Below, in pieces: positions 1 to 64,000 of a stretch of DNA of 64,000 nt (the first letter of the stretch is position 1; each line of letters begins with the position of its first letter). Position numbers and translations under genes: made by a program. The notes under the pieces are model-generated. The model was not told the origin of the DNA. It saw nothing but the letters and a program-made list of their open reading frames with translations, and did no database searches. Origin of the DNA: Salinicola endophyticus (GTDB lineage Bacteria; Pseudomonadota; Gammaproteobacteria; Pseudomonadales; Halomonadaceae); assembly GCF_040536835.1 (NCBI RefSeq), contig NZ_CP159578.1:1-64000 (forward strand). Direction: 5' to 3'.

Positions 1-281
1 GCGTTGTCACGGGCCTCTTCGACGATCTGATTGGCCCGCTTGTTGGCCTGTTCGAGGATCTGCTGCGCCTGCTCCTTGCTCTCCTTGAGCGTCTCTTCGG
101 CTTTTTCCTGAGCCACTTCGAGATCGCGGGTAGCACGGCTGGCCGCATCCAGACCGTCGGCGATCTTCTTCTGTCGTTCCTGCAGCGCCTGCATGACCGG
201 CGGCCATACATACTTCATGCAGAACCAGACGAAGACCGCAAAGGCAATGGCCTGACCAATCAGTGTAAGGTTCAGATTCAC
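1..281 (-). CDS. atpF: ATP synthase F0 subunit b (5' part, runs off the left edge)
   Basis: This is the N-terminal 93 residues of the F0 peripheral-stalk subunit that links the membrane sector to F1. The protein opens with one membrane helix (about residues 4-25, ending in FCMKYVWPP), followed by a long charged helix rich in Q, E, K and A ([14 protein letters not shown], then alternating KE/QA), as expected of the b-subunit dimer stalk. The start is a GTG preceded by GAGAGGTG at good spacing; no ATG fits the conserved N-terminus. It lies 69 bp downstream of atpE in the leftward operon order I-B-E-F. The rest of the gene and the F1 genes lie outside the window. Identification is secure. Confidence 0.93.
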
Positions 282-350
282 GCCAGCACCTCTCGCGTCA
301 CAAGTTTGGGGTTAAGGTCACCGCGGCCACACGGGCCGTAGACGGCGACG

Positions 351-614
<264 letters not shown>

Positions 615-666
615 TCAGTCAGTCTTGCAGTCGAGTTTACGGGTTAGGGGTTGAAGGAAACGCGTC

Positions 667-1536
<870 letters not shown>

Positions 1537-1947
1537 TCAGCCTCGAGATTGAATGTGTGACGGACGGCGCAGCAGCCAGGGCCCCAGCCACTGCAGCAGC
1601 AGCGTCAGCACATAAGCGCCAAAGAAGAAAGCGGGGTTTGAGGGGGGCACGGCCACGAACACCAGCGTAAACAGTGCCGCCGTCAAACCGAACTTGCCGG
1701 CCTCGGCGTGGTAGAAGCTCTTGACGATGTATCGCGCCTGCCCCGCTCCCTGGTAGCGGAAGGCGCGCCAAGCGAAGAAGGCACTGGGCACGGCCGCGAC
1801 GAGCCCACCGCACAAAAGCGATAGCGCCACGCCCTGCCCCAGGACGCCCCAGGCGATCAGGGCCATGCCCATCACGCCGCCGAACTGCACGAGAATCATC
1901 GCCGCAATGCGCGGTCTAGGAAGCCTGGCCGGTGCCCTTGATTGCAT
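1537..1947 (-). CDS. atpI: ATP synthase subunit I (AtpI)
   Basis: This small (136 residue) membrane protein heads the atp operon. Family members help c-ring assembly or ion supply and are usually dispensable. It shows four hydrophobic helices: MILVQFGGVMGMALIAWG, an adjacent GLVAAVPSAFFAWRAF stretch and two near the C-terminus ending in LQWLGPWLLRR. The segment RYIVKSFYHAEAGKFGLTAA is typical of AtpI. The frame stays open upstream to 2112, but the start at MQSRAPARLP is chosen because the upstream part is arginine-rich and overlaps a TATAAT promoter. Identity rests on fold, motif and operon position. Confidence 0.88.
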   Translation of the reverse strand: MQSRAPARLPRPRIAAMILVQFGGVMGMALIAWGVLGQGVALSLLCGGLVAAVPSAFFAWRAFRYQGAGQARYIVKSFYHAEAGKFGLTAALFTLVFVAVPPSNPAFFFGAYVLTLLLQWLGPWLLRRPSHIQSRG

Positions 1948-2025
1948 GGCGTCGGTCTCGCCGTTGATTCTGAATGCGTATTTTGTCGTCGCTGCGTTCG
2001 GCGTGCGCCTGGCAAACCTCGGCGG

Positions 2026-2054
2026 ATTATAGAGAAGCGGCCATGCCGCATCAA
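2026..2054 (-). promoter_or_regulatory. Sigma-70 promoter of the atp operon
   Basis: Read on the minus strand there is a TTGATG -35 hexamer (2054-2049), a 17 bp spacer and a perfect TATAAT -10 hexamer (2031-2026). Transcription would begin near 2019, about 70 bp before the atpI start. It is the best consensus promoter seen in this part of the window and fits housekeeping expression of ATP synthase. Confidence 0.8.
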
Positions 2055-2168
2055 CCGAACCTGCACCGATCTGAGGCGTCCTGCGCGAAAAACGATCACG
2101 AAAAGTGCGCAAATTCCATTATCGCGCTAAACGTTTTCGCCCCGAAGCGCCTTGCCAGCGCGCAGGCT

Positions 2169-3080
2169 TCAGCGGATGTGCCCGAGAATGCCGTCGAGCT
2201 CGTCGAGGCTGGTGTAGCGAATGGTGACCCGCCCCTTGCCCGAGGCGTTGTGATGAATCTTGACCGGCGCACCGAGCAAGTCGGCGAGGCGATTCTCGAG
2301 CCGCCCCACGTCCGCCGGCGGGCGCTTGTCGTCGGGCTTCTTGCGCCCCTCGGTGATCTGTTTCACCAGCGCCTCGGTCTGACGCACGGTGAGCTCCCGC
2401 GACACCACCTCGTGGGCGGCCTGGCGCTGCTTGGCCGCGGATAGGCTGAGCAGAGCGCGGGCATGGCCCATGTCGAGATCGCCACGCTCGAGCAGCGTCT
2501 GCACGTGCGGGTCCAGCGCCAGCAGACGCAGCAGGTTGGCGACCTGGGCGCGCGAGCGGCCGACCGCATCGGCGACCTGCTGCTGGGTCAGCTCGAACTC
2601 GTCGAGCAGACGCTTGAGTGCCATCGCCTCCTCGACCGGATTGAGATTCTCGCGCTGGATGTTCTCGATCAGCGCCAGCGCCAGCGCGACCTCGTCGCTG
2701 ACCTCGCGGATCACCGCCGGGATGGTCTCCAGCTCGGCCAGCTGGGAGGCGCGCCAGCGGCGCTCGCCGGCGATGATCTCGTAGCGCTCGGCACCGATCT
2801 GGCGCACCACGATCGGCTGCATCACGCCCTGGGCGCGGATCGAGTCGGCCAGCTCTTCGAGCGCTTCCGGCTGGATATCGCGGCGCGGCTGATACTTGCC
2901 ACGGCTGAGCTGACGCAGCGGCAGGCGTTCGAGCCGCTCACCGCTGCCCTCGCCCGCCGGCAGCGCCTGGGCCGGCGCGGCGTCGGCGGCGCTCTCGGTC
3001 ACGCTGCCGTCGCGGCGCCGGGCACCCGAACCGATCAGGGCATCGAGCCCGCGTCCCAGCGGACGTTTGCGCGTCGTCAT
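2169..3080 (-). CDS. parB: Chromosome partitioning protein ParB
   Basis: This 303-residue CTP-dependent DNA clamp loads at parS and spreads. The N-terminus (RPLGRGLDALIG) contacts ParA. The CTPase signature includes AGERRWRAS near residue 105 and the ENIQRENLNPVEEA box near 137. A helix-turn-helix follows (LTQQQVADAVGRSRAQVANL), then a C-terminal dimerisation segment ending in LDELDGILGHI. It starts at an ATG preceded by GAGGAACACGCC, 25 bp after parA. Its likely targets are the five parS sites between 48.5 and 52.1 kb. Family and context agree. Confidence 0.96.
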   Translation of the reverse strand: MTTRKRPLGRGLDALIGSGARRRDGSVTESAADAAPAQALPAGEGSGERLERLPLRQLSRGKYQPRRDIQPEALEELADSIRAQGVMQPIVVRQIGAERYEIIAGERRWRASQLAELETIPAVIREVSDEVALALALIENIQRENLNPVEEAMALKRLLDEFELTQQQVADAVGRSRAQVANLLRLLALDPHVQTLLERGDLDMGHARALLSLSAAKQRQAAHEVVSRELTVRQTEALVKQITEGRKKPDDKRPPADVGRLENRLADLLGAPVKIHHNASGKGRVTIRYTSLDELDGILGHIR

Positions 3081-3105
3081 GGCGTGTTCCTCGCAGAGAT
3101 CATCA

Positions 3106-3873
3106 TTACAGCGCCAGGCGGCGAATCAGTTCCTTGGCCAGCACGCGATGCGCCTGGCTGCCCCGCGACAGGCGGGCGTACTTGGTGACCGGCAGCCCGT
3201 GGCTGGGCGCTTCGGCGACGCGCACATTGCGCGGAATGGTGGCCTTGAGCAGCGAGTCGCCGAAATATTGACCGAGCTGCTTGCTGACGTCCCGCGTCAG
3301 GCTGTTGCGCGGGTCGAACATGGTGCGCACGATGCCGAAGATCTCGAGGTTGGGGTTCACGCTCTCCTGGATCTGCTCGACGGTATCGAGCAGCGCCGAG
3401 AGCCCTTCGAGGGCATAGAACTCGCACTGCACCGGGATCAGCACGCCGTTGGCCGCGGTCAGGGCGTTGACGGTGAGCATATTGAGCGACGGCGGGCAGT
3501 CGATGATCACCACGTCGTAGTCCGAGGCCACGCTGTCGATCGCCCGGGTCAGCACCCGCTCACGACCGTCGCGGTCGAGCAGGTCGACCTCGGCGGCGGT
3601 GAGATCGCCGTTGCCCGGCAGCAGCGCATAGCCGGCCACGGCGCAGTCGACGATCACCTCGGCGGCGCTCTTGTCGCCCAGCAGAACGTCGAGCACGCTG
3701 CCGTCGAGATCGTGCTTGTCGACGCCGCTACCCATGGTGGCGTGGCCCTGCGGGTCGAGATCGATCAGCAGCACGCGGCGGTCGAGCGCCGCCAGGCAGG
3801 CCGCCAGATTGACCGCGGTGGTGGTCTTGCCGACGCCGCCCTTCTGGTTGGTCAAGGCGATGATTCTGGTCAC
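3106..3873 (-). CDS. parA: Chromosome partitioning ATPase ParA (Soj)
   Basis: This 255-residue deviant Walker-type ATPase drives origin segregation. The deviant Walker A KGGVGKTT is at residues 11-18, Walker A' is DLDPQGHAT near 39, and Walker B is VVIIDCPPSL near 120. The C-terminal RLSRGSQAHRVLAKEL matches chromosomal ParA/Soj. The short length, without an N-terminal HTH, marks it as chromosomal rather than plasmid type. The start is a GTG with AAGGGAG upstream. It follows rsmG after 48 bp, in the order mnmG-rsmG-parA-parB. Confidence 0.96.
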   Translation of the reverse strand: MTRIIALTNQKGGVGKTTTAVNLAACLAALDRRVLLIDLDPQGHATMGSGVDKHDLDGSVLDVLLGDKSAAEVIVDCAVAGYALLPGNGDLTAAEVDLLDRDGRERVLTRAIDSVASDYDVVIIDCPPSLNMLTVNALTAANGVLIPVQCEFYALEGLSALLDTVEQIQESVNPNLEIFGIVRTMFDPRNSLTRDVSKQLGQYFGDSLLKATIPRNVRVAEAPSHGLPVTKYARLSRGSQAHRVLAKELIRRLAL

Positions 3874-3921
3874 TGGCGACTCCCTTCGTCGAAACTGCAG
3901 CGCAACGGCGATGCGCCGTCG

Positions 3922-4559
3922 CTATCGATCGCCGCCCGCGGCGCGGCGCAGCCGCAAAAGCTGGCGTTCGGCCCCGTCGAGCCCCGGCACCTCGAGCGCC
4001 TGACGGGTCTCGATGCTCACCCCGGCGGGCAGCGCCTCGCGCTCGTCCGCCTCGAGGCCACCCTTCATCGCCAGCCACTCGCCGTCGGCCGCCAGCAGCG
4101 GCTCGGTCAGGCCGACGAAATCGCCCAGTGCGGCGAAGGCGCGCGAGATGATCTGGTCGTACTCGCCGCTGAAGGCCTCCACCCGATGCTGCGCGCAGGT
4201 GACGTTGTCGAGCCCCAGCTCCATCACCGCCTGGCGCTGGAAGCGGACCTTCTTGCCGTTGCTGTCGAGCAGTGTGACCGCCAGCTGCGGGTCGAGAATG
4301 GCCAGCACCAGACCGGGGAAGCCGGGGCCGGCGCCGACATCCAGAAGCCGCGGACCGCGCACCGCGAAGGCCACGCTGGCGCTGTCGAGCAGATGCCGCG
4401 CGACCATGGCCTCGGGCTCGCGCACTGCGGTGAGGTTATAGGCGCGGTTCCACTTGTGCAACAGCCCCAGCAGCGCCAGCAGCCGCTGGCGCTGGGCGGC
4501 GTCGACGGCCACTTCGAGCGCCGCCAGACCCTGGTCGAGAATGCGTTCGCAGGCCGGGG

Positions 4560-4563
<4 letters not shown>
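3922..4563 (-). CDS. rsmG: 16S rRNA (guanine527-N7)-methyltransferase RsmG
   Basis: The 213-residue protein (formerly GidB) methylates G527 of 16S rRNA using S-adenosylmethionine. The SAM-binding motif I is [17 protein letters not shown] near residues 70-86, and the N-terminal [24 protein letters not shown] is the RsmG hallmark. Its ATG overlaps the mnmG stop (ATGA, 4 bp), indicating translational coupling. Loss of this enzyme gives low-level streptomycin resistance in other bacteria. Nothing unusual is visible. Confidence 0.96.
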
Positions 4564-6455
<1,892 letters not shown>

Positions 6456-6585
6456 AGTCCACCTCGTTGAGTGCTCGAACCGGCACCCGACAGTGAATGA
6501 ATCTCGAAATGGCTGCCCGGCGGGATTGTTGACTCGGAGTCAAGGATCCCGCCGGCAGCGGCGACCGGAGTCGCGAAAGCCGCCC

Positions 6586-6614
6586 AGTATAAACGTCCTG
6601 TGGGTAACCGTCAG
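6586..6614 (-). promoter_or_regulatory. Putative mnmG promoter overlapping a DnaA-box-like site
   Basis: On the minus strand there is a CTGACG -35 (6614-6609), a 17 bp spacer and a TATACT -10 (6591-6586), 131 bp before the mnmG start. The spacer contains TTACCCACA (6607-6599), one mismatch from the DnaA box consensus TTATNCACA. Transcription from here would run away from the AT-rich origin-like stretch, as gidA transcription does in E. coli. This is a sequence match only. Confidence 0.55.
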
Positions 6615-6990
6615 GGGTTTTCCACACCGAGTGGCGGTGTCAGCCAGACCACAGAGGCATTACTAAAAAAATAAAGAAAAATAGAAAAGAAGTTCTGTAG
6701 TGATGGTTACTACTGGTGTGGACATATTTTGTGGACAAGCAGATTTTCTCTATAGAAAACATTTGCTTGGATTGTTATCGAAAGCATTGAAAAGCACTGA
6801 TGAGGCTGCTGACAGACAGCGCTCAAGCTGTGGACGAAAAGCGGCTTTATACACAGCGCCAGCGACTCAGCGCTTGTCCACCGCTGCATACGCCTGCTGT
6901 CACCGTGACGGTCCCCAGCATGGACATCGCGCTGAAGGACACGCCCGACGCGGGCTGGGTCCAGATAGGCCAAAAAACTATCCACAGGCG
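6595..6990. other. AT-rich, DnaA-box-bearing region upstream of mnmG (second origin-like region)
   Basis: The ~800 bp between mnmG and glnQ (6456-7254) shows no convincing gene. Within it is a run of DnaA-box-like nonamers: TTATACACA at 6847-6855 (perfect), TTTTCCACA at 6618-6626, and one-mismatch copies at 6599-6607, 6730-6738 (minus strand) and 6978-6986. A strikingly AT-rich segment (6658-6790) contains A-tracts such as CTAAAAAAATAAAG and could serve as an unwinding element. An E. coli-type oriC also lies beside mnmG. The stronger candidate origin is at 34.2-34.6 kb, so this may be an ancestral, secondary or vestigial origin. Confidence 0.5.
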
Positions 6991-7204
6991 GAAAAAACCG
7001 CTCGGGATAACCTTTCTGGCGCTATGGCGTGCAGATCTCGAGACGATTCGAAGGGGATTCGGGGGTGATGCCGAGAGGAATCCGGCGCCCATCGTCAGAG
7101 GGTTTGGAAATGGGCTTCAAGGGGGTGGGGTCATGACGCGAAGACAGAGCGGCGACAGGAGCCGCAGCCAGCCAGGGGCTCGTGAGAGACGGTCGAAGCT
7201 AGCG

Positions 7205-7236
7205 AGAACGGGCCACCGTCGGGGTGGCCCCGTTCT
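7205..7236 (-). terminator. Hairpin terminator downstream of glnQ
   Basis: The arms at 7205-7217 and 7223-7236 pair almost perfectly (AGAACGGG with CCCGTTCT, CCACC with GGTGG, one bulged C) around a 5 nt loop, 19 bp beyond the glnQ stop. There is no T-run on the minus strand, so termination strength is uncertain. Confidence 0.6.
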
Positions 7237-7254
7237 TGCCGGATGGGGCGTGGT

Positions 7255-8031
7255 TCAGTGTTTCAACACGCGGGAAAGGAAAGCGCGGGTGCGCTCGTGC
7301 TGGGGGTCGTCGAAGACCGCTTCCGGTTTTCCCTGCTCGACGATCTCACCGCCGTGTACGAACACCACGCGGTCGGCAACTTCACGCGCGAAGCCCATTT
7401 CATGGGTCACGATCATCATGGTCATGCCATCCTTGGCCAGTTCGCGCATGGCATCCAGGACTTCGCCGATCATCTCCGGATCCAGCGCCGAGGTGGGCTC
7501 GTCGAACAGCATCAACCGCGGCTCCATGGCCAGTGCCCGGGCCAGCGCCACGCGCTGCTGCTGGCCGCCGGAGAGCTGGCTGGGGTACTTGTCGGCCTGA
7601 TCGGCGATCCCGACGCGCTCGAGCAGGCGCTCGGCGGTGGTGTTGGCCTGCCGGCGCGACCAGCCACGCACCTTGCGCGGGGCCAGGGTCACGTTGTCGC
7701 GAATCGACAGGTGAGGGAACAGGTTGAACTGCTGGAACACCATGCCGACCTCGGTGCGTACCGCCTGCAGCGATTTGCCGCTGGCGCCGTGGGGGGCCAG
7801 GGTCTTGCCGTCGACCTCGATACGCCCGGACTGGAACGGCTCCAGCCCGTTGACGCAGCGGATCAGGGTCGACTTGCCCGAACCGCTGGCACCGATGATC
7901 ACCACCACCTCGCCCGGGGCTACGCTGAGGTCGATGTCGCGCATCACGTGCAGTTCGCCGAAGTGCTTGTTGACCTTGTCGAGGCGCACGATCGGCGTCG
8001 CGTCGCGCTGGATCTGCTTGTCGTCTTTCAT
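7255..8031 (-). CDS. glnQ: Polar amino-acid (glutamine-type) ABC transporter, ATP-binding subunit
   Basis: This 258-residue cytoplasmic ATPase powers a PAAT-family importer. Walker [10 protein letters not shown] is at residues 47-55, the Q-loop is in [11 protein letters not shown] near 98, the ABC signature LSGGQQQR is at 153-160, Walker B is [13 protein letters not shown] at 173-185, and the switch histidine is in VTHEMGFA near 210. The frame stays open upstream into the permease gene, but the ATG at 8031 overlaps the permease stop (ATGA) and begins the conserved domain. The operon order glnH-glnP-glnQ and the close resemblance of the binding protein to GlnH suggest glutamine as substrate. 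Substrate assignment is inferred. Confidence 0.88.
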
Positions 8032-8696
8032 CCCACCAGCCCCTTGCGTTCGAGCAGACTCAGAGCCATCGACAGGCTCAGGGTGATCGCCAGATAGAGA
8101 AGCGCGATCATGAAGTAGACCTCCAGCGCGGTGAAGGTCTGGGCGATGTAGACCTGACCCTGGCGCACCAGCTCGCCGACCCCGATCACCGAGAACAGCG
8201 AGGTGTCCTTGATGCTGACGATGCCCTGGTTGCCGAGGGCCGGGATCATGCGCCGCAGCGCCTGGGGCCAGATGATGTACTGGAACGTCTGAGTCGCGGA
8301 GAGGCCCAGCGACAGCCCCGCCTCGCGCTGGCCGCGCTCGATCGACTGCACGCCACCGCGCACGATCTCCGAGATATAGGCCCCGGCGTTGAGCGCGATG
8401 GCAGCGATCCCTGCGGTGAGCGCATCGATCGGCCCGCCCAGCAGGGTCGGCAGCCCGTAGAAGATGAACAGCACCTGGACCAGTACCGGGGTACCGCGGA
8501 ACACTTCGATATAGAAGACGGCGGGATAGCGCAGCCAGCGGCTGGGGGCGATGCGCATCAGACCGAAGAGCATGCCGATGACGAAACCGATGGCCAGGCC
8601 ACCGAAGGAGATCAGCAGGGTATAGGGCACACCCTTGAGCAGATAGGGCAGGGAGGCGATCGCCGCCTGCCAGTCGAACTGAAAATGCAGGTCCAC
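8028..8696 (-). CDS. glnP: Polar amino-acid (glutamine-type) ABC transporter permease
   Basis: The 222-residue inner-membrane subunit of a His/Glu/Gln importer has about five membrane helices. The EAA loop that docks the ATPase is at [21 protein letters not shown]. The N-terminal [13 protein letters not shown] and the [14 protein letters not shown] segment are characteristic of the HisM/GlnP family. I chose the GTG at 8696, which has GGAGACC about 9 bp upstream and gives family-typical length; the frame stays open to a GTG at 8747 that has no ribosome-binding site. It overlaps glnQ by 4 bp. Confidence 0.87.
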
Positions 8697-8771
8697 GAAA
8701 GAGGTCTCCGTCGAGCGGACGCCAGCGACGACCGACGCCGTCGCCACGCCGCAATATCAGGGCCCGAAGGC

Positions 8772-8799
8772 AGCGGGCCGGAGGTGTCTCCGGCCCGCT
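8772..8799 (-). promoter_or_regulatory. Stable stem-loop between glnH and glnP
   Basis: A perfect 12 bp stem (8772-8783 with 8788-8799) closes a GTGT loop in the 115 bp gap between glnH and glnP. No T-run follows on the transcribed strand, so it is unlikely to be a full terminator. Such intercistronic stems after a binding-protein gene usually protect the upstream mRNA, so that GlnH outnumbers the membrane subunits. That role is inferred. Confidence 0.65.
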
Positions 8800-8811
8800 C
8801 GGGATGCAGCG

Positions 8812-9585
8812 TTACTTGGCGTCCGGCGCCTTGCCGAACCACTTCTCGTAGATCTCGTCGTAGCTGCCGTCCTTGTGCATCGCGGCGAGCGCCTGATTGA
8901 CCGGCTCGACCCAGTCACTGCCCTTGGCCAGGGCGATGCCGTACTGCTGGCCTTCGTAGAGCGGGCCGACCGTCTCGACCCGACCCTTGCCCTTGGTCTG
9001 GGCGAAGTAGCCGACATTGGGGGCGTCGTAGAAGACCGCGTCGACATTGCCGCCCATCAGCGCCATGTACATGTCGGAGCTGCCCGGGTAGGGCGTGATC
9101 TCGGCCTTGTCGCCGAGCTGCTTCTGGAGGAAGTCGTAGCTGGTGGAGCCGATCTTGGTGCCGATGCGCTTGCCGGCGAGATCATCGAGTGTCTTCACTT
9201 CGCTACCATCCTTGACCAGGATGCGCAGGCCGGAGTCGTAGTAGGGATCGCTGAAGTCGACGATCTTCTGGCGTTCGTCGGTGATGGTGATGCCGGCGAT
9301 GGCCAGGTCGACGTTGCCGGTCTGTACCGCGGGGATGATGCCGTTGAAATCCATGGTCTTGAGATCGACGTCGAAGCCGGCGCGATCGGCGACTTCCTGC
9401 AGGATATCCATGTCGAACCCGACCATCTTGCCGCTGTCCTGATCCATCATCTCGAACGGGACGAAGCTGGGATCGGTGACGGCCTTGAGCGTGGTCTGCT
9501 GGGCGTTGGCCACGCCGCCGACGCCCAGGGAGAGCGCCAGGGCCGAGAGGGCCAGTGTCTTGCGGAGGCGAGCGTTGTTTTTCAT
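8812..9585 (-). CDS. glnH: Glutamine-type ABC transporter periplasmic binding protein
   Basis: The 257-residue precursor has a signal peptide (MKNNARLRK, a hydrophobic core, cleavage after VANA). The mature protein carries the PAAT-binding signatures DPSFVPFEM, GFDMDILQEVA and the GITITDERQKIVDFSDPYY block, plus YDEIYEKWFG at the C-terminus, all close to E. coli GlnH. The ATG at 9585 follows TTGAGGTC; an upstream in-frame start would spoil the signal peptide. Upstream are two inverted repeats, TGATTG/CAATCA (9602-9620) and CCTCAAG/CTTGAGG, which may be operator elements. Glutamine is the most likely ligand. Confidence 0.88.
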   Translation of the reverse strand: MKNNARLRKTLALSALALSLGVGGVANAQQTTLKAVTDPSFVPFEMMDQDSGKMVGFDMDILQEVADRAGFDVDLKTMDFNGIIPAVQTGNVDLAIAGITITDERQKIVDFSDPYYDSGLRILVKDGSEVKTLDDLAGKRIGTKIGSTSYDFLQKQLGDKAEITPYPGSSDMYMALMGGNVDAVFYDAPNVGYFAQTKGKGRVETVGPLYEGQQYGIALAKGSDWVEPVNQALAAMHKDGSYDEIYEKWFGKAPDAK

Positions 9586-9669
9586 GTAGACCTCAAGTGG
9601 TTGATTGAACAAAACAATCACTCACTACCTTGAGGAGGTCCGGGGCTAGCGTCAAGAGAGACGATGGGC

Positions 9670-9693
9670 GCGCGGCGGCGATACCCGCCGCGC
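9670..9693 (-). terminator. GC-rich hairpin downstream of erpA
   Basis: A 9 bp stem (GCGCGGCGG at 9670-9678, CCGCCGCGC at 9685-9693) with a 6 nt loop lies immediately after the erpA stop. The minus-strand sequence beyond it is pyrimidine-rich but lacks a clean T-run. It would separate erpA from glnH transcription. Confidence 0.5.
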
Positions 9694-9697
9694 CGGC

Positions 9698-10051
9698 TCA
9701 CACCGAGAAAGAAGCGCCGCAGCCGCAGGTGGACTGAGCGTTGGGATTCTTGACCAGAAAGCGGGCGCCGGCCAGGCCCTCTTCATAGTCGACGGTGGAG
9801 CCGACCAGATACTGATAGGAGAGCGCATCCACCACCAGGCTGACGCCGTCGTTGTCGATCACGGTGTCATCCTCGGCGAGCTGATCGGCGAGATCGAAGC
9901 CGTACTGAAAGCCGGAACAGCCGCCGCCGGTGACGTAGACCCGCAGCTTGAGGTCGGGGTTGTTCTCCGCCGCGATCAGCGCCTTGACCCGGCGGGCGGC
10001 GGCATCGGTGAAGAACATCGGGGTGGGAGCGAAGGACTCCACTGTACTCAT
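9698..10051 (-). CDS. erpA: Iron-sulfur cluster insertion protein ErpA (A-type carrier)
   Basis: This 117-residue A-type carrier delivers Fe-S clusters to apoproteins such as isoprenoid-synthesis enzymes. The three conserved cysteines are C45 ([11 protein letters not shown]) and the C-terminal pair C109 and C111 (STCGCGASF). The ATG at 10051 is preferred to an in-frame GTG two codons upstream because AGGG lies 9 bp from the ATG but only 3 bp from the GTG. It is monocistronic with its own promoter and is divergent from the CLC gene. ErpA rather than IscA is favoured by the [21 protein letters not shown] stretch and the lack of isc neighbours. Confidence 0.93.
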
Positions 10052-10131
10052 CGTCACGTTCCCTGAGTGTCGGGGGTGCCGACCTCGTCGGTGGAAGGGT
10101 TGCGCAGGCCGGATCGCCTGTCTATGGGGCC

Positions 10132-10161
10132 ATTATCGTTAATACCCAGTAAAAGGGTCAA
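10132..10161 (-). promoter_or_regulatory. Sigma-70 promoter of erpA
   Basis: On the minus strand, TTGACC (10161-10156), an 18 bp spacer and GATAAT (10137-10132) form a good promoter about 80 bp upstream of erpA. The spacer includes TTTACTGGGTATTAAC. IscR control is known for erpA in E. coli, but I could not recognise a clear IscR site here. Confidence 0.65.
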
Positions 10162-10374
10162 CTTTGGCGCTGCCGCCAGGGCGCGAGATGATCGCGTCGC
10201 CGAGTGAGGGTGAGCGTGTATGATGTCATGACCGTTTCACGCTCGCACGGTGGCTGCCATCGGGTTGATGACAGGGCAGCCGATGACAGCTGGTCTACGA
10301 CAGAGTGACCGGTGAGCAGCCGACCGAGCGCAGGGCGGGCACTGGTCCAGGGTTTCAAGGAGAGCGGTTTGCGC

Positions 10375-12129
10375 ATGCCGAGGTTCGCTCTGCGACGTCT
10401 GAGTCTCGATCGTTTCCGCAGCCAGTTGGCGAGCGTCGATGCCATGCCTCAGCTGTGCCTGCTGGGCATCTTCGCCGGCATTCTCACCGGCAGTGTGATG
10501 GTGCTGTTCCGCCTGCTGCTCAAGCTCGGCGCCTGGTTCTTCATGCCCGATGGCAACCCGGAGGCGTTCGAGGCGTTGCCGCCGCCGATTCGCGCGCTGC
10601 TGCCGCTGATCGCGGTGTGCCTGATCGGCGTCTGGCTGTGGCCGCAGCCCAGTCGTGCGCTGAAGATGGGGATCGGCCATGTGATCGAACGTCTCGCCTA
10701 CCAGCAGGGCAAGATGCCGCTGCGCAACTGGATCAACCAGTGGTGGGTCGGGGTTATCTCGGTCATCGGCGGCCTCTCCGCTGGCCGTGAAGGGCCGGCG
10801 ATCCACCTCGGTTCGGCGGCCTCGAGCTGGATCGGCTCGCGTCTGCGTCTGCCCCACAACAGCCTGCGCGTGCTGGTGGCCTGCGGCACCGCGGCCGGCA
10901 TCGCGGCATCGTTCAACACCCCCATCGCCGGGGTCATCTTCGCCATGGAAGTGGTGATGATGGAGTACACCATCGCCGGCTTCATGCCGGTGATTCTCGC
11001 CTCGACCATGGGCGCGCTGGTGTCGTGGGCGGTCTACGGCGCCGAGCCGGCGTTCAGCGTTCCCCCGTTGCAGCTCTCCTCGCTGATGGATCTGCCCGGT
11101 ATCGTGCTCACCGCGCTGGTGGTGGGGCTGCTGGCGGGGGGCTTCGTGCGTCTCGCCCAGGGCCACCCGGCGGTGACCCGGCTGCCGTTCGCCCTGCGTC
11201 TGGCGCTGATCGGCGGGCTGACGGCGCTCGCCGCCTGGTGGTATCCACAGGTCCAGGGGATCGGCTACGACAGCATCGACCGCATGCTCAACGCCAGCAT
11301 GACCCTCGATGTGCTGCTGGCCCTCGCCGTGGTCAAGCTGGCGCTGACTGCGATCTGCATGGCCGGCGGCGTGTCGGTGGGCATCATCGGCCCGCTGCTG
11401 GTCTCGGGAGCGGCGACCGGTGCGCTGCTGGGGGCGCTGGGCGCGATGCTGTGGCCGAGCGTGGTCGATACCCCGGCGCTCTACGCCGTGCTGGGCATGG
11501 CGGCGATGATGGCGGCGGCGCTGCAGGCCCCCCTGGCGGCGCTGCTGGCGCTGCTGGAGTTGACCCGCAATACCGAGATCATGCTGCCCGGCATGCTGGC
11601 AGTGGTGGTGGCGGTGATGACCGCGCGCCAGCTCTGCGGCTGTCAGGGCTTCTTCATGTCGCATCTGGCTCAGCAAGGGCTGCATCCGTTGCAGCAGCCG
11701 CTGATGCAGGCGCTGTCGCGGGTGGCGGTGCCGGCCGTGATGGAGCGCAATCTGGCGCGGACGCCGCGGGTGATCGACCACGAGCGCGCCAAGTCGCTGC
11801 TCGATGCCAAGCCGACCTGGCTGATCATCATGCAGGACGACAAGGAGAAGCCGCCGCTGGCAATGAAGGCGGCCAACCTGGCCCGCGTGCTGCATGACGA
11901 TGCCTGGCTCGCCGAGCATCCGCAGATCGATCTCGAGGAGGTGCCCGGGCAGCGTCTGGAGCTGGCCCCGGTGCACCTGGAGGCGACGCTGTCGGAAGCC
12001 TACGATACCCTCAATGAATCCGGGTTGGAGGCGCTCTACGTCGAGCACACCACGGCGCCGATGATCCGCAAGATTTCCGGTATCATCACCCGCGAGGCGA
12101 TCGAGAATTATTATCGGCGCAAGCGCTGA
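10375..12129 (+). CDS. CLC-family chloride channel/transporter
   Basis: This 584-residue membrane protein of the CLC family moves chloride. The gating-glutamate motif AGREGPAIHLGSA is present (E139), as are SFNTPIAGVIFAME and the GIIGPLL equivalent of the GIFAP motif. The C-terminal ~150 residues form a cytoplasmic CBS-like region with ARTPRVIDHERA and a final SGIITREAIENYY. The position matching the internal proton glutamate of E. coli ClcA (E203) is valine here, as in CLC channels, so channel rather than H+/Cl- exchange activity is possible. The frame is open from a GTG at 10312, but AAGGAG lies just before TTG 10369 and ATG 10375, so I chose the latter. Confidence 0.88.
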   Translation: MPRFALRRLSLDRFRSQLASVDAMPQLCLLGIFAGILTGSVMVLFRLLLKLGAWFFMPDGNPEAFEALPPPIRALLPLIAVCLIGVWLWPQPSRALKMGIGHVIERLAYQQGKMPLRNWINQWWVGVISVIGGLSAGREGPAIHLGSAASSWIGSRLRLPHNSLRVLVACGTAAGIAASFNTPIAGVIFAMEVVMMEYTIAGFMPVILASTMGALVSWAVYGAEPAFSVPPLQLSSLMDLPGIVLTALVVGLLAGGFVRLAQGHPAVTRLPFALRLALIGGLTALAAWWYPQVQGIGYDSIDRMLNASMTLDVLLALAVVKLALTAICMAGGVSVGIIGPLLVSGAATGALLGALGAMLWPSVVDTPALYAVLGMAAMMAAALQAPLAALLALLELTRNTEIMLPGMLAVVVAVMTARQLCGCQGFFMSHLAQQGLHPLQQPLMQALSRVAVPAVMERNLARTPRVIDHERAKSLLDAKPTWLIIMQDDKEKPPLAMKAANLARVLHDDAWLAEHPQIDLEEVPGQRLELAPVHLEATLSEAYDTLNESGLEALYVEHTTAPMIRKISGIITREAIENYYRRKR

Positions 12130-12197
12130 GCGCAGGCTTGTTACCGATAGCGAGTAGATAACGCCTAGACGGATAGCGAGTGAAGAGGAAAGCACGC

Positions 12198-12269
12198 ATG
12201 CGACGATCTAAAGGCTACCTCGACACCACCGTGAAGGCCCCCATGAGCGGGTGCGGGAGGGGCATATGA
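12198..12269 (+). CDS. 23-codon leader ORF overlapping the thiD start
   Basis: An ATG preceded by AGAGGAAAGCACGC opens a 23-residue reading frame (MRRSKGYLDT... ending in SGCGRGI) whose TGA overlaps the thiD ATG (ATGA). The thiD ribosome-binding site (GGGAGGGG) lies inside this ORF, so its translation could be coupled to thiD. I do not recognise the peptide. It could equally be a chance frame; the favourable points are the Shine-Dalgarno sequence and the exact stop/start overlap. Confidence 0.35.
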   Translation: MRRSKGYLDTTVKAPMSGCGRGI

Positions 12270-13093
12270 TCCGTTACGACGACAAGCCGGTGGTGCTGGT
12301 GCTGGCGGGGCACGACCCCAGCGGTGGCGCCGGGCTGGTGGCAGATGCCGAGGCGGTACGCGGCTGCGGCGGCTGGCCGGTCACCATTCCCACCGCGATG
12401 ACCGTGCAGTCGACCCGCGACGTGCACGCGGTCGAGCCATGCAACGGCGACTTCATCCGCCGCGCCGCCAGGGCGCTGTTCGAGGATTTCCGCATCGCTG
12501 CGATCAAGGTGGGGCTGATCCCCGACGCCGAGGTACTGGCGGCGATCATCGATGTGGCGCGCATGCGCCCGGGGATTCCACTGATCGTCGATCCGGTGAT
12601 CGCCAGCGGCAGTGGCTCTGAGTTATCCACACCCGGTCTGGCCGCTGACATCCGCAATCGTCTCTTACCCCTTGTGGATATCTTGACCCCCAACCGCCGC
12701 GAGCTTTCGCTGCTGGCCACTCAGCCGGCGGCGGACGAGGTCGCCCAGGTGGTCGAGGTGATGTCGCTCGGCTGTGCCGCGGTGCTGGTCACCGGCACCG
12801 ACCCGCTGGAGGGCGAGCCGACCGCCGGGCACGTGGTGCATACGCTGCATACTCCGGAGCTCAACCGCCAGTGGCAGTGGCCGCGGCTGCCGGCCGACTA
12901 TCACGGTTCCGGCTGCACCCTGGCCTCGGCGCTGGCTACCCGGCTCGCCGCCGGTGAAGGGCTGGCTGCCGCCTGCGCTCAGGCGCAGCGCTTCACCTGG
13001 GATACTCTCGATCACGGTCTGGCGCTGGGCCGGGGGCAGTTTCTGCCCGACCGGGTATGGCGGGCGCCCGACTTCGATGCCACGCTGGAGTGA
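12266..13093 (+). CDS. thiD: Hydroxymethylpyrimidine/phosphomethylpyrimidine kinase ThiD
   Basis: The 275-residue ribokinase-fold enzyme phosphorylates HMP and HMP-P in thiamine synthesis. [18 protein letters not shown] is the N-terminal substrate site (near residue 15), and [14 protein letters not shown] (near 211) carries the anion hole and catalytic cysteine. [11 protein letters not shown] and [10 protein letters not shown] are typical. The start at 12266 has GGGAGGGG upstream at 5 bp; the frame's GTG at 12251 is less likely. It is followed by thiE after 2 bp, in the order thiD-thiE-hemL known from pseudomonads. No TPP riboswitch was recognised upstream. Confidence 0.92.
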
Positions 13094-13095
13094 CG

Positions 13096-13782
13096 ATGTC
13101 GACACCGTCTGGCGGCATGTCAGGGGCACTGCCCCATGGGCTCTATGCGATCACCGACAGCCAGCTGCTGGCGGACGACCGCACGCTGCTGGCGGCCTGC
13201 GAACAGGCGCTGGCAGCTGGCGTGGTGCTGCTGCAGTACCGCGACAAGTCGGCGGATGCCGAGCGCCGCTGGCGCCAGGCCACGGCGCTGGCGGCGCTCG
13301 GCGAGCGCTTCGGCGTGACGCTGATCGTCAATGACGACCTGGCCCTGGCCGAGCGTCTGCAGCAGCGCTGGGGCGAGCGGGTCGGGCTGCACCTGGGCCA
13401 GCAGGACACCCCGCTGGCACTGGCCCGCCAGCGCCTGGGCGATACGGCGATCATCGGCGCCACCTGCCACGCCTCGCTGACGCTGGCCGCGCAGGCCGCC
13501 GATGCCGGCGCCAGCTATCTCGCCTTCGGCCGCTTCTTCGCCTCGCGCACCAAGCCCGAGGCGCCGCCTGCGCCGCTATCCGTGCTCGGTGAGGCTGCCC
13601 GCTTCGGCCTGCCGCGGGTGGCGATCGGTGGCATCGAGGCGGCCACCATCGGCGCCGCGCGGGAAGCCGGCGCCGAGCTGCTGGCGGTGGTCAACGCCAT
13701 CTTCGCCAGCCCCGATATTGCCGCCGCGGTACGCGCGCTGGATGCGCGGCTGGCACCGATTTCTGAATTCCGTAACTGTTGA
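13096..13782 (+). CDS. thiE: Thiamine-phosphate synthase ThiE
   Basis: The 228-residue TIM-barrel enzyme joins HMP-PP and thiazole phosphate to give thiamine phosphate. The family motifs appear in order: [67 protein letters not shown] and [11 protein letters not shown]. The ATG lies 2 bp past the thiD stop with GGAG at the end of thiD. The C-terminus ends just before hemL, giving a tight thiD-thiE-hemL operon. Confidence 0.94.
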
Positions 13783-13799
13783 TGGGTAGAAATGATCTC

Positions 13800-15086
13800 A
13801 TGACGACCTCCGCCGAACTCTTCGAACGTGCCTGCCGCCACATTCCGGGCGGCGTCAATTCTCCCGTGCGCGCCTTCAAGGGGATGTCGCGCGCGCCGAT
13901 CTTCGTCGAGCGCGCCCAGGGGGCCTATCTGTTCGACGTCGAGGGCAAGCGCTATATCGACTACGTCGGCTCCTGGGGGCCGATGATCACCGGTCACGCC
14001 GACCCGGACGTGCTCGGGGCGGTGCGCGAGCGTCTCGACAGCGGGCTCTCCTTCGGCACGCCGACCGCGATCGAGACCACCATGGCCGATCTGATCTGCG
14101 AGATCATGCCGTCGATCGACATGGTGCGCATGGTCAACTCGGGCACCGAGGCGACCATGTCGGCGATTCGTCTGGCGCGCGGCTTTACCGGGCGTGACAA
14201 GATCGTCAAGTTCGAGGGCAACTATCATGGTCACTCCGACTCGCTGCTGGTCAAGGCGGGCTCCGGCGCGCTGACCCACGGCGAACCGAGCTCGCCCGGG
14301 GTACCGGCAGCGCTCGCCGAGCACACCCTGACGCTGCCCTACAACGATATCGAGGCGGTGCACGAGTGCTTCGAGTCGCTGGGCGACGAGATCGCCTGCA
14401 TCATCGTCGAGCCGGTGGCCGGCAACATGAACCTGATCCCGCCGCGTCCTGGCTTCCTCGAGGCGCTGCGTGAGGTGTGCGACCGCTATGCCAGCGTGCT
14501 GATCTTCGATGAGGTGATGACGGGCTTCCGTGTCGCCCTCGGCGGGGCCCAGGCGCACTTCGGCGTGACCCCGGACCTCACCTGCCTGGGCAAGATCGTC
14601 GGTGGCGGCATGCCGGTGGGCGCGTTCGGCGGCAAGCGTGAGATCATGAGCCAGATCTCGCCGCTGGGGCCGGTCTACCAGGCGGGTACGCTGTCGGGTA
14701 ACCCGCTGGCCATGGCGGCAGGTATCGCGCTGCTCGAGAAGGTGCGCCAGCCGGGCTTCCACGACGCCCTGGCGACCCGCGTCGAGACCCTCTGCGACGG
14801 GCTCGAGGCGCGGGCCAGAGAAGCCGGGGTGGGATTGATCACCCAGCGTGCCGGTGGCATGTTCGGGCTCTTCTTCACCGCCCAGCAGCGGGTCGACAAC
14901 TTCGGCCAGACCATGGCCTGCGACGCCCAGGCGTTCCGCGACTTCTTCGCCCAGATGCTGGAGTCCGGCGTCTATCTGGCGCCGTCGGCCTTCGAGGCCG
15001 GCTTCATGTCGAGTGCGCACACGCACGACGACATCCAGACCACTTTGCTGGCCAGCGAGCGTGCGTTCGCGGCCATGGCCCGGTGA
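13800..15086 (+). CDS. hemL: Glutamate-1-semialdehyde 2,1-aminomutase HemL
   Basis: The 428-residue PLP enzyme makes 5-aminolevulinate in the C5 tetrapyrrole pathway. The catalytic lysine lies in [17 protein letters not shown] near residue 267. The N-terminus ([18 protein letters not shown]), [18 protein letters not shown] and [19 protein letters not shown] are all HemL-specific. ATG 13800 is chosen by homology (MTTSAELFE); earlier TTG and ATG codons at 13779 and 13782 lack a ribosome-binding site. It ends the thi operon. Confidence 0.96.
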
Positions 15087-15120
15087 GCCGACCGCGCCGC
15101 CATCGACAGGGAGACCCGGC

Positions 15121-16701
15121 ATGAGCCGAGCGCTGATCCAGGCACTCAAGGAGAGTGACTGCTTCGACCATCCGGTCGGTGCCATCGACGTATTCGAGAC
15201 CCCCATCTCCTGGGTGGTGCTGACCGGCGATTACGCCTACAAGATCAAGAAGTCGCTGGACTATGGCACCTTCCTCGACTTCTCCAGCCTCGACAAGCGT
15301 CGGCGGCTGTGCGAGCAGGAGGTCGAGCTCAACCGGCGCGTGGCGCCGGCGCTCTATCTGGGCTGTGTCGCCATCTCCGGCAGCGAGGAGGCGCCGCGGG
15401 TCAACGACGACAGCGCGCCGATCGAGTACGCGGTCAAGATGCGCCAGTTCAGCAACCGCCATCTGCTGAGCTCGCTGCAGGCCAGCGGCGAGCTCTCGGT
15501 TGAGCTGCTCGACGATCTGATCGACCAGCTGGTGGCGCTGCACGAGTCGGCGCCGCGGATCGCAGACGACAGCCCCTACGGCTCGCCGGCGCATACCCGG
15601 CAGATGCTGGTGGAGGAGTTCGAGCTGATCGAGTCGCTGCTCGATCAGCAAGCGATCGGCCAGACGCCGGAGGACCGCGCCGAGCTCGAGTGCGTCAAGA
15701 CGCTGACACTGGAGAGCTTCGCCCGGCTCGAGCCGCTGCTCGCGGCGCGCCGCCGTGACGGCTTCATCCGCGAAAGCCATGGGGATATCCACCTCGGCAA
15801 CGCGGTGCGCTTCGAGGGCAAGGCGATCCTGTTCAACGGCATCGAGTTCAACGAGCGCCTGCGCTGGTGCGATGTCGCCTGCGAGCTGGCGTTCCTGATC
15901 ATGGATCTGGAGGCGCGTGGCGAGCGGGAATTCGCCCACCACGCGCTCAACCGCTATCTCGAACTTTCCGGTGACTACCCCGTGGTGCGCCTGCTCGATT
16001 TCTACAAGCGCTATCGGGCGCTGCTGCGGGCGCGCATCGAGCTGATCCGTGACCACGACGCCGGGCGCATCGACGATCTGCCCGAGGGTGAGCCGCTCGA
16101 AGTATTCCGGCGCTATCTGGCGATGGCGCGGGCGTACAGCGAGTTCCGCTTCCCCTACCTGATTCTCGCCGTCGGAGTATCCGGCAGTGGCAAGAGCCGC
16201 TTCACCGAGGAGATCGTGCGCCGTCTGGGCGGCGTGCGTATCCGTTCCGACGTCGAGCGCAAGCGCCTGTTCGATTTCAGCGCGCTACCCGCGGACGCCG
16301 ACGAGGTCTATGGCGAGGCCGCCACCGCGCAGACCTACCAGCGCCTGGCCGAGCTGGCCGGCAGCGTGCTGGAGGCGGGGCTACCGGCGTGCATCGACGC
16401 CACCTGCCTGCTGCGCGAGCAGCGCAAGCTGCTGCGCTTCGAGGCCGAGCGCCGTGGGCTGCCGGTGCTGATGGTGAGCTTCGAGGCCGACCACGCCACG
16501 CTGCGCGCGCGCATCGTCAAGCGCGCCCGCCGTAGCGGCGAGCCATCCGAAACCAGCCTGGCGATCCTCGACCACCAGCTCGAGCGCTTCGAGCCGTTCG
16601 CCGACGACGAGATCAGCTACCTGGTGCATCTGGACACCACGGCAGCCGACGCCAACCTGACTCTGGCCTCGCTGATCCAGGAGCGCATGCGGCTGCATTG
16701 A
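15121..16701 (+). CDS. Fused aminoglycoside-phosphotransferase-like / P-loop kinase-like protein
   Basis: This 526-residue two-domain protein has a kinase-like N-terminal domain of about 330 residues with the catalytic Brenner loop SHGDIHLGNAV near residue 222 and GIEFNERLRWCDVA as the metal-binding motif. The C-terminal AAA/zeta-toxin-like P-loop domain has GVSGSGKSRFTEE near residue 358 and DATCLLREQRK further on. Proteins with this pairing are widespread in proteobacteria, but their substrate is not known to me. True aminoglycoside resistance is not implied. The ATG has AGGGAGAC upstream. It sits alone after hemL and is followed by a perfect hairpin. Confidence 0.82.
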   Translation: MSRALIQALKESDCFDHPVGAIDVFETPISWVVLTGDYAYKIKKSLDYGTFLDFSSLDKRRRLCEQEVELNRRVAPALYLGCVAISGSEEAPRVNDDSAPIEYAVKMRQFSNRHLLSSLQASGELSVELLDDLIDQLVALHESAPRIADDSPYGSPAHTRQMLVEEFELIESLLDQQAIGQTPEDRAELECVKTLTLESFARLEPLLAARRRDGFIRESHGDIHLGNAVRFEGKAILFNGIEFNERLRWCDVACELAFLIMDLEARGEREFAHHALNRYLELSGDYPVVRLLDFYKRYRALLRARIELIRDHDAGRIDDLPEGEPLEVFRRYLAMARAYSEFRFPYLILAVGVSGSGKSRFTEEIVRRLGGVRIRSDVERKRLFDFSALPADADEVYGEAATAQTYQRLAELAGSVLEAGLPACIDATCLLREQRKLLRFEAERRGLPVLMVSFEADHATLRARIVKRARRSGEPSETSLAILDHQLERFEPFADDEISYLVHLDTTAADANLTLASLIQERMRLH

Positions 16702-16715
16702 GCCGCACGCAGAGT

Positions 16716-16749
16716 CCGCCGGGGCGTGGCAGTGACCACGCCCCGGCGG
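16716..16749. terminator. Perfect 14 bp hairpin between convergent genes
   Basis: Arms 16716-16729 and 16736-16749 are perfectly complementary (14 bp) around a CAGTGA loop. The hairpin separates the phosphotransferase-like gene and the convergent regulator gene and could serve both. Neither side has a T-run, so it may be a weak or Rho-assisted terminator. Confidence 0.65.
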
Positions 16750-16771
16750 GTCGTGCGCTGGGAACGGTGTA

Positions 16772-17449
16772 TCAGCGGCGACCGTTGGCGTAGCGCGAGG
16801 CCATCACCGGGATGGTGCCGAGGTTCTGGCGCGCCCAGTTGGTGGCCTGGATACGGTTGTGGACGTTGATCTTGCGGAACAGATTGTAGAGATGCGACTT
16901 CACCGTGTGCTCGCTGACGAAGAGCTTTTCGGCGATTTCGGTATTGCTGGCGCCGGAGACCAGCAGTGTCACGATCTCGAGCTCGCGTCGGGTCAGCCCG
17001 CAGACCGGACGATAGGTATTGACCTGCTGACGACGATAGAAGTCGATCAGCATCGCCGAGAGCGGGCGCGAAATCCACAGCTCGCCCTCGAGAAGTTTGA
17101 CAATACCTTTACAGATCAGCTCGAGATTGTCCTGCCGATAAAATACGCCGCGTAGGTGGATGCCGATCAACAGCTCCATGACCTGCTTGTTATCGCGCAC
17201 GTTGAAGGCCGATAGCACGATGGCCTTGTTCTCCTCGGCGCGGGTGTTCCACACCAGCAGATCCTTCTCGTTGACGTGGTCGCCATCGAGCAGCACCAGT
17301 GCGCGCCGGCCCTCTGGCATCAGAAAACGCTCCTGGGGATTGAGCGCAGAGACCCGGCAGCCGGTCTTTTGGTGGATATAGTCTAGGAATAGAACGGACT
17401 GTGAGTTACAGTCCGTTACAAGTACGATGTCGGTGGTTTCAGTGTTCAT
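16772..17449 (-). CDS. CsgD-like LuxR-family transcriptional regulator
   Basis: The 225-residue protein has an atypical N-terminal receiver-like domain lacking the usual phosphoacceptor context, and a C-terminal LuxR HTH: LTRRELEIVTLLVSGASNTEIAEKLFV, then SEHTVKSHLYNLFRKI. The stretch GASNTEIAEKLF, HTVKSHLYNLF and NRIQATNWA closely matches CsgD, the master regulator of curli and biofilm matrix in enterics. GVFYRQDNLELICKGI mid-protein also parallels CsgD. No csg operon is visible in this window, so its targets are unknown. The upstream intergenic region is unusually AT-rich for this genome. Confidence 0.82.
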   Translation of the reverse strand: MNTETTDIVLVTDCNSQSVLFLDYIHQKTGCRVSALNPQERFLMPEGRRALVLLDGDHVNEKDLLVWNTRAEENKAIVLSAFNVRDNKQVMELLIGIHLRGVFYRQDNLELICKGIVKLLEGELWISRPLSAMLIDFYRRQQVNTYRPVCGLTRRELEIVTLLVSGASNTEIAEKLFVSEHTVKSHLYNLFRKINVHNRIQATNWARQNLGTIPVMASRYANGRR

Positions 17450-17900
17450 GGTCTGATCCCTTGTATCGGGTTTTTAATTAGTCTTCTACAGGTTTTGTTG
17501 TGATCCGTGGGCGCTAGCCTCATGGCCGGTCTCTTAGTACCGGAGCCCAATAGTGTTAATAAAACCTTTGCCTTGTAAATATAGGGCATTGAGGTTTTCG
17601 AACCGTGACACCTCGGCGCATTTTAAGCGTGCCGTAACCTTTAAAAAAATCTAATAAATACAAATGCTTGCGAGGGTTTTTTGGCAGGTACTGGAGAAAT
17701 TCCTGCTCCCTGGTGGAGAAAAAACAGCCGAGTTTGCGGTCGGCAAAATGAGGGTGTGCACGCCAACCGATGAGCTTTCTCATCATTCCCCCGGGGAGCC
17801 CGCGCGGCCTCGGATCAGGAAGCGCTCATGGCGTCCCGCGCCAGCGCTATACCCGCTTCCGTGCGGCCCGTAGAATGGGGCTTTTGGCAGGAAGACGCAC
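17450..17900. other. AT-rich intergenic region upstream of the CsgD-like regulator
   Basis: This 451 bp gap between the divergent regulator and rdgB is markedly AT-rich from about 17455 to 17760 (for example TTTAAAAAAATCTAATAAATAC near 17640), unlike its GC-rich flanks. A long, AT-rich leader resembles the heavily regulated csgD promoter region of enterics. An open frame at 17556-17786 (minus strand) has no recognisable protein character. No terminator or RNA was identified. Confidence 0.5.
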
Positions 17901-18503
17901 ATGACCGCCACCCCACAAGATCTCGTCGTCGCCAGCGGTAACCCGGGAAAACTGGCCGAGTTTCAACAGCTTCTCGGGCCGCTAGGGTTTCGTGTCCGGG
18001 CCCAGGCCGAGTTCGGCGTCGATGACGTCGAGGAGACCGGCCTGACCTTCGTCGAAAATGCCCTACTCAAGGCGCGCGCCGCGGCCCGCGCCAGCGGCGG
18101 CCCTGCGCTGGCCGACGACTCCGGCCTGGCGGTGGATGCGCTGAACGGTGCACCGGGGATCTACTCCGCGCGTTACGCCGGGGAGCCCAAGAGCGACCGC
18201 GCCAACAATGACAAGCTGCTGAGCGCGCTGCGCGAGGTGCCCGAGGGTCAGCGCGGAGCGCGTTACTGGTGTGTGCTGGTCTACCTGCGTCACGCCGACG
18301 ATCCGGTGCCGATCATCGTCCAGCAGGATTGGCCGGGGGATATTCTCGCCTACCCGCGGGGCGAGGGCGGTTTCGGTTACGATCCGCTGTTCTGGGTGCC
18401 GGAGTGCAGTGCGAGCGTCGCCGAGCTGAGCGCCGAGGAGAAAAACCGCCTGAGCCACCGTGGCCGCGCCCTGCAGACGCTGATCGCGCGGCTGTCGGCG
18501 TGA
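17901..18503 (+). CDS. rdgB: XTP/dITP pyrophosphatase RdgB (non-canonical purine NTPase)
   Basis: The 200-residue Ham1-family enzyme hydrolyses XTP, ITP and dITP to monophosphates, keeping them out of DNA and RNA. Motifs are [14 protein letters not shown] (residues 9-22), [32 protein letters not shown] and [12 protein letters not shown]. The ATG follows GGCAGGAAGACGCAC. Its stop overlaps the hemW start by 4 bp, giving the rdgB-hemW pair seen in many gammaproteobacteria. Confidence 0.95.
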
Positions 18504-19699
18504 GTCTGCAGCCCCCTGTGGCGGCGGCGCCCGGCGGGCTGCCGCCGCTGGCGCTCTATATCCACGTGCCCTGGTGCGTGCGCAAGTGCCCCTACTGCGA
18601 TTTCAACTCGCACGGGGTCGGCTACGGCGCTGCCCTGCCGGAGGCGGCCTATGTGGCTGCGCTGCTCGAGGATCTCGACGCCGACCTGGCGTGGGTGCAG
18701 GGGCGCGAGATCGTCAGCATCTTCATCGGTGGCGGTACCCCCAGCCTGTTTTCCCCCGAGGCCTACCAGCAGCTGTTTGCCGGGCTGCGTCAGCGGCTGG
18801 CCTTTGCCGCGGATATCGAGATCACCCTCGAGGCCAACCCCGGGACCACCGAGCACGGGCGTTTCGCCGGCTACCGCGAGGCGGGGATCAACCGCCTGTC
18901 GCTGGGCGTGCAGAGTTTCCAACCCGCGCAGCTGACGGCACTCGGGCGCATCCATAGCGGCGATGAGGCGGTCCAGGCGATGCAGCTGGCGCGCGACGCC
19001 GGGTTCGACAACGTCAATCTCGATCTGATGCACGGACTGCCGGGTCAGGACACGGCGCTGGCGCTGGCCGATATCGAGCAGGCGCTGGCGCTGGGGCCGA
19101 CGCATCTCTCCTGGTATCAACTGACCCTGGAGCCGAACACCGAGTTCTTCTCACAGCCGCCGCCGCTGCCCGACGAGGAGCGGCTGTGGGACATCCAGGA
19201 TGCTGGTCACGCGCTGCTCGAGGAGGCCGGCTTCTCGCGCTACGAGATCTCCGCCTATGCCCGGCCCGGGCGCGCAGCACGGCACAACCTCAACTACTGG
19301 CGCTTCGGCGACTACCTGGGGATCGGTGCCGGCGCCCACGCCAAGCTGAGCCGACCTGATGGTCACGGCGGGCTGCAGATCGAGCGACGCTGGAAGACGC
19401 GTCAGCCGCAGGCCTATCTGCGGCGTGCCAACGATCCGCGCGGTTTCGTCGCCGGCGGGCGTACGGTCGATGAGGAGACGCTGCCGCTGGAGTTTCTGAT
19501 GAACGCACTGCGGCTGACGCAAGGTGTCGATCTCGCCGACTGGCAAAACCATACCGGGCGCGCGCTGTCTGAGTTGACGCCGCGTCTCGCCGTAGCGCGG
19601 CAGCGAGGCCTGCTGGCGGACTCGCCGTCGCGGCTGCAGGCGACGCCGCAAGGACTGTTATTCTTGAATGATCTGTTGGCACTGCTCGACGAGGCGTGA
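18500..19699 (+). CDS. hemW: Radical SAM heme chaperone HemW
   Basis: The 399-residue HemN-like protein binds heme and a 4Fe-4S cluster. The radical SAM motif [10 protein letters not shown] lies near residue 28. [31 protein letters not shown] and [10 protein letters not shown] are characteristic of HemW, as is the absence of the extra N-terminal residues of true HemN. The GTG start overlaps the rdgB TGA (GTGA), and the resulting length fits the family. Old annotations call such proteins coproporphyrinogen oxidase. Confidence 0.93.
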
Positions 19700-19774
19700 C
19701 CCTCTCGGGCAGTGTCACGGCATAACGTCGTCGTCGGATCGACCCGGCGACGCAGGGCAAGGAGCGATTCGCGC

Positions 19775-20473
19775 ATGAAAACGATGATGAACAAGACCTG
19801 GTGGCTGGCCGTGCCGCTCGCCGTGGCCGTGGGTGTCAGCGGCTGTGCCAGCAACGACGGCTATCAGCAGCAGTCGACTCAGCAGGACGGCGGCAACACC
19901 AACACCTGGGGTGGCGCGGGTATCGGTGCCGTGGCCGGGGCGGTGGCCGGGGCCCTCAGCGGCCACGGTGGCAGCAGTACCCGCGACCGTGCGCTGATCG
20001 GCGCCGCCGCCGGTGCCGCGATCGGTGGCGGCGTCGGCGCCTACATGGACTCCCAGGAGAAGGAGCTGCGCAATCGTCTCGACGGCACCGGCATCGGGGT
20101 CGAGCGCAACGGCAACAATCTGATCCTCAACATGCCCAGCAACGTCACCTTCGGCTTCGATTCGAGCGAGCTGCAGACCCCGGCGCGCCAGGCGCTCAAC
20201 GACGTCAACGCGGTGCTGCGTGCCTATCCGGACACGCGCATCGGTGTCGCTGGCTACACCGACAGCACCGGCGCCGAGAGCTACAACCAGAAGCTCTCCG
20301 AGCGTCGCGCCCAGGCGGTGGCGAGCTACCTCGAACAGGGCGGCGTCGAGTCCGGGCGGATCAGCGCGGTGGGCTATGGCGAGAGCCATCCGGTGGCGAG
20401 CAACGACACCGATGCCGGGCGTGCCCAGAACCGTCGCGTCGAGATCACCCTGACGCCGACGAAACAGTCCTGA
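19775..20473 (+). CDS. OmpA-family lipoprotein with glycine-zipper domain (YiaD-like)
   Basis: The 232-residue precursor begins with a lipoprotein signal ending in VSGC, giving a mature N-terminal cysteine near residue 25. A Q/N/G-rich linker leads to a glycine-zipper region (GAGIGAVAGAVAGALSGHG, then GAAAGAAIGGGVGAYM), followed by a C-terminal OmpA-like peptidoglycan-binding domain. That domain carries FGFDSSELQ, VAGYTDSTGAESYNQKLSERRA and NRRVEITLTP. It is likely outer-membrane-anchored and peptidoglycan-bound. The start has AAGGAG upstream. A hairpin terminator follows at 20496. Confidence 0.88.
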   Translation: MKTMMNKTWWLAVPLAVAVGVSGCASNDGYQQQSTQQDGGNTNTWGGAGIGAVAGAVAGALSGHGGSSTRDRALIGAAAGAAIGGGVGAYMDSQEKELRNRLDGTGIGVERNGNNLILNMPSNVTFGFDSSELQTPARQALNDVNAVLRAYPDTRIGVAGYTDSTGAESYNQKLSERRAQAVASYLEQGGVESGRISAVGYGESHPVASNDTDAGRAQNRRVEITLTPTKQS

Positions 20474-20495
20474 TCGCGTATTGATTGGTGGGATG

Positions 20496-20519
20496 ACGCG
20501 GCCTCTCGGGGCCGCGTTT
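20496..20519 (+). terminator. Intrinsic terminator after the OmpA-like lipoprotein gene
   Basis: An 8 bp stem (ACGCGGCC at 20496-20503 with GGCCGCGT at 20510-20517) and a 6 nt loop are followed by a short T-run. The GCGTTTCAC tail is also the first unit of the tandem repeat that follows. Confidence 0.7.
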
Positions 20520-20618
20520 CACGTTCGCGCGTTTCACATGCCAGGATTTCACGGGCGAGCGTTTCACCGACAGATGTTCCACTTCCAGGCGCTTCACCGC
20601 GAAGCGTCTCACTGCGAG
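20514..20618. repeat. Seven-unit 15 bp degenerate tandem repeat upstream of rlmJ
   Basis: Seven consecutive 15 bp units start at 20514, 20529, 20544, 20559, 20574, 20589 and 20604. The first nine bases follow the consensus GCGTTTCAC, with matches of 9, 9, 7, 9, 6, 8 and 8; CAC at positions 7-9 is invariant, while the last six bases of each unit vary. The array runs from the terminator tail of the lipoprotein gene to 12 bp before rlmJ. It is not part of a convincing coding frame. It could be a regulator-binding array or a slippage-derived expansion of the terminator tail. Confidence 0.8.
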
Positions 20619-20630
20619 GGGTAGCCGCCG

Positions 20631-21479
20631 ATGCTGGCCTATCAGCACGCCTATCATGCCGGCAACTTCGCCGATGTACACAAGCACCTGGGACTCTTCC
20701 ACCTGCTCGAGGCGCTGACGCGCAAGTCCTCTGCAATCAGTTTCGTCGATACCCATGCCGGGCGCGGCCTCTATCCGCTGGCGGCGACGGAGACGCAGAA
20801 GCTCGCCGAGTATCGCGAGGGTGTCGAGCGGCTATGGCGACGACGTCAGGCGCTGGCCGCCGAGCCTGCCCTGGGCGCCTGGCTGGCGCGGCTGGCCACG
20901 CTGCAGTCCGGCCCGGCGCTGGAGTTCTACCCGGGCTCGCCGTGGTGGCTCGGCGACGCGCTGCGCCCGCAGGATCGGCTGACGCTGTATGAACTGCACC
21001 CCGGTGAGCATCAGCACCTGGATGCGCAGGCGCCGAGCCATGCCAATGCCCAGCGGCTGCATGCCGACGGCCTCAAGGGACTGTGTCAGCGGCTGCCGGT
21101 ACCCACGCCGCGGCTGTGCGCGTTGATCGACCCCAGCTACGAGCGCAAGGAGGAGTACCGCGAGGTGGTCGACACGCTCGTCCAGGTGGTGCGCAAGGTG
21201 CGCCACGCGGTGGTCATGATCTGGTATCCGCTGTTGCCGGCTGGGCATCATCTGACGCTGCTGGAGGGGCTGCGCGAGGCACGCATCCCCAAGCTGTGGC
21301 GCAGCGAGATCACCCTGCGCGAGGCCAACGCCGAGCGCGGCATGTACGGCAGCGGGCTGGTACTGCTCAACCCGCCGTGGCAGCTCGATCAGACCCTGGA
21401 CAACGCCTTCGCCACGCTGGCACCGCTGCTCGCCGAGCGGGCGGTGCATCATGGGGAGTGGTGGACCGCGGAGCGTTGA
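20631..21479 (+). CDS. rlmJ: 23S rRNA (adenine2030-N6)-methyltransferase RlmJ
   Basis: The 282-residue SAM-dependent enzyme methylates A2030 of 23S rRNA. The N-terminus MLAYQHAYHAGNFADVHKHL is the RlmJ hallmark. SFVDTHAGRGLYPL is the SAM-binding motif near residue 37, ALIDPSYERKEEY (near 164) is the catalytic motif IV, and MYGSGLVLLNPPW lies near the C-terminus. Length equals the E. coli protein within two residues. The ATG follows GAGGGG. The upstream region is the 15 bp tandem repeat. Confidence 0.94.
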   Translation: MLAYQHAYHAGNFADVHKHLGLFHLLEALTRKSSAISFVDTHAGRGLYPLAATETQKLAEYREGVERLWRRRQALAAEPALGAWLARLATLQSGPALEFYPGSPWWLGDALRPQDRLTLYELHPGEHQHLDAQAPSHANAQRLHADGLKGLCQRLPVPTPRLCALIDPSYERKEEYREVVDTLVQVVRKVRHAVVMIWYPLLPAGHHLTLLEGLREARIPKLWRSEITLREANAERGMYGSGLVLLNPPWQLDQTLDNAFATLAPLLAERAVHHGEWWTAER

Positions 21480-21523
21480 AACACCAGGCCCGCCAATCGG
21501 CGGGCTCGGCAAGATGGCAGTGC

Positions 21524-23779
21524 TTAAGCGCTGGCGCTAGGTTCGCTGTCGTCCTTGATCGCGGCGATGAACTCGTCGCCCCAGCGCCGGATATCGTTGT
21601 ACTCGACGATGTCGTTGAGCTGGCGCAGGCGTGCCTGGGCCTCGGCGCGGGGCAGGTTGAGCCCCAGATAGCAGGTGCGCGCCAGGTCGTGCAGATCGTG
21701 GGGGTTGGTCAGGATCGCGCCCTTCAGCTCCGCCGCGGCACCGGTGAACTCCGACAGCACCAGCACGCCGCAGCCCTGGGTCAGCCCCTGGGTGGCGACG
21801 AACTCCTTGGCCACCAGATTGAGTCCGTCGCGTAGCGGGGTAATCCACATCACGTCGGCCATGGCGTACCACGCCATCAGCTCTTCGAACGGGAAGCCGC
21901 GGAAGTAGAACTGCACCGGGGTCCAGCCGACGTCAGCGAAGCGGCCGTTGATATGGCCGATGGTCTGCTCGATCTGAGTCTGCAGCTCGTCATAGATGGT
22001 CATTTCACGCGCCGCCGGCACGCAGATGCTGACCAACGTGACCTTGCCGCGCAGCTCGGGGTTCTCGTCGAGCAGCAGTTCGTAGGCCTTGAGCTTCTCG
22101 AGGATCCCCTTGGTGTAGTCGAGGCGTTCGACCGAGAGGATCAGCTTCATGCCCTCGAACTCGTCGCGCAGTTCGGCCATGCGCGCCTCGGCGCCGTCTT
22201 GTTCCAGGGCATTGCGGATACGTCCGAGATCCAGACCCACCGGATGCGCTCCCAGCCTGACCACGCGTGAGCCGGTGTCGATCGCCGTGGTCATGGTCTC
22301 CAGCCCTACCGCGCAGCCGTAGGTGAGAAAGCGTGGGGCGCAGTTCTGGCGTGACAGCGTGGTCAGCGGCACCACGCCGCGGGCGACGTCGACGAAGTTC
22401 TCCACCTGGCGCGGAATGTGGAAGGCGACGTAGTCGCACTGCAGCAGGCTGCCGACGATCTCGCGGCGCCACGGCAGCACGTTGAAGACGTCCGCCGAGG
22501 GGAAGTAGGTGTGGTGGAAGAAGGCGAGGCGCAGGTCCGGGCGCAGCTCGCGCAGATAGGCCGGTACCATCCACAGGTTATAGTCGTGGATCCAGACCAG
22601 CGCGCCCTCGGCGGCCTCCTCGGCGGTGCGCTCGGCGAAGGCGCGGTTGACCTCGCAGTAGGTGTCCCAATCCTCCTCGCGGAAACGGGCACGCTCCCAG
22701 AAGGTGTGCAGCGTGGGCCAGAACGCCTCCTTGGAGAAGCGTTTGTAGAAGATGTCCACCTGCGCCTTGGTCAGCGCCACGCGGGCCGCGGTGAGCAGCG
22801 GATACTGCTTGGCGTCGACGCTGGTGTGGGTGACGAAGTCCTCGGGCTCCTCTTCGCCTTCGTAGATCGACCAGGCGATCCACGAGCCGCGCTGATTGGC
22901 GAAGAAGCTCTGCAGCGTCGGGATGATGCCGTTGGGCGAGGTCGGGCGGCGGCGGCGGATCTTGCCGTCGACGCGATACTCTTCGTAGGGCAGGCGGTGG
23001 TAGACCATCACCAGCTCGGCCTTGCCGGTATGGGTGGTGTCGCGGCGATTCTCCGCCGCCAGCCCGCGCGCGCCCAGGAAACCGAAGTGCGCGAAAGCTT
23101 CGATGATGCCGCCGCAGCCGGCAGCGCTGGCGTGCATTACCTGCGGCAGCGACTGGGTGCGCTCGAGCAGCTCGGGCTCGGCGTCGCCTACGCAGACCGC
23201 CTTGAAGCCGGCGCTCAGCATCGCCAGGTCGTTCATGGTGTCGCCCGCCACCAGCACCTCGTCGTGGGCGATGCCCAGCCACTCGACCAGCTTCTGGAGA
23301 CTGGAGCCCTTGTTGACCCCCTGCGGCAAGAAGTCGAGATAGCGTCCGGCGGAGTAGAGCATCTCGCAGCCGAGCTCGTCGGCCAGCGCGGCAAGTTCGG
23401 GATTGTCTGCCTGCTCCGGGGCGCAGTAGTAGGAGCAGCGCCGGATCTGCGGCTCGTCCTGGCGCACGATCTCGGGGAAGCGGCTCATCGCGCTGGCGAT
23501 ACGCGATTCGCCCGGCCAGCACTCGTCGATGGGGTTCTGCAGCGCCTGGATCGGCTGCAGGGTGTCGCCGTGATAGAGGCTGGCGCCGACGTCGGCGACG
23601 ATATAGTCGGGCTGCGGCAGCGTGGGGTCGGAGAGCAGCGGCAGGATCGCCTCGAGGCTGCGCCCGCTGACGTAGGCCAACTGGATTTCCGGATGCGCGG
23701 CGATGGTCTGGTAGAGGCTCAGGCGGTCCTCCGGGGCGCCACCGAGAAAGGTACCGTCGAGATCGGTCGCTAGTAGCAT
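21524..23779 (-). CDS. ggpPS: Fused glucosylglycerol-phosphate phosphatase/synthase
   Basis: The 751-residue two-domain enzyme makes the compatible solute glucosylglycerol from ADP-glucose and glycerol-3-phosphate. The N-terminal HAD phosphatase (about 1-250) has LLATDLDGTFLGG, YVSGRSLEAI, VNKGSSLQKL and VLVAGDTMNDLAML. The C-terminal GT20 glycosyltransferase (about 255-751) has VWIHDYNLWMVPAYLR, AFFHHTYFPSADVF and SVERLDYTKGILEKL. SPNGIIPTL in the acceptor region is the pattern of GgpS rather than trehalose-phosphate synthase OtsA. The same domain order is known for GgpPS of salt-tolerant Pseudomonas. ATG follows AGGAGAAGAAC. A trehalose-type product cannot be fully excluded by eye. Confidence 0.87.
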   Translation of the reverse strand: MLLATDLDGTFLGGAPEDRLSLYQTIAAHPEIQLAYVSGRSLEAILPLLSDPTLPQPDYIVADVGASLYHGDTLQPIQALQNPIDECWPGESRIASAMSRFPEIVRQDEPQIRRCSYYCAPEQADNPELAALADELGCEMLYSAGRYLDFLPQGVNKGSSLQKLVEWLGIAHDEVLVAGDTMNDLAMLSAGFKAVCVGDAEPELLERTQSLPQVMHASAAGCGGIIEAFAHFGFLGARGLAAENRRDTTHTGKAELVMVYHRLPYEEYRVDGKIRRRRPTSPNGIIPTLQSFFANQRGSWIAWSIYEGEEEPEDFVTHTSVDAKQYPLLTAARVALTKAQVDIFYKRFSKEAFWPTLHTFWERARFREEDWDTYCEVNRAFAERTAEEAAEGALVWIHDYNLWMVPAYLRELRPDLRLAFFHHTYFPSADVFNVLPWRREIVGSLLQCDYVAFHIPRQVENFVDVARGVVPLTTLSRQNCAPRFLTYGCAVGLETMTTAIDTGSRVVRLGAHPVGLDLGRIRNALEQDGAEARMAELRDEFEGMKLILSVERLDYTKGILEKLKAYELLLDENPELRGKVTLVSICVPAAREMTIYDELQTQIEQTIGHINGRFADVGWTPVQFYFRGFPFEELMAWYAMADVMWITPLRDGLNLVAKEFVATQGLTQGCGVLVLSEFTGAAAELKGAILTNPHDLHDLARTCYLGLNLPRAEAQARLRQLNDIVEYNDIRRWGDEFIAAIKDDSEPSASA

Positions 23780-23839
23780 GTTCTTCTCCTGCCCGGCATG
23801 GCCGGGGTGTGGTTCCCTGCAACGTAGGCCGGGGAGGCC

Positions 23840-25135
23840 TCAGGCCTTTGCGGCCGTGTCGACGATCCGCCGGCGTTCGTGCTCTGCGTAAAAACTGGGG
23901 TCGGCGAATAGATCCTGCTGCACGTCGTCGTACATCATCTCCAGCGCCTGGCTGCTGGTTGGGGTCATTGGCTCGAAATGTGCGCTGTCGCCACTGATCA
24001 GGGTCGAGACGTGGCGACGGCGATAGAGCGCGTAGAGCCCCAGCAGGGCCAGCACGCCGGCGATATAGAGTGGCAGCCCCTGGTTGCCGAACAGGCTCAT
24101 CACGGCGCCGGCGAGAATCGGCGCCAGGGCGCTACCGGCGCCCTGAACCACCAGCATGTCGGCCGAGCCTGAGACGATCTCATCGGGGTTCAACTGATCG
24201 ATCAACTGCGCCACCGCCAGGGGATAGAGGGAAAATGCCAAACCGCCCCAGATAAAGAATAGACCCAATAGCGCCCTGGGGTCAGGCACCAGTGGCATTA
24301 CCGCAGCACACAGGGCGGCGAGCAGCACCACCCAGGTCATCACCCGGGCGCGATCGTGGCGGTCGGAGAAGCGCCCGATGGGAATCTGCAGCAGCGCGCC
24401 ACCCAGAATCGCCGCGCTCATCACCAGGCCGACACCACCGACATCGAAGCCCTGGGCGCGGGCGTAGACTGGCGTCAGCGCCCAGAATGCACCCATCGCC
24501 AGCCCCGAGAGCGCGGCGGCGGCCACCGACAGCGGGGCGAAGCCGAGCAGCGCCTTGAGCCGGCTCTTGGGGCGTGCCGTGATCACCGGCTGGCTGCGCT
24601 TGGTCATGGTGATCGGCAGCAGGGCCCAGCAGATGAAGATGGCGGTCATCAGGAACAGCAGATGGCCCTCGGGGGTATCCAGCCGCAACATCTGCTGGGC
24701 CAGCGTCAGAGCGCCGAGGTTGATCACCATGTAGAGGGCGAAGACACGGCCGCGCTCGTGGCTGGCGGCCTGGGCGTTGAGCCAGCTCTCGATCACGGTC
24801 ATCACGGTGATGAAGCTGAGCCCGTAGAGCACACGCAGCGCGAGCCAGACCCAGGGGTCGATGAAGATCAGGTGCAGCAGTGCGGTCGAGGCGCACAGGC
24901 TGGCGCAGAAGGCGAAGGTGCGGATATGGCCCATGCGCCGAATCAGGCGCCCGCTGACCCAGGTGCCGCAGACGAAGCCGACGAAGTAGCCGGACATGAT
25001 CAGACCGATCAGCGCGGTCGGGAACCCTTCGCTGGCGCCGCGCAGGGTCAGCAGGGTGTTGATCAGACCGTTGCCCAGCAGCAGCAGGGCGACACTGCCG
25101 AGCAGGGCACGGAGCGGGCGAAGCAGCGACCACAT
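23840..25135 (-). CDS. Major facilitator superfamily transporter
   Basis: The 431-residue protein has about 12 hydrophobic helices in two halves. The loop GTWVSGRLIRRMGHIRTF matches the MFS signature between helices 2 and 3, and IGRFSDRHDRARVM is its counterpart in the second half. Family resemblance is to YcaD-like permeases. The C-terminal 50 residues are cytoplasmic and acidic (ALEMMYDDVQQDLF). ATG has GGGAGAG upstream. The gene lies 60 bp after the ggpPS start in the same direction, so co-transcription with ggpPS is possible. The substrate is unknown. Confidence 0.85.
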   Translation of the reverse strand: MWSLLRPLRALLGSVALLLLGNGLINTLLTLRGASEGFPTALIGLIMSGYFVGFVCGTWVSGRLIRRMGHIRTFAFCASLCASTALLHLIFIDPWVWLALRVLYGLSFITVMTVIESWLNAQAASHERGRVFALYMVINLGALTLAQQMLRLDTPEGHLLFLMTAIFICWALLPITMTKRSQPVITARPKSRLKALLGFAPLSVAAAALSGLAMGAFWALTPVYARAQGFDVGGVGLVMSAAILGGALLQIPIGRFSDRHDRARVMTWVVLLAALCAAVMPLVPDPRALLGLFFIWGGLAFSLYPLAVAQLIDQLNPDEIVSGSADMLVVQGAGSALAPILAGAVMSLFGNQGLPLYIAGVLALLGLYALYRRRHVSTLISGDSAHFEPMTPTSSQALEMMYDDVQQDLFADPSFYAEHERRRIVDTAAKA

Positions 25136-25340
25136 GGCATCTCTCCCGAGGAAGGCTCTGTCTCTACCATGCAGTAAGCATGCCGTTCGGGCCGTGGGTC
25201 GCTTAAAGACGCCTATCGATAATGCAGTGTTATCGAAAAAGGGGGATTTCGGGGTGAGAAGTTATCATCATCCTGCACCTCAAGAGCAATATTTTGCACC
25301 TCGATGGTGCGCAGTCCGGGCTTGGGCATCCGTGGCGAGC

Positions 25341-26273
25341 TCAGACATAGAGCACGCCCTCACCGACGATGAGCGCCTCGCCGCCGATCTGGATCGTCTG
25401 CTGGCCCGCCTCGGCGCAGGTCACGCGGCCGTGGATATGGCTCGGTCGTCCCATCTCCACCCCCTGGACGATCTGCCAGTCGCGCGTTCGGGTGCCCGAC
25501 TGGCATGACAGATAGCCGATCAGCGGTGCGGCGGCGCTGCCGGTGGCGGGGTCTTCGTAGAGACTCGCATCTCCCGTGAACATCCGCGTGCGCAGCCGCT
25601 GCGGCGTGTCGCGCACATAGAGGTAGAGACTGCGCTCGGAGGCAGCGGGCAGGGCATGGGCGAGGGCGCTGCTGTCGATACGCACCGCAGCCAGTGCATC
25701 GAGATCGGCGAGTTCGATCAACTGATAGGGAACCCCGCAGGAGGCGCTGAGCGGCCGGGCAACGATCTGTTCGCGGGAGAGCCCCACGATCTCTGCTGCC
25801 TGCTCGATCGACAGTGAGTCTTCACTGACTTCGAGCGACTGCGCCGTGGTCAGCCACGCCTGAGTGCCGGCGAAGTGGATCGGCACGTCACCCACACCCT
25901 CTGCGAGGATCAGTGGCGTGTCCGTGTCGTGCCAGCCCAGTGCCTGCGCTAGCCAGGCGGTGCCCACACTCGGATGCCCGGCGAAGGGTAGTTCGCCACT
26001 GGGGGTAAAGATACGCAGACTGAGACGTCCGGGCCGGCGCGCGGTGATGAACACGCTCTCGGAAAGGTTCAGTTCCCGGGCCAGCTGCGCCATCTGCGTG
26101 TCTGTCAGCGCAGCGGCGTCGGGGAAGACGGCCAGAGGATTGCCCGCGAAGGGCGTGGCGGTGAAGACATCCAGCAGCACGTAGCGATAGCCACGGCGTC
26201 CCTGAGTTTGGCTAGCCGGCAACAGAGAACGCTTATCTGGCGTGTTATCAGTCGATAGTGTGTGCTCACTCAT
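25341..26273 (-). CDS. PhzF-family isomerase/epimerase-like protein
   Basis: The 310-residue protein has the PhzF diaminopimelate-epimerase-like fold. YVLLDVFTATPFAGNPLAVFPD opens the domain near residue 30, LARELNLSESVFI carries the catalytic glutamate, GELPFAGHPSVGTAWL is the central family motif, and EDPATGSAAAPLIGYL lies near the C-terminus. Most members have no assigned substrate; phenazine synthesis should not be inferred, since no phz genes are nearby. About 25 N-terminal residues precede the domain. It is divergent from nothing obvious and sits alone. Confidence 0.85.
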   Translation of the reverse strand: MSEHTLSTDNTPDKRSLLPASQTQGRRGYRYVLLDVFTATPFAGNPLAVFPDAAALTDTQMAQLARELNLSESVFITARRPGRLSLRIFTPSGELPFAGHPSVGTAWLAQALGWHDTDTPLILAEGVGDVPIHFAGTQAWLTTAQSLEVSEDSLSIEQAAEIVGLSREQIVARPLSASCGVPYQLIELADLDALAAVRIDSSALAHALPAASERSLYLYVRDTPQRLRTRMFTGDASLYEDPATGSAAAPLIGYLSCQSGTRTRDWQIVQGVEMGRPSHIHGRVTCAEAGQQTIQIGGEALIVGEGVLYV

Positions 26274-26314
26274 CGATTCATTCTCCGGCTGAATTGGCTA
26301 TCTTCGTGGTCGAC

Positions 26315-26545
26315 TCAGCGCCAGAACGGGCGATGGGTCTCCCGGTATACCTGACTGGGCAGCAGACCGATATCCTGCAACTGGTGCGTATCGAGCTCCG
26401 CCAGCTGGCGTCGGGTGCGCCGACGCTGCCAGACGCTGGGCGAGTCATACCGCAGCGATCGTCGACGTTGGCGTGTGTCGCCCCACAGGATACCGTCCAC
26501 GGTATTCAGCGTGGTGACGAACAGGTGCAAGGGCATGAAGCGCAT
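26315..26545 (-). CDS. DUF1127 small protein
   Basis: The 76-residue basic protein carries a C-terminal DUF1127-type segment: RRRTRRQLAELDTHQLQDIGLL, then SQVYRETHRPFWR. In other proteobacteria such small arginine-rich proteins affect RNA turnover or phosphate and carbon metabolism, but no role can be assigned here. The ATG at 26545 follows GGGAG at 8 bp; the frame extends upstream to 26635 without a good start. It is divergent from the MocR-type regulator gene at 26755. Confidence 0.75.
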   Translation of the reverse strand: MRFMPLHLFVTTLNTVDGILWGDTRQRRRSLRYDSPSVWQRRRTRRQLAELDTHQLQDIGLLPSQVYRETHRPFWR

Positions 26546-26754
26546 GGCGGAGGCTCCCGGGTTCGATGAGGGAGCGTCCAGCTTAGGCAGCCGCCGGGGT
26601 GCCACACAGAGGCAGAAAACGACTATCTCCGGCACACAGACAGGCGCTTTTCCGCTCTGTATGCCTGTTTTGTGCGCGATCTGTCACGTGAAGCACCAGG
26701 CGCAAGCATACACAATGATCGGCGTGACACCCGATGCGATGTGAGGAGGGGAGG

Positions 26755-28197
26755 ATGCACCGTTACGAGCGGCTGGCCGATCATCTGCGTGAGCGTATCC
26801 AGGCCGGCTTCTATCAGGTCCACGAGCGCCTGCCCTCGGTGCGTGCGCTGGCGCAGGCGCACGGGGTCAGCCTTTCCACCGTGCAGCACGCCTATCACCA
26901 GTTGGAAGATGCCCAACTGATCGAGGCGCGGCCCAAGTCGGGTTATTTCGTCTCGCCGCGGCGCGAGCGCCTGCCCGCGCCACCGGTCGCGCGTACCGCC
27001 CAGCGTCCGGTCGAGGTGTCACAGTGGGAGCATGTGCGTGAGGGCACCTGCGTGCTGCCTGATACCAGCATGCACAACCTGGGGCGCGGCATGCCGGATA
27101 TCGATGCGCCGACGCTCAAGCCGCTGCTGCGTGCGCTGGCCCGGGTCAGCCGGCGCCAGGACCTGATCGGTCTCAACTACGATACCCTGCATGGCCGCCC
27201 CGAGCTGCGTGAGCAGATCGCTCGGCTCGCGGTGGGACAGGGCTGCCGCCTGCATCCCGATGACATCGTGGTCACCACCGGCTGCCACGAGGCGATCTCG
27301 ATCGCCATGCGCGCGGTGTGCGAGCCCGGCGGCATCATTGCGGTGGATTCCCCCAGCTTCTACGGCGCCCTGCAGTCGATTCGCGCCTACGGCATGAGGG
27401 CGATGGAGATCCCCACCGACCCCGAGACCGGCATCAGCCTGGAAGCGCTGGAGCTGGCCCTGGAGCAGTGGCCGATCCGCGCCATCCAGCTCACCCCGAC
27501 CTGCAACAACCCGCTCGGCTATACCCTCTCGGAGGCGCGCAAGCGCTCGCTCTACGCGCTGGCCCGGCGCTTCGACGTGGCCATCATCGAAGACGACGTC
27601 TATGGCGATCTCAGCTACGGCTTTCCGCGCCCGCCGACGATCAAGTCGTTCGATGAGGATGGCCGGGTGCTGCTGTGCAGCTCGTTCTCCAAGACCCTGG
27701 CGCCGGGGCTACGCATCGGCTGGATCGCCCCTGGCCGCTACCACGAGCGCGCCCTGCACATGAAGTACGTCGGCACCGGCTCCACCGCGACCCAGGGGCA
27801 GATGGCGGTGGCCGAGTTCATCCGCGAGGGGCACCACGAGCCGCACCTGCGGCGGATGCGGGCCCAGTATCAGTGCAACCGCGACCGCATGCTCGACGTG
27901 ATCGCCCGTGCCTTCCCCGCTTCGATCCGGGTCAGCTATCCGGCCGGGGGCTTCATGCTCTGGCTCGAGTGCGCTGAGGACATCGACAGCGTGGCGCTCA
28001 ATGAGCGCTTGATGGAAGAGGGTATTCGTATCGCCCCCGGAGTGGTGTTCTCTGCCACCGGCAAGTACCGCCACTGCCTGCGCTTGAACCACGCCGTGTT
28101 CGATGACGAGATCGCCCATGCGGTGATGCGCGTGGGGCAGCGTGTGACGGAGATGCTGGCTCAGGGGGCCGACGTTGCGCGGCCGGAGACGGCCTGA
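26755..28197 (+). CDS. MocR-type (GntR HTH + aminotransferase) transcriptional regulator
   Basis: The 480-residue protein fuses an N-terminal GntR winged helix (RIQAGFYQVHERLPSVRALAQA, then GVSLSTVQHAYHQLEDAQLI) to a fold-type I aminotransferase domain. The PLP lysine lies in SSFSKTLAPGLRIGWIAPG near residue 318, with NPLGYTLSEA and IIEDDVYGDLSY upstream of it. The ATG has a strong GAGGAGGGGAGG site. Divergent placement from the DUF1127 gene and the lack of a clear amine-metabolism neighbour leave its effector unknown. Confidence 0.88.
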   Translation: MHRYERLADHLRERIQAGFYQVHERLPSVRALAQAHGVSLSTVQHAYHQLEDAQLIEARPKSGYFVSPRRERLPAPPVARTAQRPVEVSQWEHVREGTCVLPDTSMHNLGRGMPDIDAPTLKPLLRALARVSRRQDLIGLNYDTLHGRPELREQIARLAVGQGCRLHPDDIVVTTGCHEAISIAMRAVCEPGGIIAVDSPSFYGALQSIRAYGMRAMEIPTDPETGISLEALELALEQWPIRAIQLTPTCNNPLGYTLSEARKRSLYALARRFDVAIIEDDVYGDLSYGFPRPPTIKSFDEDGRVLLCSSFSKTLAPGLRIGWIAPGRYHERALHMKYVGTGSTATQGQMAVAEFIREGHHEPHLRRMRAQYQCNRDRMLDVIARAFPASIRVSYPAGGFMLWLECAEDIDSVALNERLMEEGIRIAPGVVFSATGKYRHCLRLNHAVFDDEIAHAVMRVGQRVTEMLAQGADVARPETA

Positions 28198-28231
28198 TTC
28201 CTCGCTTTCGGCCACGTCACTCGGTCGCTGC

Positions 28232-28879
28232 TCAGTCGATCAGGCGAGTCACTTCGGCGGCGATCGCTTCGCCCAGCAGACGCTGCTGATCGGGTTCGAA
28301 GTGCACACCATCGACTTCACTGACCTGGATCAGGGTGCCGGCGTCGACGAAGCCGACACCCGCCTCCCGCGCCATCTTGCGGTAGCGGCTCGCCAACTGG
28401 CGCGATTTGCGCTCGCCGCCGGCGAAGATGCCGGCCAGGGGGCCGATCTCACGGATCGGTGCCGGCGCGATCAGCAGCACCTTGGGGGGTGCCACGCCGA
28501 ACTGGGTACTGACGGCGTCGATCTCCCACAGCAGCCGCTGCATGCTCAGGGCAATATCGTCGGGGGTGACGGAGAAACGCGCCTTGAGATCGTTGGTGCC
28601 CAGCATCAGCGTCATCACGTCCAGCGGTAGCTGGCTGAGCAGACACGGGCGCAGATAGCGCAGACCGTTGAGATGCACCCCTTCGATGGGGTCGTCGTGC
28701 AGGGTGGTGCGTGCCGGCAGACCCTCCTCGATCACCCGCCACTCGCTGCCCAGGGCCGCGGCCATCACTCCGGTCCAGCGCGTCTCGAAGGGGTAGCGTG
28801 AAAGCGGCCCCAGCGCCTTGACCGGCTCGGTCCCGTGGGTGTTGGAGTCGCCGTAGCAGAGCAGGGTACGCGTGGTCAT
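28232..28879 (-). CDS. SGNH/GDSL-family hydrolase (arylesterase-like)
   Basis: The 215-residue enzyme has all SGNH blocks: LCYGDSNTHGTEP (nucleophile serine at residue 12), the block II glycine around GLPART, block III LMLGTNDLKARF, and block V VDGVHFEPDQQ with the catalytic Asp and His. Similar proteins act as arylesterases or acyltransferases. There is no signal peptide, so it is cytoplasmic. The ATG follows GGAGATCCACG. It is convergent with the MocR gene. Confidence 0.85.
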   Translation of the reverse strand: MTTRTLLCYGDSNTHGTEPVKALGPLSRYPFETRWTGVMAAALGSEWRVIEEGLPARTTLHDDPIEGVHLNGLRYLRPCLLSQLPLDVMTLMLGTNDLKARFSVTPDDIALSMQRLLWEIDAVSTQFGVAPPKVLLIAPAPIREIGPLAGIFAGGERKSRQLASRYRKMAREAGVGFVDAGTLIQVSEVDGVHFEPDQQRLLGEAIAAEVTRLID

Positions 28880-28948
28880 CGTGGATCTCCGGTGTGCGGT
28901 GGCGTTCAGTATGAACGCGGTGCGCAGACCACGGTACCCTGCGGATGG

Positions 28949-29812
28949 CTAACGCGTGCGGAACACCAGCGCCACGCCGCCGAGGATCGCGGCCATGCCG
29001 AGAATGGCCAGCGGCGAGAGCGCGTTGCCCAGCAGCAGATAGTCCAGCACTGCGGTGACGATCGGCACCAGATAGAACAGGCTGGTGACGTTGACCAGGT
29101 TGCCCTGCCGGATCATTCGGTAGAGCAGCAGCTGTGCCAGTACCGAGATCACCAGCCCCAACCACACCACGGCGACGATCAGCCCCGGCTGCCAGCTGAC
29201 GCTCACCGGGCGCCACGGCGTCAGCAGCAGGAACAGCATCAGGCTTGCCAGGTAATGCAGCGGCAGCACCCGGCTTGGCGGCAGAGCGATCGACTTCTGC
29301 CCGATCGCGCCGAGAGTCATGCAGGCCAGAGTGGCCAGTGCCAGCAGGATTCCGAAAGCGGGAAAGCGTGCGGCCATCAGGCTCTGTAGTACCACCAGCG
29401 CCAGGCCGCAGAGCGCCAGCAACAGCCCGGCGCTACGCCAGCCGGAGATCCGGCGCTCGGTCAGCAGCAGCGTCAGCAGCGGCTGGATGCCCAGCAGGGT
29501 CGCCAACAGCCCGGGGGTGATGGCGTGGTCCAGCGTTTCGAAATAGCACACCGAGTAGCCACCGATCAGCAGCGTGCCGACACCAGCCACGCGTAGCCGC
29601 TGACCCCGCGGAGGCAGCCAGGCCGCACCTCTTGCCGTGAGCGGCAGCAGCACGCCCAGGGCGAGCAAGAAGCGCAGGATCAGCAGTGCCAGCGGCGAGC
29701 CATGGTCCAGTCCCCAGCGGGTGAAGATCGGCGCGCTGCCCCACAGCAGCACGAACAGGGCCATCGGGGCGGCCTGGCCCCATGAAGAAGAACGGTTCAT
29801 ATGAAGACTCAT
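28949..29812 (-). CDS. EamA/DMT-family transporter
   Basis: The 287-residue protein has ten hydrophobic helices forming two EamA repeats; the first begins at ALFVLLWGSAPIFTRWGL and the second near LATLACMTLGAIGQKS. Members export amino acids or metabolites or are of unknown substrate. Two ATGs are possible (29812 and 29800); neither has a strong ribosome-binding site, and the longer is given. It lies 69 bp upstream of, and co-directional with, the SGNH hydrolase gene. Confidence 0.8.
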   Translation of the reverse strand: MSLHMNRSSSWGQAAPMALFVLLWGSAPIFTRWGLDHGSPLALLILRFLLALGVLLPLTARGAAWLPPRGQRLRVAGVGTLLIGGYSVCYFETLDHAITPGLLATLLGIQPLLTLLLTERRISGWRSAGLLLALCGLALVVLQSLMAARFPAFGILLALATLACMTLGAIGQKSIALPPSRVLPLHYLASLMLFLLLTPWRPVSVSWQPGLIVAVVWLGLVISVLAQLLLYRMIRQGNLVNVTSLFYLVPIVTAVLDYLLLGNALSPLAILGMAAILGGVALVFRTR

Positions 29813-30193
29813 CTGTCGAAGACGTGACGACCGTTCGCCGGACGCGATATACGTCGACCGGTATGAACAGCGAACGGGGAGTGTCGAGCTAGGGCTGGTC
29901 GAGCGTGATCAGCCCAGTGCGACGAGGCGTGGTGGCGCTTGCACGCCAGCGACGCTCACGACGACCGCAGGCGGTGCCATGGTGTCAGCTAAGACGTCAG
30001 CCACGACTCGCGCGACAGAGGAGCGGGGGGGAGGTGTCGCCGCCAGCACCTGCGGCCCTACCGATATCTCGGCAAGGCGGGCAGCGTGCGTATGCTGGAC
30101 GTGTGGCGACATGGGAAACCGTCATTCGAGTGTGAATATCCGTCCATCAGCATAGCGCCGGCGACTGCATCGGAGAAGTCGACTTTTGGCCGA
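29813..30193. other. Intergenic region between mnmE and the EamA gene; no gene seen
   Basis: This 381 bp stretch follows the mnmE stop. It is ordinary in composition, and the open frames across it are arginine-rich with no family features. No clear T-tailed terminator was found. It marks the right edge of the 24 kb block separating mnmE from mnmG. Confidence 0.4.
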
Positions 30194-31564
30194 TCACTTG
30201 CCGATACAGAAGCTGCCGAAGATCTCGCCGAGCAGATCGTCGGCGGTGAATTCGCCGGTGATCTCGTTGAGCGCCTGCTGGGCGTCGCGCAGATCCTCGG
30301 CGAGCAGCTCGCCGGCGGCGGCGCCCTCCAACTGGGCCGTGCCGCTGGTCAGCGCCTGGCTGGCGCGCTCGAGGGCATCCAGGTGGCGGCGGCGGGCGGA
30401 GAAGCGCCCCTCGGTGGTGGCATCGAAGCCCATTACCGCCTTGAGATGGGTCTTGAGCTCATCTATCCCCGCGCCGGTATGCGCCGAGAGGCGGATCACC
30501 GGCGGCGTGGCATCGAAGTCGGCGGCGTCGCCCTCACCGCTCTCGTCGATCTTGTTGCGCACCAGCGTCAGCCGCTCGGGGTGAGGCAGGCGGGCGACGA
30601 ACTCGGGCCAGATCGCATTCGGGTCGGTCTCGGCGGTGGTGCGGGCATCGACCAGTAGCAGTACGCGGTCGGCCTTCTCGATCTCGGCCCAGGCGCGGGC
30701 GACGCCGATCTGCTCCACCGCATCGGGGGTGTCACGCAGGCCGGCGGTATCGATCACGTGCAGCGGCATGCCGTCGATATGGATATGCTCGCGCAGCACG
30801 TCGCGGGTGGTGCCCTCGATCTCGGTGACGATGGCGCTGTCGCGCTCGGTGAGACGATTGAGCAGGCTCGACTTGCCGGCGTTGGGGCGTCCGGCGATCA
30901 CTACGCTCATGCCTTCGCGCATCAGCGCGCCCTGGTTGGCGCTGGCGCGCACTGTGGACAGGGTCTCGCGCAGCGCCGCCAGCTTGGCCGCGACCACGCC
31001 GTCGGCGAGGAAGTCGATCTCCTCTTCGGGGAAGTCGATGGCCGCTTCGACGTAGAGGCGTAGCTCGATCAGCTCGCCGACCAGCTGCGAGACACGGCTG
31101 GAGAACTCGCCCTGCAGTGAGCGCAGGGCGTTCTCCGCGGCGGCGCGGGAGCTGGCGTCGATCAGATCAGCGATCGCCTCGGCCTGGGCCAGGTCGAGCT
31201 TGTCGTTGAGAAAGGCGCGCTCGGAGAACTCGCCCGGCCGTGCCAGGCGCGCGCCCAGCGCCACGCAGCGCTCCAGCAGCATGTCCATGAGCACCGGACC
31301 GCCGTGGCCCTGGAGCTCGAGCACGTCCTCGCCGGTGAACGAGTGGGGGCCGGGGAAGTAGAGCGCGATACCCTCGTCGATGATGCCCGCCTCGGCGTGG
31401 AAGGGGCCGTAGTGGGCGCGGCGCGGCGGGGGGCGGTGGCCCAGCAGGCGCTCGGCCATGGCCCCGGCGTCGGGCCCGGAGACCCTGACGATACCCACGC
31501 CACCACGTCCCGGGGGCGTGGCCAGGGCGGCGATGGTGTCCTGACGATAGAGCGGTGCGTTCAT
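30194..31564 (-). CDS. mnmE: tRNA uridine-5-carboxymethylaminomethyl modification GTPase MnmE (TrmE)
   Basis: The 456-residue GTPase acts with MnmG on wobble uridines. The N-terminal tetrahydrofolate-binding domain begins [21 protein letters not shown]. The G domain shows G1 [12 protein letters not shown] near residue 224, G2 GTTRD, G3 DTAGLR and G4 NKID. The C-terminal CIGK carries the catalytic cysteine (C453). ATG 31564 follows GGAGACCGTG; the frame continues upstream to 31720 through a terminator hairpin and is rejected. It belongs to the leftward rpmH-rnpA-yidC-mnmE series. Confidence 0.97.
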
Positions 31565-31645
31565 CACGGTCTCCGGTGACACGGGGTGGGTGGCGCCGCT
31601 CGGGGCCGCGCGCGGGTAGTTGTACAGGAAGGCAGGCCATAAACG

Positions 31646-31673
31646 CCAGACCCCCGCCGGGGCGGGGGTCTGG
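31646..31673 (-). terminator. Hairpin terminator between yidC and mnmE
   Basis: CCAGACCCCCG (31646-31656) pairs with CGGGGGTCTGG (31663-31673), an 11 bp GC-rich stem with a 6 nt loop, located 19 bp past the yidC stop. On the minus strand CGTTTATGG follows, a short T-run. It implies mnmE is at least partly transcribed separately. Confidence 0.65.
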
Positions 31674-31691
31674 GAGGGTTCGCTGGGGCGA

Positions 31692-33374
31692 TCAGCTCTT
31701 CTTGAGCGCCTTGCCGCCACCGCTGTCGTCCTTGAGGACGCGCTGGGTGATGAACCACTGCTGCAGGATCGAGATCGAGTTGTTGACGATCCAGTAGATG
31801 ACCAGACCGGCCGGGAACCACAGGAAGAAGAAGGTGAAGACGATCGGCAGCATCTTCATGATCTTCGCCTGCATTGGGTCCGGCGGGGTCGGGTTCAGGA
31901 ACTGCTGCAGCAGCATGGTGCCGCCCATGATGATCGGCAGAATGAAGTAGGGGTCCTTGGCCGAGAGGTCATGGATCCACAGGATGAAGGGCGCGTGGCG
32001 CAGCTCCACCGACTCCATCAGCATCCAGTAGAGCGCGATGAACACCGGCATCTGGATCACCATCGGCAGGCAGCCCCCCAGAGGATTGATCTTCTCCTTC
32101 TGGTAGAACTTCATCATCTCCTGCGACATCTTCTGGCGGTCGTTGCCGTACTGCTCCTTGAGCCGCTGCATCTCCGGGCCCATCTTGCGCATGCGGGCCA
32201 TCGACTTGTAGGCCTTGGCCGCCAGCGGGAAGAGCACGATCTTGACGCAGACGGTGAGCAGGACGATCGACCAGCCCCAGTTGCCGACGATGTCGTGGAT
32301 GTGGTCGAGCAGCCAGAACAGCGGGTTGGCGAGGAACCACAGCCAGCCGAAGTCGACCGTCAGCTCCAGATGCGGGGCCACTTTTTCCAGCTCCGACTGG
32401 ACCTTGGGACCGACGTAGAGGGTCGCGGCGAGCGTCTCTTTCTGGCCCGGCTGGACGGTTTCGTTGGGGCCGGCGAATGCCGCCACGGTGCGATCGCGAT
32501 TGTCGACGCTGCCGTAGTAGAGGTTCTGCTGATCCGGGTTGGGCACCCACGCGGAGGTGAAGTAGTGCTGGATCATCGCCACCCAGCCGCCCTTGACGTC
32601 GCGGTTCTGGAAGTTGCCCTTGCGGATGTCCTCGAAGCTGACCTTGCTGTACTTCTCCTCCGGCGACGAGAAGGCCGCGCCCAGGAAGGAGTGCATGCCG
32701 ACACCCTGGCCGCTGGTCGGATCGGCGCTCTGATCGCGGGCGAGCTGGCCGATGAAGCGGGCGGTGACCGGCTGCTGGCTTTCGTTGTCGAGCAGATACT
32801 CGACCTTGATCGCGTAGCTGTCGCGGTCGATCACGAAGCGCTTGATGATATCGACGCCGTTGACGCTGCCGTGCAGGTCGACATTGAGGCTCTTCTCGCC
32901 TTCGCTGAGCGTGTAGCTCGACTTGTCGGCGCGGAAATCGATACGTCCGCTATGCCCCTCGATCTGCAGGCCGGACTTGGCCACGTAGCTGCGCACCTTG
33001 TTGTCGCTGAGCAGCACGAAGGGCTTGTCGGAGTCGAGGACCTGGTCATGGCCGAACAGCGCGGCGTAGACGATATCGCCGCCGTTGGGGTTGATGCGCA
33101 GGTCGAGCACGTCGCTCTGGACCTGGATCAGGTTGCTGCCCTTGGCGGGTTCACTGCCCGCGGGCATGTCGTCCTCGATCGGCTGGGTCTTGCCTTTACC
33201 GCTGTCGGGGGCGGAGAGGGCATTACCTTCCTTGCCACCGTCGCTGGTAGCGGAGGCGACTTCCGGTGCCGGGTTGTTCACGACGTTCTGACCGTAGTCC
33301 TGATTCCACTGCATGATCAGCAGATAGGCGAGCACGGCCAGCGGAATCACGAAAAGGAGTCGTTTGAAATCCAT
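31692..33374 (-). CDS. yidC: Membrane protein insertase YidC
   Basis: The 560-residue inner-membrane insertase has an N-terminal helix ([18 protein letters not shown]), a large periplasmic domain (about 30-340), and the conserved five-helix core at the C-terminus. Core features include [44 protein letters not shown] as the cytoplasmic coiled loop, [21 protein letters not shown], and a final basic tail. Low-complexity D/G/K residues near 50-75 form the linker. It lies 105 bp from rnpA; the small yidD gene usually found between them is not apparent. Confidence 0.96.
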
Positions 33375-33479
33375 AGAGGGGTCTGCCCGGTAAGGGAGTT
33401 GTTCGGTAGGCGCCGGGCAACGGCGATCATTCGGCGATGGACGCCGAAGCTCCCCGGCCAGCAGCGCGGGGATGTCCGA

Positions 33480-33863
33480 TCAGGTCGACGAGGTGTCGTG
33501 GCGCGTCTGACGCGCGGACTTTTCCAGGCGTCGCCACATGCCGTTGAGCTGGCGTGCGACGCTTGCATTGTCCAGCTCGTGTACGCCTCGCCGAGCGAGA
33601 AGAACGATATCCACGGGCGGCAGGCGATGCTGCTGCAGACGGATGGATTCGCGCACGAGGCGTTTGAGGCGATTGCGGTCGACGGCACGACGCACGTTCT
33701 TCTTGCTGAAGATCAACCCGATCCGCGGATGGCCAAGCGCGTTGGGGCGTGCCAACACCAGCATGCCTTTACCGTGGACCTTGAAGGGAGCGTGGTCGAA
33801 AACGTGCTTGTAGTCCCCGGCGTTGAGCAACCGAAGCTGCCGGGGGAAACCCTGATCGGACAC
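33480..33863 (-). CDS. rnpA: Ribonuclease P protein component RnpA
   Basis: The 127-residue basic protein assists the RNase P RNA in maturing tRNA 5' ends. The RNR motif RRAVDRNRLKRLVRESIR is diagnostic (near residue 50). The N-terminus VSDQGFPRQLRLL aligns without gaps to the E. coli start, supporting the GTG at 33863 although the frame is open to 34025 across rpmH. The start codon sits inside a perfect 12 bp inverted repeat. It follows rpmH by 11 bp. Confidence 0.93.
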   Translation of the reverse strand: MSDQGFPRQLRLLNAGDYKHVFDHAPFKVHGKGMLVLARPNALGHPRIGLIFSKKNVRRAVDRNRLKRLVRESIRLQQHRLPPVDIVLLARRGVHELDNASVARQLNGMWRRLEKSARQTRHDTSST

Positions 33864-33879
33864 CCTATGTCCGATCAGG
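33851..33879 (-). promoter_or_regulatory. Perfect 12 bp inverted repeat across the rpmH-rnpA junction
   Basis: CCTGATCGGACA (33851-33862) and TGTCCGATCAGG (33868-33879) are exactly complementary around a CCCTA loop. The stem includes the rpmH stop codon (33875-33877), the intercistronic gap and the rnpA GTG (33863-33861), so the RNA hairpin would bury the rnpA start. It may lower RnpA relative to ribosomal protein L34, as attenuators or processing sites do in other rpmH-rnpA operons. Function is inferred. Confidence 0.75.
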
Positions 33880-34009
33880 CGCTGAGACGCTTGCGACCTT
33901 TGGCACGACGACGATTGATGACCTGACGGCCGTTCTTGGTCGCCATGCGGGCACGGAAGCCGTGGACGCGCTTGCGCTTCAGGACGCTCGGCTGAAAAGT
34001 ACGTTTCAT
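33875..34009 (-). CDS. rpmH: 50S ribosomal protein L34
   Basis: The 44-residue basic protein begins [20 protein letters not shown] and ends [13 protein letters not shown], the near-universal L34 sequence. The ATG is at 34009-34007 and the TGA at 33877-33875. It is the first gene of the leftward rpmH-rnpA operon, facing dnaA across the origin. A clear promoter lies at 34128-34156. Confidence 0.97.
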
Positions 34010-34127
34010 GGTGGCTTTTTCCCAATTGGTTGAGTGATTAAGCTATTGATTTAGCTCGAAAAACTGGTTCGAAACGGGATGCCCGACACGCGTACGGAAA
34101 CCGGGCTCACTCGGCTCAAGAGCGGGA

Positions 34128-34156
34128 ATTCTAGTGAATCAGGCGATCGGGTGCAA
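34128..34156 (-). promoter_or_regulatory. Sigma-70 promoter of rpmH-rnpA
   Basis: On the minus strand, TTGCAC (34156-34151), a 17 bp spacer and TAGAAT (34133-34128) form a near-consensus promoter about 110 bp upstream of rpmH. A perfect DnaA box (34169-34177) lies 13 bp upstream of the -35. Confidence 0.75.
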
Positions 34157-34168
34157 TTTTTCTCTGAA

Positions 34169-34566
34169 TTATCCACACCCGTTTGTGGGCGAAACCCTTG
34201 CGTCACATCGCCGCGGCGGTCACGCGCGCACGCCGTTAGGTAGCGAAGCGATCGGTAGCCGAGGGCGGCCATGATCGTCCGCGGCTTATCCCCACCCCGC
34301 TGGCTTGTCAATCACACCATGTGGTTAAGGATGGGGATAATGTTTGTGGGTAACTCACAATAGTTATTAATTTTCAGTAATTTATGTGATTTTCTGGCCT
34401 GTGGGGAAGATGCGTAAGAGAGGTGAAAATCCTGCGAGCGGCAGGAACGCACGAGGCGCCATGCGTCGGTGAAAGCGCGTCATCGGGCGATCGTTTTCCC
34501 TAGGCTGTCAACCGCTTTTCCGCCGTTTATCCACAGAGGAATGACCTGGCGACCACGTGTGGATAA
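34169..34566. other. oriC: Predicted chromosomal replication origin oriC (rpmH-dnaA intergenic)
   Basis: The ~620 bp between rpmH and dnaA contains three perfect DnaA boxes: TTATCCACA at 34169-34177 and 34527-34535, and its complement TGTGGATAA at 34558-34566. Near matches are TTATCCCCA (34286-34294 and, inverted, 34332-34340), TTACCCACA (34345-34353 complement) and TTCCCCACA (34400-34408 complement). An AT-rich unwinding-type segment lies at about 34350-34397 (TAGTTATTAATTTTCAG and neighbours). Flanking genes diverge (rpmH leftward, dnaA rightward), as in Pseudomonas origins. This is the best origin candidate in the window. Confidence 0.85.
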
Positions 34567-34588
34567 CCTGTCGGGCCGGCGCTACACT
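34560..34588 (+). promoter_or_regulatory. Putative dnaA promoter overlapping a DnaA box
   Basis: TGGATA (34560-34565), a 17 bp spacer and TACACT (34583-34588) precede dnaA by about 45 bp. The -35 hexamer lies within the perfect DnaA box at 34558-34566, which would allow DnaA to repress its own transcription. Only four of six -35 bases match consensus. Confidence 0.5.
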
Positions 34589-34633
34589 GTGCGGCCGTTT
34601 TCTTTTCATCTGCCGAAATTCCCGTGAGGTCGT

Positions 34634-36112
34634 GTGTCGGTCGCTCTCTGGCAACAATGTCTCAATTCGCTTCAGGATGAGTTGAGCTCGCAGCAGTTCA
34701 ACACCTGGATCCGCCCCCTGCAGGCGGAGGATGGCGAGACGGACGAGCTCTGTCTGCTGGCACCCAACCGTTTCGTGCGCGACTGGGTCAGCGACAAGTA
34801 CCTGAAGCGTATCAACGAGCTGCTGCGTGAACTGGCGTCGAGCAGCAAGCCGCCCAAGGTGCGTCTGGTGGTGGGTAGCCGCCGCGCTGCTGCCGTGTCG
34901 CCGCGCGATCTGGGCGCGCCGGTGTCGGCCCCCAGCCAGCCGCCGCAGCGCCCCAGTGCCCCCAGCGTGCAGACGCCGTCGCGCACGCCAGAGGTGGCCG
35001 AGGAGCAGGCGCTCGATCAGAGCCGCGAGCGCGAAGAGGGCGGCCGGCGTGGCGGTGAACGCCAGGTGCAGGTGGAGGGTAGCCTCAAGCACCAGAGCGG
35101 GCTGAACCCCAACTTCACCTTCGAAACCTTCGTCGAGGGCAAGTCGAACCAGCTGGCGCGGGCCGCCTCGCGCCAGGTCTCCGAGAATCCCGGCGGCGCC
35201 TACAACCCGCTGTTCCTCTACGGTGGCGTGGGGCTGGGCAAGACCCACCTGATGCATGCGGTGGGCAATCATCTGGCCGGCCTGCGCGACAACGCCAAGG
35301 TGGTCTATCTGCACTCCGAGCGCTTCGTCGCCGATATGGTCAAGGCGCTGCAGCTCAACGCGATCAACGACTTCAAGCGCTTCTACCGCAGCGTCGATGC
35401 GCTGCTGATCGACGATATCCAGTTCTTCGCCGGCAAGGAGCGCTCCCAGGAGGAGTTCTTCCACACCTTCAACGCCCTGCTCGAGGGCGGCCAGCAGATG
35501 ATTCTCACCTCCGACCGCTATCCCAAGGAGATCAGCGGGGTGGAGGAGCGCCTCAAGTCGCGCTTCGGCTGGGGCCTGACGGTGGCGATCGAGCCGCCGG
35601 AGCTGGAGACCCGGGTGGCGATCTTGATGAAGAAGGCCGATCAGGCCAAGGTCGACCTGCCGCATGACGCCGCCTTCTTCATCGCTCAGAAGATCCGCTC
35701 CAACGTGCGCGAGCTGGAGGGCGCGTTGAAGAAAGTGATCGCCGACTCCCACTTCATGGGCAAGCCGATCACCCAGGATTTCATCCGCGAGTCGCTCAAG
35801 GATCTGCTGGCGCTGCAGGACAAGCAGGTCGGCATCGAGAACATCCAGCGCACGGTGGCGGAGTACTACAAGATCAAGATGGCCGATCTGCTCTCCAAGC
35901 GCCGCTCGCGCTCGGTGGCGCGGCCGCGTCAGGTCGCCATGGCGCTGGCCAAGGAGCTGACCAACCACAGTCTGCCCGAGATCGGTGACGCCTTCGGTGG
36001 ACGCGACCACACCACTGTGCTGCACGCTTGCCGCAAGGTGGTCGCGCTGAAGGAGGAGAGCGCGGACATCCGCGAGGACTACAAGAATCTGATGCGGCTG
36101 CTGACCAGCTGA
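34634..36112 (+). CDS. dnaA: Chromosomal replication initiator protein DnaA
   Basis: The 492-residue AAA+ initiator opens the origin. Domain I (1-80, [10 protein letters not shown]) is followed by a variable linker (about 85-150, rich in P, S, E and R). The ATPase has Walker A GGVGLGKT at 197-204, Walker [14 protein letters not shown] and sensor II within NVRELEGAL. Domain IV carries the DNA-binding signature [20 protein letters not shown] near the C-terminus. The start is a GTG with TGAGGTC upstream. It is the first gene of the rightward dnaA-dnaN-recF-gyrB series. Confidence 0.97.
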
Positions 36113-36242
36113 CCCCGGCTGGCGGTGGCTGTTGCCGGAGGGATTGCCCGTAGCGCCCCGGGCAGCAAGAATGAACCCCAGCCGGCAGCGTCGCCGCGGC
36201 GCCGACGTTTCTTTCAGGATCGAATTCAACCACGGAGCTCCC

Positions 36243-37346
36243 ATGAAATTTTCCATCTCCCGCGAAGCCCTGCTGCGCCCGCTGACGCTGGTGGCCGGCG
36301 TGGTCGAGCGCCGTCAGACCCTGCCGGTGCTCTCCAATGTGCTGATCGAAGTCCAGGACGGTGGTATCTCGCTGACCGGCACCGATCTCGAGGTGGAATT
36401 GATCGGCCGTGCGACCACCGATCTGGTCGACGAGCCGGGCTCCGTCACCGTGCCGGCGCGCAAGCTGATGGATATCTGCAAGTCGCTGCCGGATCAGTCG
36501 CAGATCAGCTTCACCCTGGAGGATGGCCGCGTGGTGCTGCGTGCCGGGCGCTCGCGCTTCACCCTCTCCACCCTGCCGGTGGCCGAGTTCCCCAATATCG
36601 AGGATGGCCACAACGACACCACGCTGTCGCTGCCGCGGGGCACCCTCAAGTACCTGATCGACGCCACCTCCTTCGCCATGGCGCAGCAGGACGTGCGCTA
36701 CTACCTGAACGGCATGCTGCTGGAGTTGGCCAACCACGTGGTGCGCACAGTGGCCACCGATGGCCACCGCCTGGCGGTGTGCGAGCGCAGCGCCGAGATC
36801 GAGCTGGCCGACGCGCGCAAGCTGATCATCCCGCGCAAGGGTGTGCTGGAGCTGTCGCGACTGCTCGACGGCAGCGAGGAGCCGGTGGAGCTGGCGCTGG
36901 GGGCCAACCATATCCGCGCCAACACGGGTGAGTTCACCTTCACTTCCAAGCTGGTCGACGGCAAGTTCCCCGACTATGACCGCGTCATCCCCAAGGGCGG
37001 CGACAAGACTTTCATCGCCGAGCGCGGCGAGCTGCGTCAGATCCTGGCGCGTACCGCCATCCTCTCCAACGAGAAGTATCGCGGCGTGCGCCTGCAGCTC
37101 GAGGAGAACAACCTCAAGGTGATGGCCAACAACCCCGAGCAGGAAGAGGCCGAAGAGAATGTCGGCATCGAATACGCCGGGGATGCGCTGGAGATCGGCT
37201 TCAACGTCGGCTATCTGATCGATGTGCTCAACGTGCTCGATGCCGACCGCATGCAGATGACGCTGTCGGATGCCAACAGTTCGGCGCTGATGGAAGAGCC
37301 GGGCGGTGGGGATGCGCGCTACGTGGTCATGCCGATGCGCCTCTGA
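36243..37346 (+). CDS. dnaN: DNA polymerase III beta subunit (sliding clamp)
   Basis: The 367-residue clamp has the three-domain ring-forming fold. Start is MKFSISREALLRPLTLVAG, with LPVLSNVLIEV and TGTDLEVELIGR in domain I, VRYYLNGMLLEL and ATDGHRLAVCE in domain II, and YVVMPMRL at the C-terminus. The ATG at 36243 is set by homology; the frame is open back to 36132. It lies 130 bp after dnaA. A compound hairpin follows before recF. Confidence 0.97.
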   Translation: MKFSISREALLRPLTLVAGVVERRQTLPVLSNVLIEVQDGGISLTGTDLEVELIGRATTDLVDEPGSVTVPARKLMDICKSLPDQSQISFTLEDGRVVLRAGRSRFTLSTLPVAEFPNIEDGHNDTTLSLPRGTLKYLIDATSFAMAQQDVRYYLNGMLLELANHVVRTVATDGHRLAVCERSAEIELADARKLIIPRKGVLELSRLLDGSEEPVELALGANHIRANTGEFTFTSKLVDGKFPDYDRVIPKGGDKTFIAERGELRQILARTAILSNEKYRGVRLQLEENNLKVMANNPEQEEAEENVGIEYAGDALEIGFNVGYLIDVLNVLDADRMQMTLSDANSSALMEEPGGGDARYVVMPMRL

Positions 37347-37382
37347 GTGCAGGGAAGTGGCTGCGCTCGATCATGCTTTGTT

Positions 37383-37442
37383 AAAAACCGGCGAACCTTG
37401 CTCACTTATACCCACATAAGCTCTGCTGGTTCGCCGATTTTT
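37383..37442 (+). terminator. Compound hairpin with flanking A- and T-tracts between dnaN and recF
   Basis: CGGCGAACC (37389-37397) pairs with GGTTCGCCG (37428-37436), flanked by an A5 tract on the left and a T5 tract on the right that could extend the stem past one mismatch. The 30 nt loop holds a second stem, CTTAT/ATAAG (37405-37409, 37416-37420). The T-tract gives a terminator in the plus direction, and the A-tract gives one on the minus strand. It suggests recF is separately controlled from dnaN. Confidence 0.7.
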
Positions 37443-37566
37443 GCCGCGCCTGATCGTCGCTCGCCAACTTCTTCCATCTCGGCGGTTAAATGTTCGGGTG
37501 CTTCTTTCCACGCTGCCCGCGGTCCGGGTTTTTCCTCTCGTCTCTTGCCATGAGTTTTCACGTGCC

Positions 37567-38652
37567 ATGCCGCTCGACCGGTTGAGTTTCCACGGCCTGC
37601 GCAATCTGCATCCGTTCGAGATGACGCCGGGACCGCACATCAATGTGATCAGCGGGGCCAACGGCAGCGGCAAGACCTCGCTGCTCGAAGGGCTCCACGT
37701 GCTGGGCATGGCGCGCTCCTTTCGTACCCAGAAGCTCAAGGCGCTGATCACCCACGATGCCGAGGAGATGACCCTGTTCGGGCGCCTCGACGGTGATCCG
37801 CCGCGCCCGCTGGGGGTGCGCCGGCGACGCGATGCCCAGGAGCTGGAGATCCGTATCGGCGGTGAGCGCGCCGCACGCGTGACCCAGCTCGCCGAGGCGC
37901 TGCCGCTGCAGCTGATCAACCCGGATGCGTTCCGCCTGCTGGAGGGATCGCCGGCGGCGCGGCGCGAGTTTCTCGACTGGGGCGTATTCCATGCCGAGCC
38001 GGTGTTTCTCGACGCCTGGAAGCGCGTGCGGCGTGCGTTGAAACATCGGAACGCCCTGCTCAGGCATGATAGAATCGACCGCGCGTCGATAGGCGTCTGG
38101 GAGCAGGAGCTGGCCCACTGGAGCGAGCGGCTGGACGCGCTGCGTGAAGGCTACATGACACGCTTTCTGCCGGTCTTCGAGGAGACCCTGGCGGCGCTGC
38201 TGCCGCTGCCGGATCTGAGCCTGCGCTACTCGCGCGGCTGGGACCGTCAGCGTGCCCTGCTAGAGGTGTTCGAGAGCGGGCGTGACACCGATCGCCAGAT
38301 GGGCTTCACCCAGCAGGGGCCACAGCGCGCCGACCTGCGCATTCGGGTCGGGCGCCACGCCGCGGTGGAGGTGCTCTCCCGCGGCCAGCAGAAACTGGTG
38401 GTCAGCGCCATGAAACTGGCCCAGGGTCGCCTGCTCGAGCAGCTGAGCGGGCAGACCTGCCTGTATCTGATCGACGACCTGCCGGCGGAGCTCGACGGCG
38501 AACATCGGCGCATCTTCTGCCGGTGGCTCGAGACGCTCGACTGTCAGGTCTTCATCACCAGCGTCGAGCGCTCGGCGTTGGCCGACGTCTGGCAGCCGGA
38601 CACGGATGTCGTGGCATCGTGTATCGCCGGCGGACGGCTGCATTCGGAATGA
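37567..38652 (+). CDS. recF: DNA replication and repair protein RecF
   Basis: The 361-residue SMC-like ATPase loads RecA at single-strand gaps. Walker A ISGANGSGKTSLLEGLHVL is near residue 30, the ABC-type signature is VLSRGQQKLVVSAMKLAQ near 282, and Walker B is CLYLIDDLPAELD near 305. ATG 37567 begins MPLDRLSFHGLRNL, matching the family start; the frame extends upstream to 37441 without homology. A TTTCACGTG half-site of parS lies just before the start. It is followed by gyrB after 19 bp. Confidence 0.96.
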   Translation: MPLDRLSFHGLRNLHPFEMTPGPHINVISGANGSGKTSLLEGLHVLGMARSFRTQKLKALITHDAEEMTLFGRLDGDPPRPLGVRRRRDAQELEIRIGGERAARVTQLAEALPLQLINPDAFRLLEGSPAARREFLDWGVFHAEPVFLDAWKRVRRALKHRNALLRHDRIDRASIGVWEQELAHWSERLDALREGYMTRFLPVFEETLAALLPLPDLSLRYSRGWDRQRALLEVFESGRDTDRQMGFTQQGPQRADLRIRVGRHAAVEVLSRGQQKLVVSAMKLAQGRLLEQLSGQTCLYLIDDLPAELDGEHRRIFCRWLETLDCQVFITSVERSALADVWQPDTDVVASCIAGGRLHSE

Positions 38653-38668
38653 TTTCACCATGGAGTGA

Positions 38669-41086
<2,418 letters not shown>

Positions 41087-41115
41087 GCGCGTCCGCGACG
41101 CTGCCAGGCCAGCCG

Positions 41116-41147
41116 ACGGCCCGCCCCTATTGGGGGCGGGCCGTTTT
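41116..41147 (+). terminator. Intrinsic terminator of gyrB
   Basis: A perfect 12 bp stem (41116-41127 with 41133-41144) with a TATTG loop is followed by TTT, 30 bp past the gyrB stop. This is a textbook Rho-independent terminator. Confidence 0.9.
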
Positions 41148-41160
41148 GCGTTCAGGGATG

Positions 41161-41187
41161 GTTTTTAGAAACCCAGTTTTTAGAAAC
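41161..41187. repeat. Two 12 bp direct repeats at 15 bp spacing after gyrB
   Basis: GTTTTTAGAAAC occurs at 41161-41172 and again at 41176-41187, with a 15 bp period. It lies between the gyrB terminator and the 3' end of the convergent regulator gene, so a promoter role is unlikely. Each copy is also an imperfect inverted repeat (GTTT/AAAC). Confidence 0.6.
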
Positions 41188-41282
41188 AACGCTTTGAGAG
41201 CGCCTTTCACAACCGTTAGACGACTTGGGCTTATCCGGCGGCAGGGCCTCGCGAGGTCGCTGTCGAGACTGGCGGGGCTTGC

Positions 41283-42716
41283 TTACGTTTGCTGTTCGAC
41301 GAAGCTGCGGATCGCCGCCGCCAGCCGCCGACCCTGGCGTGTCAGCGCTTCCCCTTCGGCCATGCCCACCCCGAGCACCAGACCGCGGCGCGTGTCGCCG
41401 GGTGCGCACACCCGGCTTAGCGGCCGCGCCACCAGATGGTGGCGGTTGAGCAGGTAGTGCGACAGGCGTTCGTCGTCGAGGGTAGGGGAGAGCTCGACGC
41501 TCAAGCTGATGTTGGGCGCCGGCGGGGAGACGGCGATCACCCCAGGCGTTTCCGCCAGCAGGGCGTGGAGCTCGCGCTGGCGGCCCAGGTAGTCGGCGGC
41601 GATTCGGTGGCACCAGCGGTCCAGATCGCCGGCGTCGATGAAAGCGGCGAGCACCGCCTGGTCCAGCAGCCGGCCCTCGCGAAAGACCCCGGTACGTACC
41701 CGGTTGAGGGTATGGCTGAGGGCGCTGGGCACCACCAGGTAGCCCAGCCGTAGTCCGGGGAACATCAGCTTGGAGAAGGAGCCGATCAGGATGCGGTTGC
41801 CGCTGCGCGGGTCGAACGCCAGGAGCTGGCGGTCGCCGTCTCCGAACTCGTAGTCATCCTCGAGAATCCACTCGGGTGCGAGATGCTGGATCAGCGTTTG
41901 TTTGTGAGCGATCACTGACTGCACGCCCAGCGGGTAGTGGTGCGAGCCGGTGAAGTAGACCAGTCGCGGCGAGAGGGCCGGCAGCGGCTGACGGTAGCCG
42001 TGGCGGGGGGTCCAGATGGCGTGATCGACACTCAGACCGCAGGCCTGGAAGACGTTGCGCGCGCCCCAGTAGAAGGGGGAGTCCATCACCGCCCGGTCAC
42101 CCTCGTCGGCGAGCGCCAGGGCGCACAGCTGCAGGCCGTGGTGGGCGCCTTCGGTGATCACGATCTGATCGAGCTCGCAGTGGATGCCGCGCCAGCGGGC
42201 GAGAAAGCCGGCGATCGCGCGCTTGAGCGGGCCGTAGCCGCCCGAGGCATAGGCGAGCAGCAGGGTGTTGTGCGGTACGGTGACGCGCGAGTAGAGCTGG
42301 CGCCAGCGAGCCAGCGGGAAGTGCACGATATCCGGCACCCCGGGGACGAAGGCGCCGCTCTGTACCGGGCTGGCACCGACATCGCTCAGGAGTCGGTGAG
42401 CGCGCCGGGAGATCGGCCCGGTGGTGGGCGCGCTGGTCTCTGGCGGCGCGGGCTTGTGGACCCAGGTACCGCGGCCGTGGTCGGTGATCAGATAGCCTTG
42501 CTGGACCAGCCGTTCGATCACCCCGGCCAGGGTATTGCGGGCCACGCCCAGCGATGCGCACAGATCACGGTGACCGGGCAGGCGCTGACCTTTCTGCCAG
42601 TGGCGTTCGATCAGCCACAGCAGGGTCTGCTCCAGACGCTGGTGCTTGGTCAGATGGACGGGCTGGGCGTGATAGCCGCTCTCGATCCGGGCCAGGGCCC
42701 GGCGGCGATCTTCCAT
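41283..42716 (-). CDS. MocR/GabR-type PLP-dependent transcriptional regulator
   Basis: The 477-residue protein fuses a GntR winged helix (RLPGHRDLCASLGVARNTLAG, then VIERLVQQGYL) to an aminotransferase domain. The PLP lysine lies in GSFSKLMFPGLRLGYLV near residue 312, with LEDDYEFGDGDRQL before it. The ATG follows GGAGGCACCC. It is divergent from an amino-acid permease and a GABA-type aminotransferase, and a paired direct repeat lies between them. By analogy with GabR it probably controls those genes in response to an amine or amino acid bound to PLP; that is inference. Confidence 0.88.
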   Translation of the reverse strand: MEDRRRALARIESGYHAQPVHLTKHQRLEQTLLWLIERHWQKGQRLPGHRDLCASLGVARNTLAGVIERLVQQGYLITDHGRGTWVHKPAPPETSAPTTGPISRRAHRLLSDVGASPVQSGAFVPGVPDIVHFPLARWRQLYSRVTVPHNTLLLAYASGGYGPLKRAIAGFLARWRGIHCELDQIVITEGAHHGLQLCALALADEGDRAVMDSPFYWGARNVFQACGLSVDHAIWTPRHGYRQPLPALSPRLVYFTGSHHYPLGVQSVIAHKQTLIQHLAPEWILEDDYEFGDGDRQLLAFDPRSGNRILIGSFSKLMFPGLRLGYLVVPSALSHTLNRVRTGVFREGRLLDQAVLAAFIDAGDLDRWCHRIAADYLGRQRELHALLAETPGVIAVSPPAPNISLSVELSPTLDDERLSHYLLNRHHLVARPLSRVCAPGDTRRGLVLGVGMAEGEALTRQGRRLAAAIRSFVEQQT

Positions 42717-42767
42717 GGGTGCCTCCGGGGCGGGCAGTGACGATGGGATTATGGCGCTTGCCGTCCA

Positions 42768-42802
42768 AGTGGTCTATCTGAGTAGCAGGAGTGGTCTACT
42801 CA
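42768..42802. promoter_or_regulatory. Paired direct-repeat operator between the MocR regulator and permease genes
   Basis: AGTGGTCTA occurs at 42768-42776 and 42790-42798, a 22 bp start-to-start spacing (two helical turns) that puts both sites on the same DNA face. An inverted repeat TGAGTAG/CTACTCA (42779-42785, 42796-42802) overlaps the second copy. GabR-type MocR dimers are known to bind direct repeats, so this is a good operator candidate for the adjacent regulator. Confidence 0.7.
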
Positions 42803-42924
42803 TCGCTACCGGCGGCGGTGATAGCGTGGCGCCAGGGTCGCCCCAATAGCGACTCGTCGACGATGCTTCGGCAACCACGCGTCATCGACACGCTTCATCA
42901 ACAACAACGTCAAGAGATCTTGCT

Positions 42925-44346
42925 ATGTCCAACGCTTCTCAACCCACCGAGTTCGTGCGCGTGCTGGCGCGGGCCGATGTGCTGGCGCTCGCCTTCGGCG
43001 CGATGATCGGCTGGGGCTGGATCGTGCTCACCGGCGGCGCCATTATCGATGGCGGCAGCCTGGGGGCGATCATTGCCTTCATCATCGGCGGCATCGCGGT
43101 GCTGCTGGTCGGCCTGACCTATGCCGAGCTGGCGGCGGCGATGCCGCAGGTCGGCGGCGAGCACGTCTACAGCTATCGCGCGCTGGGGCATTTCGCGTCC
43201 TTCGTCTGTACCTGGAGCATCGTGCTCGGCTATGTCAGCGTCGCCTCGTTCGAGGCGGTGGCGCTGCCCACGGTGGTCGAGCATCTGTTCCCCGGCTATG
43301 CCGTGGGCGATCTGTGGACCGTCGCCGGCTGGGAGGTCAAGGCCAGCTGGGTGGCGGTCGGAGTGATCGGCTCGCTGGTGATGATGGTGATCAACTATCT
43401 GGGGATCTCGACGGCGGCGCTGCTGCAGAAGGTGGTCACCGGCCTGATCCTGATCGCCGGGGTGATGTTCGTCACCGGTTCGCTGTTCACCGGTGACACC
43501 GGCAATATGCAGCCGCTGTTCGCCAGCGGCGAACATGGCGCCTTCGGTGGTATCGTCGCGGTGCTGGTACTGGTGCCCTTCCTGTTCGTCGGTTTCGACG
43601 TCATCCCCCAGGCGGCGGAGGAGATCGATTTGCCGTTCCGCGATATCGGCAAGGTGCTGGTGCTGTCGGTACTCATGGCGGTGGCCTGGTACACCCTGAT
43701 CGTGCTGGGTACCAGCCTGATGCTCGACAACGACGCCCTGGGTGGCAGTACCCTGAGCGTGCCCGATGCCATGCAGGCGGTGTTCGATGGCGCCTGGGCC
43801 GGCAATCTGATGGTGCTGGCCGGGATCGCCGGGATCATCACCAGCTGGAATGCCTTCTACATCGGCGGCTCGCGGGCGATCTACGCGCTCGCCCACTCGG
43901 GCATGCTGCCGGCGTTTCTCGGCAAGCTGCACCCGCGCTACAAGACGCCCACCAATGCCATCATCCTGATCGGCGTGCTCTCCACCCTGGCGCCGTTCTT
44001 CGGCCGCCCGGCGCTGGTGTGGCTGGTCGATGCCGGCGGCCTGGGGATCGTCATCGCCTATCTGTTCGTGTCGCTGTCGTTTCTGATCCTGCGCCGGCGC
44101 GAGCCGGAGATGGCGCGCCCCTACCGGGTCAAGGCCGGCGGTCTGGTCGGCGTGCTCGCGGTCCTGCTGTCGCTGGGCATGGTGTTCCTCTACCTGCCGG
44201 GCAGTCCGTCGGCGCTGGTGCCGGTGGAGTGGGTAGTGTTCGGCGGCTGGATGATCGCCGGATTGCTGCTGTACGTGTGGGCGCGACAGCGCTACGGTCG
44301 AGAGGTAGGCGATCGTCTCATCCGTGCCTCTTACACGAAATCGTGA
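42925..44346 (+). CDS. APC-family amino acid permease
   Basis: The 473-residue protein has about 12 membrane helices. The N-terminal LALAFGAMIGWGWIVLTGG is the unwound substrate helix typical of APC carriers; GLTYAELAAAMPQVGGEHVYSYRALG and PFLFVGFDVIPQAAEEI are also characteristic. Upstream is AGAGATCTTGCT. The next gene, 88 bp downstream, encodes a GABA-type aminotransferase, suggesting uptake and catabolism of GABA, putrescine or a related amine, under the divergent MocR regulator. Substrate is inferred. Confidence 0.87.
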   Translation: MSNASQPTEFVRVLARADVLALAFGAMIGWGWIVLTGGAIIDGGSLGAIIAFIIGGIAVLLVGLTYAELAAAMPQVGGEHVYSYRALGHFASFVCTWSIVLGYVSVASFEAVALPTVVEHLFPGYAVGDLWTVAGWEVKASWVAVGVIGSLVMMVINYLGISTAALLQKVVTGLILIAGVMFVTGSLFTGDTGNMQPLFASGEHGAFGGIVAVLVLVPFLFVGFDVIPQAAEEIDLPFRDIGKVLVLSVLMAVAWYTLIVLGTSLMLDNDALGGSTLSVPDAMQAVFDGAWAGNLMVLAGIAGIITSWNAFYIGGSRAIYALAHSGMLPAFLGKLHPRYKTPTNAIILIGVLSTLAPFFGRPALVWLVDAGGLGIVIAYLFVSLSFLILRRREPEMARPYRVKAGGLVGVLAVLLSLGMVFLYLPGSPSALVPVEWVVFGGWMIAGLLLYVWARQRYGREVGDRLIRASYTKS

Positions 44347-44434
44347 CAGTCACCCTCGTCCCGTCGACACCCGTGCGGACGTCCGGGACGGCTCATCGGC
44401 GCCATCACGCGCGCCGCCTCAGGAGGAGAGTTGC

Positions 44435-45712
44435 ATGACCAACGCAGAACTCAATGAACTCAAGCAGCGCTACGTAGCCAGCGGTGCGGCCAGCCCGGCG
44501 GTCGAATTCGCCGCGCGGGCGGAGAACGCCGAGCTGTGGGACGAGGACGGCAAGCGCTTCATCGACTTCGCCGGCGGTATCGGCGTGCTCAACATCGGTC
44601 ACCGGCACCCCAAGGTGGTCGAGGCGGTCAAGGCGCAGCTCGACCGCGTCATGCACACCTGTCAGACGGTCATGCCCTACGAGGGCTACGTGCGCGTGGC
44701 GCAGAAGCTGAGCGAGGTCACGCCGGTGCGCGGCCACGCCAAGGTGATGCTGGCCAACTCCGGCGCCGAGGCGCTGGAAAATGCGGTCAAGGTGGCGCGG
44801 GCCGCCACCGGGCGCTCCAGTGTGATCTGCTTCTCCGGCGGCTATCACGGGCGTACCTTCATGACCATGGCAATGAACGGCAAGGTCGCCCCCTACCGCA
44901 ACGACTTCGGCCCGATGCCGGGGCAGGTCTATCGTGCGCCCTATCCGGTCGAGTCGATCGGGGTCAGTGAAGAGGAGGCCCTGCGCCACCTCAAGATGGT
45001 GCTCAAGACCGACGCCAACCCGCGCGATACCGCAGCGATCGTGATCGAGCCGGTGCTCGGCGAGGGCGGTTTCCACGCCGCGCCCAAGCGCTTCCTCGAG
45101 GCGATCCGCGAGATCTGCGACGAGCACGGGATCCTGATGATCGTCGACGAGGTGCAGTCGGGTTTCGGGCGTACCGGCAAGCTGTTCGCGATCGAGCACT
45201 CTGGGGTCGAGCCGGACATCATGACCATGGCCAAGAGCATGGCCGACGGCATGCCGATCTCCGCGGTGGTAGGTACCGACAAGGTCATGGATGCTTCCGG
45301 CGGCAACTCGCTGGGCGGCACCTATACCGGCAGCCCGGTGTCGTGTGCCGCAGTGCTTGCGGTGCTCGAGGTGTTCGAGGAGGAGCGCATCCTGGAGAAG
45401 AGCCAGGCGCTGGGCGAGAAGCTGCGGGCACGCTTCGACAAGTGGCAGCAGGACTACGCCTCGGTCGCCAACGCGCGCAACCTGGGCGCCATGGCGGCGT
45501 TCGACCTGGTCAGCGACAAGAAGAGCGCGCAGCCCAACACCGAGCTGGCGGCCAAGCTGTGCAAGACCGCGCGCGAGCGCGGGCTGATCCTGCTCTCCTG
45601 CGGCCTCTACGGCAACACCATCCGCTTCCTGATGCCGGTCACCATCAGTGACGCGGTGCTGGAGGAGGGGCTGGACCTGATCGAGGCCATGCTGAGCGAA
45701 TTCGGCGCCTGA
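44435..45712 (+). CDS. gabT: 4-aminobutyrate-type aminotransferase (class III)
   Basis: The 425-residue PLP enzyme transfers an omega-amino group, most likely from GABA to 2-oxoglutarate. Features are LANSGAEALENAVKVARAATGR, CFSGGYHGRTFMTMAMNGK, AAIVIEPVLGEGGFHAAP, MIVDEVQSGFGRTGKLFA and the PLP lysine in MTMAKSMADGMP near residue 268. The ATG follows AGGAGGAGAG. It forms a two-gene unit with the upstream permease and ends at a strong terminator. Closely related putrescine-pathway (PuuE) or 5-aminovalerate enzymes cannot be excluded. Confidence 0.88.
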   Translation: MTNAELNELKQRYVASGAASPAVEFAARAENAELWDEDGKRFIDFAGGIGVLNIGHRHPKVVEAVKAQLDRVMHTCQTVMPYEGYVRVAQKLSEVTPVRGHAKVMLANSGAEALENAVKVARAATGRSSVICFSGGYHGRTFMTMAMNGKVAPYRNDFGPMPGQVYRAPYPVESIGVSEEEALRHLKMVLKTDANPRDTAAIVIEPVLGEGGFHAAPKRFLEAIREICDEHGILMIVDEVQSGFGRTGKLFAIEHSGVEPDIMTMAKSMADGMPISAVVGTDKVMDASGGNSLGGTYTGSPVSCAAVLAVLEVFEEERILEKSQALGEKLRARFDKWQQDYASVANARNLGAMAAFDLVSDKKSAQPNTELAAKLCKTARERGLILLSCGLYGNTIRFLMPVTISDAVLEEGLDLIEAMLSEFGA

Positions 45713-45732
45713 ACGGCGTCTTGACGCATGCG

Positions 45733-45762
45733 ACCGGCACTCGCGAGGGTGCCGGTTTTTTT
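45733..45762 (+). terminator. Intrinsic terminator of the permease-aminotransferase unit
   Basis: ACCGGCAC (45733-45740) pairs with GTGCCGGT (45749-45756) around an 8 nt loop, followed by a run of seven T (45756-45762). It is 20 bp past the gabT stop. Confidence 0.92.
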
Positions 45763-45811
45763 GTGTCTGGCGACCAGGAGCTGCGCAGGTGCCATCTGCG
45801 CTCCGATCCTC

Positions 45812-46273
45812 TCAGCCGCCGCGCCGGTGCATGCCGATATGCGGGATATCGTCCTCCAGGTAAGTCTCTGTCACCGCGACGAAACCGTGGCCTGCGTAGT
45901 AGTTCTGCAGGTGGGCCTGAGCGGAGAGGTAGGCGTCGCGACCCGGCCAGCGTTCGGCGAGATGTGCGAGCGCCGCCGCCATCAGCCGATGACCCAGGCC
46001 CGAGCCGCGATGATCGGGCGCGATCACCACGCGCCCGATGGTCACCGGCTCGCGTGGCGATACCGGCGCCAGCAGGCGTAGTGACGCGGCCAAGGTACCC
46101 TCCGCCCACACCGCGAGATGGTCGGTCGTGGCACTCAGATCGTGACCATCCTGCTCCTGGTAGGCACACTGCTGCTCGACCACGAACACGGCCGTGCGTA
46201 GCGCCAGCAGGGCGTAGAGCGTGTGGGTATCGAGCTGCTCGCCGCGGTACCAGCGCCAGTCGTATGTCGTCAT
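45812..46273 (-). CDS. elaA: GNAT-family N-acetyltransferase, ElaA type
   Basis: The 153-residue protein has the ElaA signature LYALLALRTAVFVVEQQCAYQ near residue 20, then DGHDL. The GNAT acetyl-CoA loop is TIGRVVIAPDHRGSGLGHRLMAAAL, and YYAGHGFVAVTETYLEDDIPH closes the domain. The acceptor substrate is unknown. It is convergent with gabT, separated by the T-tailed terminator. Confidence 0.85.
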   Translation of the reverse strand: MTTYDWRWYRGEQLDTHTLYALLALRTAVFVVEQQCAYQEQDGHDLSATTDHLAVWAEGTLAASLRLLAPVSPREPVTIGRVVIAPDHRGSGLGHRLMAAALAHLAERWPGRDAYLSAQAHLQNYYAGHGFVAVTETYLEDDIPHIGMHRRGG

Positions 46274-46391
46274 CTGTCACTTTCCTTGGGTGGTCGTCGA
46301 GCGTGACACTAGGGCTGACATATTACGCAGCCCGCCAGCGGGTGTCAGTGACGGCGCTGTCAGGTGATTGATAGGTGACAGGAGAGAGTGC

Positions 46392-47393
46392 ATGAGCCGC
46401 TTGGCGATCGATTACGACGATGTAGTGGCGGCACACCGGCGGTTGGCGGGCATCGCTCACCACACGCCCGTGCTGCGTTCGGCAACGGCCGATGCGCGCA
46501 GTGGCGCCGTGCTGCATTTCAAGGCGGAGCATCTTCAGCGGGTCGGCGCCTTCAAGTTTCGGGGTGGCTACAATGCCATCAGCCAGTTCGATCGTGACCA
46601 GAGGGTCGCGGGGGTGATCGCCTTTTCTTCGGGCAATCATGCTCAGGCGATTGCGCTCTCGGCCAGACTGCATGGCATTCGTGCCGTCATCGTGATGCCC
46701 GAGGATGCGCCTGCGATCAAGATCGCGGCCACGCGGGGCTATGGTGCCGAGGTGGTGCTCTACGATCGCTATACTCAGGACCGCGAGACGTTGGGCCGGG
46801 AGCTGGCCGAGGCTGAAGGCTTGACCCTGATCCCGCCGTTCGATCATCCCCACGTCATGGCAGGACAGGGCACCGTTGCCAAGGAGCTGTTCGATGATGT
46901 GGGCGAGCTGGATACGCTGCTCGTGCCGCTGGGCGGCGGCGGGCTGCTGTCAGGCTGTGCCACGGTCGCCAGGGCGCGTTATCCGCGCTGCCGGATCGTC
47001 GGGGTCGAGCCGGAAGCCGGCAACGACGCCCAGAGAAGTCTGGCCAGTGGCGAGATCGTCGCGATCGATACGCCACGCACGATCGCCGATGGCGCCCAGA
47101 CCCAGGCGCTGGGCAGGCTGACGTTCCCGGTGCTGCAACAGTGTGTCGATGAGATCGTCACCGTCAGCGACGCTGAGCTGGTCGAGACGATGGGCTTTCT
47201 GGTCGGGCGCATGAAGCAGTTGGTCGAGCCGACCGGATGTCTGGCGGCAGCGGCGGCTTTCACCGGCCGTGCGCGGCTCGAGGGCCAGCGTGTCGGGATC
47301 GTGCTCTCCGGAGGCAACGTCGATCTGAACCACTTCGCCGAGCTGATCTCGACGACCGCGGTCGATGAAACCACCCGAGCGTATCAAGACTGA
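46392..47393 (+). CDS. PLP-dependent threonine/serine dehydratase or racemase family protein
   Basis: The 333-residue fold-type II PLP enzyme has the lysine motif GAFKFRGGYNAI near residue 55. Other features are IAFSSGNHAQAIALSA, VPLGGGGLLSGCATVA for phosphate binding, and VLSGGNVDLNHFAEL near the C-terminus. The length and lack of a regulatory domain resemble catabolic threonine dehydratase, serine racemase or threo-3-hydroxyaspartate dehydratase; the sequence alone does not choose between them. ATG 46392 follows AGGAGAGAG. Confidence 0.85.
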   Translation: MSRLAIDYDDVVAAHRRLAGIAHHTPVLRSATADARSGAVLHFKAEHLQRVGAFKFRGGYNAISQFDRDQRVAGVIAFSSGNHAQAIALSARLHGIRAVIVMPEDAPAIKIAATRGYGAEVVLYDRYTQDRETLGRELAEAEGLTLIPPFDHPHVMAGQGTVAKELFDDVGELDTLLVPLGGGGLLSGCATVARARYPRCRIVGVEPEAGNDAQRSLASGEIVAIDTPRTIADGAQTQALGRLTFPVLQQCVDEIVTVSDAELVETMGFLVGRMKQLVEPTGCLAAAAAFTGRARLEGQRVGIVLSGGNVDLNHFAELISTTAVDETTRAYQD

Positions 47394-47692
47394 GGCGAGA
47401 GCGCCCGTAGCAGCGACTGAGTGATCTCCTGCCACTCTTCATCGAGACTTTGGTCCGGCACGGGGAGCCCCGCCTGCCGATACCAGTAGCCGGCGTTGCC
47501 GATATCGCCTTCCCAGCGGTGAAGATAGGCGTGCACCCAGGCGGCATGGGGGCCGGAAGCGGTATCCACCTGGTCGTGTGCCTTCGACCACTCTGACTTT
47601 CCAGCCCACCACAGGGCGCGTAGCTCGCGACCTAGATCGGCGGGGGGAGACGGCCGATCGAGACTGTCCAGGAAGGTCGTCATGTCTCTCAT
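47384..47692 (-). CDS. Conserved protein of unknown function
   Basis: The 102-residue acidic protein contains LWWAGKSEWSKAHDQVD and AAWVHAYLHRWEGDIGNAGYWY, a pattern (AAWxHAYLHRxEGDxxNAxYWYRxA) I recognise from a widespread family without an assigned function. It has no membrane segment or signal. The start at 47692 has GAGAG at 8 bp; 47683 is an alternative, and the frame extends further to 47878. Its 3' end overlaps that of the convergent dehydratase gene by 10 bp. Confidence 0.7.
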   Translation of the reverse strand: MRDMTTFLDSLDRPSPPADLGRELRALWWAGKSEWSKAHDQVDTASGPHAAWVHAYLHRWEGDIGNAGYWYRQAGLPVPDQSLDEEWQEITQSLLRALSPQS

Positions 47693-47901
47693 GGCCTTTG
47701 CTCTCCTCGCTGGTCTGTCCGGGGATGTCTCACTATCACCGAGTGGAGACCGGTCCGACACAACGTGGATCAAGTCGGCTGCCAGGAGCCGGCCCAGCGG
47801 CGAGTGGCCCTTGCGCCCCTTTCGACTAATGGCTGAGGGAGTAAAGCTCCGGCGCTGCATAGACTGAAGGTACCGCATGCACCGCAGCCGAGGAGGTCAT
47901 C

Positions 47902-48351
47902 ATGATGCAGACGCAGGAATGCCGCGAACAGCGTCCGATGTCGGAGGCAACGGACTGCTGTGAGATGAGCGCTATCAATCTGCTCGATGACAGCGTCTCC
48001 ACGCAGAAGGAGGTGCAGGAGCGCAATGTCATGCAGCTCTACCTGCTCACCGTGCAGGTAAGGGCACTGATGGATGTGGCCTGCCACCAAGGGCATGCCG
48101 AGTTTCTGACCGAGCGTATGCGCTTCCATACCCAGCAGTTGGGCGAGCAGTTCGATTCGCTGGTCAAGAAGCACAAGGGGTCTTCCTATACTCGTCACTT
48201 CTACGCCCAGCAGCAGCAGCGCTTCAGCAGCGAGATCGACAAGCTGATCGACGCCCTCGCATCCCTGGGCCGCCACTATCGTGATAGCGCTGACACCGAC
48301 AGTGCGGCTCACCACGATGCTTACGGCGGTAATACCGAGCCCCGCGACTGA
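47902..48351 (+). CDS. Uncharacterised helical protein
   Basis: The 149-residue protein is not recognised. It has a cysteine pair (TDCCEMSA) near residue 18, then mostly helical, Q/H/R-rich sequence (LTERMRFHTQQLGEQFDSLVK and FYAQQQQRFSSEIDKLIDAL) suggesting a coiled coil, and a disordered D/A/H-rich tail. There is no signal or membrane helix. The ATG follows GAGGAGGTCATC, so translation is credible. It is divergent from the 102-residue protein at 47384-47692 and is the last gene before the parS cluster. Confidence 0.65.
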   Translation: MMQTQECREQRPMSEATDCCEMSAINLLDDSVSTQKEVQERNVMQLYLLTVQVRALMDVACHQGHAEFLTERMRFHTQQLGEQFDSLVKKHKGSSYTRHFYAQQQQRFSSEIDKLIDALASLGRHYRDSADTDSAAHHDAYGGNTEPRD

Positions 48352-48522
48352 CCTTCCACTCGAGTTGCCTCCCGGCCCGCCGCTGGTCGTTCCAAGACCA
48401 TGGCGGGCCTCTTTTGTGCGTCGGTCGCCGGCGCGTGGTCCCCTCTCTGTGTGCGCTTTCCCAAACCACCGATACTCGTCGAACTCATCCATGAGTGATG
48501 GATAGTGAGGTCGTCTTCGCGA

Positions 48523-48538
48523 TGTTTCACGTGGAACA
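48523..48538. other. parS: parS site 1
   Basis: TGTTTCACGTGGAACA is a 16 bp parS, differing from the perfect palindrome TGTTTCACGTGAAACA at one base. It is the leftmost of five such sites within 3.6 kb and is the expected loading site of ParB (2169-3080). Confidence 0.9.
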
Positions 48539-48597
48539 ATTCCTGTGACCGTTGATCCACATGCCTGATCCGCCCTCACCGGATTCGCTGCGCCGAT

Positions 48598-48798
48598 CTA
48601 GGTGCTGTCTGAAAAGTCGACGAGCGAAGGCCAGGCAAGGCAAAAATCGGAGAAAACGCGGAGTTTACGGGGTGTAAATGAGCATTTTACTCTCTCCGCT
48701 CGCCCTCCGGGCCGTCCTTCGGACGTTCTGAACGTTGTTCAGTGAGCCGATTTTTAACGCTGCATGGGCGAGCGCAGTACTTTTCAGACGGTGCCTAG
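48598..48798. mobile_element. MITE-like element with imperfect terminal inverted repeats
   Basis: CTAGGTGCTGTCTGAAAAGT (48598-48617) and ACTTTTCAGACGGTGCCTAG (48779-48798) form terminal inverted repeats matching at 17 of 20 positions. CTAG at each outer end could be a target duplication or part of the repeat. Inside are paired subterminal motifs (AAAAATCGG near 48642 and CCGATTTTT near 48747) and smaller stems such as CTGAACGTTGTTCAG. No transposase is encoded; the ~200 bp size fits a non-autonomous element. Elements of this style recur in Halomonadaceae genomes in my recollection, but only one copy lies in this window. Confidence 0.65.
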
Positions 48799-48980
48799 GG
48801 TTGATCGATCGTCGAGGGCGGGGGAAGGAACGGGACGGGGGCAGCCATAGGAACACGAAAGCCATCAGAGTCGCAAAGCGCAGGCATCTTGGAGCCGGGC
48901 ACCCGAGCCAGAAAGAGCGATCACCTCTCGGCTGCCGCCCCCACGAGGGGGCAGCAACCACTGCTATGAAACGCCGGCAA
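48799..48980. other. Intergenic remainder between the MITE-like element and parS site 2
   Basis: No gene is supported here; open frames on both strands lack family character. A G/C-rich imperfect hairpin (about 48931-48957, CCCCC/GGGGG core with ACGA loop) may end transcription of the leftward AsmA-family gene. Confidence 0.4.
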
Positions 48981-48996
48981 TGTTCCACGTGAAACA
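48981..48996. other. parS: parS site 2
   Basis: TGTTCCACGTGAAACA, one base from the perfect palindrome and the mirror of site 1's variant. It lies 8 bp beyond the 3' end of the AsmA-family gene. Confidence 0.9.
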
Positions 48997-49004
48997 ATCG
49001 GGTA

Positions 49005-51065
49005 TCACGGCCGGGTCTGAATCTGGCTCAGAAAGTCATTGCACGGTGTGGTCTCTCCGGCGCTCGGCGAGACCAGGGCCAGCAGCGCAGCGGCAGGCGC
49101 GGCGACGGTGCCGAGGAAGGCGCCCACAGCGCCGCGTGCCAGCAGCGAGCTGGCATCCACCCCCGGCGAGGGGTTGGCGAAAGTGCCGTGGACATAGAGC
49201 GGCGAGCGTAGGGTGAATACCCGAGCGCCCTTGCTCTCCGGGACGATGTTGAGATCGAGCCTTTCGTTGGCGAAGTTGATACTGCCGTCGATCTTGATCA
49301 GCGCGTTCTCGGTGTCGATGACGAAGAAGCGCGGACGTGCCAGGCCATCGTCGACTTTCAGGCTGGTGGCGGCGCAGTTGATACGTACCTGCTCGTCCCC
49401 GAACAGCTTGCCCACCAGGTAGTTGCCCACGTTGAGCCCGGCCAGCTCCATCAGATTGCGGCTGATGAGACCATCGCTGACGATCATGCCGAGATCACCG
49501 TTGCTGCTACCCAGGAGAGCGGCAATCGAGTTGCCGTGTCCACTGAGCGAGGCGTCTCCATTGAGCTCGCCACGGCTGTTCTGCATCAACTCGACCTCGG
49601 GGAACAGGCGACTGAGCAACAGGCGCCTAATGTGCAGGTCGACTCTCGCCTGAAGCGGTGTCTGACTGCCATCCAGACGCAGCGTGGTGTTGAGGTTGCC
49701 GCCGGCGACGCCGAAGCGCAGTGGGTCGAGCAGGACCTCACCATTGTTGAGCCGGACGTGGGTATACAGGTCTTCCAGCGGCAACGAGTCGCCATGCTCG
49801 ATACGCTGGGCAGTGAACTTGACGTCGGCATCCATGGCGCGCCACTGCTCGGTCTGGAACTCCGCCACCGGTAGCACTTTGTCCGTTGGCTGCTGCGGCG
49901 CTTCCTGCTGGGTTTCGCCATCATCACCACTGCTATCGGCACCGATCAATGGCGCCAGATCGGCGAAACGCAGCTGGCGCGAGACGACCTCGCCGGTGAG
50001 GGATGGGCGGGGTTCACCCAGGGTATAGGTCAGATCGCCATGGATGTCGCTGTCGCCAACCTGACCGTCGAATTTCCGGTAGCGAAAGGTCAGCGCATCT
50101 CGCGTCGCAAGGTCGGCGCTCAGATGGCCTCGCGTCGAGTACGGCGGCGTATCCGGCAGCGTGACGCCGATCACCCGGTAGAGGTCACCCAGATTTTGGC
50201 CAGCGAAGGTGAGATCGAGATCGATCCTTTTGGGCGCCAGCGGATCGGTCAGCGTGCCGGCGACGCTCACGCGTGTCTGGCCTGCAGTGACATCGGCCTG
50301 CAACGGATAGGGTGCACCCGCTTGGCGCAGCGCTGTCAGACTGCCCAGTTTGCCTTCGCCACGGATTTGCTGGCCCTTATAGGTGCCGCTGGCCTGCCAG
50401 CCGAAGGCGTAGTCGGCGACTTTTCGATCAGTGCCGCTGCCCGTCAAAGGCGCTTCTCCGCTCAGCTCGTTGAAGGCGATGGGCTGGCCCAGCAGACTCA
50501 GGGTGGCGTCGACGTCGGCATCCAGCGGCTGGTCACGATAGTGGACGGTGATGGGGTCGAAGGTGATATCGCCAATATCCACGGTCCAGCCAGGCTGGGT
50601 GTCGGTCGTATCGGGATCATCGGATGTATCGCCGAGATTGAAGGTCCAGTTGTTGTTGCCATCCTGACGCTTGACCAGGGTGGCTTCACCGCCGCTGAGC
50701 GCTATACGCGGGATCGCCACGCGGCGCTCGAGCAGCGACAGTGGCGCCAGCGTCAGGTCCAGCGCACGCAGTCTGACGAGATCGGCATCGGTGATGGCGT
50801 CGGGGCTACCGACGCGAATCCGCTCGGCGTGCAGATGCGGCCAGGGCACCCAGCTGCGCCAGCCGTCGATATCCTTGGGTCTCTCCCAGGAGAGATCGAG
50901 ATCGCCCTCGATGGCGAAAGGCCGGTGAATGGCCGCAGAGACCCGCTGATTGAGCGTGGGTTTGAGACGATTCCAGTCGAATGTCAGCACCACGATGACC
51001 AGTGCGATAATCGCTACCAGCACGAAGGCCAGTAATGAAAGGCCTATCTTCTTCCCCGATGTCAT
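49005..51065 (-). CDS. AsmA-family protein
   Basis: The 686-residue protein has an N-terminal membrane anchor (LSLLAFVLVAIIALVIVVLTF, residues 8-28) and a long, mostly beta periplasmic part. The AsmA pattern FDWNRLKPTLNQRVSAAIHRPFAI follows the anchor, and SAAIHRPFAIEGDLDL is typical. The C-terminal DUF/AsmA-like region includes SLSGHGNSIAALLGSSNGDLGM and GSINFANERLDLNIVPESKG. Such proteins are thought to act in lipid transport or outer-membrane homeostasis. The ATG at 51065 is preferred to an upstream TTG/ATG frame at 51149 that would precede the anchor with polar sequence. Confidence 0.85.
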   Translation of the reverse strand: MTSGKKIGLSLLAFVLVAIIALVIVVLTFDWNRLKPTLNQRVSAAIHRPFAIEGDLDLSWERPKDIDGWRSWVPWPHLHAERIRVGSPDAITDADLVRLRALDLTLAPLSLLERRVAIPRIALSGGEATLVKRQDGNNNWTFNLGDTSDDPDTTDTQPGWTVDIGDITFDPITVHYRDQPLDADVDATLSLLGQPIAFNELSGEAPLTGSGTDRKVADYAFGWQASGTYKGQQIRGEGKLGSLTALRQAGAPYPLQADVTAGQTRVSVAGTLTDPLAPKRIDLDLTFAGQNLGDLYRVIGVTLPDTPPYSTRGHLSADLATRDALTFRYRKFDGQVGDSDIHGDLTYTLGEPRPSLTGEVVSRQLRFADLAPLIGADSSGDDGETQQEAPQQPTDKVLPVAEFQTEQWRAMDADVKFTAQRIEHGDSLPLEDLYTHVRLNNGEVLLDPLRFGVAGGNLNTTLRLDGSQTPLQARVDLHIRRLLLSRLFPEVELMQNSRGELNGDASLSGHGNSIAALLGSSNGDLGMIVSDGLISRNLMELAGLNVGNYLVGKLFGDEQVRINCAATSLKVDDGLARPRFFVIDTENALIKIDGSINFANERLDLNIVPESKGARVFTLRSPLYVHGTFANPSPGVDASSLLARGAVGAFLGTVAAPAAALLALVSPSAGETTPCNDFLSQIQTRP

Positions 51066-51166
51066 GACCCTGTCCCATCCCTTGGGCGTATTGCACCAAG
51101 AATAGCCGAGTCTCCACGCGCCGTTTGTGACGTAACGTTGCCATGACACACCAGGCCAGATCGATA

Positions 51167-51182
51167 TGTTTCACGTGAAACA
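51167..51182. other. parS: parS site 3 (perfect palindrome)
   Basis: TGTTTCACGTGAAACA matches the consensus parS palindrome at all 16 bases. It lies in the intergenic region between the AsmA-family gene and gmhB. Confidence 0.95.
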
Positions 51183-51290
51183 TGCCGGTCTCAGGGCTCA
51201 CTCAGGGTTCAGCGGAGAGCATTGGCGGCTACCGGCGCAGCCATTGGAGGTGGCGGTCGACTACCCCGAGAAGGGGATAGCGAACTCGGC

Positions 51291-51839
51291 TCAGGTCGCT
51301 GCCAACAGGCGTTCAACGAAATCTGCGAGATCGTCGCAGTGCCAGGTCTCCGGATGCTCGCGGGCGACGTCGCGGGCGTAGCGTTCGCCCTTGCCTGTGC
51401 TGACCAGTGCGGTCTGCGCGCCGGCTGCGATGCCTGCCTCGATATCACGCAGGCTATCGCCCACCATCCAGCTACCTGTCAGCGTCGGTAGCCCCAGCGC
51501 CTGCTGGATCTGAAGCAGCAGACCTGGCTTGGGTTTGCGGCAGTCGCACTCATCCTGCGGCAGATGGGGGCAGTAAGCGATATACACGATCTCGCCACCG
51601 GCCTGATGCACCAGCGCGCGCAGCCGTGAGTGAATGGCATCTAGAGTGTTGCGATCGTAGTAGCCGCGGCCGATACCCGACTGGTTGGTGGCGATGGCCA
51701 CTTGCCAGCCTGCCTGCGTAAGCGTAGCGATAGCTTCCATAGCGCTAGGGTAGGGGTGCCACTCGTCGAGTGACTTGATATAGGCGTCGGAATCTTCGTT
51801 GATGACGCCATCACGGTCGAGGATGACCAGTTTCTGCAT
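51291..51839 (-). CDS. gmhB: D-glycero-beta-D-manno-heptose-1,7-bisphosphate 7-phosphatase GmhB
   Basis: The 182-residue HAD phosphatase acts in ADP-heptose synthesis for LPS core. VILDRDGVINEDSDAYI is motif I, TNQSGIGRGYY is motif II, CPHLPQDECDCRKPKPG supplies the structural zinc cysteines, and MVGDSLRDIEAGIAAG is motif IV. The ATG at 51839 follows AGGCCTTCT; the frame starts at 51872. gmhB next to glyS is the arrangement found near Pseudomonas origins. HldD, encoded at 55272, acts later in the same pathway. Confidence 0.93.
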   Translation of the reverse strand: MQKLVILDRDGVINEDSDAYIKSLDEWHPYPSAMEAIATLTQAGWQVAIATNQSGIGRGYYDRNTLDAIHSRLRALVHQAGGEIVYIAYCPHLPQDECDCRKPKPGLLLQIQQALGLPTLTGSWMVGDSLRDIEAGIAAGAQTALVSTGKGERYARDVAREHPETWHCDDLADFVERLLAAT

Positions 51840-51913
51840 AGAAGGCCTGGTTGGGGGAGCATGTCGATGCATTATCGCGCTGCCGCGCCGTTGGCGCCAA
51901 CTCGGTCCTGCGA

Positions 51914-51929
51914 TGTTTCACGTGGAACA
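51914..51929. other. parS: parS site 4
   Basis: TGTTTCACGTGGAACA, identical to site 1, lies 75 bp upstream of gmhB in the gmhB-glyS gap. Confidence 0.9.
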
Positions 51930-52050
51930 ATCTGGCTTGTGCGGTGTGCTGTACTTGGGCAGTGAGGCGATGAGAAGGCGAGAGGAGCGGAAGGGCCGTG
52001 CGGAGGATGGAGGCTAGCAGTAAAGCCGAGGCAATATCGGGAGAGAATAG

Positions 52051-52075
52051 GCCCGCCCGGATGTCTCGGGCGGGC
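52051..52075 (-). terminator. Hairpin terminator downstream of glyS
   Basis: GCCCGCCCG (52051-52059) pairs with CGGGCGGGC (52067-52075), a 9 bp stem with a 7 nt loop, placed 18 bp past the glyS stop on the minus strand with parS site 5 between them. Pyrimidine-rich CTATTCTCTC follows. Confidence 0.65.
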
Positions 52076-52077
52076 AA

Positions 52078-52093
52078 TGTTTCACGTGAAACG
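52078..52093. other. parS: parS site 5, abutting the glyS stop codon
   Basis: TGTTTCACGTGAAACG matches the palindrome at 15 of 16 bases (last base G). It ends at 52093, and the glyS TAA begins at 52094, so the site is transcribed as the 3' untranslated region of glyS. Confidence 0.88.
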
Positions 52094-54162
52094 TTACTGC
52101 TGCAGCTCGGAGATGTCCGCCACGGCGAGGAACAGCCCTTGCAGGCTGGCCAGGAGTGCCAGCCGGTTGGTGCGCACGGCGTCGTCATCGACAGCCACCA
52201 TGACCTCGTCGAAGAAGCGATCCACCGGCGCGCGCAGCGTGGCCAGAATATCCAGCGCCTGGGCGTAGTCGGCCTGGCGGAACAGCGGCTCCACCTGGTC
52301 GCGGCAGTCGGTGACGGCTCGCGCCAGGGCGATCTCCGCCTCTTCGATCAACAACGAAGCGTCGACTTCGGCGCCGGTGTCGTACTGCTGCTTGGCCAGG
52401 ATGTTGGCCACGCGCTTATTGGCGGCCGCCAGGGCGGCGGCTTCCTCGCGCTGCTCGAAGCGATGCACCGCGCGCAGGCGACGGGCGAAGTCGAGCGGGC
52501 GCGTCACCGGGCGTGCGCGTACGGCAAGGTAGACGTCCACGGGCAGACCCTCGTCCTGAGTCCAGGCGCGGAAGCGATCGAGCATGTAGGTGAGGACGTC
52601 ATCTACCAGGCCGTCCGCCTTGGGCAGGTCGCGGTGCTGGGAGGCGGCGAGTTCGAGCAGCTCACGCAGATCCAGATCCAGTTCACCCTTGATCAGGATG
52701 TTGAGCACCCCGATGGTGGCGCGGCGCAGGGCGAAGGGATCTTTCGCCCCCGTGGGGCGCTGGCCGATACCGAAAATGCCGGTGAGGGTGTCCAGACGAT
52801 CGGCCAGGGCGATCGCCATGCCGGTCGGCGTACGCGGGATCTCATCGCCGGCGAAGCGCGGCAGATACTGCTCGTGCAGGGCGTCGGCGACCGCATCGGG
52901 TTCGCCGTCGTGACGCGCGTAGTAGGTGCCCATGATGCCCTGAAGCTCGGGGAACTCGAGCACCATCTCGGTCACCAGGTCGCACTTGGCCAACTGTGCC
53001 GCGCGCGCCGCGGCGCTGCTGTCGCCACCGATCTTCTCGGCGATGAAGCGCGCCACCACCTCGCTGCGTGCCGCCTTGTCGGCCAGGCTGCCGAGCTCGC
53101 GCTGGAACACCACGTTGCCCAGTGAGGCCTGACGCGAGGCCAGCGTCTGCTTGCGATCGGTCTCGAAGAAGAAGACGGCATCGGCCAGGCGCGGGCGAAT
53201 CACCTTCTCGTTGCCGTAGATCACCTGCTGCGGATCTTCGCTCTCGATATTGGCCACGGTGATGAACTGCGGCATGAGCTTGCCGTTGTCATCGAGCAGG
53301 TGGAAGTACTTCTGATTGGCCTTCATCGAGGAGATCAGGCACTCCGCGGGGACCTCGAGGAAGCGTTCGTCGAAGCTGCCGGTCAGCGCTACCGGCCACT
53401 CTACCAGGCCGTTGACCTCTTCGAGCAGGGCGTCATCGATGACCGCCTGCCCGTCGTGGACCTCGGCCTCCGCCAGCACCTGCTCGCGGATGCGCGCGCG
53501 CCGGCGGTCCATGTCGACCAGCACATAGGCGTTCTCCAGCGCCGCCTGGTAGTCGTCGGCGTGGGCCAGTTCGAACGCCTCGGGGGCATGAAAGCGGTGG
53601 CCGCGGGTGGTGCGTCCGGCGTGCAGACCCAGCACCTCGGCATCGATGACGCGATCGCCGTAGAGCAGCACCAGCCAGTGCACCGGGCGCGAGAATTCGA
53701 TGCGCGAGGCGCCCCAGCGCATGTTCTTGGGCACCGGCAGGGCGTTGACCGCGTTGGCGACGATGGCTGGGAGCAGGGCGTCGATGGACTCTCCCTGCTG
53801 CTGCTCGCGGTAGCCGAGCCAGGTGCCCTTGTCGGTCTCCAGGTGGATCAGGTCGTCGACGCTCACACCGCAGGAGCGGGCAAAGCCCTCGGCCGCCTTG
53901 GTCGGCTGGCCATCCTTGAAGGCGGCGGCGAGGGCCGGGCCGCGCTTCTCGACCTCACGATCGGGTTGCTTGTCGGCGAGCGCTTCGACGCGCACGGCGA
54001 GGCGGCGTGGAGAGGCCAGGGCGGTGGCGCTGGCCATGGGGACTTCGGCCTCGGCGAGCCCTTTGGTCACGCCGTCACGCAGGGCCTGTGCGAGATCGCG
54101 CAGGGCTCCGGGTGGCAGCTCCTCGACGCCCAGTTCGATCAGTAGGGTGTTGGCTGCCATGC

Positions 54163-54166
<4 letters not shown>
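52094..54166 (-). CDS. glyS: Glycyl-tRNA synthetase beta subunit
   Basis: The 690-residue subunit of the bacterial alpha2beta2 glycyl-tRNA synthetase is complete. It begins with [22 protein letters not shown] and contains [36 protein letters not shown] and [16 protein letters not shown], all diagnostic for GlyS. The C-terminal anticodon-binding region includes [18 protein letters not shown]. The start at 54166 overlaps the glyQ stop (ATGA) and follows AGGGAGACGC; six bases downstream is a second ATG. Length equals E. coli within one residue. Confidence 0.97.
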
Positions 54167-55125
<959 letters not shown>

Positions 55126-55271
55126 TGACTGCGTACCGTTGCCCATGAATTCGTAAGCCGCCAAGTATACAATTAGCGCTCAATCGGTTATAGGCACTGG
55201 CAGCAATCGGCCGCGGGCGACGTCCTCGGACTGCTGTCGGCATGGCCGAGTCGAGACAGGAGGATAGCGAC

Positions 55272-56243
55272 ATGATCGTAGTCACCGGCGGGGCCGGCTT
55301 CATCGGGGCCAATCTGGTCAAGGCACTCAACGCGCGCGGCCGCCAGGACGTGATGGTGGTCGATGACCTCAGCGACGGCACCAAGTTCGTCAACCTGGCC
55401 GACTGCACGCTGGGCGACTATCTCGACAAGGATGACTTCCTGGCTCGGGTTCAGGCCGAACTGCGCGGCGAGATCGGCGGCCTGCCGCCGATCGAGGCGA
55501 TCTTTCATGAGGGCGCCTGCTCGGATACCACCGAGTGGGACGGGCGCTTCATGCTCGAGAACAACTTCGAGTACTCCAAGACGCTGCTGCGCTACTGTCA
55601 GGCCAAGCGCATCCCGTTTCTGTATGCCTCCTCGGCGGCGACCTACGGCGGCAGCGAGGTGTTCGTCGAGGCGCCCGAGCACGAGAAGCCGCTCAACGTC
55701 TACGGCTACTCCAAGTTGCTGTTCGACCAGTACGTGCGTGCGCGCTGGGACAGCTTCGAGACCCAGGTGGTGGGCTTTCGCTACTTCAACGTCTACGGCC
55801 CGCGCGAGCAGCACAAGGGCAAGATGGCGAGTGTCGCCTTTCACCATCACAACCAGGTCCAGCGCGGCGAGAATCCGAAGCTCTTCGGCGCCTGGGACGG
55901 CTTCGAGGCCGGCATGCAGAGCCGCGACTTCGTCTATGTGGGAGATGTGGTCGACGTCAATCTGTGGTTCCTCGACAATCCGGAGGTCTCCGGCATCTTC
56001 AATCTGGGCACCGGGCGCGCCGAGCCGTTCAAGGCGATCGCCGAGACGGTGATCGACTTCCATGCGCACCATGGCGGGGCACAGGGCGAGATCGAGTACA
56101 TCGACTTCCCCGATGAGCTCAAGGGGCGCTATCAGAGCTACACCCGGGCCGACATCGGGCGCCTGCGCGAGGCGGGTTATCGCGGCGATTTCAAGACCGT
56201 GCGCGAGGGTGTCTCCGCCTATCTGGAATGGCTGAATGGCTGA
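55272..56243 (+). CDS. hldD: ADP-L-glycero-D-manno-heptose-6-epimerase HldD
   Basis: The 323-residue NADP-dependent SDR enzyme makes ADP-L,D-heptose for LPS core. [18 protein letters not shown] is the nucleotide-binding motif at residues 3-20. [22 protein letters not shown] is HldD-specific, ASSAATYGG and the YGYSK catalytic motif follow, and [19 protein letters not shown] is also characteristic. The start follows AGGAGGATAGCGAC. It overlaps waaF by 8 bp and is divergent from glyQ. Confidence 0.96.
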
Positions 56244-57252
56244 GACGGCGAGCCGCACGCCGCGGATTTTGGTTGTCGGCCCCTCCTGGGTCGGCGACAT
56301 GGTCATGGCGCAGAGCCTGTTCATCACCCTCAAGCAGCGCCATCCCGGCGCCATGCTGGGGGTGGTGGCGCCGGGGTGGTCGCTGCCGATTCTCGAGCGC
56401 ATGCCGGAGGTCGACGAGGCCATTGCCCTCGATGTGAAGCATGGTGAATTCGGCTGGGGCACCCGGCGCGAACTCGCGCGCCGCCTCAAGGGCCGCTTCG
56501 ACCACGCCATCGTGCTGCCGCGCTCGCTGAAGTCGGCGCTGGTCCCGTTTCTCGCACGTATCCCCAAGCGCACCGGCTTCACCGGTGAGCAGCGCTATGG
56601 GCTGCTCAACGATCGTCGCCGGCTCGACAAGAGCGTGCTCGATCAGACCGTCAAGCGCTTCGTAGCACTCGGCCTCGATGCGCAGACGGCGGCGCGCGGC
56701 GACTTTCCCCTGCCGCATCCGCGACTGCGTGTCGATGCCGAACGCCAGGCGAGCCTGCGCGAGACGCTGGCCCTCGGCGCGCGCCCGGCCATCGGCATGA
56801 TGCCGGGAGCCGAGTACGGGCCGGCCAAGCAGTGGCCGCTGGCCTATTTCCGTGAGCTGGCCCAGACGCTGATCAGCCAGGGCTATACGGTGTGGATACT
56901 CGGTGGGCCCAAGGACGTCGAGGCCGGAGAGACGATCGTCGACGGGCTCGAACACGCTCGTAACCTGTGCGGCAAGACCCGTCTCGCCGATGCGGTGGAC
57001 CTGCTAGCGGCCTGCGAGCAGGTGGTCACCAACGACTCCGGGCTGATGCATGTCGCCGCCGCGGTCGGCACGCGTATCCAGGCGCTCTACGGCTCTTCTT
57101 CGCCGGCCTATACGCCGCCGCTGAGCGATGATGCCCAGATCCACTATCTGGCGCTCTCCTGTTCGCCCTGCTTTCAGCGCACCTGCCCGCTGGGCCACCA
57201 CGACTGCCTGCGCCAGCTGACGCCGTCACTGGTGCTTCGGGCAATGAAATGA
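56236..57252 (+). CDS. waaF: ADP-heptose:LPS heptosyltransferase II
   Basis: The 338-residue GT9 enzyme adds the second heptose to inner-core [22 protein letters not shown] is the N-terminal motif, and [19 protein letters not shown] is the heptosyltransferase II signature near residue 193. [27 protein letters not shown] is the donor-binding region, and [18 protein letters not shown] follows. Its ATG lies inside the end of hldD. waaC for the first heptose is not in the window. Confidence 0.94.
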
Positions 57253-57296
57253 CCCCCCGAGTCGCCACCGACGACGGCTTCCAGGAGTGATGATCC

Positions 57297-58445
57297 ATGT
57301 CTCAGCGCGTGCTGCTGGTGTTACGCAAGCTCAAGATCGGCGGCATCGAGCGCGCCACCCTGGATCTAGCCAGTGTGCTGGTGCGCGAGGGGCACGAGGT
57401 GCATGTGCTCGTGCTCAAGGGCGGCCATGAGCTGGAGCCGGCACCCGGTGTCGTGGTGCACCGGGTCGACTTCGACAAGGACTTCCGCAGAACCGGGATC
57501 GGTCTGCTCTACGACCTGCTCACCCGGGCACTGCTCAAGCCGATGCTGCCGGGGTCGGGTTTCCTCTGGCGTGGCTGGTATGGCGGGCGCTATCTGGCGC
57601 GTTTCGTGCGACGTCTGGAGCGTGAATGTGGCCGCCTGGACCTGATCGTGATTCGGGGCCAGGGGGCCTTCGAGACCGCTTGGTCGTGGCGCGACCCGCG
57701 GCTATGGCAGGTCACCGAGTCGTGGCCGGGGGAGCACCGTGGCTGGCTGAGAGGGCGCTATCTGGCGTGCCTCTATCAAGGCAAGCGGGTGATCAGCGTC
57801 AGCGACTTCGTGGCCCGGCAGCTCGAGGTCCTGTGGCAGCGCCATGGCATCACGCCAGCGCACAGCGTGACCATCCCCAACCTGTGCGATATCGAGGGCA
57901 TACGGCGTCAGGCCGAGGCGCCGATCGAGCTGCCATCGCGACCCTTCATCGTACACGTATCTAGGCTCTCCCGGGTCAAGCGGCAGGATTGGCTGATCCG
58001 AGCCTATCGTGAAGCGCAGATCGAAGAGGATCTGGTCATCGTCGGTGACGGCCCCAAGCGGCCAGAGCTCGAGGCGCTCGTCGACGAGTTGGGGCTGCGC
58101 CGGCGCGTTCACTTCGTGGGCAGCCAGACCAACCCCTATCCGTGGATGAAGCACGCTCGGTTGTTCGCCCTGAGTTCGCACAGCGAAGCCTTCGGTATCG
58201 TGCTGGCGGAGAGCCTGATCTGTGGCACACCCTGTGCGGCGATCGGCTGCCCCGGTGGCGTGCGCAACGTGCTCGTGCACGATCAGGCACGTCTAATAGC
58301 CGATGACAGTATCGCTAGCCTGGCGCAGAAGATTCGCGAAGGCTTGAACGAGCCGCCGGACCTCGCGAGCGACCCGGAGCTGGTCGAGCGCTTTCGTGAT
58401 ACCCGCATCATGCAGCAGTTTCTGGCCCTGTCCACCACCTCCTGA
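57297..58445 (+). CDS. Glycosyltransferase family 4 protein
   Basis: The 382-residue GT-B enzyme shows LRKLKIGGIERATLDLAS at the N-terminus, PFIVHVSRLSRVKRQDWLIRAY at the start of the donor domain, and the EX7E-type ALSSHSEAFGIVLAESLICGTP near residue 297. Position 44 bp after waaF suggests addition of a further core or O-unit sugar; the acceptor and sugar are unknown. It ends in a strong terminator at 58528. Confidence 0.85.
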   Translation: MSQRVLLVLRKLKIGGIERATLDLASVLVREGHEVHVLVLKGGHELEPAPGVVVHRVDFDKDFRRTGIGLLYDLLTRALLKPMLPGSGFLWRGWYGGRYLARFVRRLERECGRLDLIVIRGQGAFETAWSWRDPRLWQVTESWPGEHRGWLRGRYLACLYQGKRVISVSDFVARQLEVLWQRHGITPAHSVTIPNLCDIEGIRRQAEAPIELPSRPFIVHVSRLSRVKRQDWLIRAYREAQIEEDLVIVGDGPKRPELEALVDELGLRRRVHFVGSQTNPYPWMKHARLFALSSHSEAFGIVLAESLICGTPCAAIGCPGGVRNVLVHDQARLIADDSIASLAQKIREGLNEPPDLASDPELVERFRDTRIMQQFLALSTTS

Positions 58446-58527
58446 TACTGCGCGCGAATGGCGCTCAACATAATCCGCGATAGTGCCTGGACGACGCTTG
58501 TCCGACTGCTATCCTAAGGGAAATTGA

Positions 58528-58557
58528 ATAGCACCCTAATAAGGGTGCTATATTTTT
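58528..58557 (+). terminator. Intrinsic terminator after the glycosyltransferase gene
   Basis: ATAGCACCCT (58528-58537) pairs with AGGGTGCTAT (58542-58551), a perfect 10 bp stem with an AATA loop, followed by A and five T. It ends the hldD-waaF-glycosyltransferase unit. Confidence 0.93.
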
Positions 58558-58689
58558 GCCGAGCCGCGTTTCATGCGCTTGCTGGCAACTCCCCGAAGAA
58601 TCGAGTCGATCATGTCCCGTCACGCCTGCCCCTCGCTGCCGACAACGGCGCCCGAGCACTCTCGCCATAGGCGGGAGCGAGAGGATGGT

Positions 58690-59649
58690 ATGTGCGCGTC
58701 AGAACCGGCGATCGAGCAGACCGCTGCACGCGGGGTGATACGGTTGCGTGGCGCCGTCCAGCAGAGCGTTGTACGACCGTTGGAAAACGCGCTCTTCAGC
58801 TACTGGCAACGGGGTTGGCCGGGCGGTGACCTGGTAGTTCGGCGAGGCCTGCCACGCCGGGTGGTCGATGCGCGGCTGGGCGCTGCGCTGGTGGTCGAGA
58901 TCGATCCACGTCAGCTGATTCGCGATCGCAACGCCGCGGGCGTCGGTGGCCGGAAGAATCCATCGTCCGCGTTCATCTGGGAGGGCGATTGGGACCGTAG
59001 CCGGGGGGATCTGCGCTTCGGTTCGCGCTATCGCTTCATCAGCGATCTGGATGAGAACCGCGACGATCTCACCCGCACCGAACGCTTTCGCCAGTATCGC
59101 TCTCGGCTGGCGGCGGGAAACCCCTGGCGCTCGCGCAGCCAAGGCCTGGTGCTCGACTCCGAAGAGAAGATCCTGGCCTATCTGCGCACCTACCTAGGCT
59201 ATCTCGACCATATGGCTACCTATGGCTTCGATGCCAGCCTGGGCAAGGATGCGTTGGGAGTGGCGGTGACCCGTGACGGCACGCTGCTCAAGATCAATCG
59301 CGGGTTGCATCGGCTGGCAATGGCCCAGCGCCTGGGTCTGCCCTCGATTCCGGTGGTGGTTCGCGCCGTGCATCGCCATTGGTGGGAGCGCGTGGTCCAG
59401 GGCGCGCGGGGCGAGCAGGCGCTGGCCCGGGTCGCCGCGGCGCTGCCAGGGTGCCTGCCGGAGCGCGAGCCGGGTGATCTAGATCCGGTTCGCCGAGAGG
59501 AGCCCTTTAGTTGGCCGGCTCCACGCCGGCAGCATCCGACGGCGTGCCCATCACCCATGCGTGCCGCCTCTTGGGCGCTTTGTGGAGAGGAGCGGGCGCG
59601 TGCCAGCGGCGAAGGGCATCAAGAGCAACGCGACAGGACGGCGTGCTAG
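58690..59649 (+). CDS. Uncharacterised protein with a ParB/Srx-like HRLA motif
   Basis: The 319-residue protein is not assigned to a known function. Its central part, GVAVTRDGTLLKINRGLHRL followed by AMAQRLGLPSIPVVVRAVH, resembles the ParB/sulfiredoxin-like (G)xHRLAxAxxLGLxxIPV motif seen in uncharacterised proteins of polysaccharide loci. Before it are a W/D/R-rich segment (FIWEGDWDRSRGDLRFGSRYR) and a tail rich in R, P and A. ATG 58690 is chosen for its AGAGGATGGT ribosome-binding site; the frame opens at 58573. No signal or membrane helix. It overlaps the convergent OpgB-like gene by 4 bp and lies in the envelope-sugar cluster. Confidence 0.65.
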   Translation: MCASEPAIEQTAARGVIRLRGAVQQSVVRPLENALFSYWQRGWPGGDLVVRRGLPRRVVDARLGAALVVEIDPRQLIRDRNAAGVGGRKNPSSAFIWEGDWDRSRGDLRFGSRYRFISDLDENRDDLTRTERFRQYRSRLAAGNPWRSRSQGLVLDSEEKILAYLRTYLGYLDHMATYGFDASLGKDALGVAVTRDGTLLKINRGLHRLAMAQRLGLPSIPVVVRAVHRHWWERVVQGARGEQALARVAAALPGCLPEREPGDLDPVRREEPFSWPAPRRQHPTACPSPMRAASWALCGEERARASGEGHQEQRDRTAC

Positions 59650-61208
59650 TTGACGCCGTTCCATAGCTCTTCCTGCAGGCGATTTTCGCTGCGCATGCGT
59701 CGGTTCAGCTCCTCCAGCGAGTAGCGCTCGACCAGCGTCGGCTGCGACGACAGCAGTGAGACACCCAGGCCGGCGCGATGGTCGGGCACACCAAAGCCCA
59801 TCGCCTCGAGCACCGTCGGCAGGACGTCGACCATACTGCCCTGGCGCTCGATGATACGAGGGCGTTGGTGCTTGCCCAACAGGATCAAGGTGTCCTCACG
59901 CGGCCCCGCGATCAACTGCTCCCAGGCCGAGTTCTTCATCGACAGGTGGTCGCTGGACACCACCACCAGCGTGTTGTCTAGCAAACCATCGGCATCGAGC
60001 CGCGCGATGAAGTTCTTGACCAGCCAGCCGGTACACTTCACCGAATAGAGAATGTCGGTACCATCGAACGGCCCCTGATTGTCGCGACAGGATTGCGACG
60101 GATGGCCGAACGGCGGATGCGCAGCCAGAGTCAGACCGAAGAAGGCGTAGGGCTTGTGGGCGTCGTGCAGGCGGCGGATGCGCGCCTCGGCCAGGCCCAG
60201 CAGAGTGTCGTCATAGAGCCCCCAGTCGTTGAGATAGTCCTTGGGGGTCCGATCCAGCAGCTCGTCCTTGCCCAGCACGGTATCGAAGCCGTGGCCGCGA
60301 TAGAACTTCGCCTTGCCAGCGAACTTGGTGCTGGCGCCACCCATGAAGGTCAGCGCATAGCCTCTGGCCTTGAGCAGGTCGCCCAGGCAGTCGACGCCGG
60401 GAAGCACGTCGGAGAGCGGCTCGAACTGGTTGTCGTGCATCAGCCCCGCTGGCATCAGCGGGACGCCGCACTGGCTGGCAACCATGCCGGCCATGGTCCA
60501 GCCTGTGTTGTCGAGCTGCTGAACGCCGTGGAAGACCACGCCATGGCGGCCCAGCGCGGTCAGGTCTTCATAGGCATTACCGAAGCGCTGGGTATCGGCA
60601 TAGGTGCGTTCGGTGCTCTCCAGATAGAGATAGATCAGGTTGGGTGGCTGCTTCGGAGCGGAGACGATCTGCGGCGGACGATAGCGATCGGCGAGCCACG
60701 AGGCGTTGTCGTCGATCACCGAGGCACCACGCAGCGAGAGTCCGAACAGCAGCGGATTGAAAGCGAGCAGAAATAGGCTGAGCACGCGCTCCCACAGGCG
60801 CCAGCGATGGTCTGCGCGTACCAGCCAGGTCACGCATACCAGCATGAGGATGGCGGCGAGGGTGTAGATTGCGCCGGCGATCTGGCGGTCGGTGCTGCCG
60901 TTCTCCTCGATGCCGGCCTGGAGGTGAAAGATCACCGCACCGAGATCGAGCTTGCCGAAGCTGTCATCGAGATAGATATAGACCCACCACAGGGCCAGCG
61001 GCAGCAGCGACCAGGGCCAGGCTCGGCGCCGCGCCGCGCGCTGCTCGGGGGCGCCCCAGCCGAAGCGATGGGCCGGTACCAGCCAGGCCAGCGCGATCAG
61101 CGCCGGGGTCCACCAGGGCAGTACCCACATCACCATGACCGCATAGCCGATGCAGAGTCCGATGTAAGTGAGTACAAACCAACGTCGCATATTGCGGGAG
61201 AGAGTCAT
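59646..61208 (-). CDS. OpgB-like phosphoglycerol transferase / sulfatase-fold membrane protein
   Basis: The 520-residue protein has about four to five N-terminal membrane helices (to about residue 170), then a periplasmic sulfatase-fold domain. NLIYLYLESTERTYADTQRF carries the nucleophile region, GWTMAGMVASQCGVPLMP and CLGDLLKARGY match E. coli OpgB, and VVVSSDHLSMKNSAWEQL is the metal-binding motif. OpgB adds phosphoglycerol to osmoregulated periplasmic glucans. This version lacks the ~240-residue C-terminal extension of E. coli OpgB. Start 61208 is provisional; a GTG at 61247 is in frame. Confidence 0.82.
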   Translation of the reverse strand: MTLSRNMRRWFVLTYIGLCIGYAVMVMWVLPWWTPALIALAWLVPAHRFGWGAPEQRAARRRAWPWSLLPLALWWVYIYLDDSFGKLDLGAVIFHLQAGIEENGSTDRQIAGAIYTLAAILMLVCVTWLVRADHRWRLWERVLSLFLLAFNPLLFGLSLRGASVIDDNASWLADRYRPPQIVSAPKQPPNLIYLYLESTERTYADTQRFGNAYEDLTALGRHGVVFHGVQQLDNTGWTMAGMVASQCGVPLMPAGLMHDNQFEPLSDVLPGVDCLGDLLKARGYALTFMGGASTKFAGKAKFYRGHGFDTVLGKDELLDRTPKDYLNDWGLYDDTLLGLAEARIRRLHDAHKPYAFFGLTLAAHPPFGHPSQSCRDNQGPFDGTDILYSVKCTGWLVKNFIARLDADGLLDNTLVVVSSDHLSMKNSAWEQLIAGPREDTLILLGKHQRPRIIERQGSMVDVLPTVLEAMGFGVPDHRAGLGVSLLSSQPTLVERYSLEELNRRMRSENRLQEELWNGVN

Positions 61209-61364
61209 GACGTTTTCGATCCGTGAACGTCCGCTGAGGCGCGGCACCCATCCCGGGTACCGCCTGAGTGCCGTTGCTCGAGCGTGCCGGCTCGCGGCGG
61301 GTCAGGATGACTTTATCATGACCGTTCGGTGACCGGCTTCCTCGCCGACTTTGCGCAAAAAATC

Positions 61365-62462
61365 TCAGTCGCGCGAGCTGCGTAGAGCTTCGTCGGCGGC
61401 GTGACGCGCCAGTGCCAGTTCGATCAAGCGCGTCACCAGTGCCGGATAGGTCACCCCGCTCGCCTGCCACAGCTTGGGGTACATGCTGATACGGGTGAAG
61501 CCCGGCAGGGTATTGATCTCGTTGATCACCACCTCGCCCGCCGGCGTCAGGAAGACATCTACCCGGGCCAGGCCAGCGCACTCCAGCACCTGGAAGGCGC
61601 GCACCGCGAGCGCTCGGATACGCTCGCTCGCCGCCTCTTCGATGTCCGCCGGCACTGCGATGGTCGCGCCGTCGTCGATATACTTGGTGTCGTAGGAGTA
61701 GAAACCCTGGGATACCACGATCTCGCCGCAGACGCTGGCCTCGGGGTGTTCGTTGCCGAGCACCGCGCATTCGATCTCGCGGCCGTCGATGGCGGCCTCG
61801 ATCAGCACCTTGTGGTCGAACGCCAGAGCCAGTTCCAAGGCCTCGGTGAACGCCGCGGCACTCTCGACCCGGCTGACGCCCACCGAGGAGCCCTGATTGG
61901 CGGGCTTGACGAACAGCGGCGTCCCCAGGGTGTCGCGCAGGGCCTCGAAGTCCGCTTCGCGGGCGCTGTGACGGGTATAGGTGACGAAGGGGGCAACCGG
62001 GACGCCGGCGTCGCGCAGCAGCCGTTTGGCCACGTCCTTATCCATGCCCACGGCGGAGCCGAGCACGCCGGAGCCGACGAACGGTAGGTTGGCCATACGC
62101 AGCAGTCCCTGCAGCGAGCCATCCTCGCCCAAGGTGCCGTGGACGATGGGAAAGATCACATCGAGCTGGTCGAGGATCTGGCGCGCGTCGTCGGCGGCGA
62201 TCAGCTGTGAGCTGGGGCGGCCCGGGACCAGGGCGAGATCGCCCGCCGAGGGATTGAGCGCGATACGCCGCGGATCGTCGGCGTGGTGCAGGAAGTCATC
62301 GGCCGCATTGAGATGCCACTGGCCCTGCTTGTCGATACCGATGACGCTGACCGCGAAGTGCTCGCGGTCCAGCGCGTCGACGATGTTCTTCGCCGACTGC
62401 AGAGAGACTTCGTGCTCCGCCGACTTGCCGCCGCAGATCACTCCGACCCGAATTTTGCTCAT
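61365..62462 (-). CDS. ddl: D-alanine--D-alanine ligase
   Basis: The 365-residue ATP-grasp enzyme makes the D-Ala-D-Ala dipeptide of peptidoglycan. [19 protein letters not shown] is the N-terminal motif; [34 protein letters not shown] and [21 protein letters not shown] are catalytic and metal-binding regions. The omega-loop [12 protein letters not shown] marks the DdlA type with a longer chain, rather than the DdlB of the division cluster. It lies among polysaccharide genes, not with mur/fts genes, and may be a second ligase. Confidence 0.94.
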
Positions 62463-62579
62463 GCCACCGCTCCGCTGATAGATCTGGTGAGCGCCTGGGG
62501 CGCCATCCTGCGCGCCATGATGCCACGTCGTCGGCCTTTGCGCTGCCCGGGCTGGCCATGGCCGCGGTGCCTGATGATG

Positions 62580-63575
62580 TCAGACGCGATAGAAGCGCCG
62601 ATACCAGTCGACGAAGCGTGCCACGCCTTCCTCCACGCCGATTCGGGGGCGATAGCCGGTGGCGGCGAAGAAGGCCTCGGTATCCGCCCAGGTGCGCGGC
62701 ACGTCGCCCGGCTGCATTGGCTGGAAGTCGCAGCGTGCCTGGCGTCCGGTCGCCTTCTCGAGGGCGTGAATGAAGTCCATCAGCGCCACCGGGCTGCCAT
62801 GGCCGATATTGTAGAGCGCGTAGGGCGGGCGCTGGCTGCCGGGGTCGGCATCGAGACTGCCTGCCAGCGGGATCACCTCGAGAATGCGCGTCACCCCGGC
62901 CACGATGTCGTCGATATAGGTGAAGTCACGCTGCATGTCACCATGGTTGAAGACCTGAATCGGTTCGCCCGCCAGCAGCGCCCGGGTGAACTTGAACGGC
63001 GCCATGTCGGGTCGCCCCCAGGGGCCGTAGACGGTGAAGAAACGCAGCCCCGTCACCGGTAGACGATGCAGGTGGGCATAGGTATAGGCCATCAGCTCGT
63101 TGGCTTTCTTGGTGGCCGCGTAGAGACTGATCGGCTGATCGACGTTGTCCTGGGTCGAGAACGGCACCTTGGGGTTCATGCCGTAGACCGAGCTGGAGGA
63201 GGCGTAGACCAGATGCTCGATGGCGTGATGCGCGCAGCACTCGAGCACGTTGAGATGGCCGCTGATGTTGCTGTCGGTGTAGGCGTGGGGGTTCTCGAGC
63301 GAATAGCGCACGCCGGCCTGGGCGGCCAGGTGAATCACCCGGGTGAAGCGTTCGCGCGCGAACAGCGCCTGCATGCCGTCGCGATCGGTCAGATCACAGG
63401 CAACGAAACGCACGTTGGCATAGGATTCGAGATCGGCGAGGCGGGCGTGCTTGAGCGCCACGTCGTAGTAGTCGTTGAGATTGTCGATACCGACGATCTC
63501 GATCCCGCGCGGGGCCAACTGCTTTGCCACAGCGTGGCCGATGAAACCGGCCATGCCGGTGATGAGTAGTTTCAT
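62580..63575 (-). CDS. NAD-dependent nucleotide-sugar epimerase (UDP-glucuronate 4-epimerase type)
   Basis: The 331-residue SDR enzyme has LLITGMAGFIGHAVAKQL (residues 3-20) for NAD binding, VIHLAAQAGVRYSLENPHAY, SSSSVYGMN and the YAATKKANELMAYTY catalytic motif. The combination with LRFFTVYGPWGRPDMA is typical of UDP-glucuronate 4-epimerases, which supply galacturonate for polysaccharides. ATG 63575 starts at the Rossmann motif; the frame extends to 63641. It probably serves the adjacent glycosyltransferase gene. Confidence 0.85.
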   Translation of the reverse strand: MKLLITGMAGFIGHAVAKQLAPRGIEIVGIDNLNDYYDVALKHARLADLESYANVRFVACDLTDRDGMQALFARERFTRVIHLAAQAGVRYSLENPHAYTDSNISGHLNVLECCAHHAIEHLVYASSSSVYGMNPKVPFSTQDNVDQPISLYAATKKANELMAYTYAHLHRLPVTGLRFFTVYGPWGRPDMAPFKFTRALLAGEPIQVFNHGDMQRDFTYIDDIVAGVTRILEVIPLAGSLDADPGSQRPPYALYNIGHGSPVALMDFIHALEKATGRQARCDFQPMQPGDVPRTWADTEAFFAATGYRPRIGVEEGVARFVDWYRRFYRV

Positions 63576-63656
63576 GGTGTCGTCTTTGGTGCCGGCCGCT
63601 CGCTTATGAGTGGGTAGCAGGGCGCGGTTGTGGTTTATCACGCCCTGTGCGTGACG

Positions 63657-64000
63657 TTAGACGTCGGGTGAAAGCTGCCTGCGCTCGTCGAGGATACTAC
63701 GGTAGCAAGCCAGGTAGGACGCCCCCATGGCCGCGGGTGTGAAGGCCGCCAAACGCGCACGGGCGGCCGTGGCCAGCGCCCGGCGGCGTGACGGATCGTC
63801 GAGCAGCTGCGCCAGCGCTGCGCTCAGGGCGGCGCCATCGGCGGGCGGCACCAACACGCCGCTGACCCCATCCTCGATCAGATCCGGGATGCCGTCGACC
63901 CGGCTGGCCACGATGGGTACACCATGATCCATGGCGTCGAGCAGCGTCGAGCCCAGCCCCTCGTTGCGCGAGGGGAAGGCGAATAGCGTCATGATCTCGA
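63657..64000 (-). CDS. Glycosyltransferase family 4, C-terminal part (runs off the right edge)
   Basis: The last 114 residues of a GT4 enzyme are present. TLFAFPSRNEGLGSTLLDAMDHGVPIV shows the EX7-type donor-binding motif, and VASRVDGIPDLIEDGVSGVLV follows as in WcaL/RfaG-like enzymes. The reading frame is open to the window edge, so the start is outside. It is upstream of the epimerase gene by 81 bp in the same direction, which suggests one polysaccharide operon. Confidence 0.85.
   Translation of the reverse strand, partial: EIMTLFAFPSRNEGLGSTLLDAMDHGVPIVASRVDGIPDLIEDGVSGVLVPPADGAALSAALAQLLDDPSRRRALATAARARLAAFTPAAMGASYLACYRSILDERRQLSPDV

Follow-up and report, generated by a model that had tools for sequence, protein, structure and literature searches.

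Introduction

In Escherichia coli, mnmG sits between the replication origin and dnaA, and many GATC sites together with SeqA characterise enteric and related origins but are not general to mnmG-linked ones. The E. coli oriC lies beside mnmG, and some 42 kb from it the dnaA promoter has a DnaA-box cluster of its own (PMC12000880). In the case of Pseudomonas, a two-region arrangement has been described (Yee and Smith 1990; Jiang et al. 2006, both cited through PMC4403523 and PMC3642087): P. aeruginosa is reported to carry two autonomously replicating regions, only one of them essential (PMC4403523), and its origin has been put beside dnaA (PMC3642087). For the Halomonadaceae, the gammaBOriS study and its BOriS database give an oriC motif, ACAGAACTTC, annotated as DUE, and an agreement with DoriC in 67.90% of chromosomes (PMC7174414); in the portions of that paper drawn on here, neither flanking genes nor a second cluster is named for this family.

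A sequence-only reading of the 64-kb stretch of the Salinicola endophyticus chromosome analysed here (the window) had pointed to two origin-like regions, one upstream of mnmG and one between rpmH and dnaA, and had asked whether both fire or whether the mnmG side is a relic. Our analysis indicates that the arrangement belongs to a known kind.

Results

The mnmG gap is intergenic, lies immediately upstream of mnmG and has an amino-acid ABC transporter gene as the first gene on its dnaA side (Table 1). The second gap separates dnaA from the gene of a 44-aa product that we take to be rpmH; in a search with this protein, 43-aa matching stretches adjoin dnaA in 11 of 11 Pseudomonas and Stutzerimonas loci. 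A parS cluster at 48.5-52.1 kb is closer to dnaA than to mnmG.

Table 1. Genes, DnaA boxes and AT-rich elements of the window (positions count from its first letter; a full stop marks features given without strand)
Feature	Position	Strand	Remarks
mnmG (gidA)	4563..6455	-	TIGR00136
mnmG upstream gap, proposed active oriC	6456..7254	.	conserved core 6573-7012
DnaA box, 1 mismatch, TTACCCACA	6599..6607	-	mnmG promoter side; conserved
DnaA box, 1 mismatch, TTTTCCACA	6618..6626	+	conserved
AT-rich candidate unwinding element	6659..6738	.	least stable 80 bp of window (computed)
ACAGAACTTC, published Halomonadaceae oriC (DUE) motif	6689..6698	-	Table 1 of PMC7174414
DnaA box, 1 mismatch, TTGTCCACA	6730..6738	-	edge of AT-rich element; arm of 117-bp pair
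Exact DnaA box, TTATACACA	6847..6855	+	second arm of 117-bp pair
DnaA box, 1 mismatch, CTATCCACA	6978..6986	+	conserved
Amino-acid ABC transporter gene	7258..8754	-	ATPase part GlnQ-like, residues 256-496
mnmE	30197..31720	-	
yidC	31695..33374	-	
rpmH (presumed), 44 aa	33875..34009	-	translation
rpmH-dnaA gap, dnaA promoter region with second DnaA-box cluster, possible reserve origin	34010..34633	.	
Exact DnaA box	34169..34177	+	
Four DnaA boxes, 1 mismatch each	34286..34353		34286+, 34320-, 34332-, 34345-
AT-rich stretch	34315..34394	.	second least stable of window (80-bp scan)
Exact DnaA box	34527..34535	+	
Exact DnaA box	34558..34566	-	
dnaA	34634..36109	+	TIGR00362
dnaN	36132..37343	+	

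Exact TTATNCACA sites number seven in the window, where 100 shuffles gave a mean of 0.19 and a maximum of 3 (0/100 reaching 7), and 31 in the whole 4,319,187-bp genome, against 2 for a reversed control pattern. With up to one mismatch allowed, the 64 kb hold 24 boxes, 12 of which fall in the two gaps (five in the mnmG gap, seven in the dnaA gap). By nearest-neighbour stacking, the least stable stretch of 50, 80 or 120 bp starts at 6659 and the second at 34310-34336. Across 30 genomes of the family, the 700 bp upstream of mnmG contain 5 to 10 boxes (at most one mismatch), whereas control slices taken from these loci (n = 120) average 0.55 and never exceed 3. Because of these window and shuffle counts, the stability ranks and the family comparison, both clusters must be considered genuine and far beyond chance. 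The earlier description of two box-rich, AT-rich regions 28 kb apart is therefore borne out, down to the three perfect and four near-match boxes of the dnaA gap (exactly 3 exact and 4 with one mismatch) and the perfect box and several near matches of the mnmG gap (1 exact, 4 with one mismatch). Exact boxes absent from that description lie outside both gaps, at 5366 (minus strand) and 6061 (plus strand), within mnmG, and at 12623 (plus strand).

In the mnmG gap, the AT-rich element lies between the boxes and mnmG, as judged from the sequence and its computed stability, and ACAGAACTTC finds its single occurrence in the window there. All 18 same-genus genomes keep the core of the gap, and conservation by 20-bp steps is highest at the boxes and on the side of the mnmG promoter. 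The stretch around the exact box at 6847 is weakly conserved (identity 0.63-0.65), this box being preserved in position more than in its letters. With regard to the Dam/SeqA traits of the E. coli type, the gap holds two GATC sites, and no SeqA gene was found here.

Among loci of the family, 27 of 30 have ACAGAACTTC upstream of mnmG, and none of 29 has it upstream of dnaA. An opposed pair of boxes 117 bp apart is found upstream of mnmG in all 18 same-genus genomes, in 7/12 other family genomes and 9/11 named family loci, and in 27/28 Pseudomonas and Stutzerimonas loci (sets of genomes that may overlap); it was seen in none of 13 loci from Vibrio, Shewanella, Pantoea and similar genera, to which other spacings are common. 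Since the 117-bp spacing recurs in Pseudomonas and Stutzerimonas, both clusters look ancestral, and gene insertion has separated them. In Pseudomonas, the 700-bp segment with the second cluster starts at a distance of 4.7-5.3 kb in eight of nine loci and of 9.1 kb in the remaining one, and it overlaps the rpmH-dnaA gap in all nine. The clusters are thus about 5 kb apart in that genus, compared with 28 kb here, where the inserted genes intervene, and 17-103 kb in 104 of the 115 Halomonadaceae genomes measured (149 of 151 genomes, G024 and G128 being left aside, less 18 with the genes on different contigs and 16 wrapping the record start). The contrast drawn by the sequence-only reading, a Pseudomonas arrangement at dnaA and an E. 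coli arrangement at mnmG, is accordingly too simple, as Pseudomonas has the same mnmG-side array a short distance from its rpmH-dnaA array.

The dnaA gap has the rpmH-dnaA position of the Pseudomonas type, together with boxes and AT-rich DNA, and is likewise conserved in an alignment of 16 of the 18 same-genus genomes (all but G128, where dnaA is cut by a contig end, and G131, with one stop inside dnaA). Boxes lie 68-107 bp before the dnaA start codon, as expected for a dnaA promoter autoregulated by DnaA; nevertheless, repression of dnaA by DnaA should not be assumed, because in P. putida an increase of the species' own DnaA left dnaA unrepressed in the work described in the relevant part of PMC8203912. 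Nhmmer models of both gaps recover the family well and cross-match between gaps across genera. The dnaA-gap model matches the rpmH-dnaA gap of a Pseudomonas (L141, the best hit of this kind, E 1.5e-9) and also mnmG gaps on the opposite strand, that of a Ferrimonas about as well (E 2e-8), so that the former match in part reflects shared boxes.

On the closed 4.32 Mb chromosome the GC skew switches on the mnmG side, with a change point at 0.5 kb (95% -10.5 to 12.8 kb) and a raw-skew log-likelihood of -2.2 at mnmG and -31.8 at dnaA; the fit of third codon positions (GC3) at 34 kb gives -14.0, and the cumulative skew over a contiguous 484 kb has its minimum at 301. Between the clusters, 23 of 27 one-kb windows have positive skew, with no second switch, and none falls at the dnaA gap of this genome. 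For the 19 genes predicted at 7-34 kb, strand-balanced GC3 skew amounts to +0.082 (0.026 to 0.128), resembling the right arm (+0.048) rather than the left (-0.048), and therefore forks seem to cross this interval rightwards from mnmG. Skew is a historical average and no readout of firing. The earlier interpretation is supported in part. Two origin-like regions are indeed present, but skew points away from the mnmG side as the relic, and there is no sign of regular dual firing. A single skew switch, which had been named among the signs that would demote the mnmG gap, was found and demotes the dnaA gap instead. Box counts, conservation and skew rule out chance AT-rich DNA at 6.6-7.0 kb.

The comparison of skew covered five closed Halomonadaceae chromosomes, namely this genome and four relatives with clusters 39-103 kb apart. 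In three relatives the raw switch is on the mnmG side, in one on the dnaA side. It lies at mnmG rather than dnaA in G037 (103 kb between the two) and G015 (39 kb), and in G142 (44 kb) it does so only when the fit is restricted to 40-280 kb and to upward steps, the unrestricted raw fit giving a downward step at 11 kb. G089 (89 kb) has its raw switch close to dnaA (95% 3010-3123 kb), with a log-likelihood of -1.2 there and -26.1 at mnmG, and the sign changes several more times past the switch; the mnmG array of this genome is intact despite the position of its switch. The codon-position control points in the same direction as the raw skew but is weak in the relatives, where switch fits based on a crude gene finder have poor resolution: GC3 gives 0.0 at dnaA and -8.9 at mnmG in G089, -2.9 at mnmG and -6.3 at dnaA in G015, -2.2 and -3.1 in G142, and in G037 a best point at 622 kb, outside both gaps (mnmG -1.6, dnaA -4.8).

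Discussion

These observations are very probably explained by an oriC in the mnmG gap, the dnaA gap being a conserved promoter region that binds DnaA and possibly serves as a reserve origin too. DnaA would occupy the box array (6730-6986) and melt the AT-rich element (6659-6738) that separates these boxes from the mnmG promoter. One fork would then run leftwards into mnmG, rsmG, parA and parB, and the other rightwards through the inserted genes, mnmE, yidC, rnpA and rpmH and past dnaA. The rpmH-dnaA gap, as an ancestral second cluster, would most likely bind DnaA to set dnaA expression, and may be a reserve start site rather than the usual one. Several points speak against this reading besides G089 and the weak GC3 fits of the relatives. 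The genes rpmH, rnpA, yidC and mnmE are oriented toward the mnmG origin, and their transcription would therefore run against the fork; the parS cluster is closer to dnaA; the dnaA gap is conserved as well and has three exact boxes to one in the mnmG gap, that one in a weakly conserved stretch.

Three exact boxes with an AT-rich stretch, conservation in the 16 aligned genomes, the switch of G089 and the placing of the P. aeruginosa origin in PMC3642087 could all be taken to mean that the rpmH-dnaA gap, a site first described for Pseudomonas, is the main origin, the mnmG array serving to bind or titrate DnaA or to regulate mnmG. However, 34 kb fits far worse than 6.8 kb in raw and GC3 skew, the raw fits are also unfavourable in G037, G015 and G142, and the published Halomonadaceae motif sits in the mnmG gap, which makes this very improbable. 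That both regions fire regularly within the same cells, as two neighbouring origins, is scarcely credible: each region is conserved and combines boxes with a stretch of the unwinding type, but frequent leftward forks from 34 kb would weaken or reverse the intervening skew, which is positive in most one-kb windows and, in GC3, no weaker than that of the right arm.

A dormant, conditional origin in the dnaA gap, used in stressed cells or if the origin at mnmG is blocked, is unlikely, though it has more to recommend it. Boxes and AT-rich DNA are retained there across the genus, the model of this gap matches its Pseudomonas counterpart, P. aeruginosa has its two autonomously replicating regions (PMC4403523), and E. 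coli rnhA-type mutants are reported to show, after UV, a DnaA-dependent initiation zone bordering dnaA (PMC12000880). On the other hand, dnaA control by itself could preserve the boxes, the Ferrimonas match is about equal, and the E. coli zone is broad, a role of the dnaA-promoter boxes being a suggestion of its authors (PMC12000880). A wider proposal, that the Halomonadaceae possess two complete DnaA-dependent origins sharing ancestry with the Pseudomonas arrays, the mnmG one usual and the dnaA one a reserve able to take over, with G089 perhaps having switched, appears distinctly doubtful.

Taking the mnmG gap as oriC, the locus shares with E. coli an mnmG-linked AT-rich element with boxes and a second cluster at dnaA tens of kb away, and differs from it in the 117-bp pair, the few GATC sites, the lack of a detected SeqA gene and the location of the origin between mnmG and dnaA. 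With Pseudomonas it shares the box cluster upstream of mnmG, the same 117-bp pair and a second cluster at the rpmH-dnaA gap, and it differs in the wider distance between the two. As for the gammaBOriS Halomonadaceae set, its motif falls here in the mnmG gap.

The Pseudomonas origin is hard to assign by skew because the two regions lie too near each other. In the Halomonadaceae, gene insertion has spread the clusters far enough apart to make the question answerable: their wide spacing lets skew discriminate between the two candidate origins, and the data favour mnmG. For this family, our results are a caution against placing the origin at dnaA out of habit.

Results

The host genome is a single contig of 4,319,187 bp, and the nearest named relatives of its MnmG, among those listed, are those of Salinicola peritrichatus and S. 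rhizosphaerae (92%). The order of genes and sites around the two DnaA-box clusters, one upstream of mnmG and one between rpmH and dnaA, is collected in the table.

Features around the mnmG and dnaA gaps, from left to right
Feature	Coordinates	Remarks
parB, parA, rsmG, mnmG		from the left, in this order
DnaA boxes inside mnmG	5366-5374; 6061-6069	exact
mnmG gap	6456-7254	right after mnmG in gene order
Conserved core of mnmG gap	6573-7012	
AT-rich element	6659-6738	
ACAGAACTTC	6689-6698	single occurrence in window
117-bp box pair	6730 (-), 6847 (+)	opposed
Repeated stretch	7080-7122	outer mnmG gap, about 35 bp
Other genes, about 23 kb		between mnmG gap and mnmE; transporter genes, thiD-like, rdgB-like, hemW, glucosylglycerol-phosphate synthase, others
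Glucosylglycerol-phosphate synthase	21527-23779	HAD phosphatase-like part N-terminal
mnmE, yidC, rnpA, rpmH		in this order, right of the 23-kb stretch; rpmH by translation
dnaA gap	34010-34633	right of rpmH
dnaA	34634-36109 (+)	
dnaN		after dnaA
RecF/RecN/SMC-type gene, gyrB		in this order, after dnaN; the former is recF by place
parS-like sites	48523-52093	five: one exact, four with one mismatch

The glucosylglycerol-phosphate synthase gene is a compatible-solute gene, fitting for a halophile.

The sequence-only reading had asked whether both gaps fire or the mnmG side is a relic. Skew was sampled over 484 kb unbroken around the window and 39 pieces of 20 kb, in total 1.264 of 4.319 Mb. Values stay positive from the window up to a piece that ends at 2.117 Mb; they are negative from a piece that begins at 2.194 Mb up to the chromosome end. 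The exceptions are a weakly negative piece at 164 kb (-0.007) and a weakly positive one at 3352 kb (+0.002). The best single change point near the window lies at 0.5 kb (block-bootstrap 95%, -10.5 to 12.8 kb), with a relative log-likelihood of -2.2 for the mnmG gap versus -31.8 for the dnaA gap. When corrected for gene strand by means of third codon positions (GC3), the switch is best placed at -7.3 kb (2-log-unit support, -8.3 to 8.7 kb), the corresponding values being -1.5 and -14.0. Frequent leftward forks from 34 kb should weaken or reverse the skew between the gaps, and neither is observed: strand-balanced GC3 skew in the 19 predicted genes lying there is +0.082 (0.026 to 0.128), compared with +0.048 in the right arm and -0.048 in the left.

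Four relatives were picked for a wide separation of mnmG and dnaA on one contig; G037, G015 and G142 are assemblies of one contig each and G089 of two. In G037, where 103 kb separate the two genes (mnmG, 482.9 kb; dnaA, 585.8 kb), the raw switch falls at 474.5 kb (95%, 456.7-487.8). In G015 the separation is 39 kb (mnmG, 1210.6 kb; dnaA, 1171.4 kb) and the raw switch falls at 1211.5 kb (1204.0-1221.0). For G142 (44 kb apart; mnmG, 134.5 kb; dnaA, 90.3 kb) the first raw fit was a downward step at 11 kb; when limited to 40-280 kb and to upward steps, the fit puts the switch at 136.5 kb. G089 (89 kb apart), however, is contrary, its switch at 3054.5 kb (95%, 3010-3123) standing beside dnaA (3051.1 kb), with mnmG at 3140.5 kb. 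The raw switch thus tracks mnmG in four of the five genomes, host included. By the GC3 control, too, mnmG fits better than dnaA in these four genomes and worse in G089. Its margins in the relatives are small, however, and the best points in G037 (622 kb), G015 (1187 kb) and G142 (172 kb) fall outside both gaps.

The box counts given by the sequence-only reading are borne out: three exact DnaA boxes and four with one mismatch in the dnaA gap, one and four in the mnmG gap. Together the gaps hold 12 of the 24 window sites with at most one mismatch, and each contains one of the window's two least stable stretches by computed stability. Exact TTATNCACA occurs 31 times genome-wide, seven of them within the window. 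Across the family, 30 mnmG gaps contain 5-10 boxes with at most one mismatch per 700 bp; for the dnaA gaps the figure is 4-8 (29 loci, a further one being too short), while 120 control slices from mnmG loci average 0.55, with a maximum of 3. Inside mnmG, the box at CDS offset 1081 (5366-5374) is retained in 17 of 18 same-genus genomes, which codon constraint could explain; a role of the internal boxes in DnaA titration is possible. Exact TTATNCACA pairs spaced by less than 50 bp are found at two further sites of the host genome (G000:C1:2118409-2118431 and 3378863-3378910), one of them close to the terminus, which makes them candidate sites of DnaA reactivation or titration.

Alignment of the mnmG gaps of the same-genus set (g1, 18 genomes, host included), with strands set, delimits a conserved core. 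Its best 20-bp steps (0.85-0.97) coincide with DnaA boxes and with the promoter side of mnmG; certain core steps reach no more than 0.43-0.57, and those containing the exact box at 6847 score 0.63-0.65. The dnaA gap is conserved too (16 same-genus genomes aligned), mostly near rpmH, at the central boxes and near dnaA. Table 1 of PMC7174414 gives ACAGAACTTC for the Halomonadaceae oriC, annotated as DUE. This motif is present upstream of mnmG at 27/30 family loci and 10/11 named Halomonadaceae loci, and upstream of dnaA at 0/29 family loci. As the initial oriC set described in that paper presupposed nearness to the skew minimum, this evidence is partly dependent on skew. The stretch at 7080-7122 has at least 22 more copies, partial or whole, genome-wide (40 of 128 candidates scored, one match to another part excluded), and resembles a short interspersed repeat.

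Both genes were located in 149 of 151 family genomes, 115 of which carry them on one contig with no wrap across the record start. In 104 of these the genes stand 17.1-102.9 kb apart. Shorter distances occur in the other eleven: 4.5-5.2 kb in six genomes of genus g3, 9.6-11.6 kb in four of genus g4, and 13.4 kb in a single genome. The genes are divergently oriented in 113 of the 115. The opposed 117-bp pair upstream of mnmG, compared in name-chosen subsets of 80 loci whose unnamed and named sets may overlap, is found in 18/18 same-genus genomes, 7/12 other family genomes, 9/11 named family loci, 27/28 Pseudomonas/Stutzerimonas loci, 1/7 loci of the Microbulbifer/Saccharophagus/Porticoccus group and 0/13 of the Vibrio/Shewanella/Pantoea group, where other spacings are common (106 bp in 11, 180 bp in 7). 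All four widely separated relatives have it.

Discussion

We propose the mnmG gap as the replication origin. In E. coli, oriC is laid out as boxes, then the unwinding element, then mnmG, and the mnmG gap keeps the same order of boxes, AT-rich element and mnmG. DnaA would load onto the box array and open the AT-rich element, the helicase being passed to both strands; the rightward fork would meet transcription of rpmH, rnpA, yidC and mnmE head-on and then replicate dnaA. Enteric-type sequestration is unlikely, since a gene search found no SeqA and the mnmG gap has two GATC sites. The parS-like cluster lies 12-16 kb beyond dnaA, so that the partition sites are on the side of dnaA and 42-45 kb away from the origin proposed here; only two other sites with at most two mismatches exist in the genome (108.8 and 4247.5 kb).

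The dnaA gap may serve other ends. Its boxes stand 68-107 bp ahead of the dnaA start and, judged by sequence, appear suited to dnaA control; in P. putida, raised DnaA gave no repression of dnaA, and the account in PMC8203912 leaves the role of the boxes there open. A reserve origin is possible: E. coli mutants of the rnhA type are reported to show, after UV, a DnaA-dependent initiation zone bordering dnaA (PMC12000880), and P. aeruginosa has two autonomously replicating regions, one alone being essential, according to PMC4403523. As for the skew of G089, additional sign changes occur to the right of the switch, several over the next 200 kb (G089:C1:2895001-3295000, L229-L248). Its mnmG array is normal, with the 117-bp pair and the ACAGAACTTC motif kept, and its dnaA gap likewise has a 117-bp pair. 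Either an insertion or rearrangement between mnmG and dnaA, or a genuine change of origin, could account for the skew of this genome.

An mnmG-side oriC for the Halomonadaceae is already implied in PMC7174414, and the two-cluster layout is of a kind known from E. coli and Pseudomonas; a literature search covering few subscription journals found no publication on the split pair in Halomonadaceae. Each of nine inspected loci from Pseudomonas/Stutzerimonas has another cluster to the left of mnmG, and the 700-bp window of this cluster overlaps the rpmH-dnaA gap in every case; the window starts at a distance of 4.7-5.3 kb in eight loci and of 9.1 kb in the ninth. Most simply, both clusters would be ancient and stand on either side of mnmE-yidC-rnpA-rpmH, and DNA inserted between mnmE and the mnmG array would have separated them in most Halomonadaceae measured.
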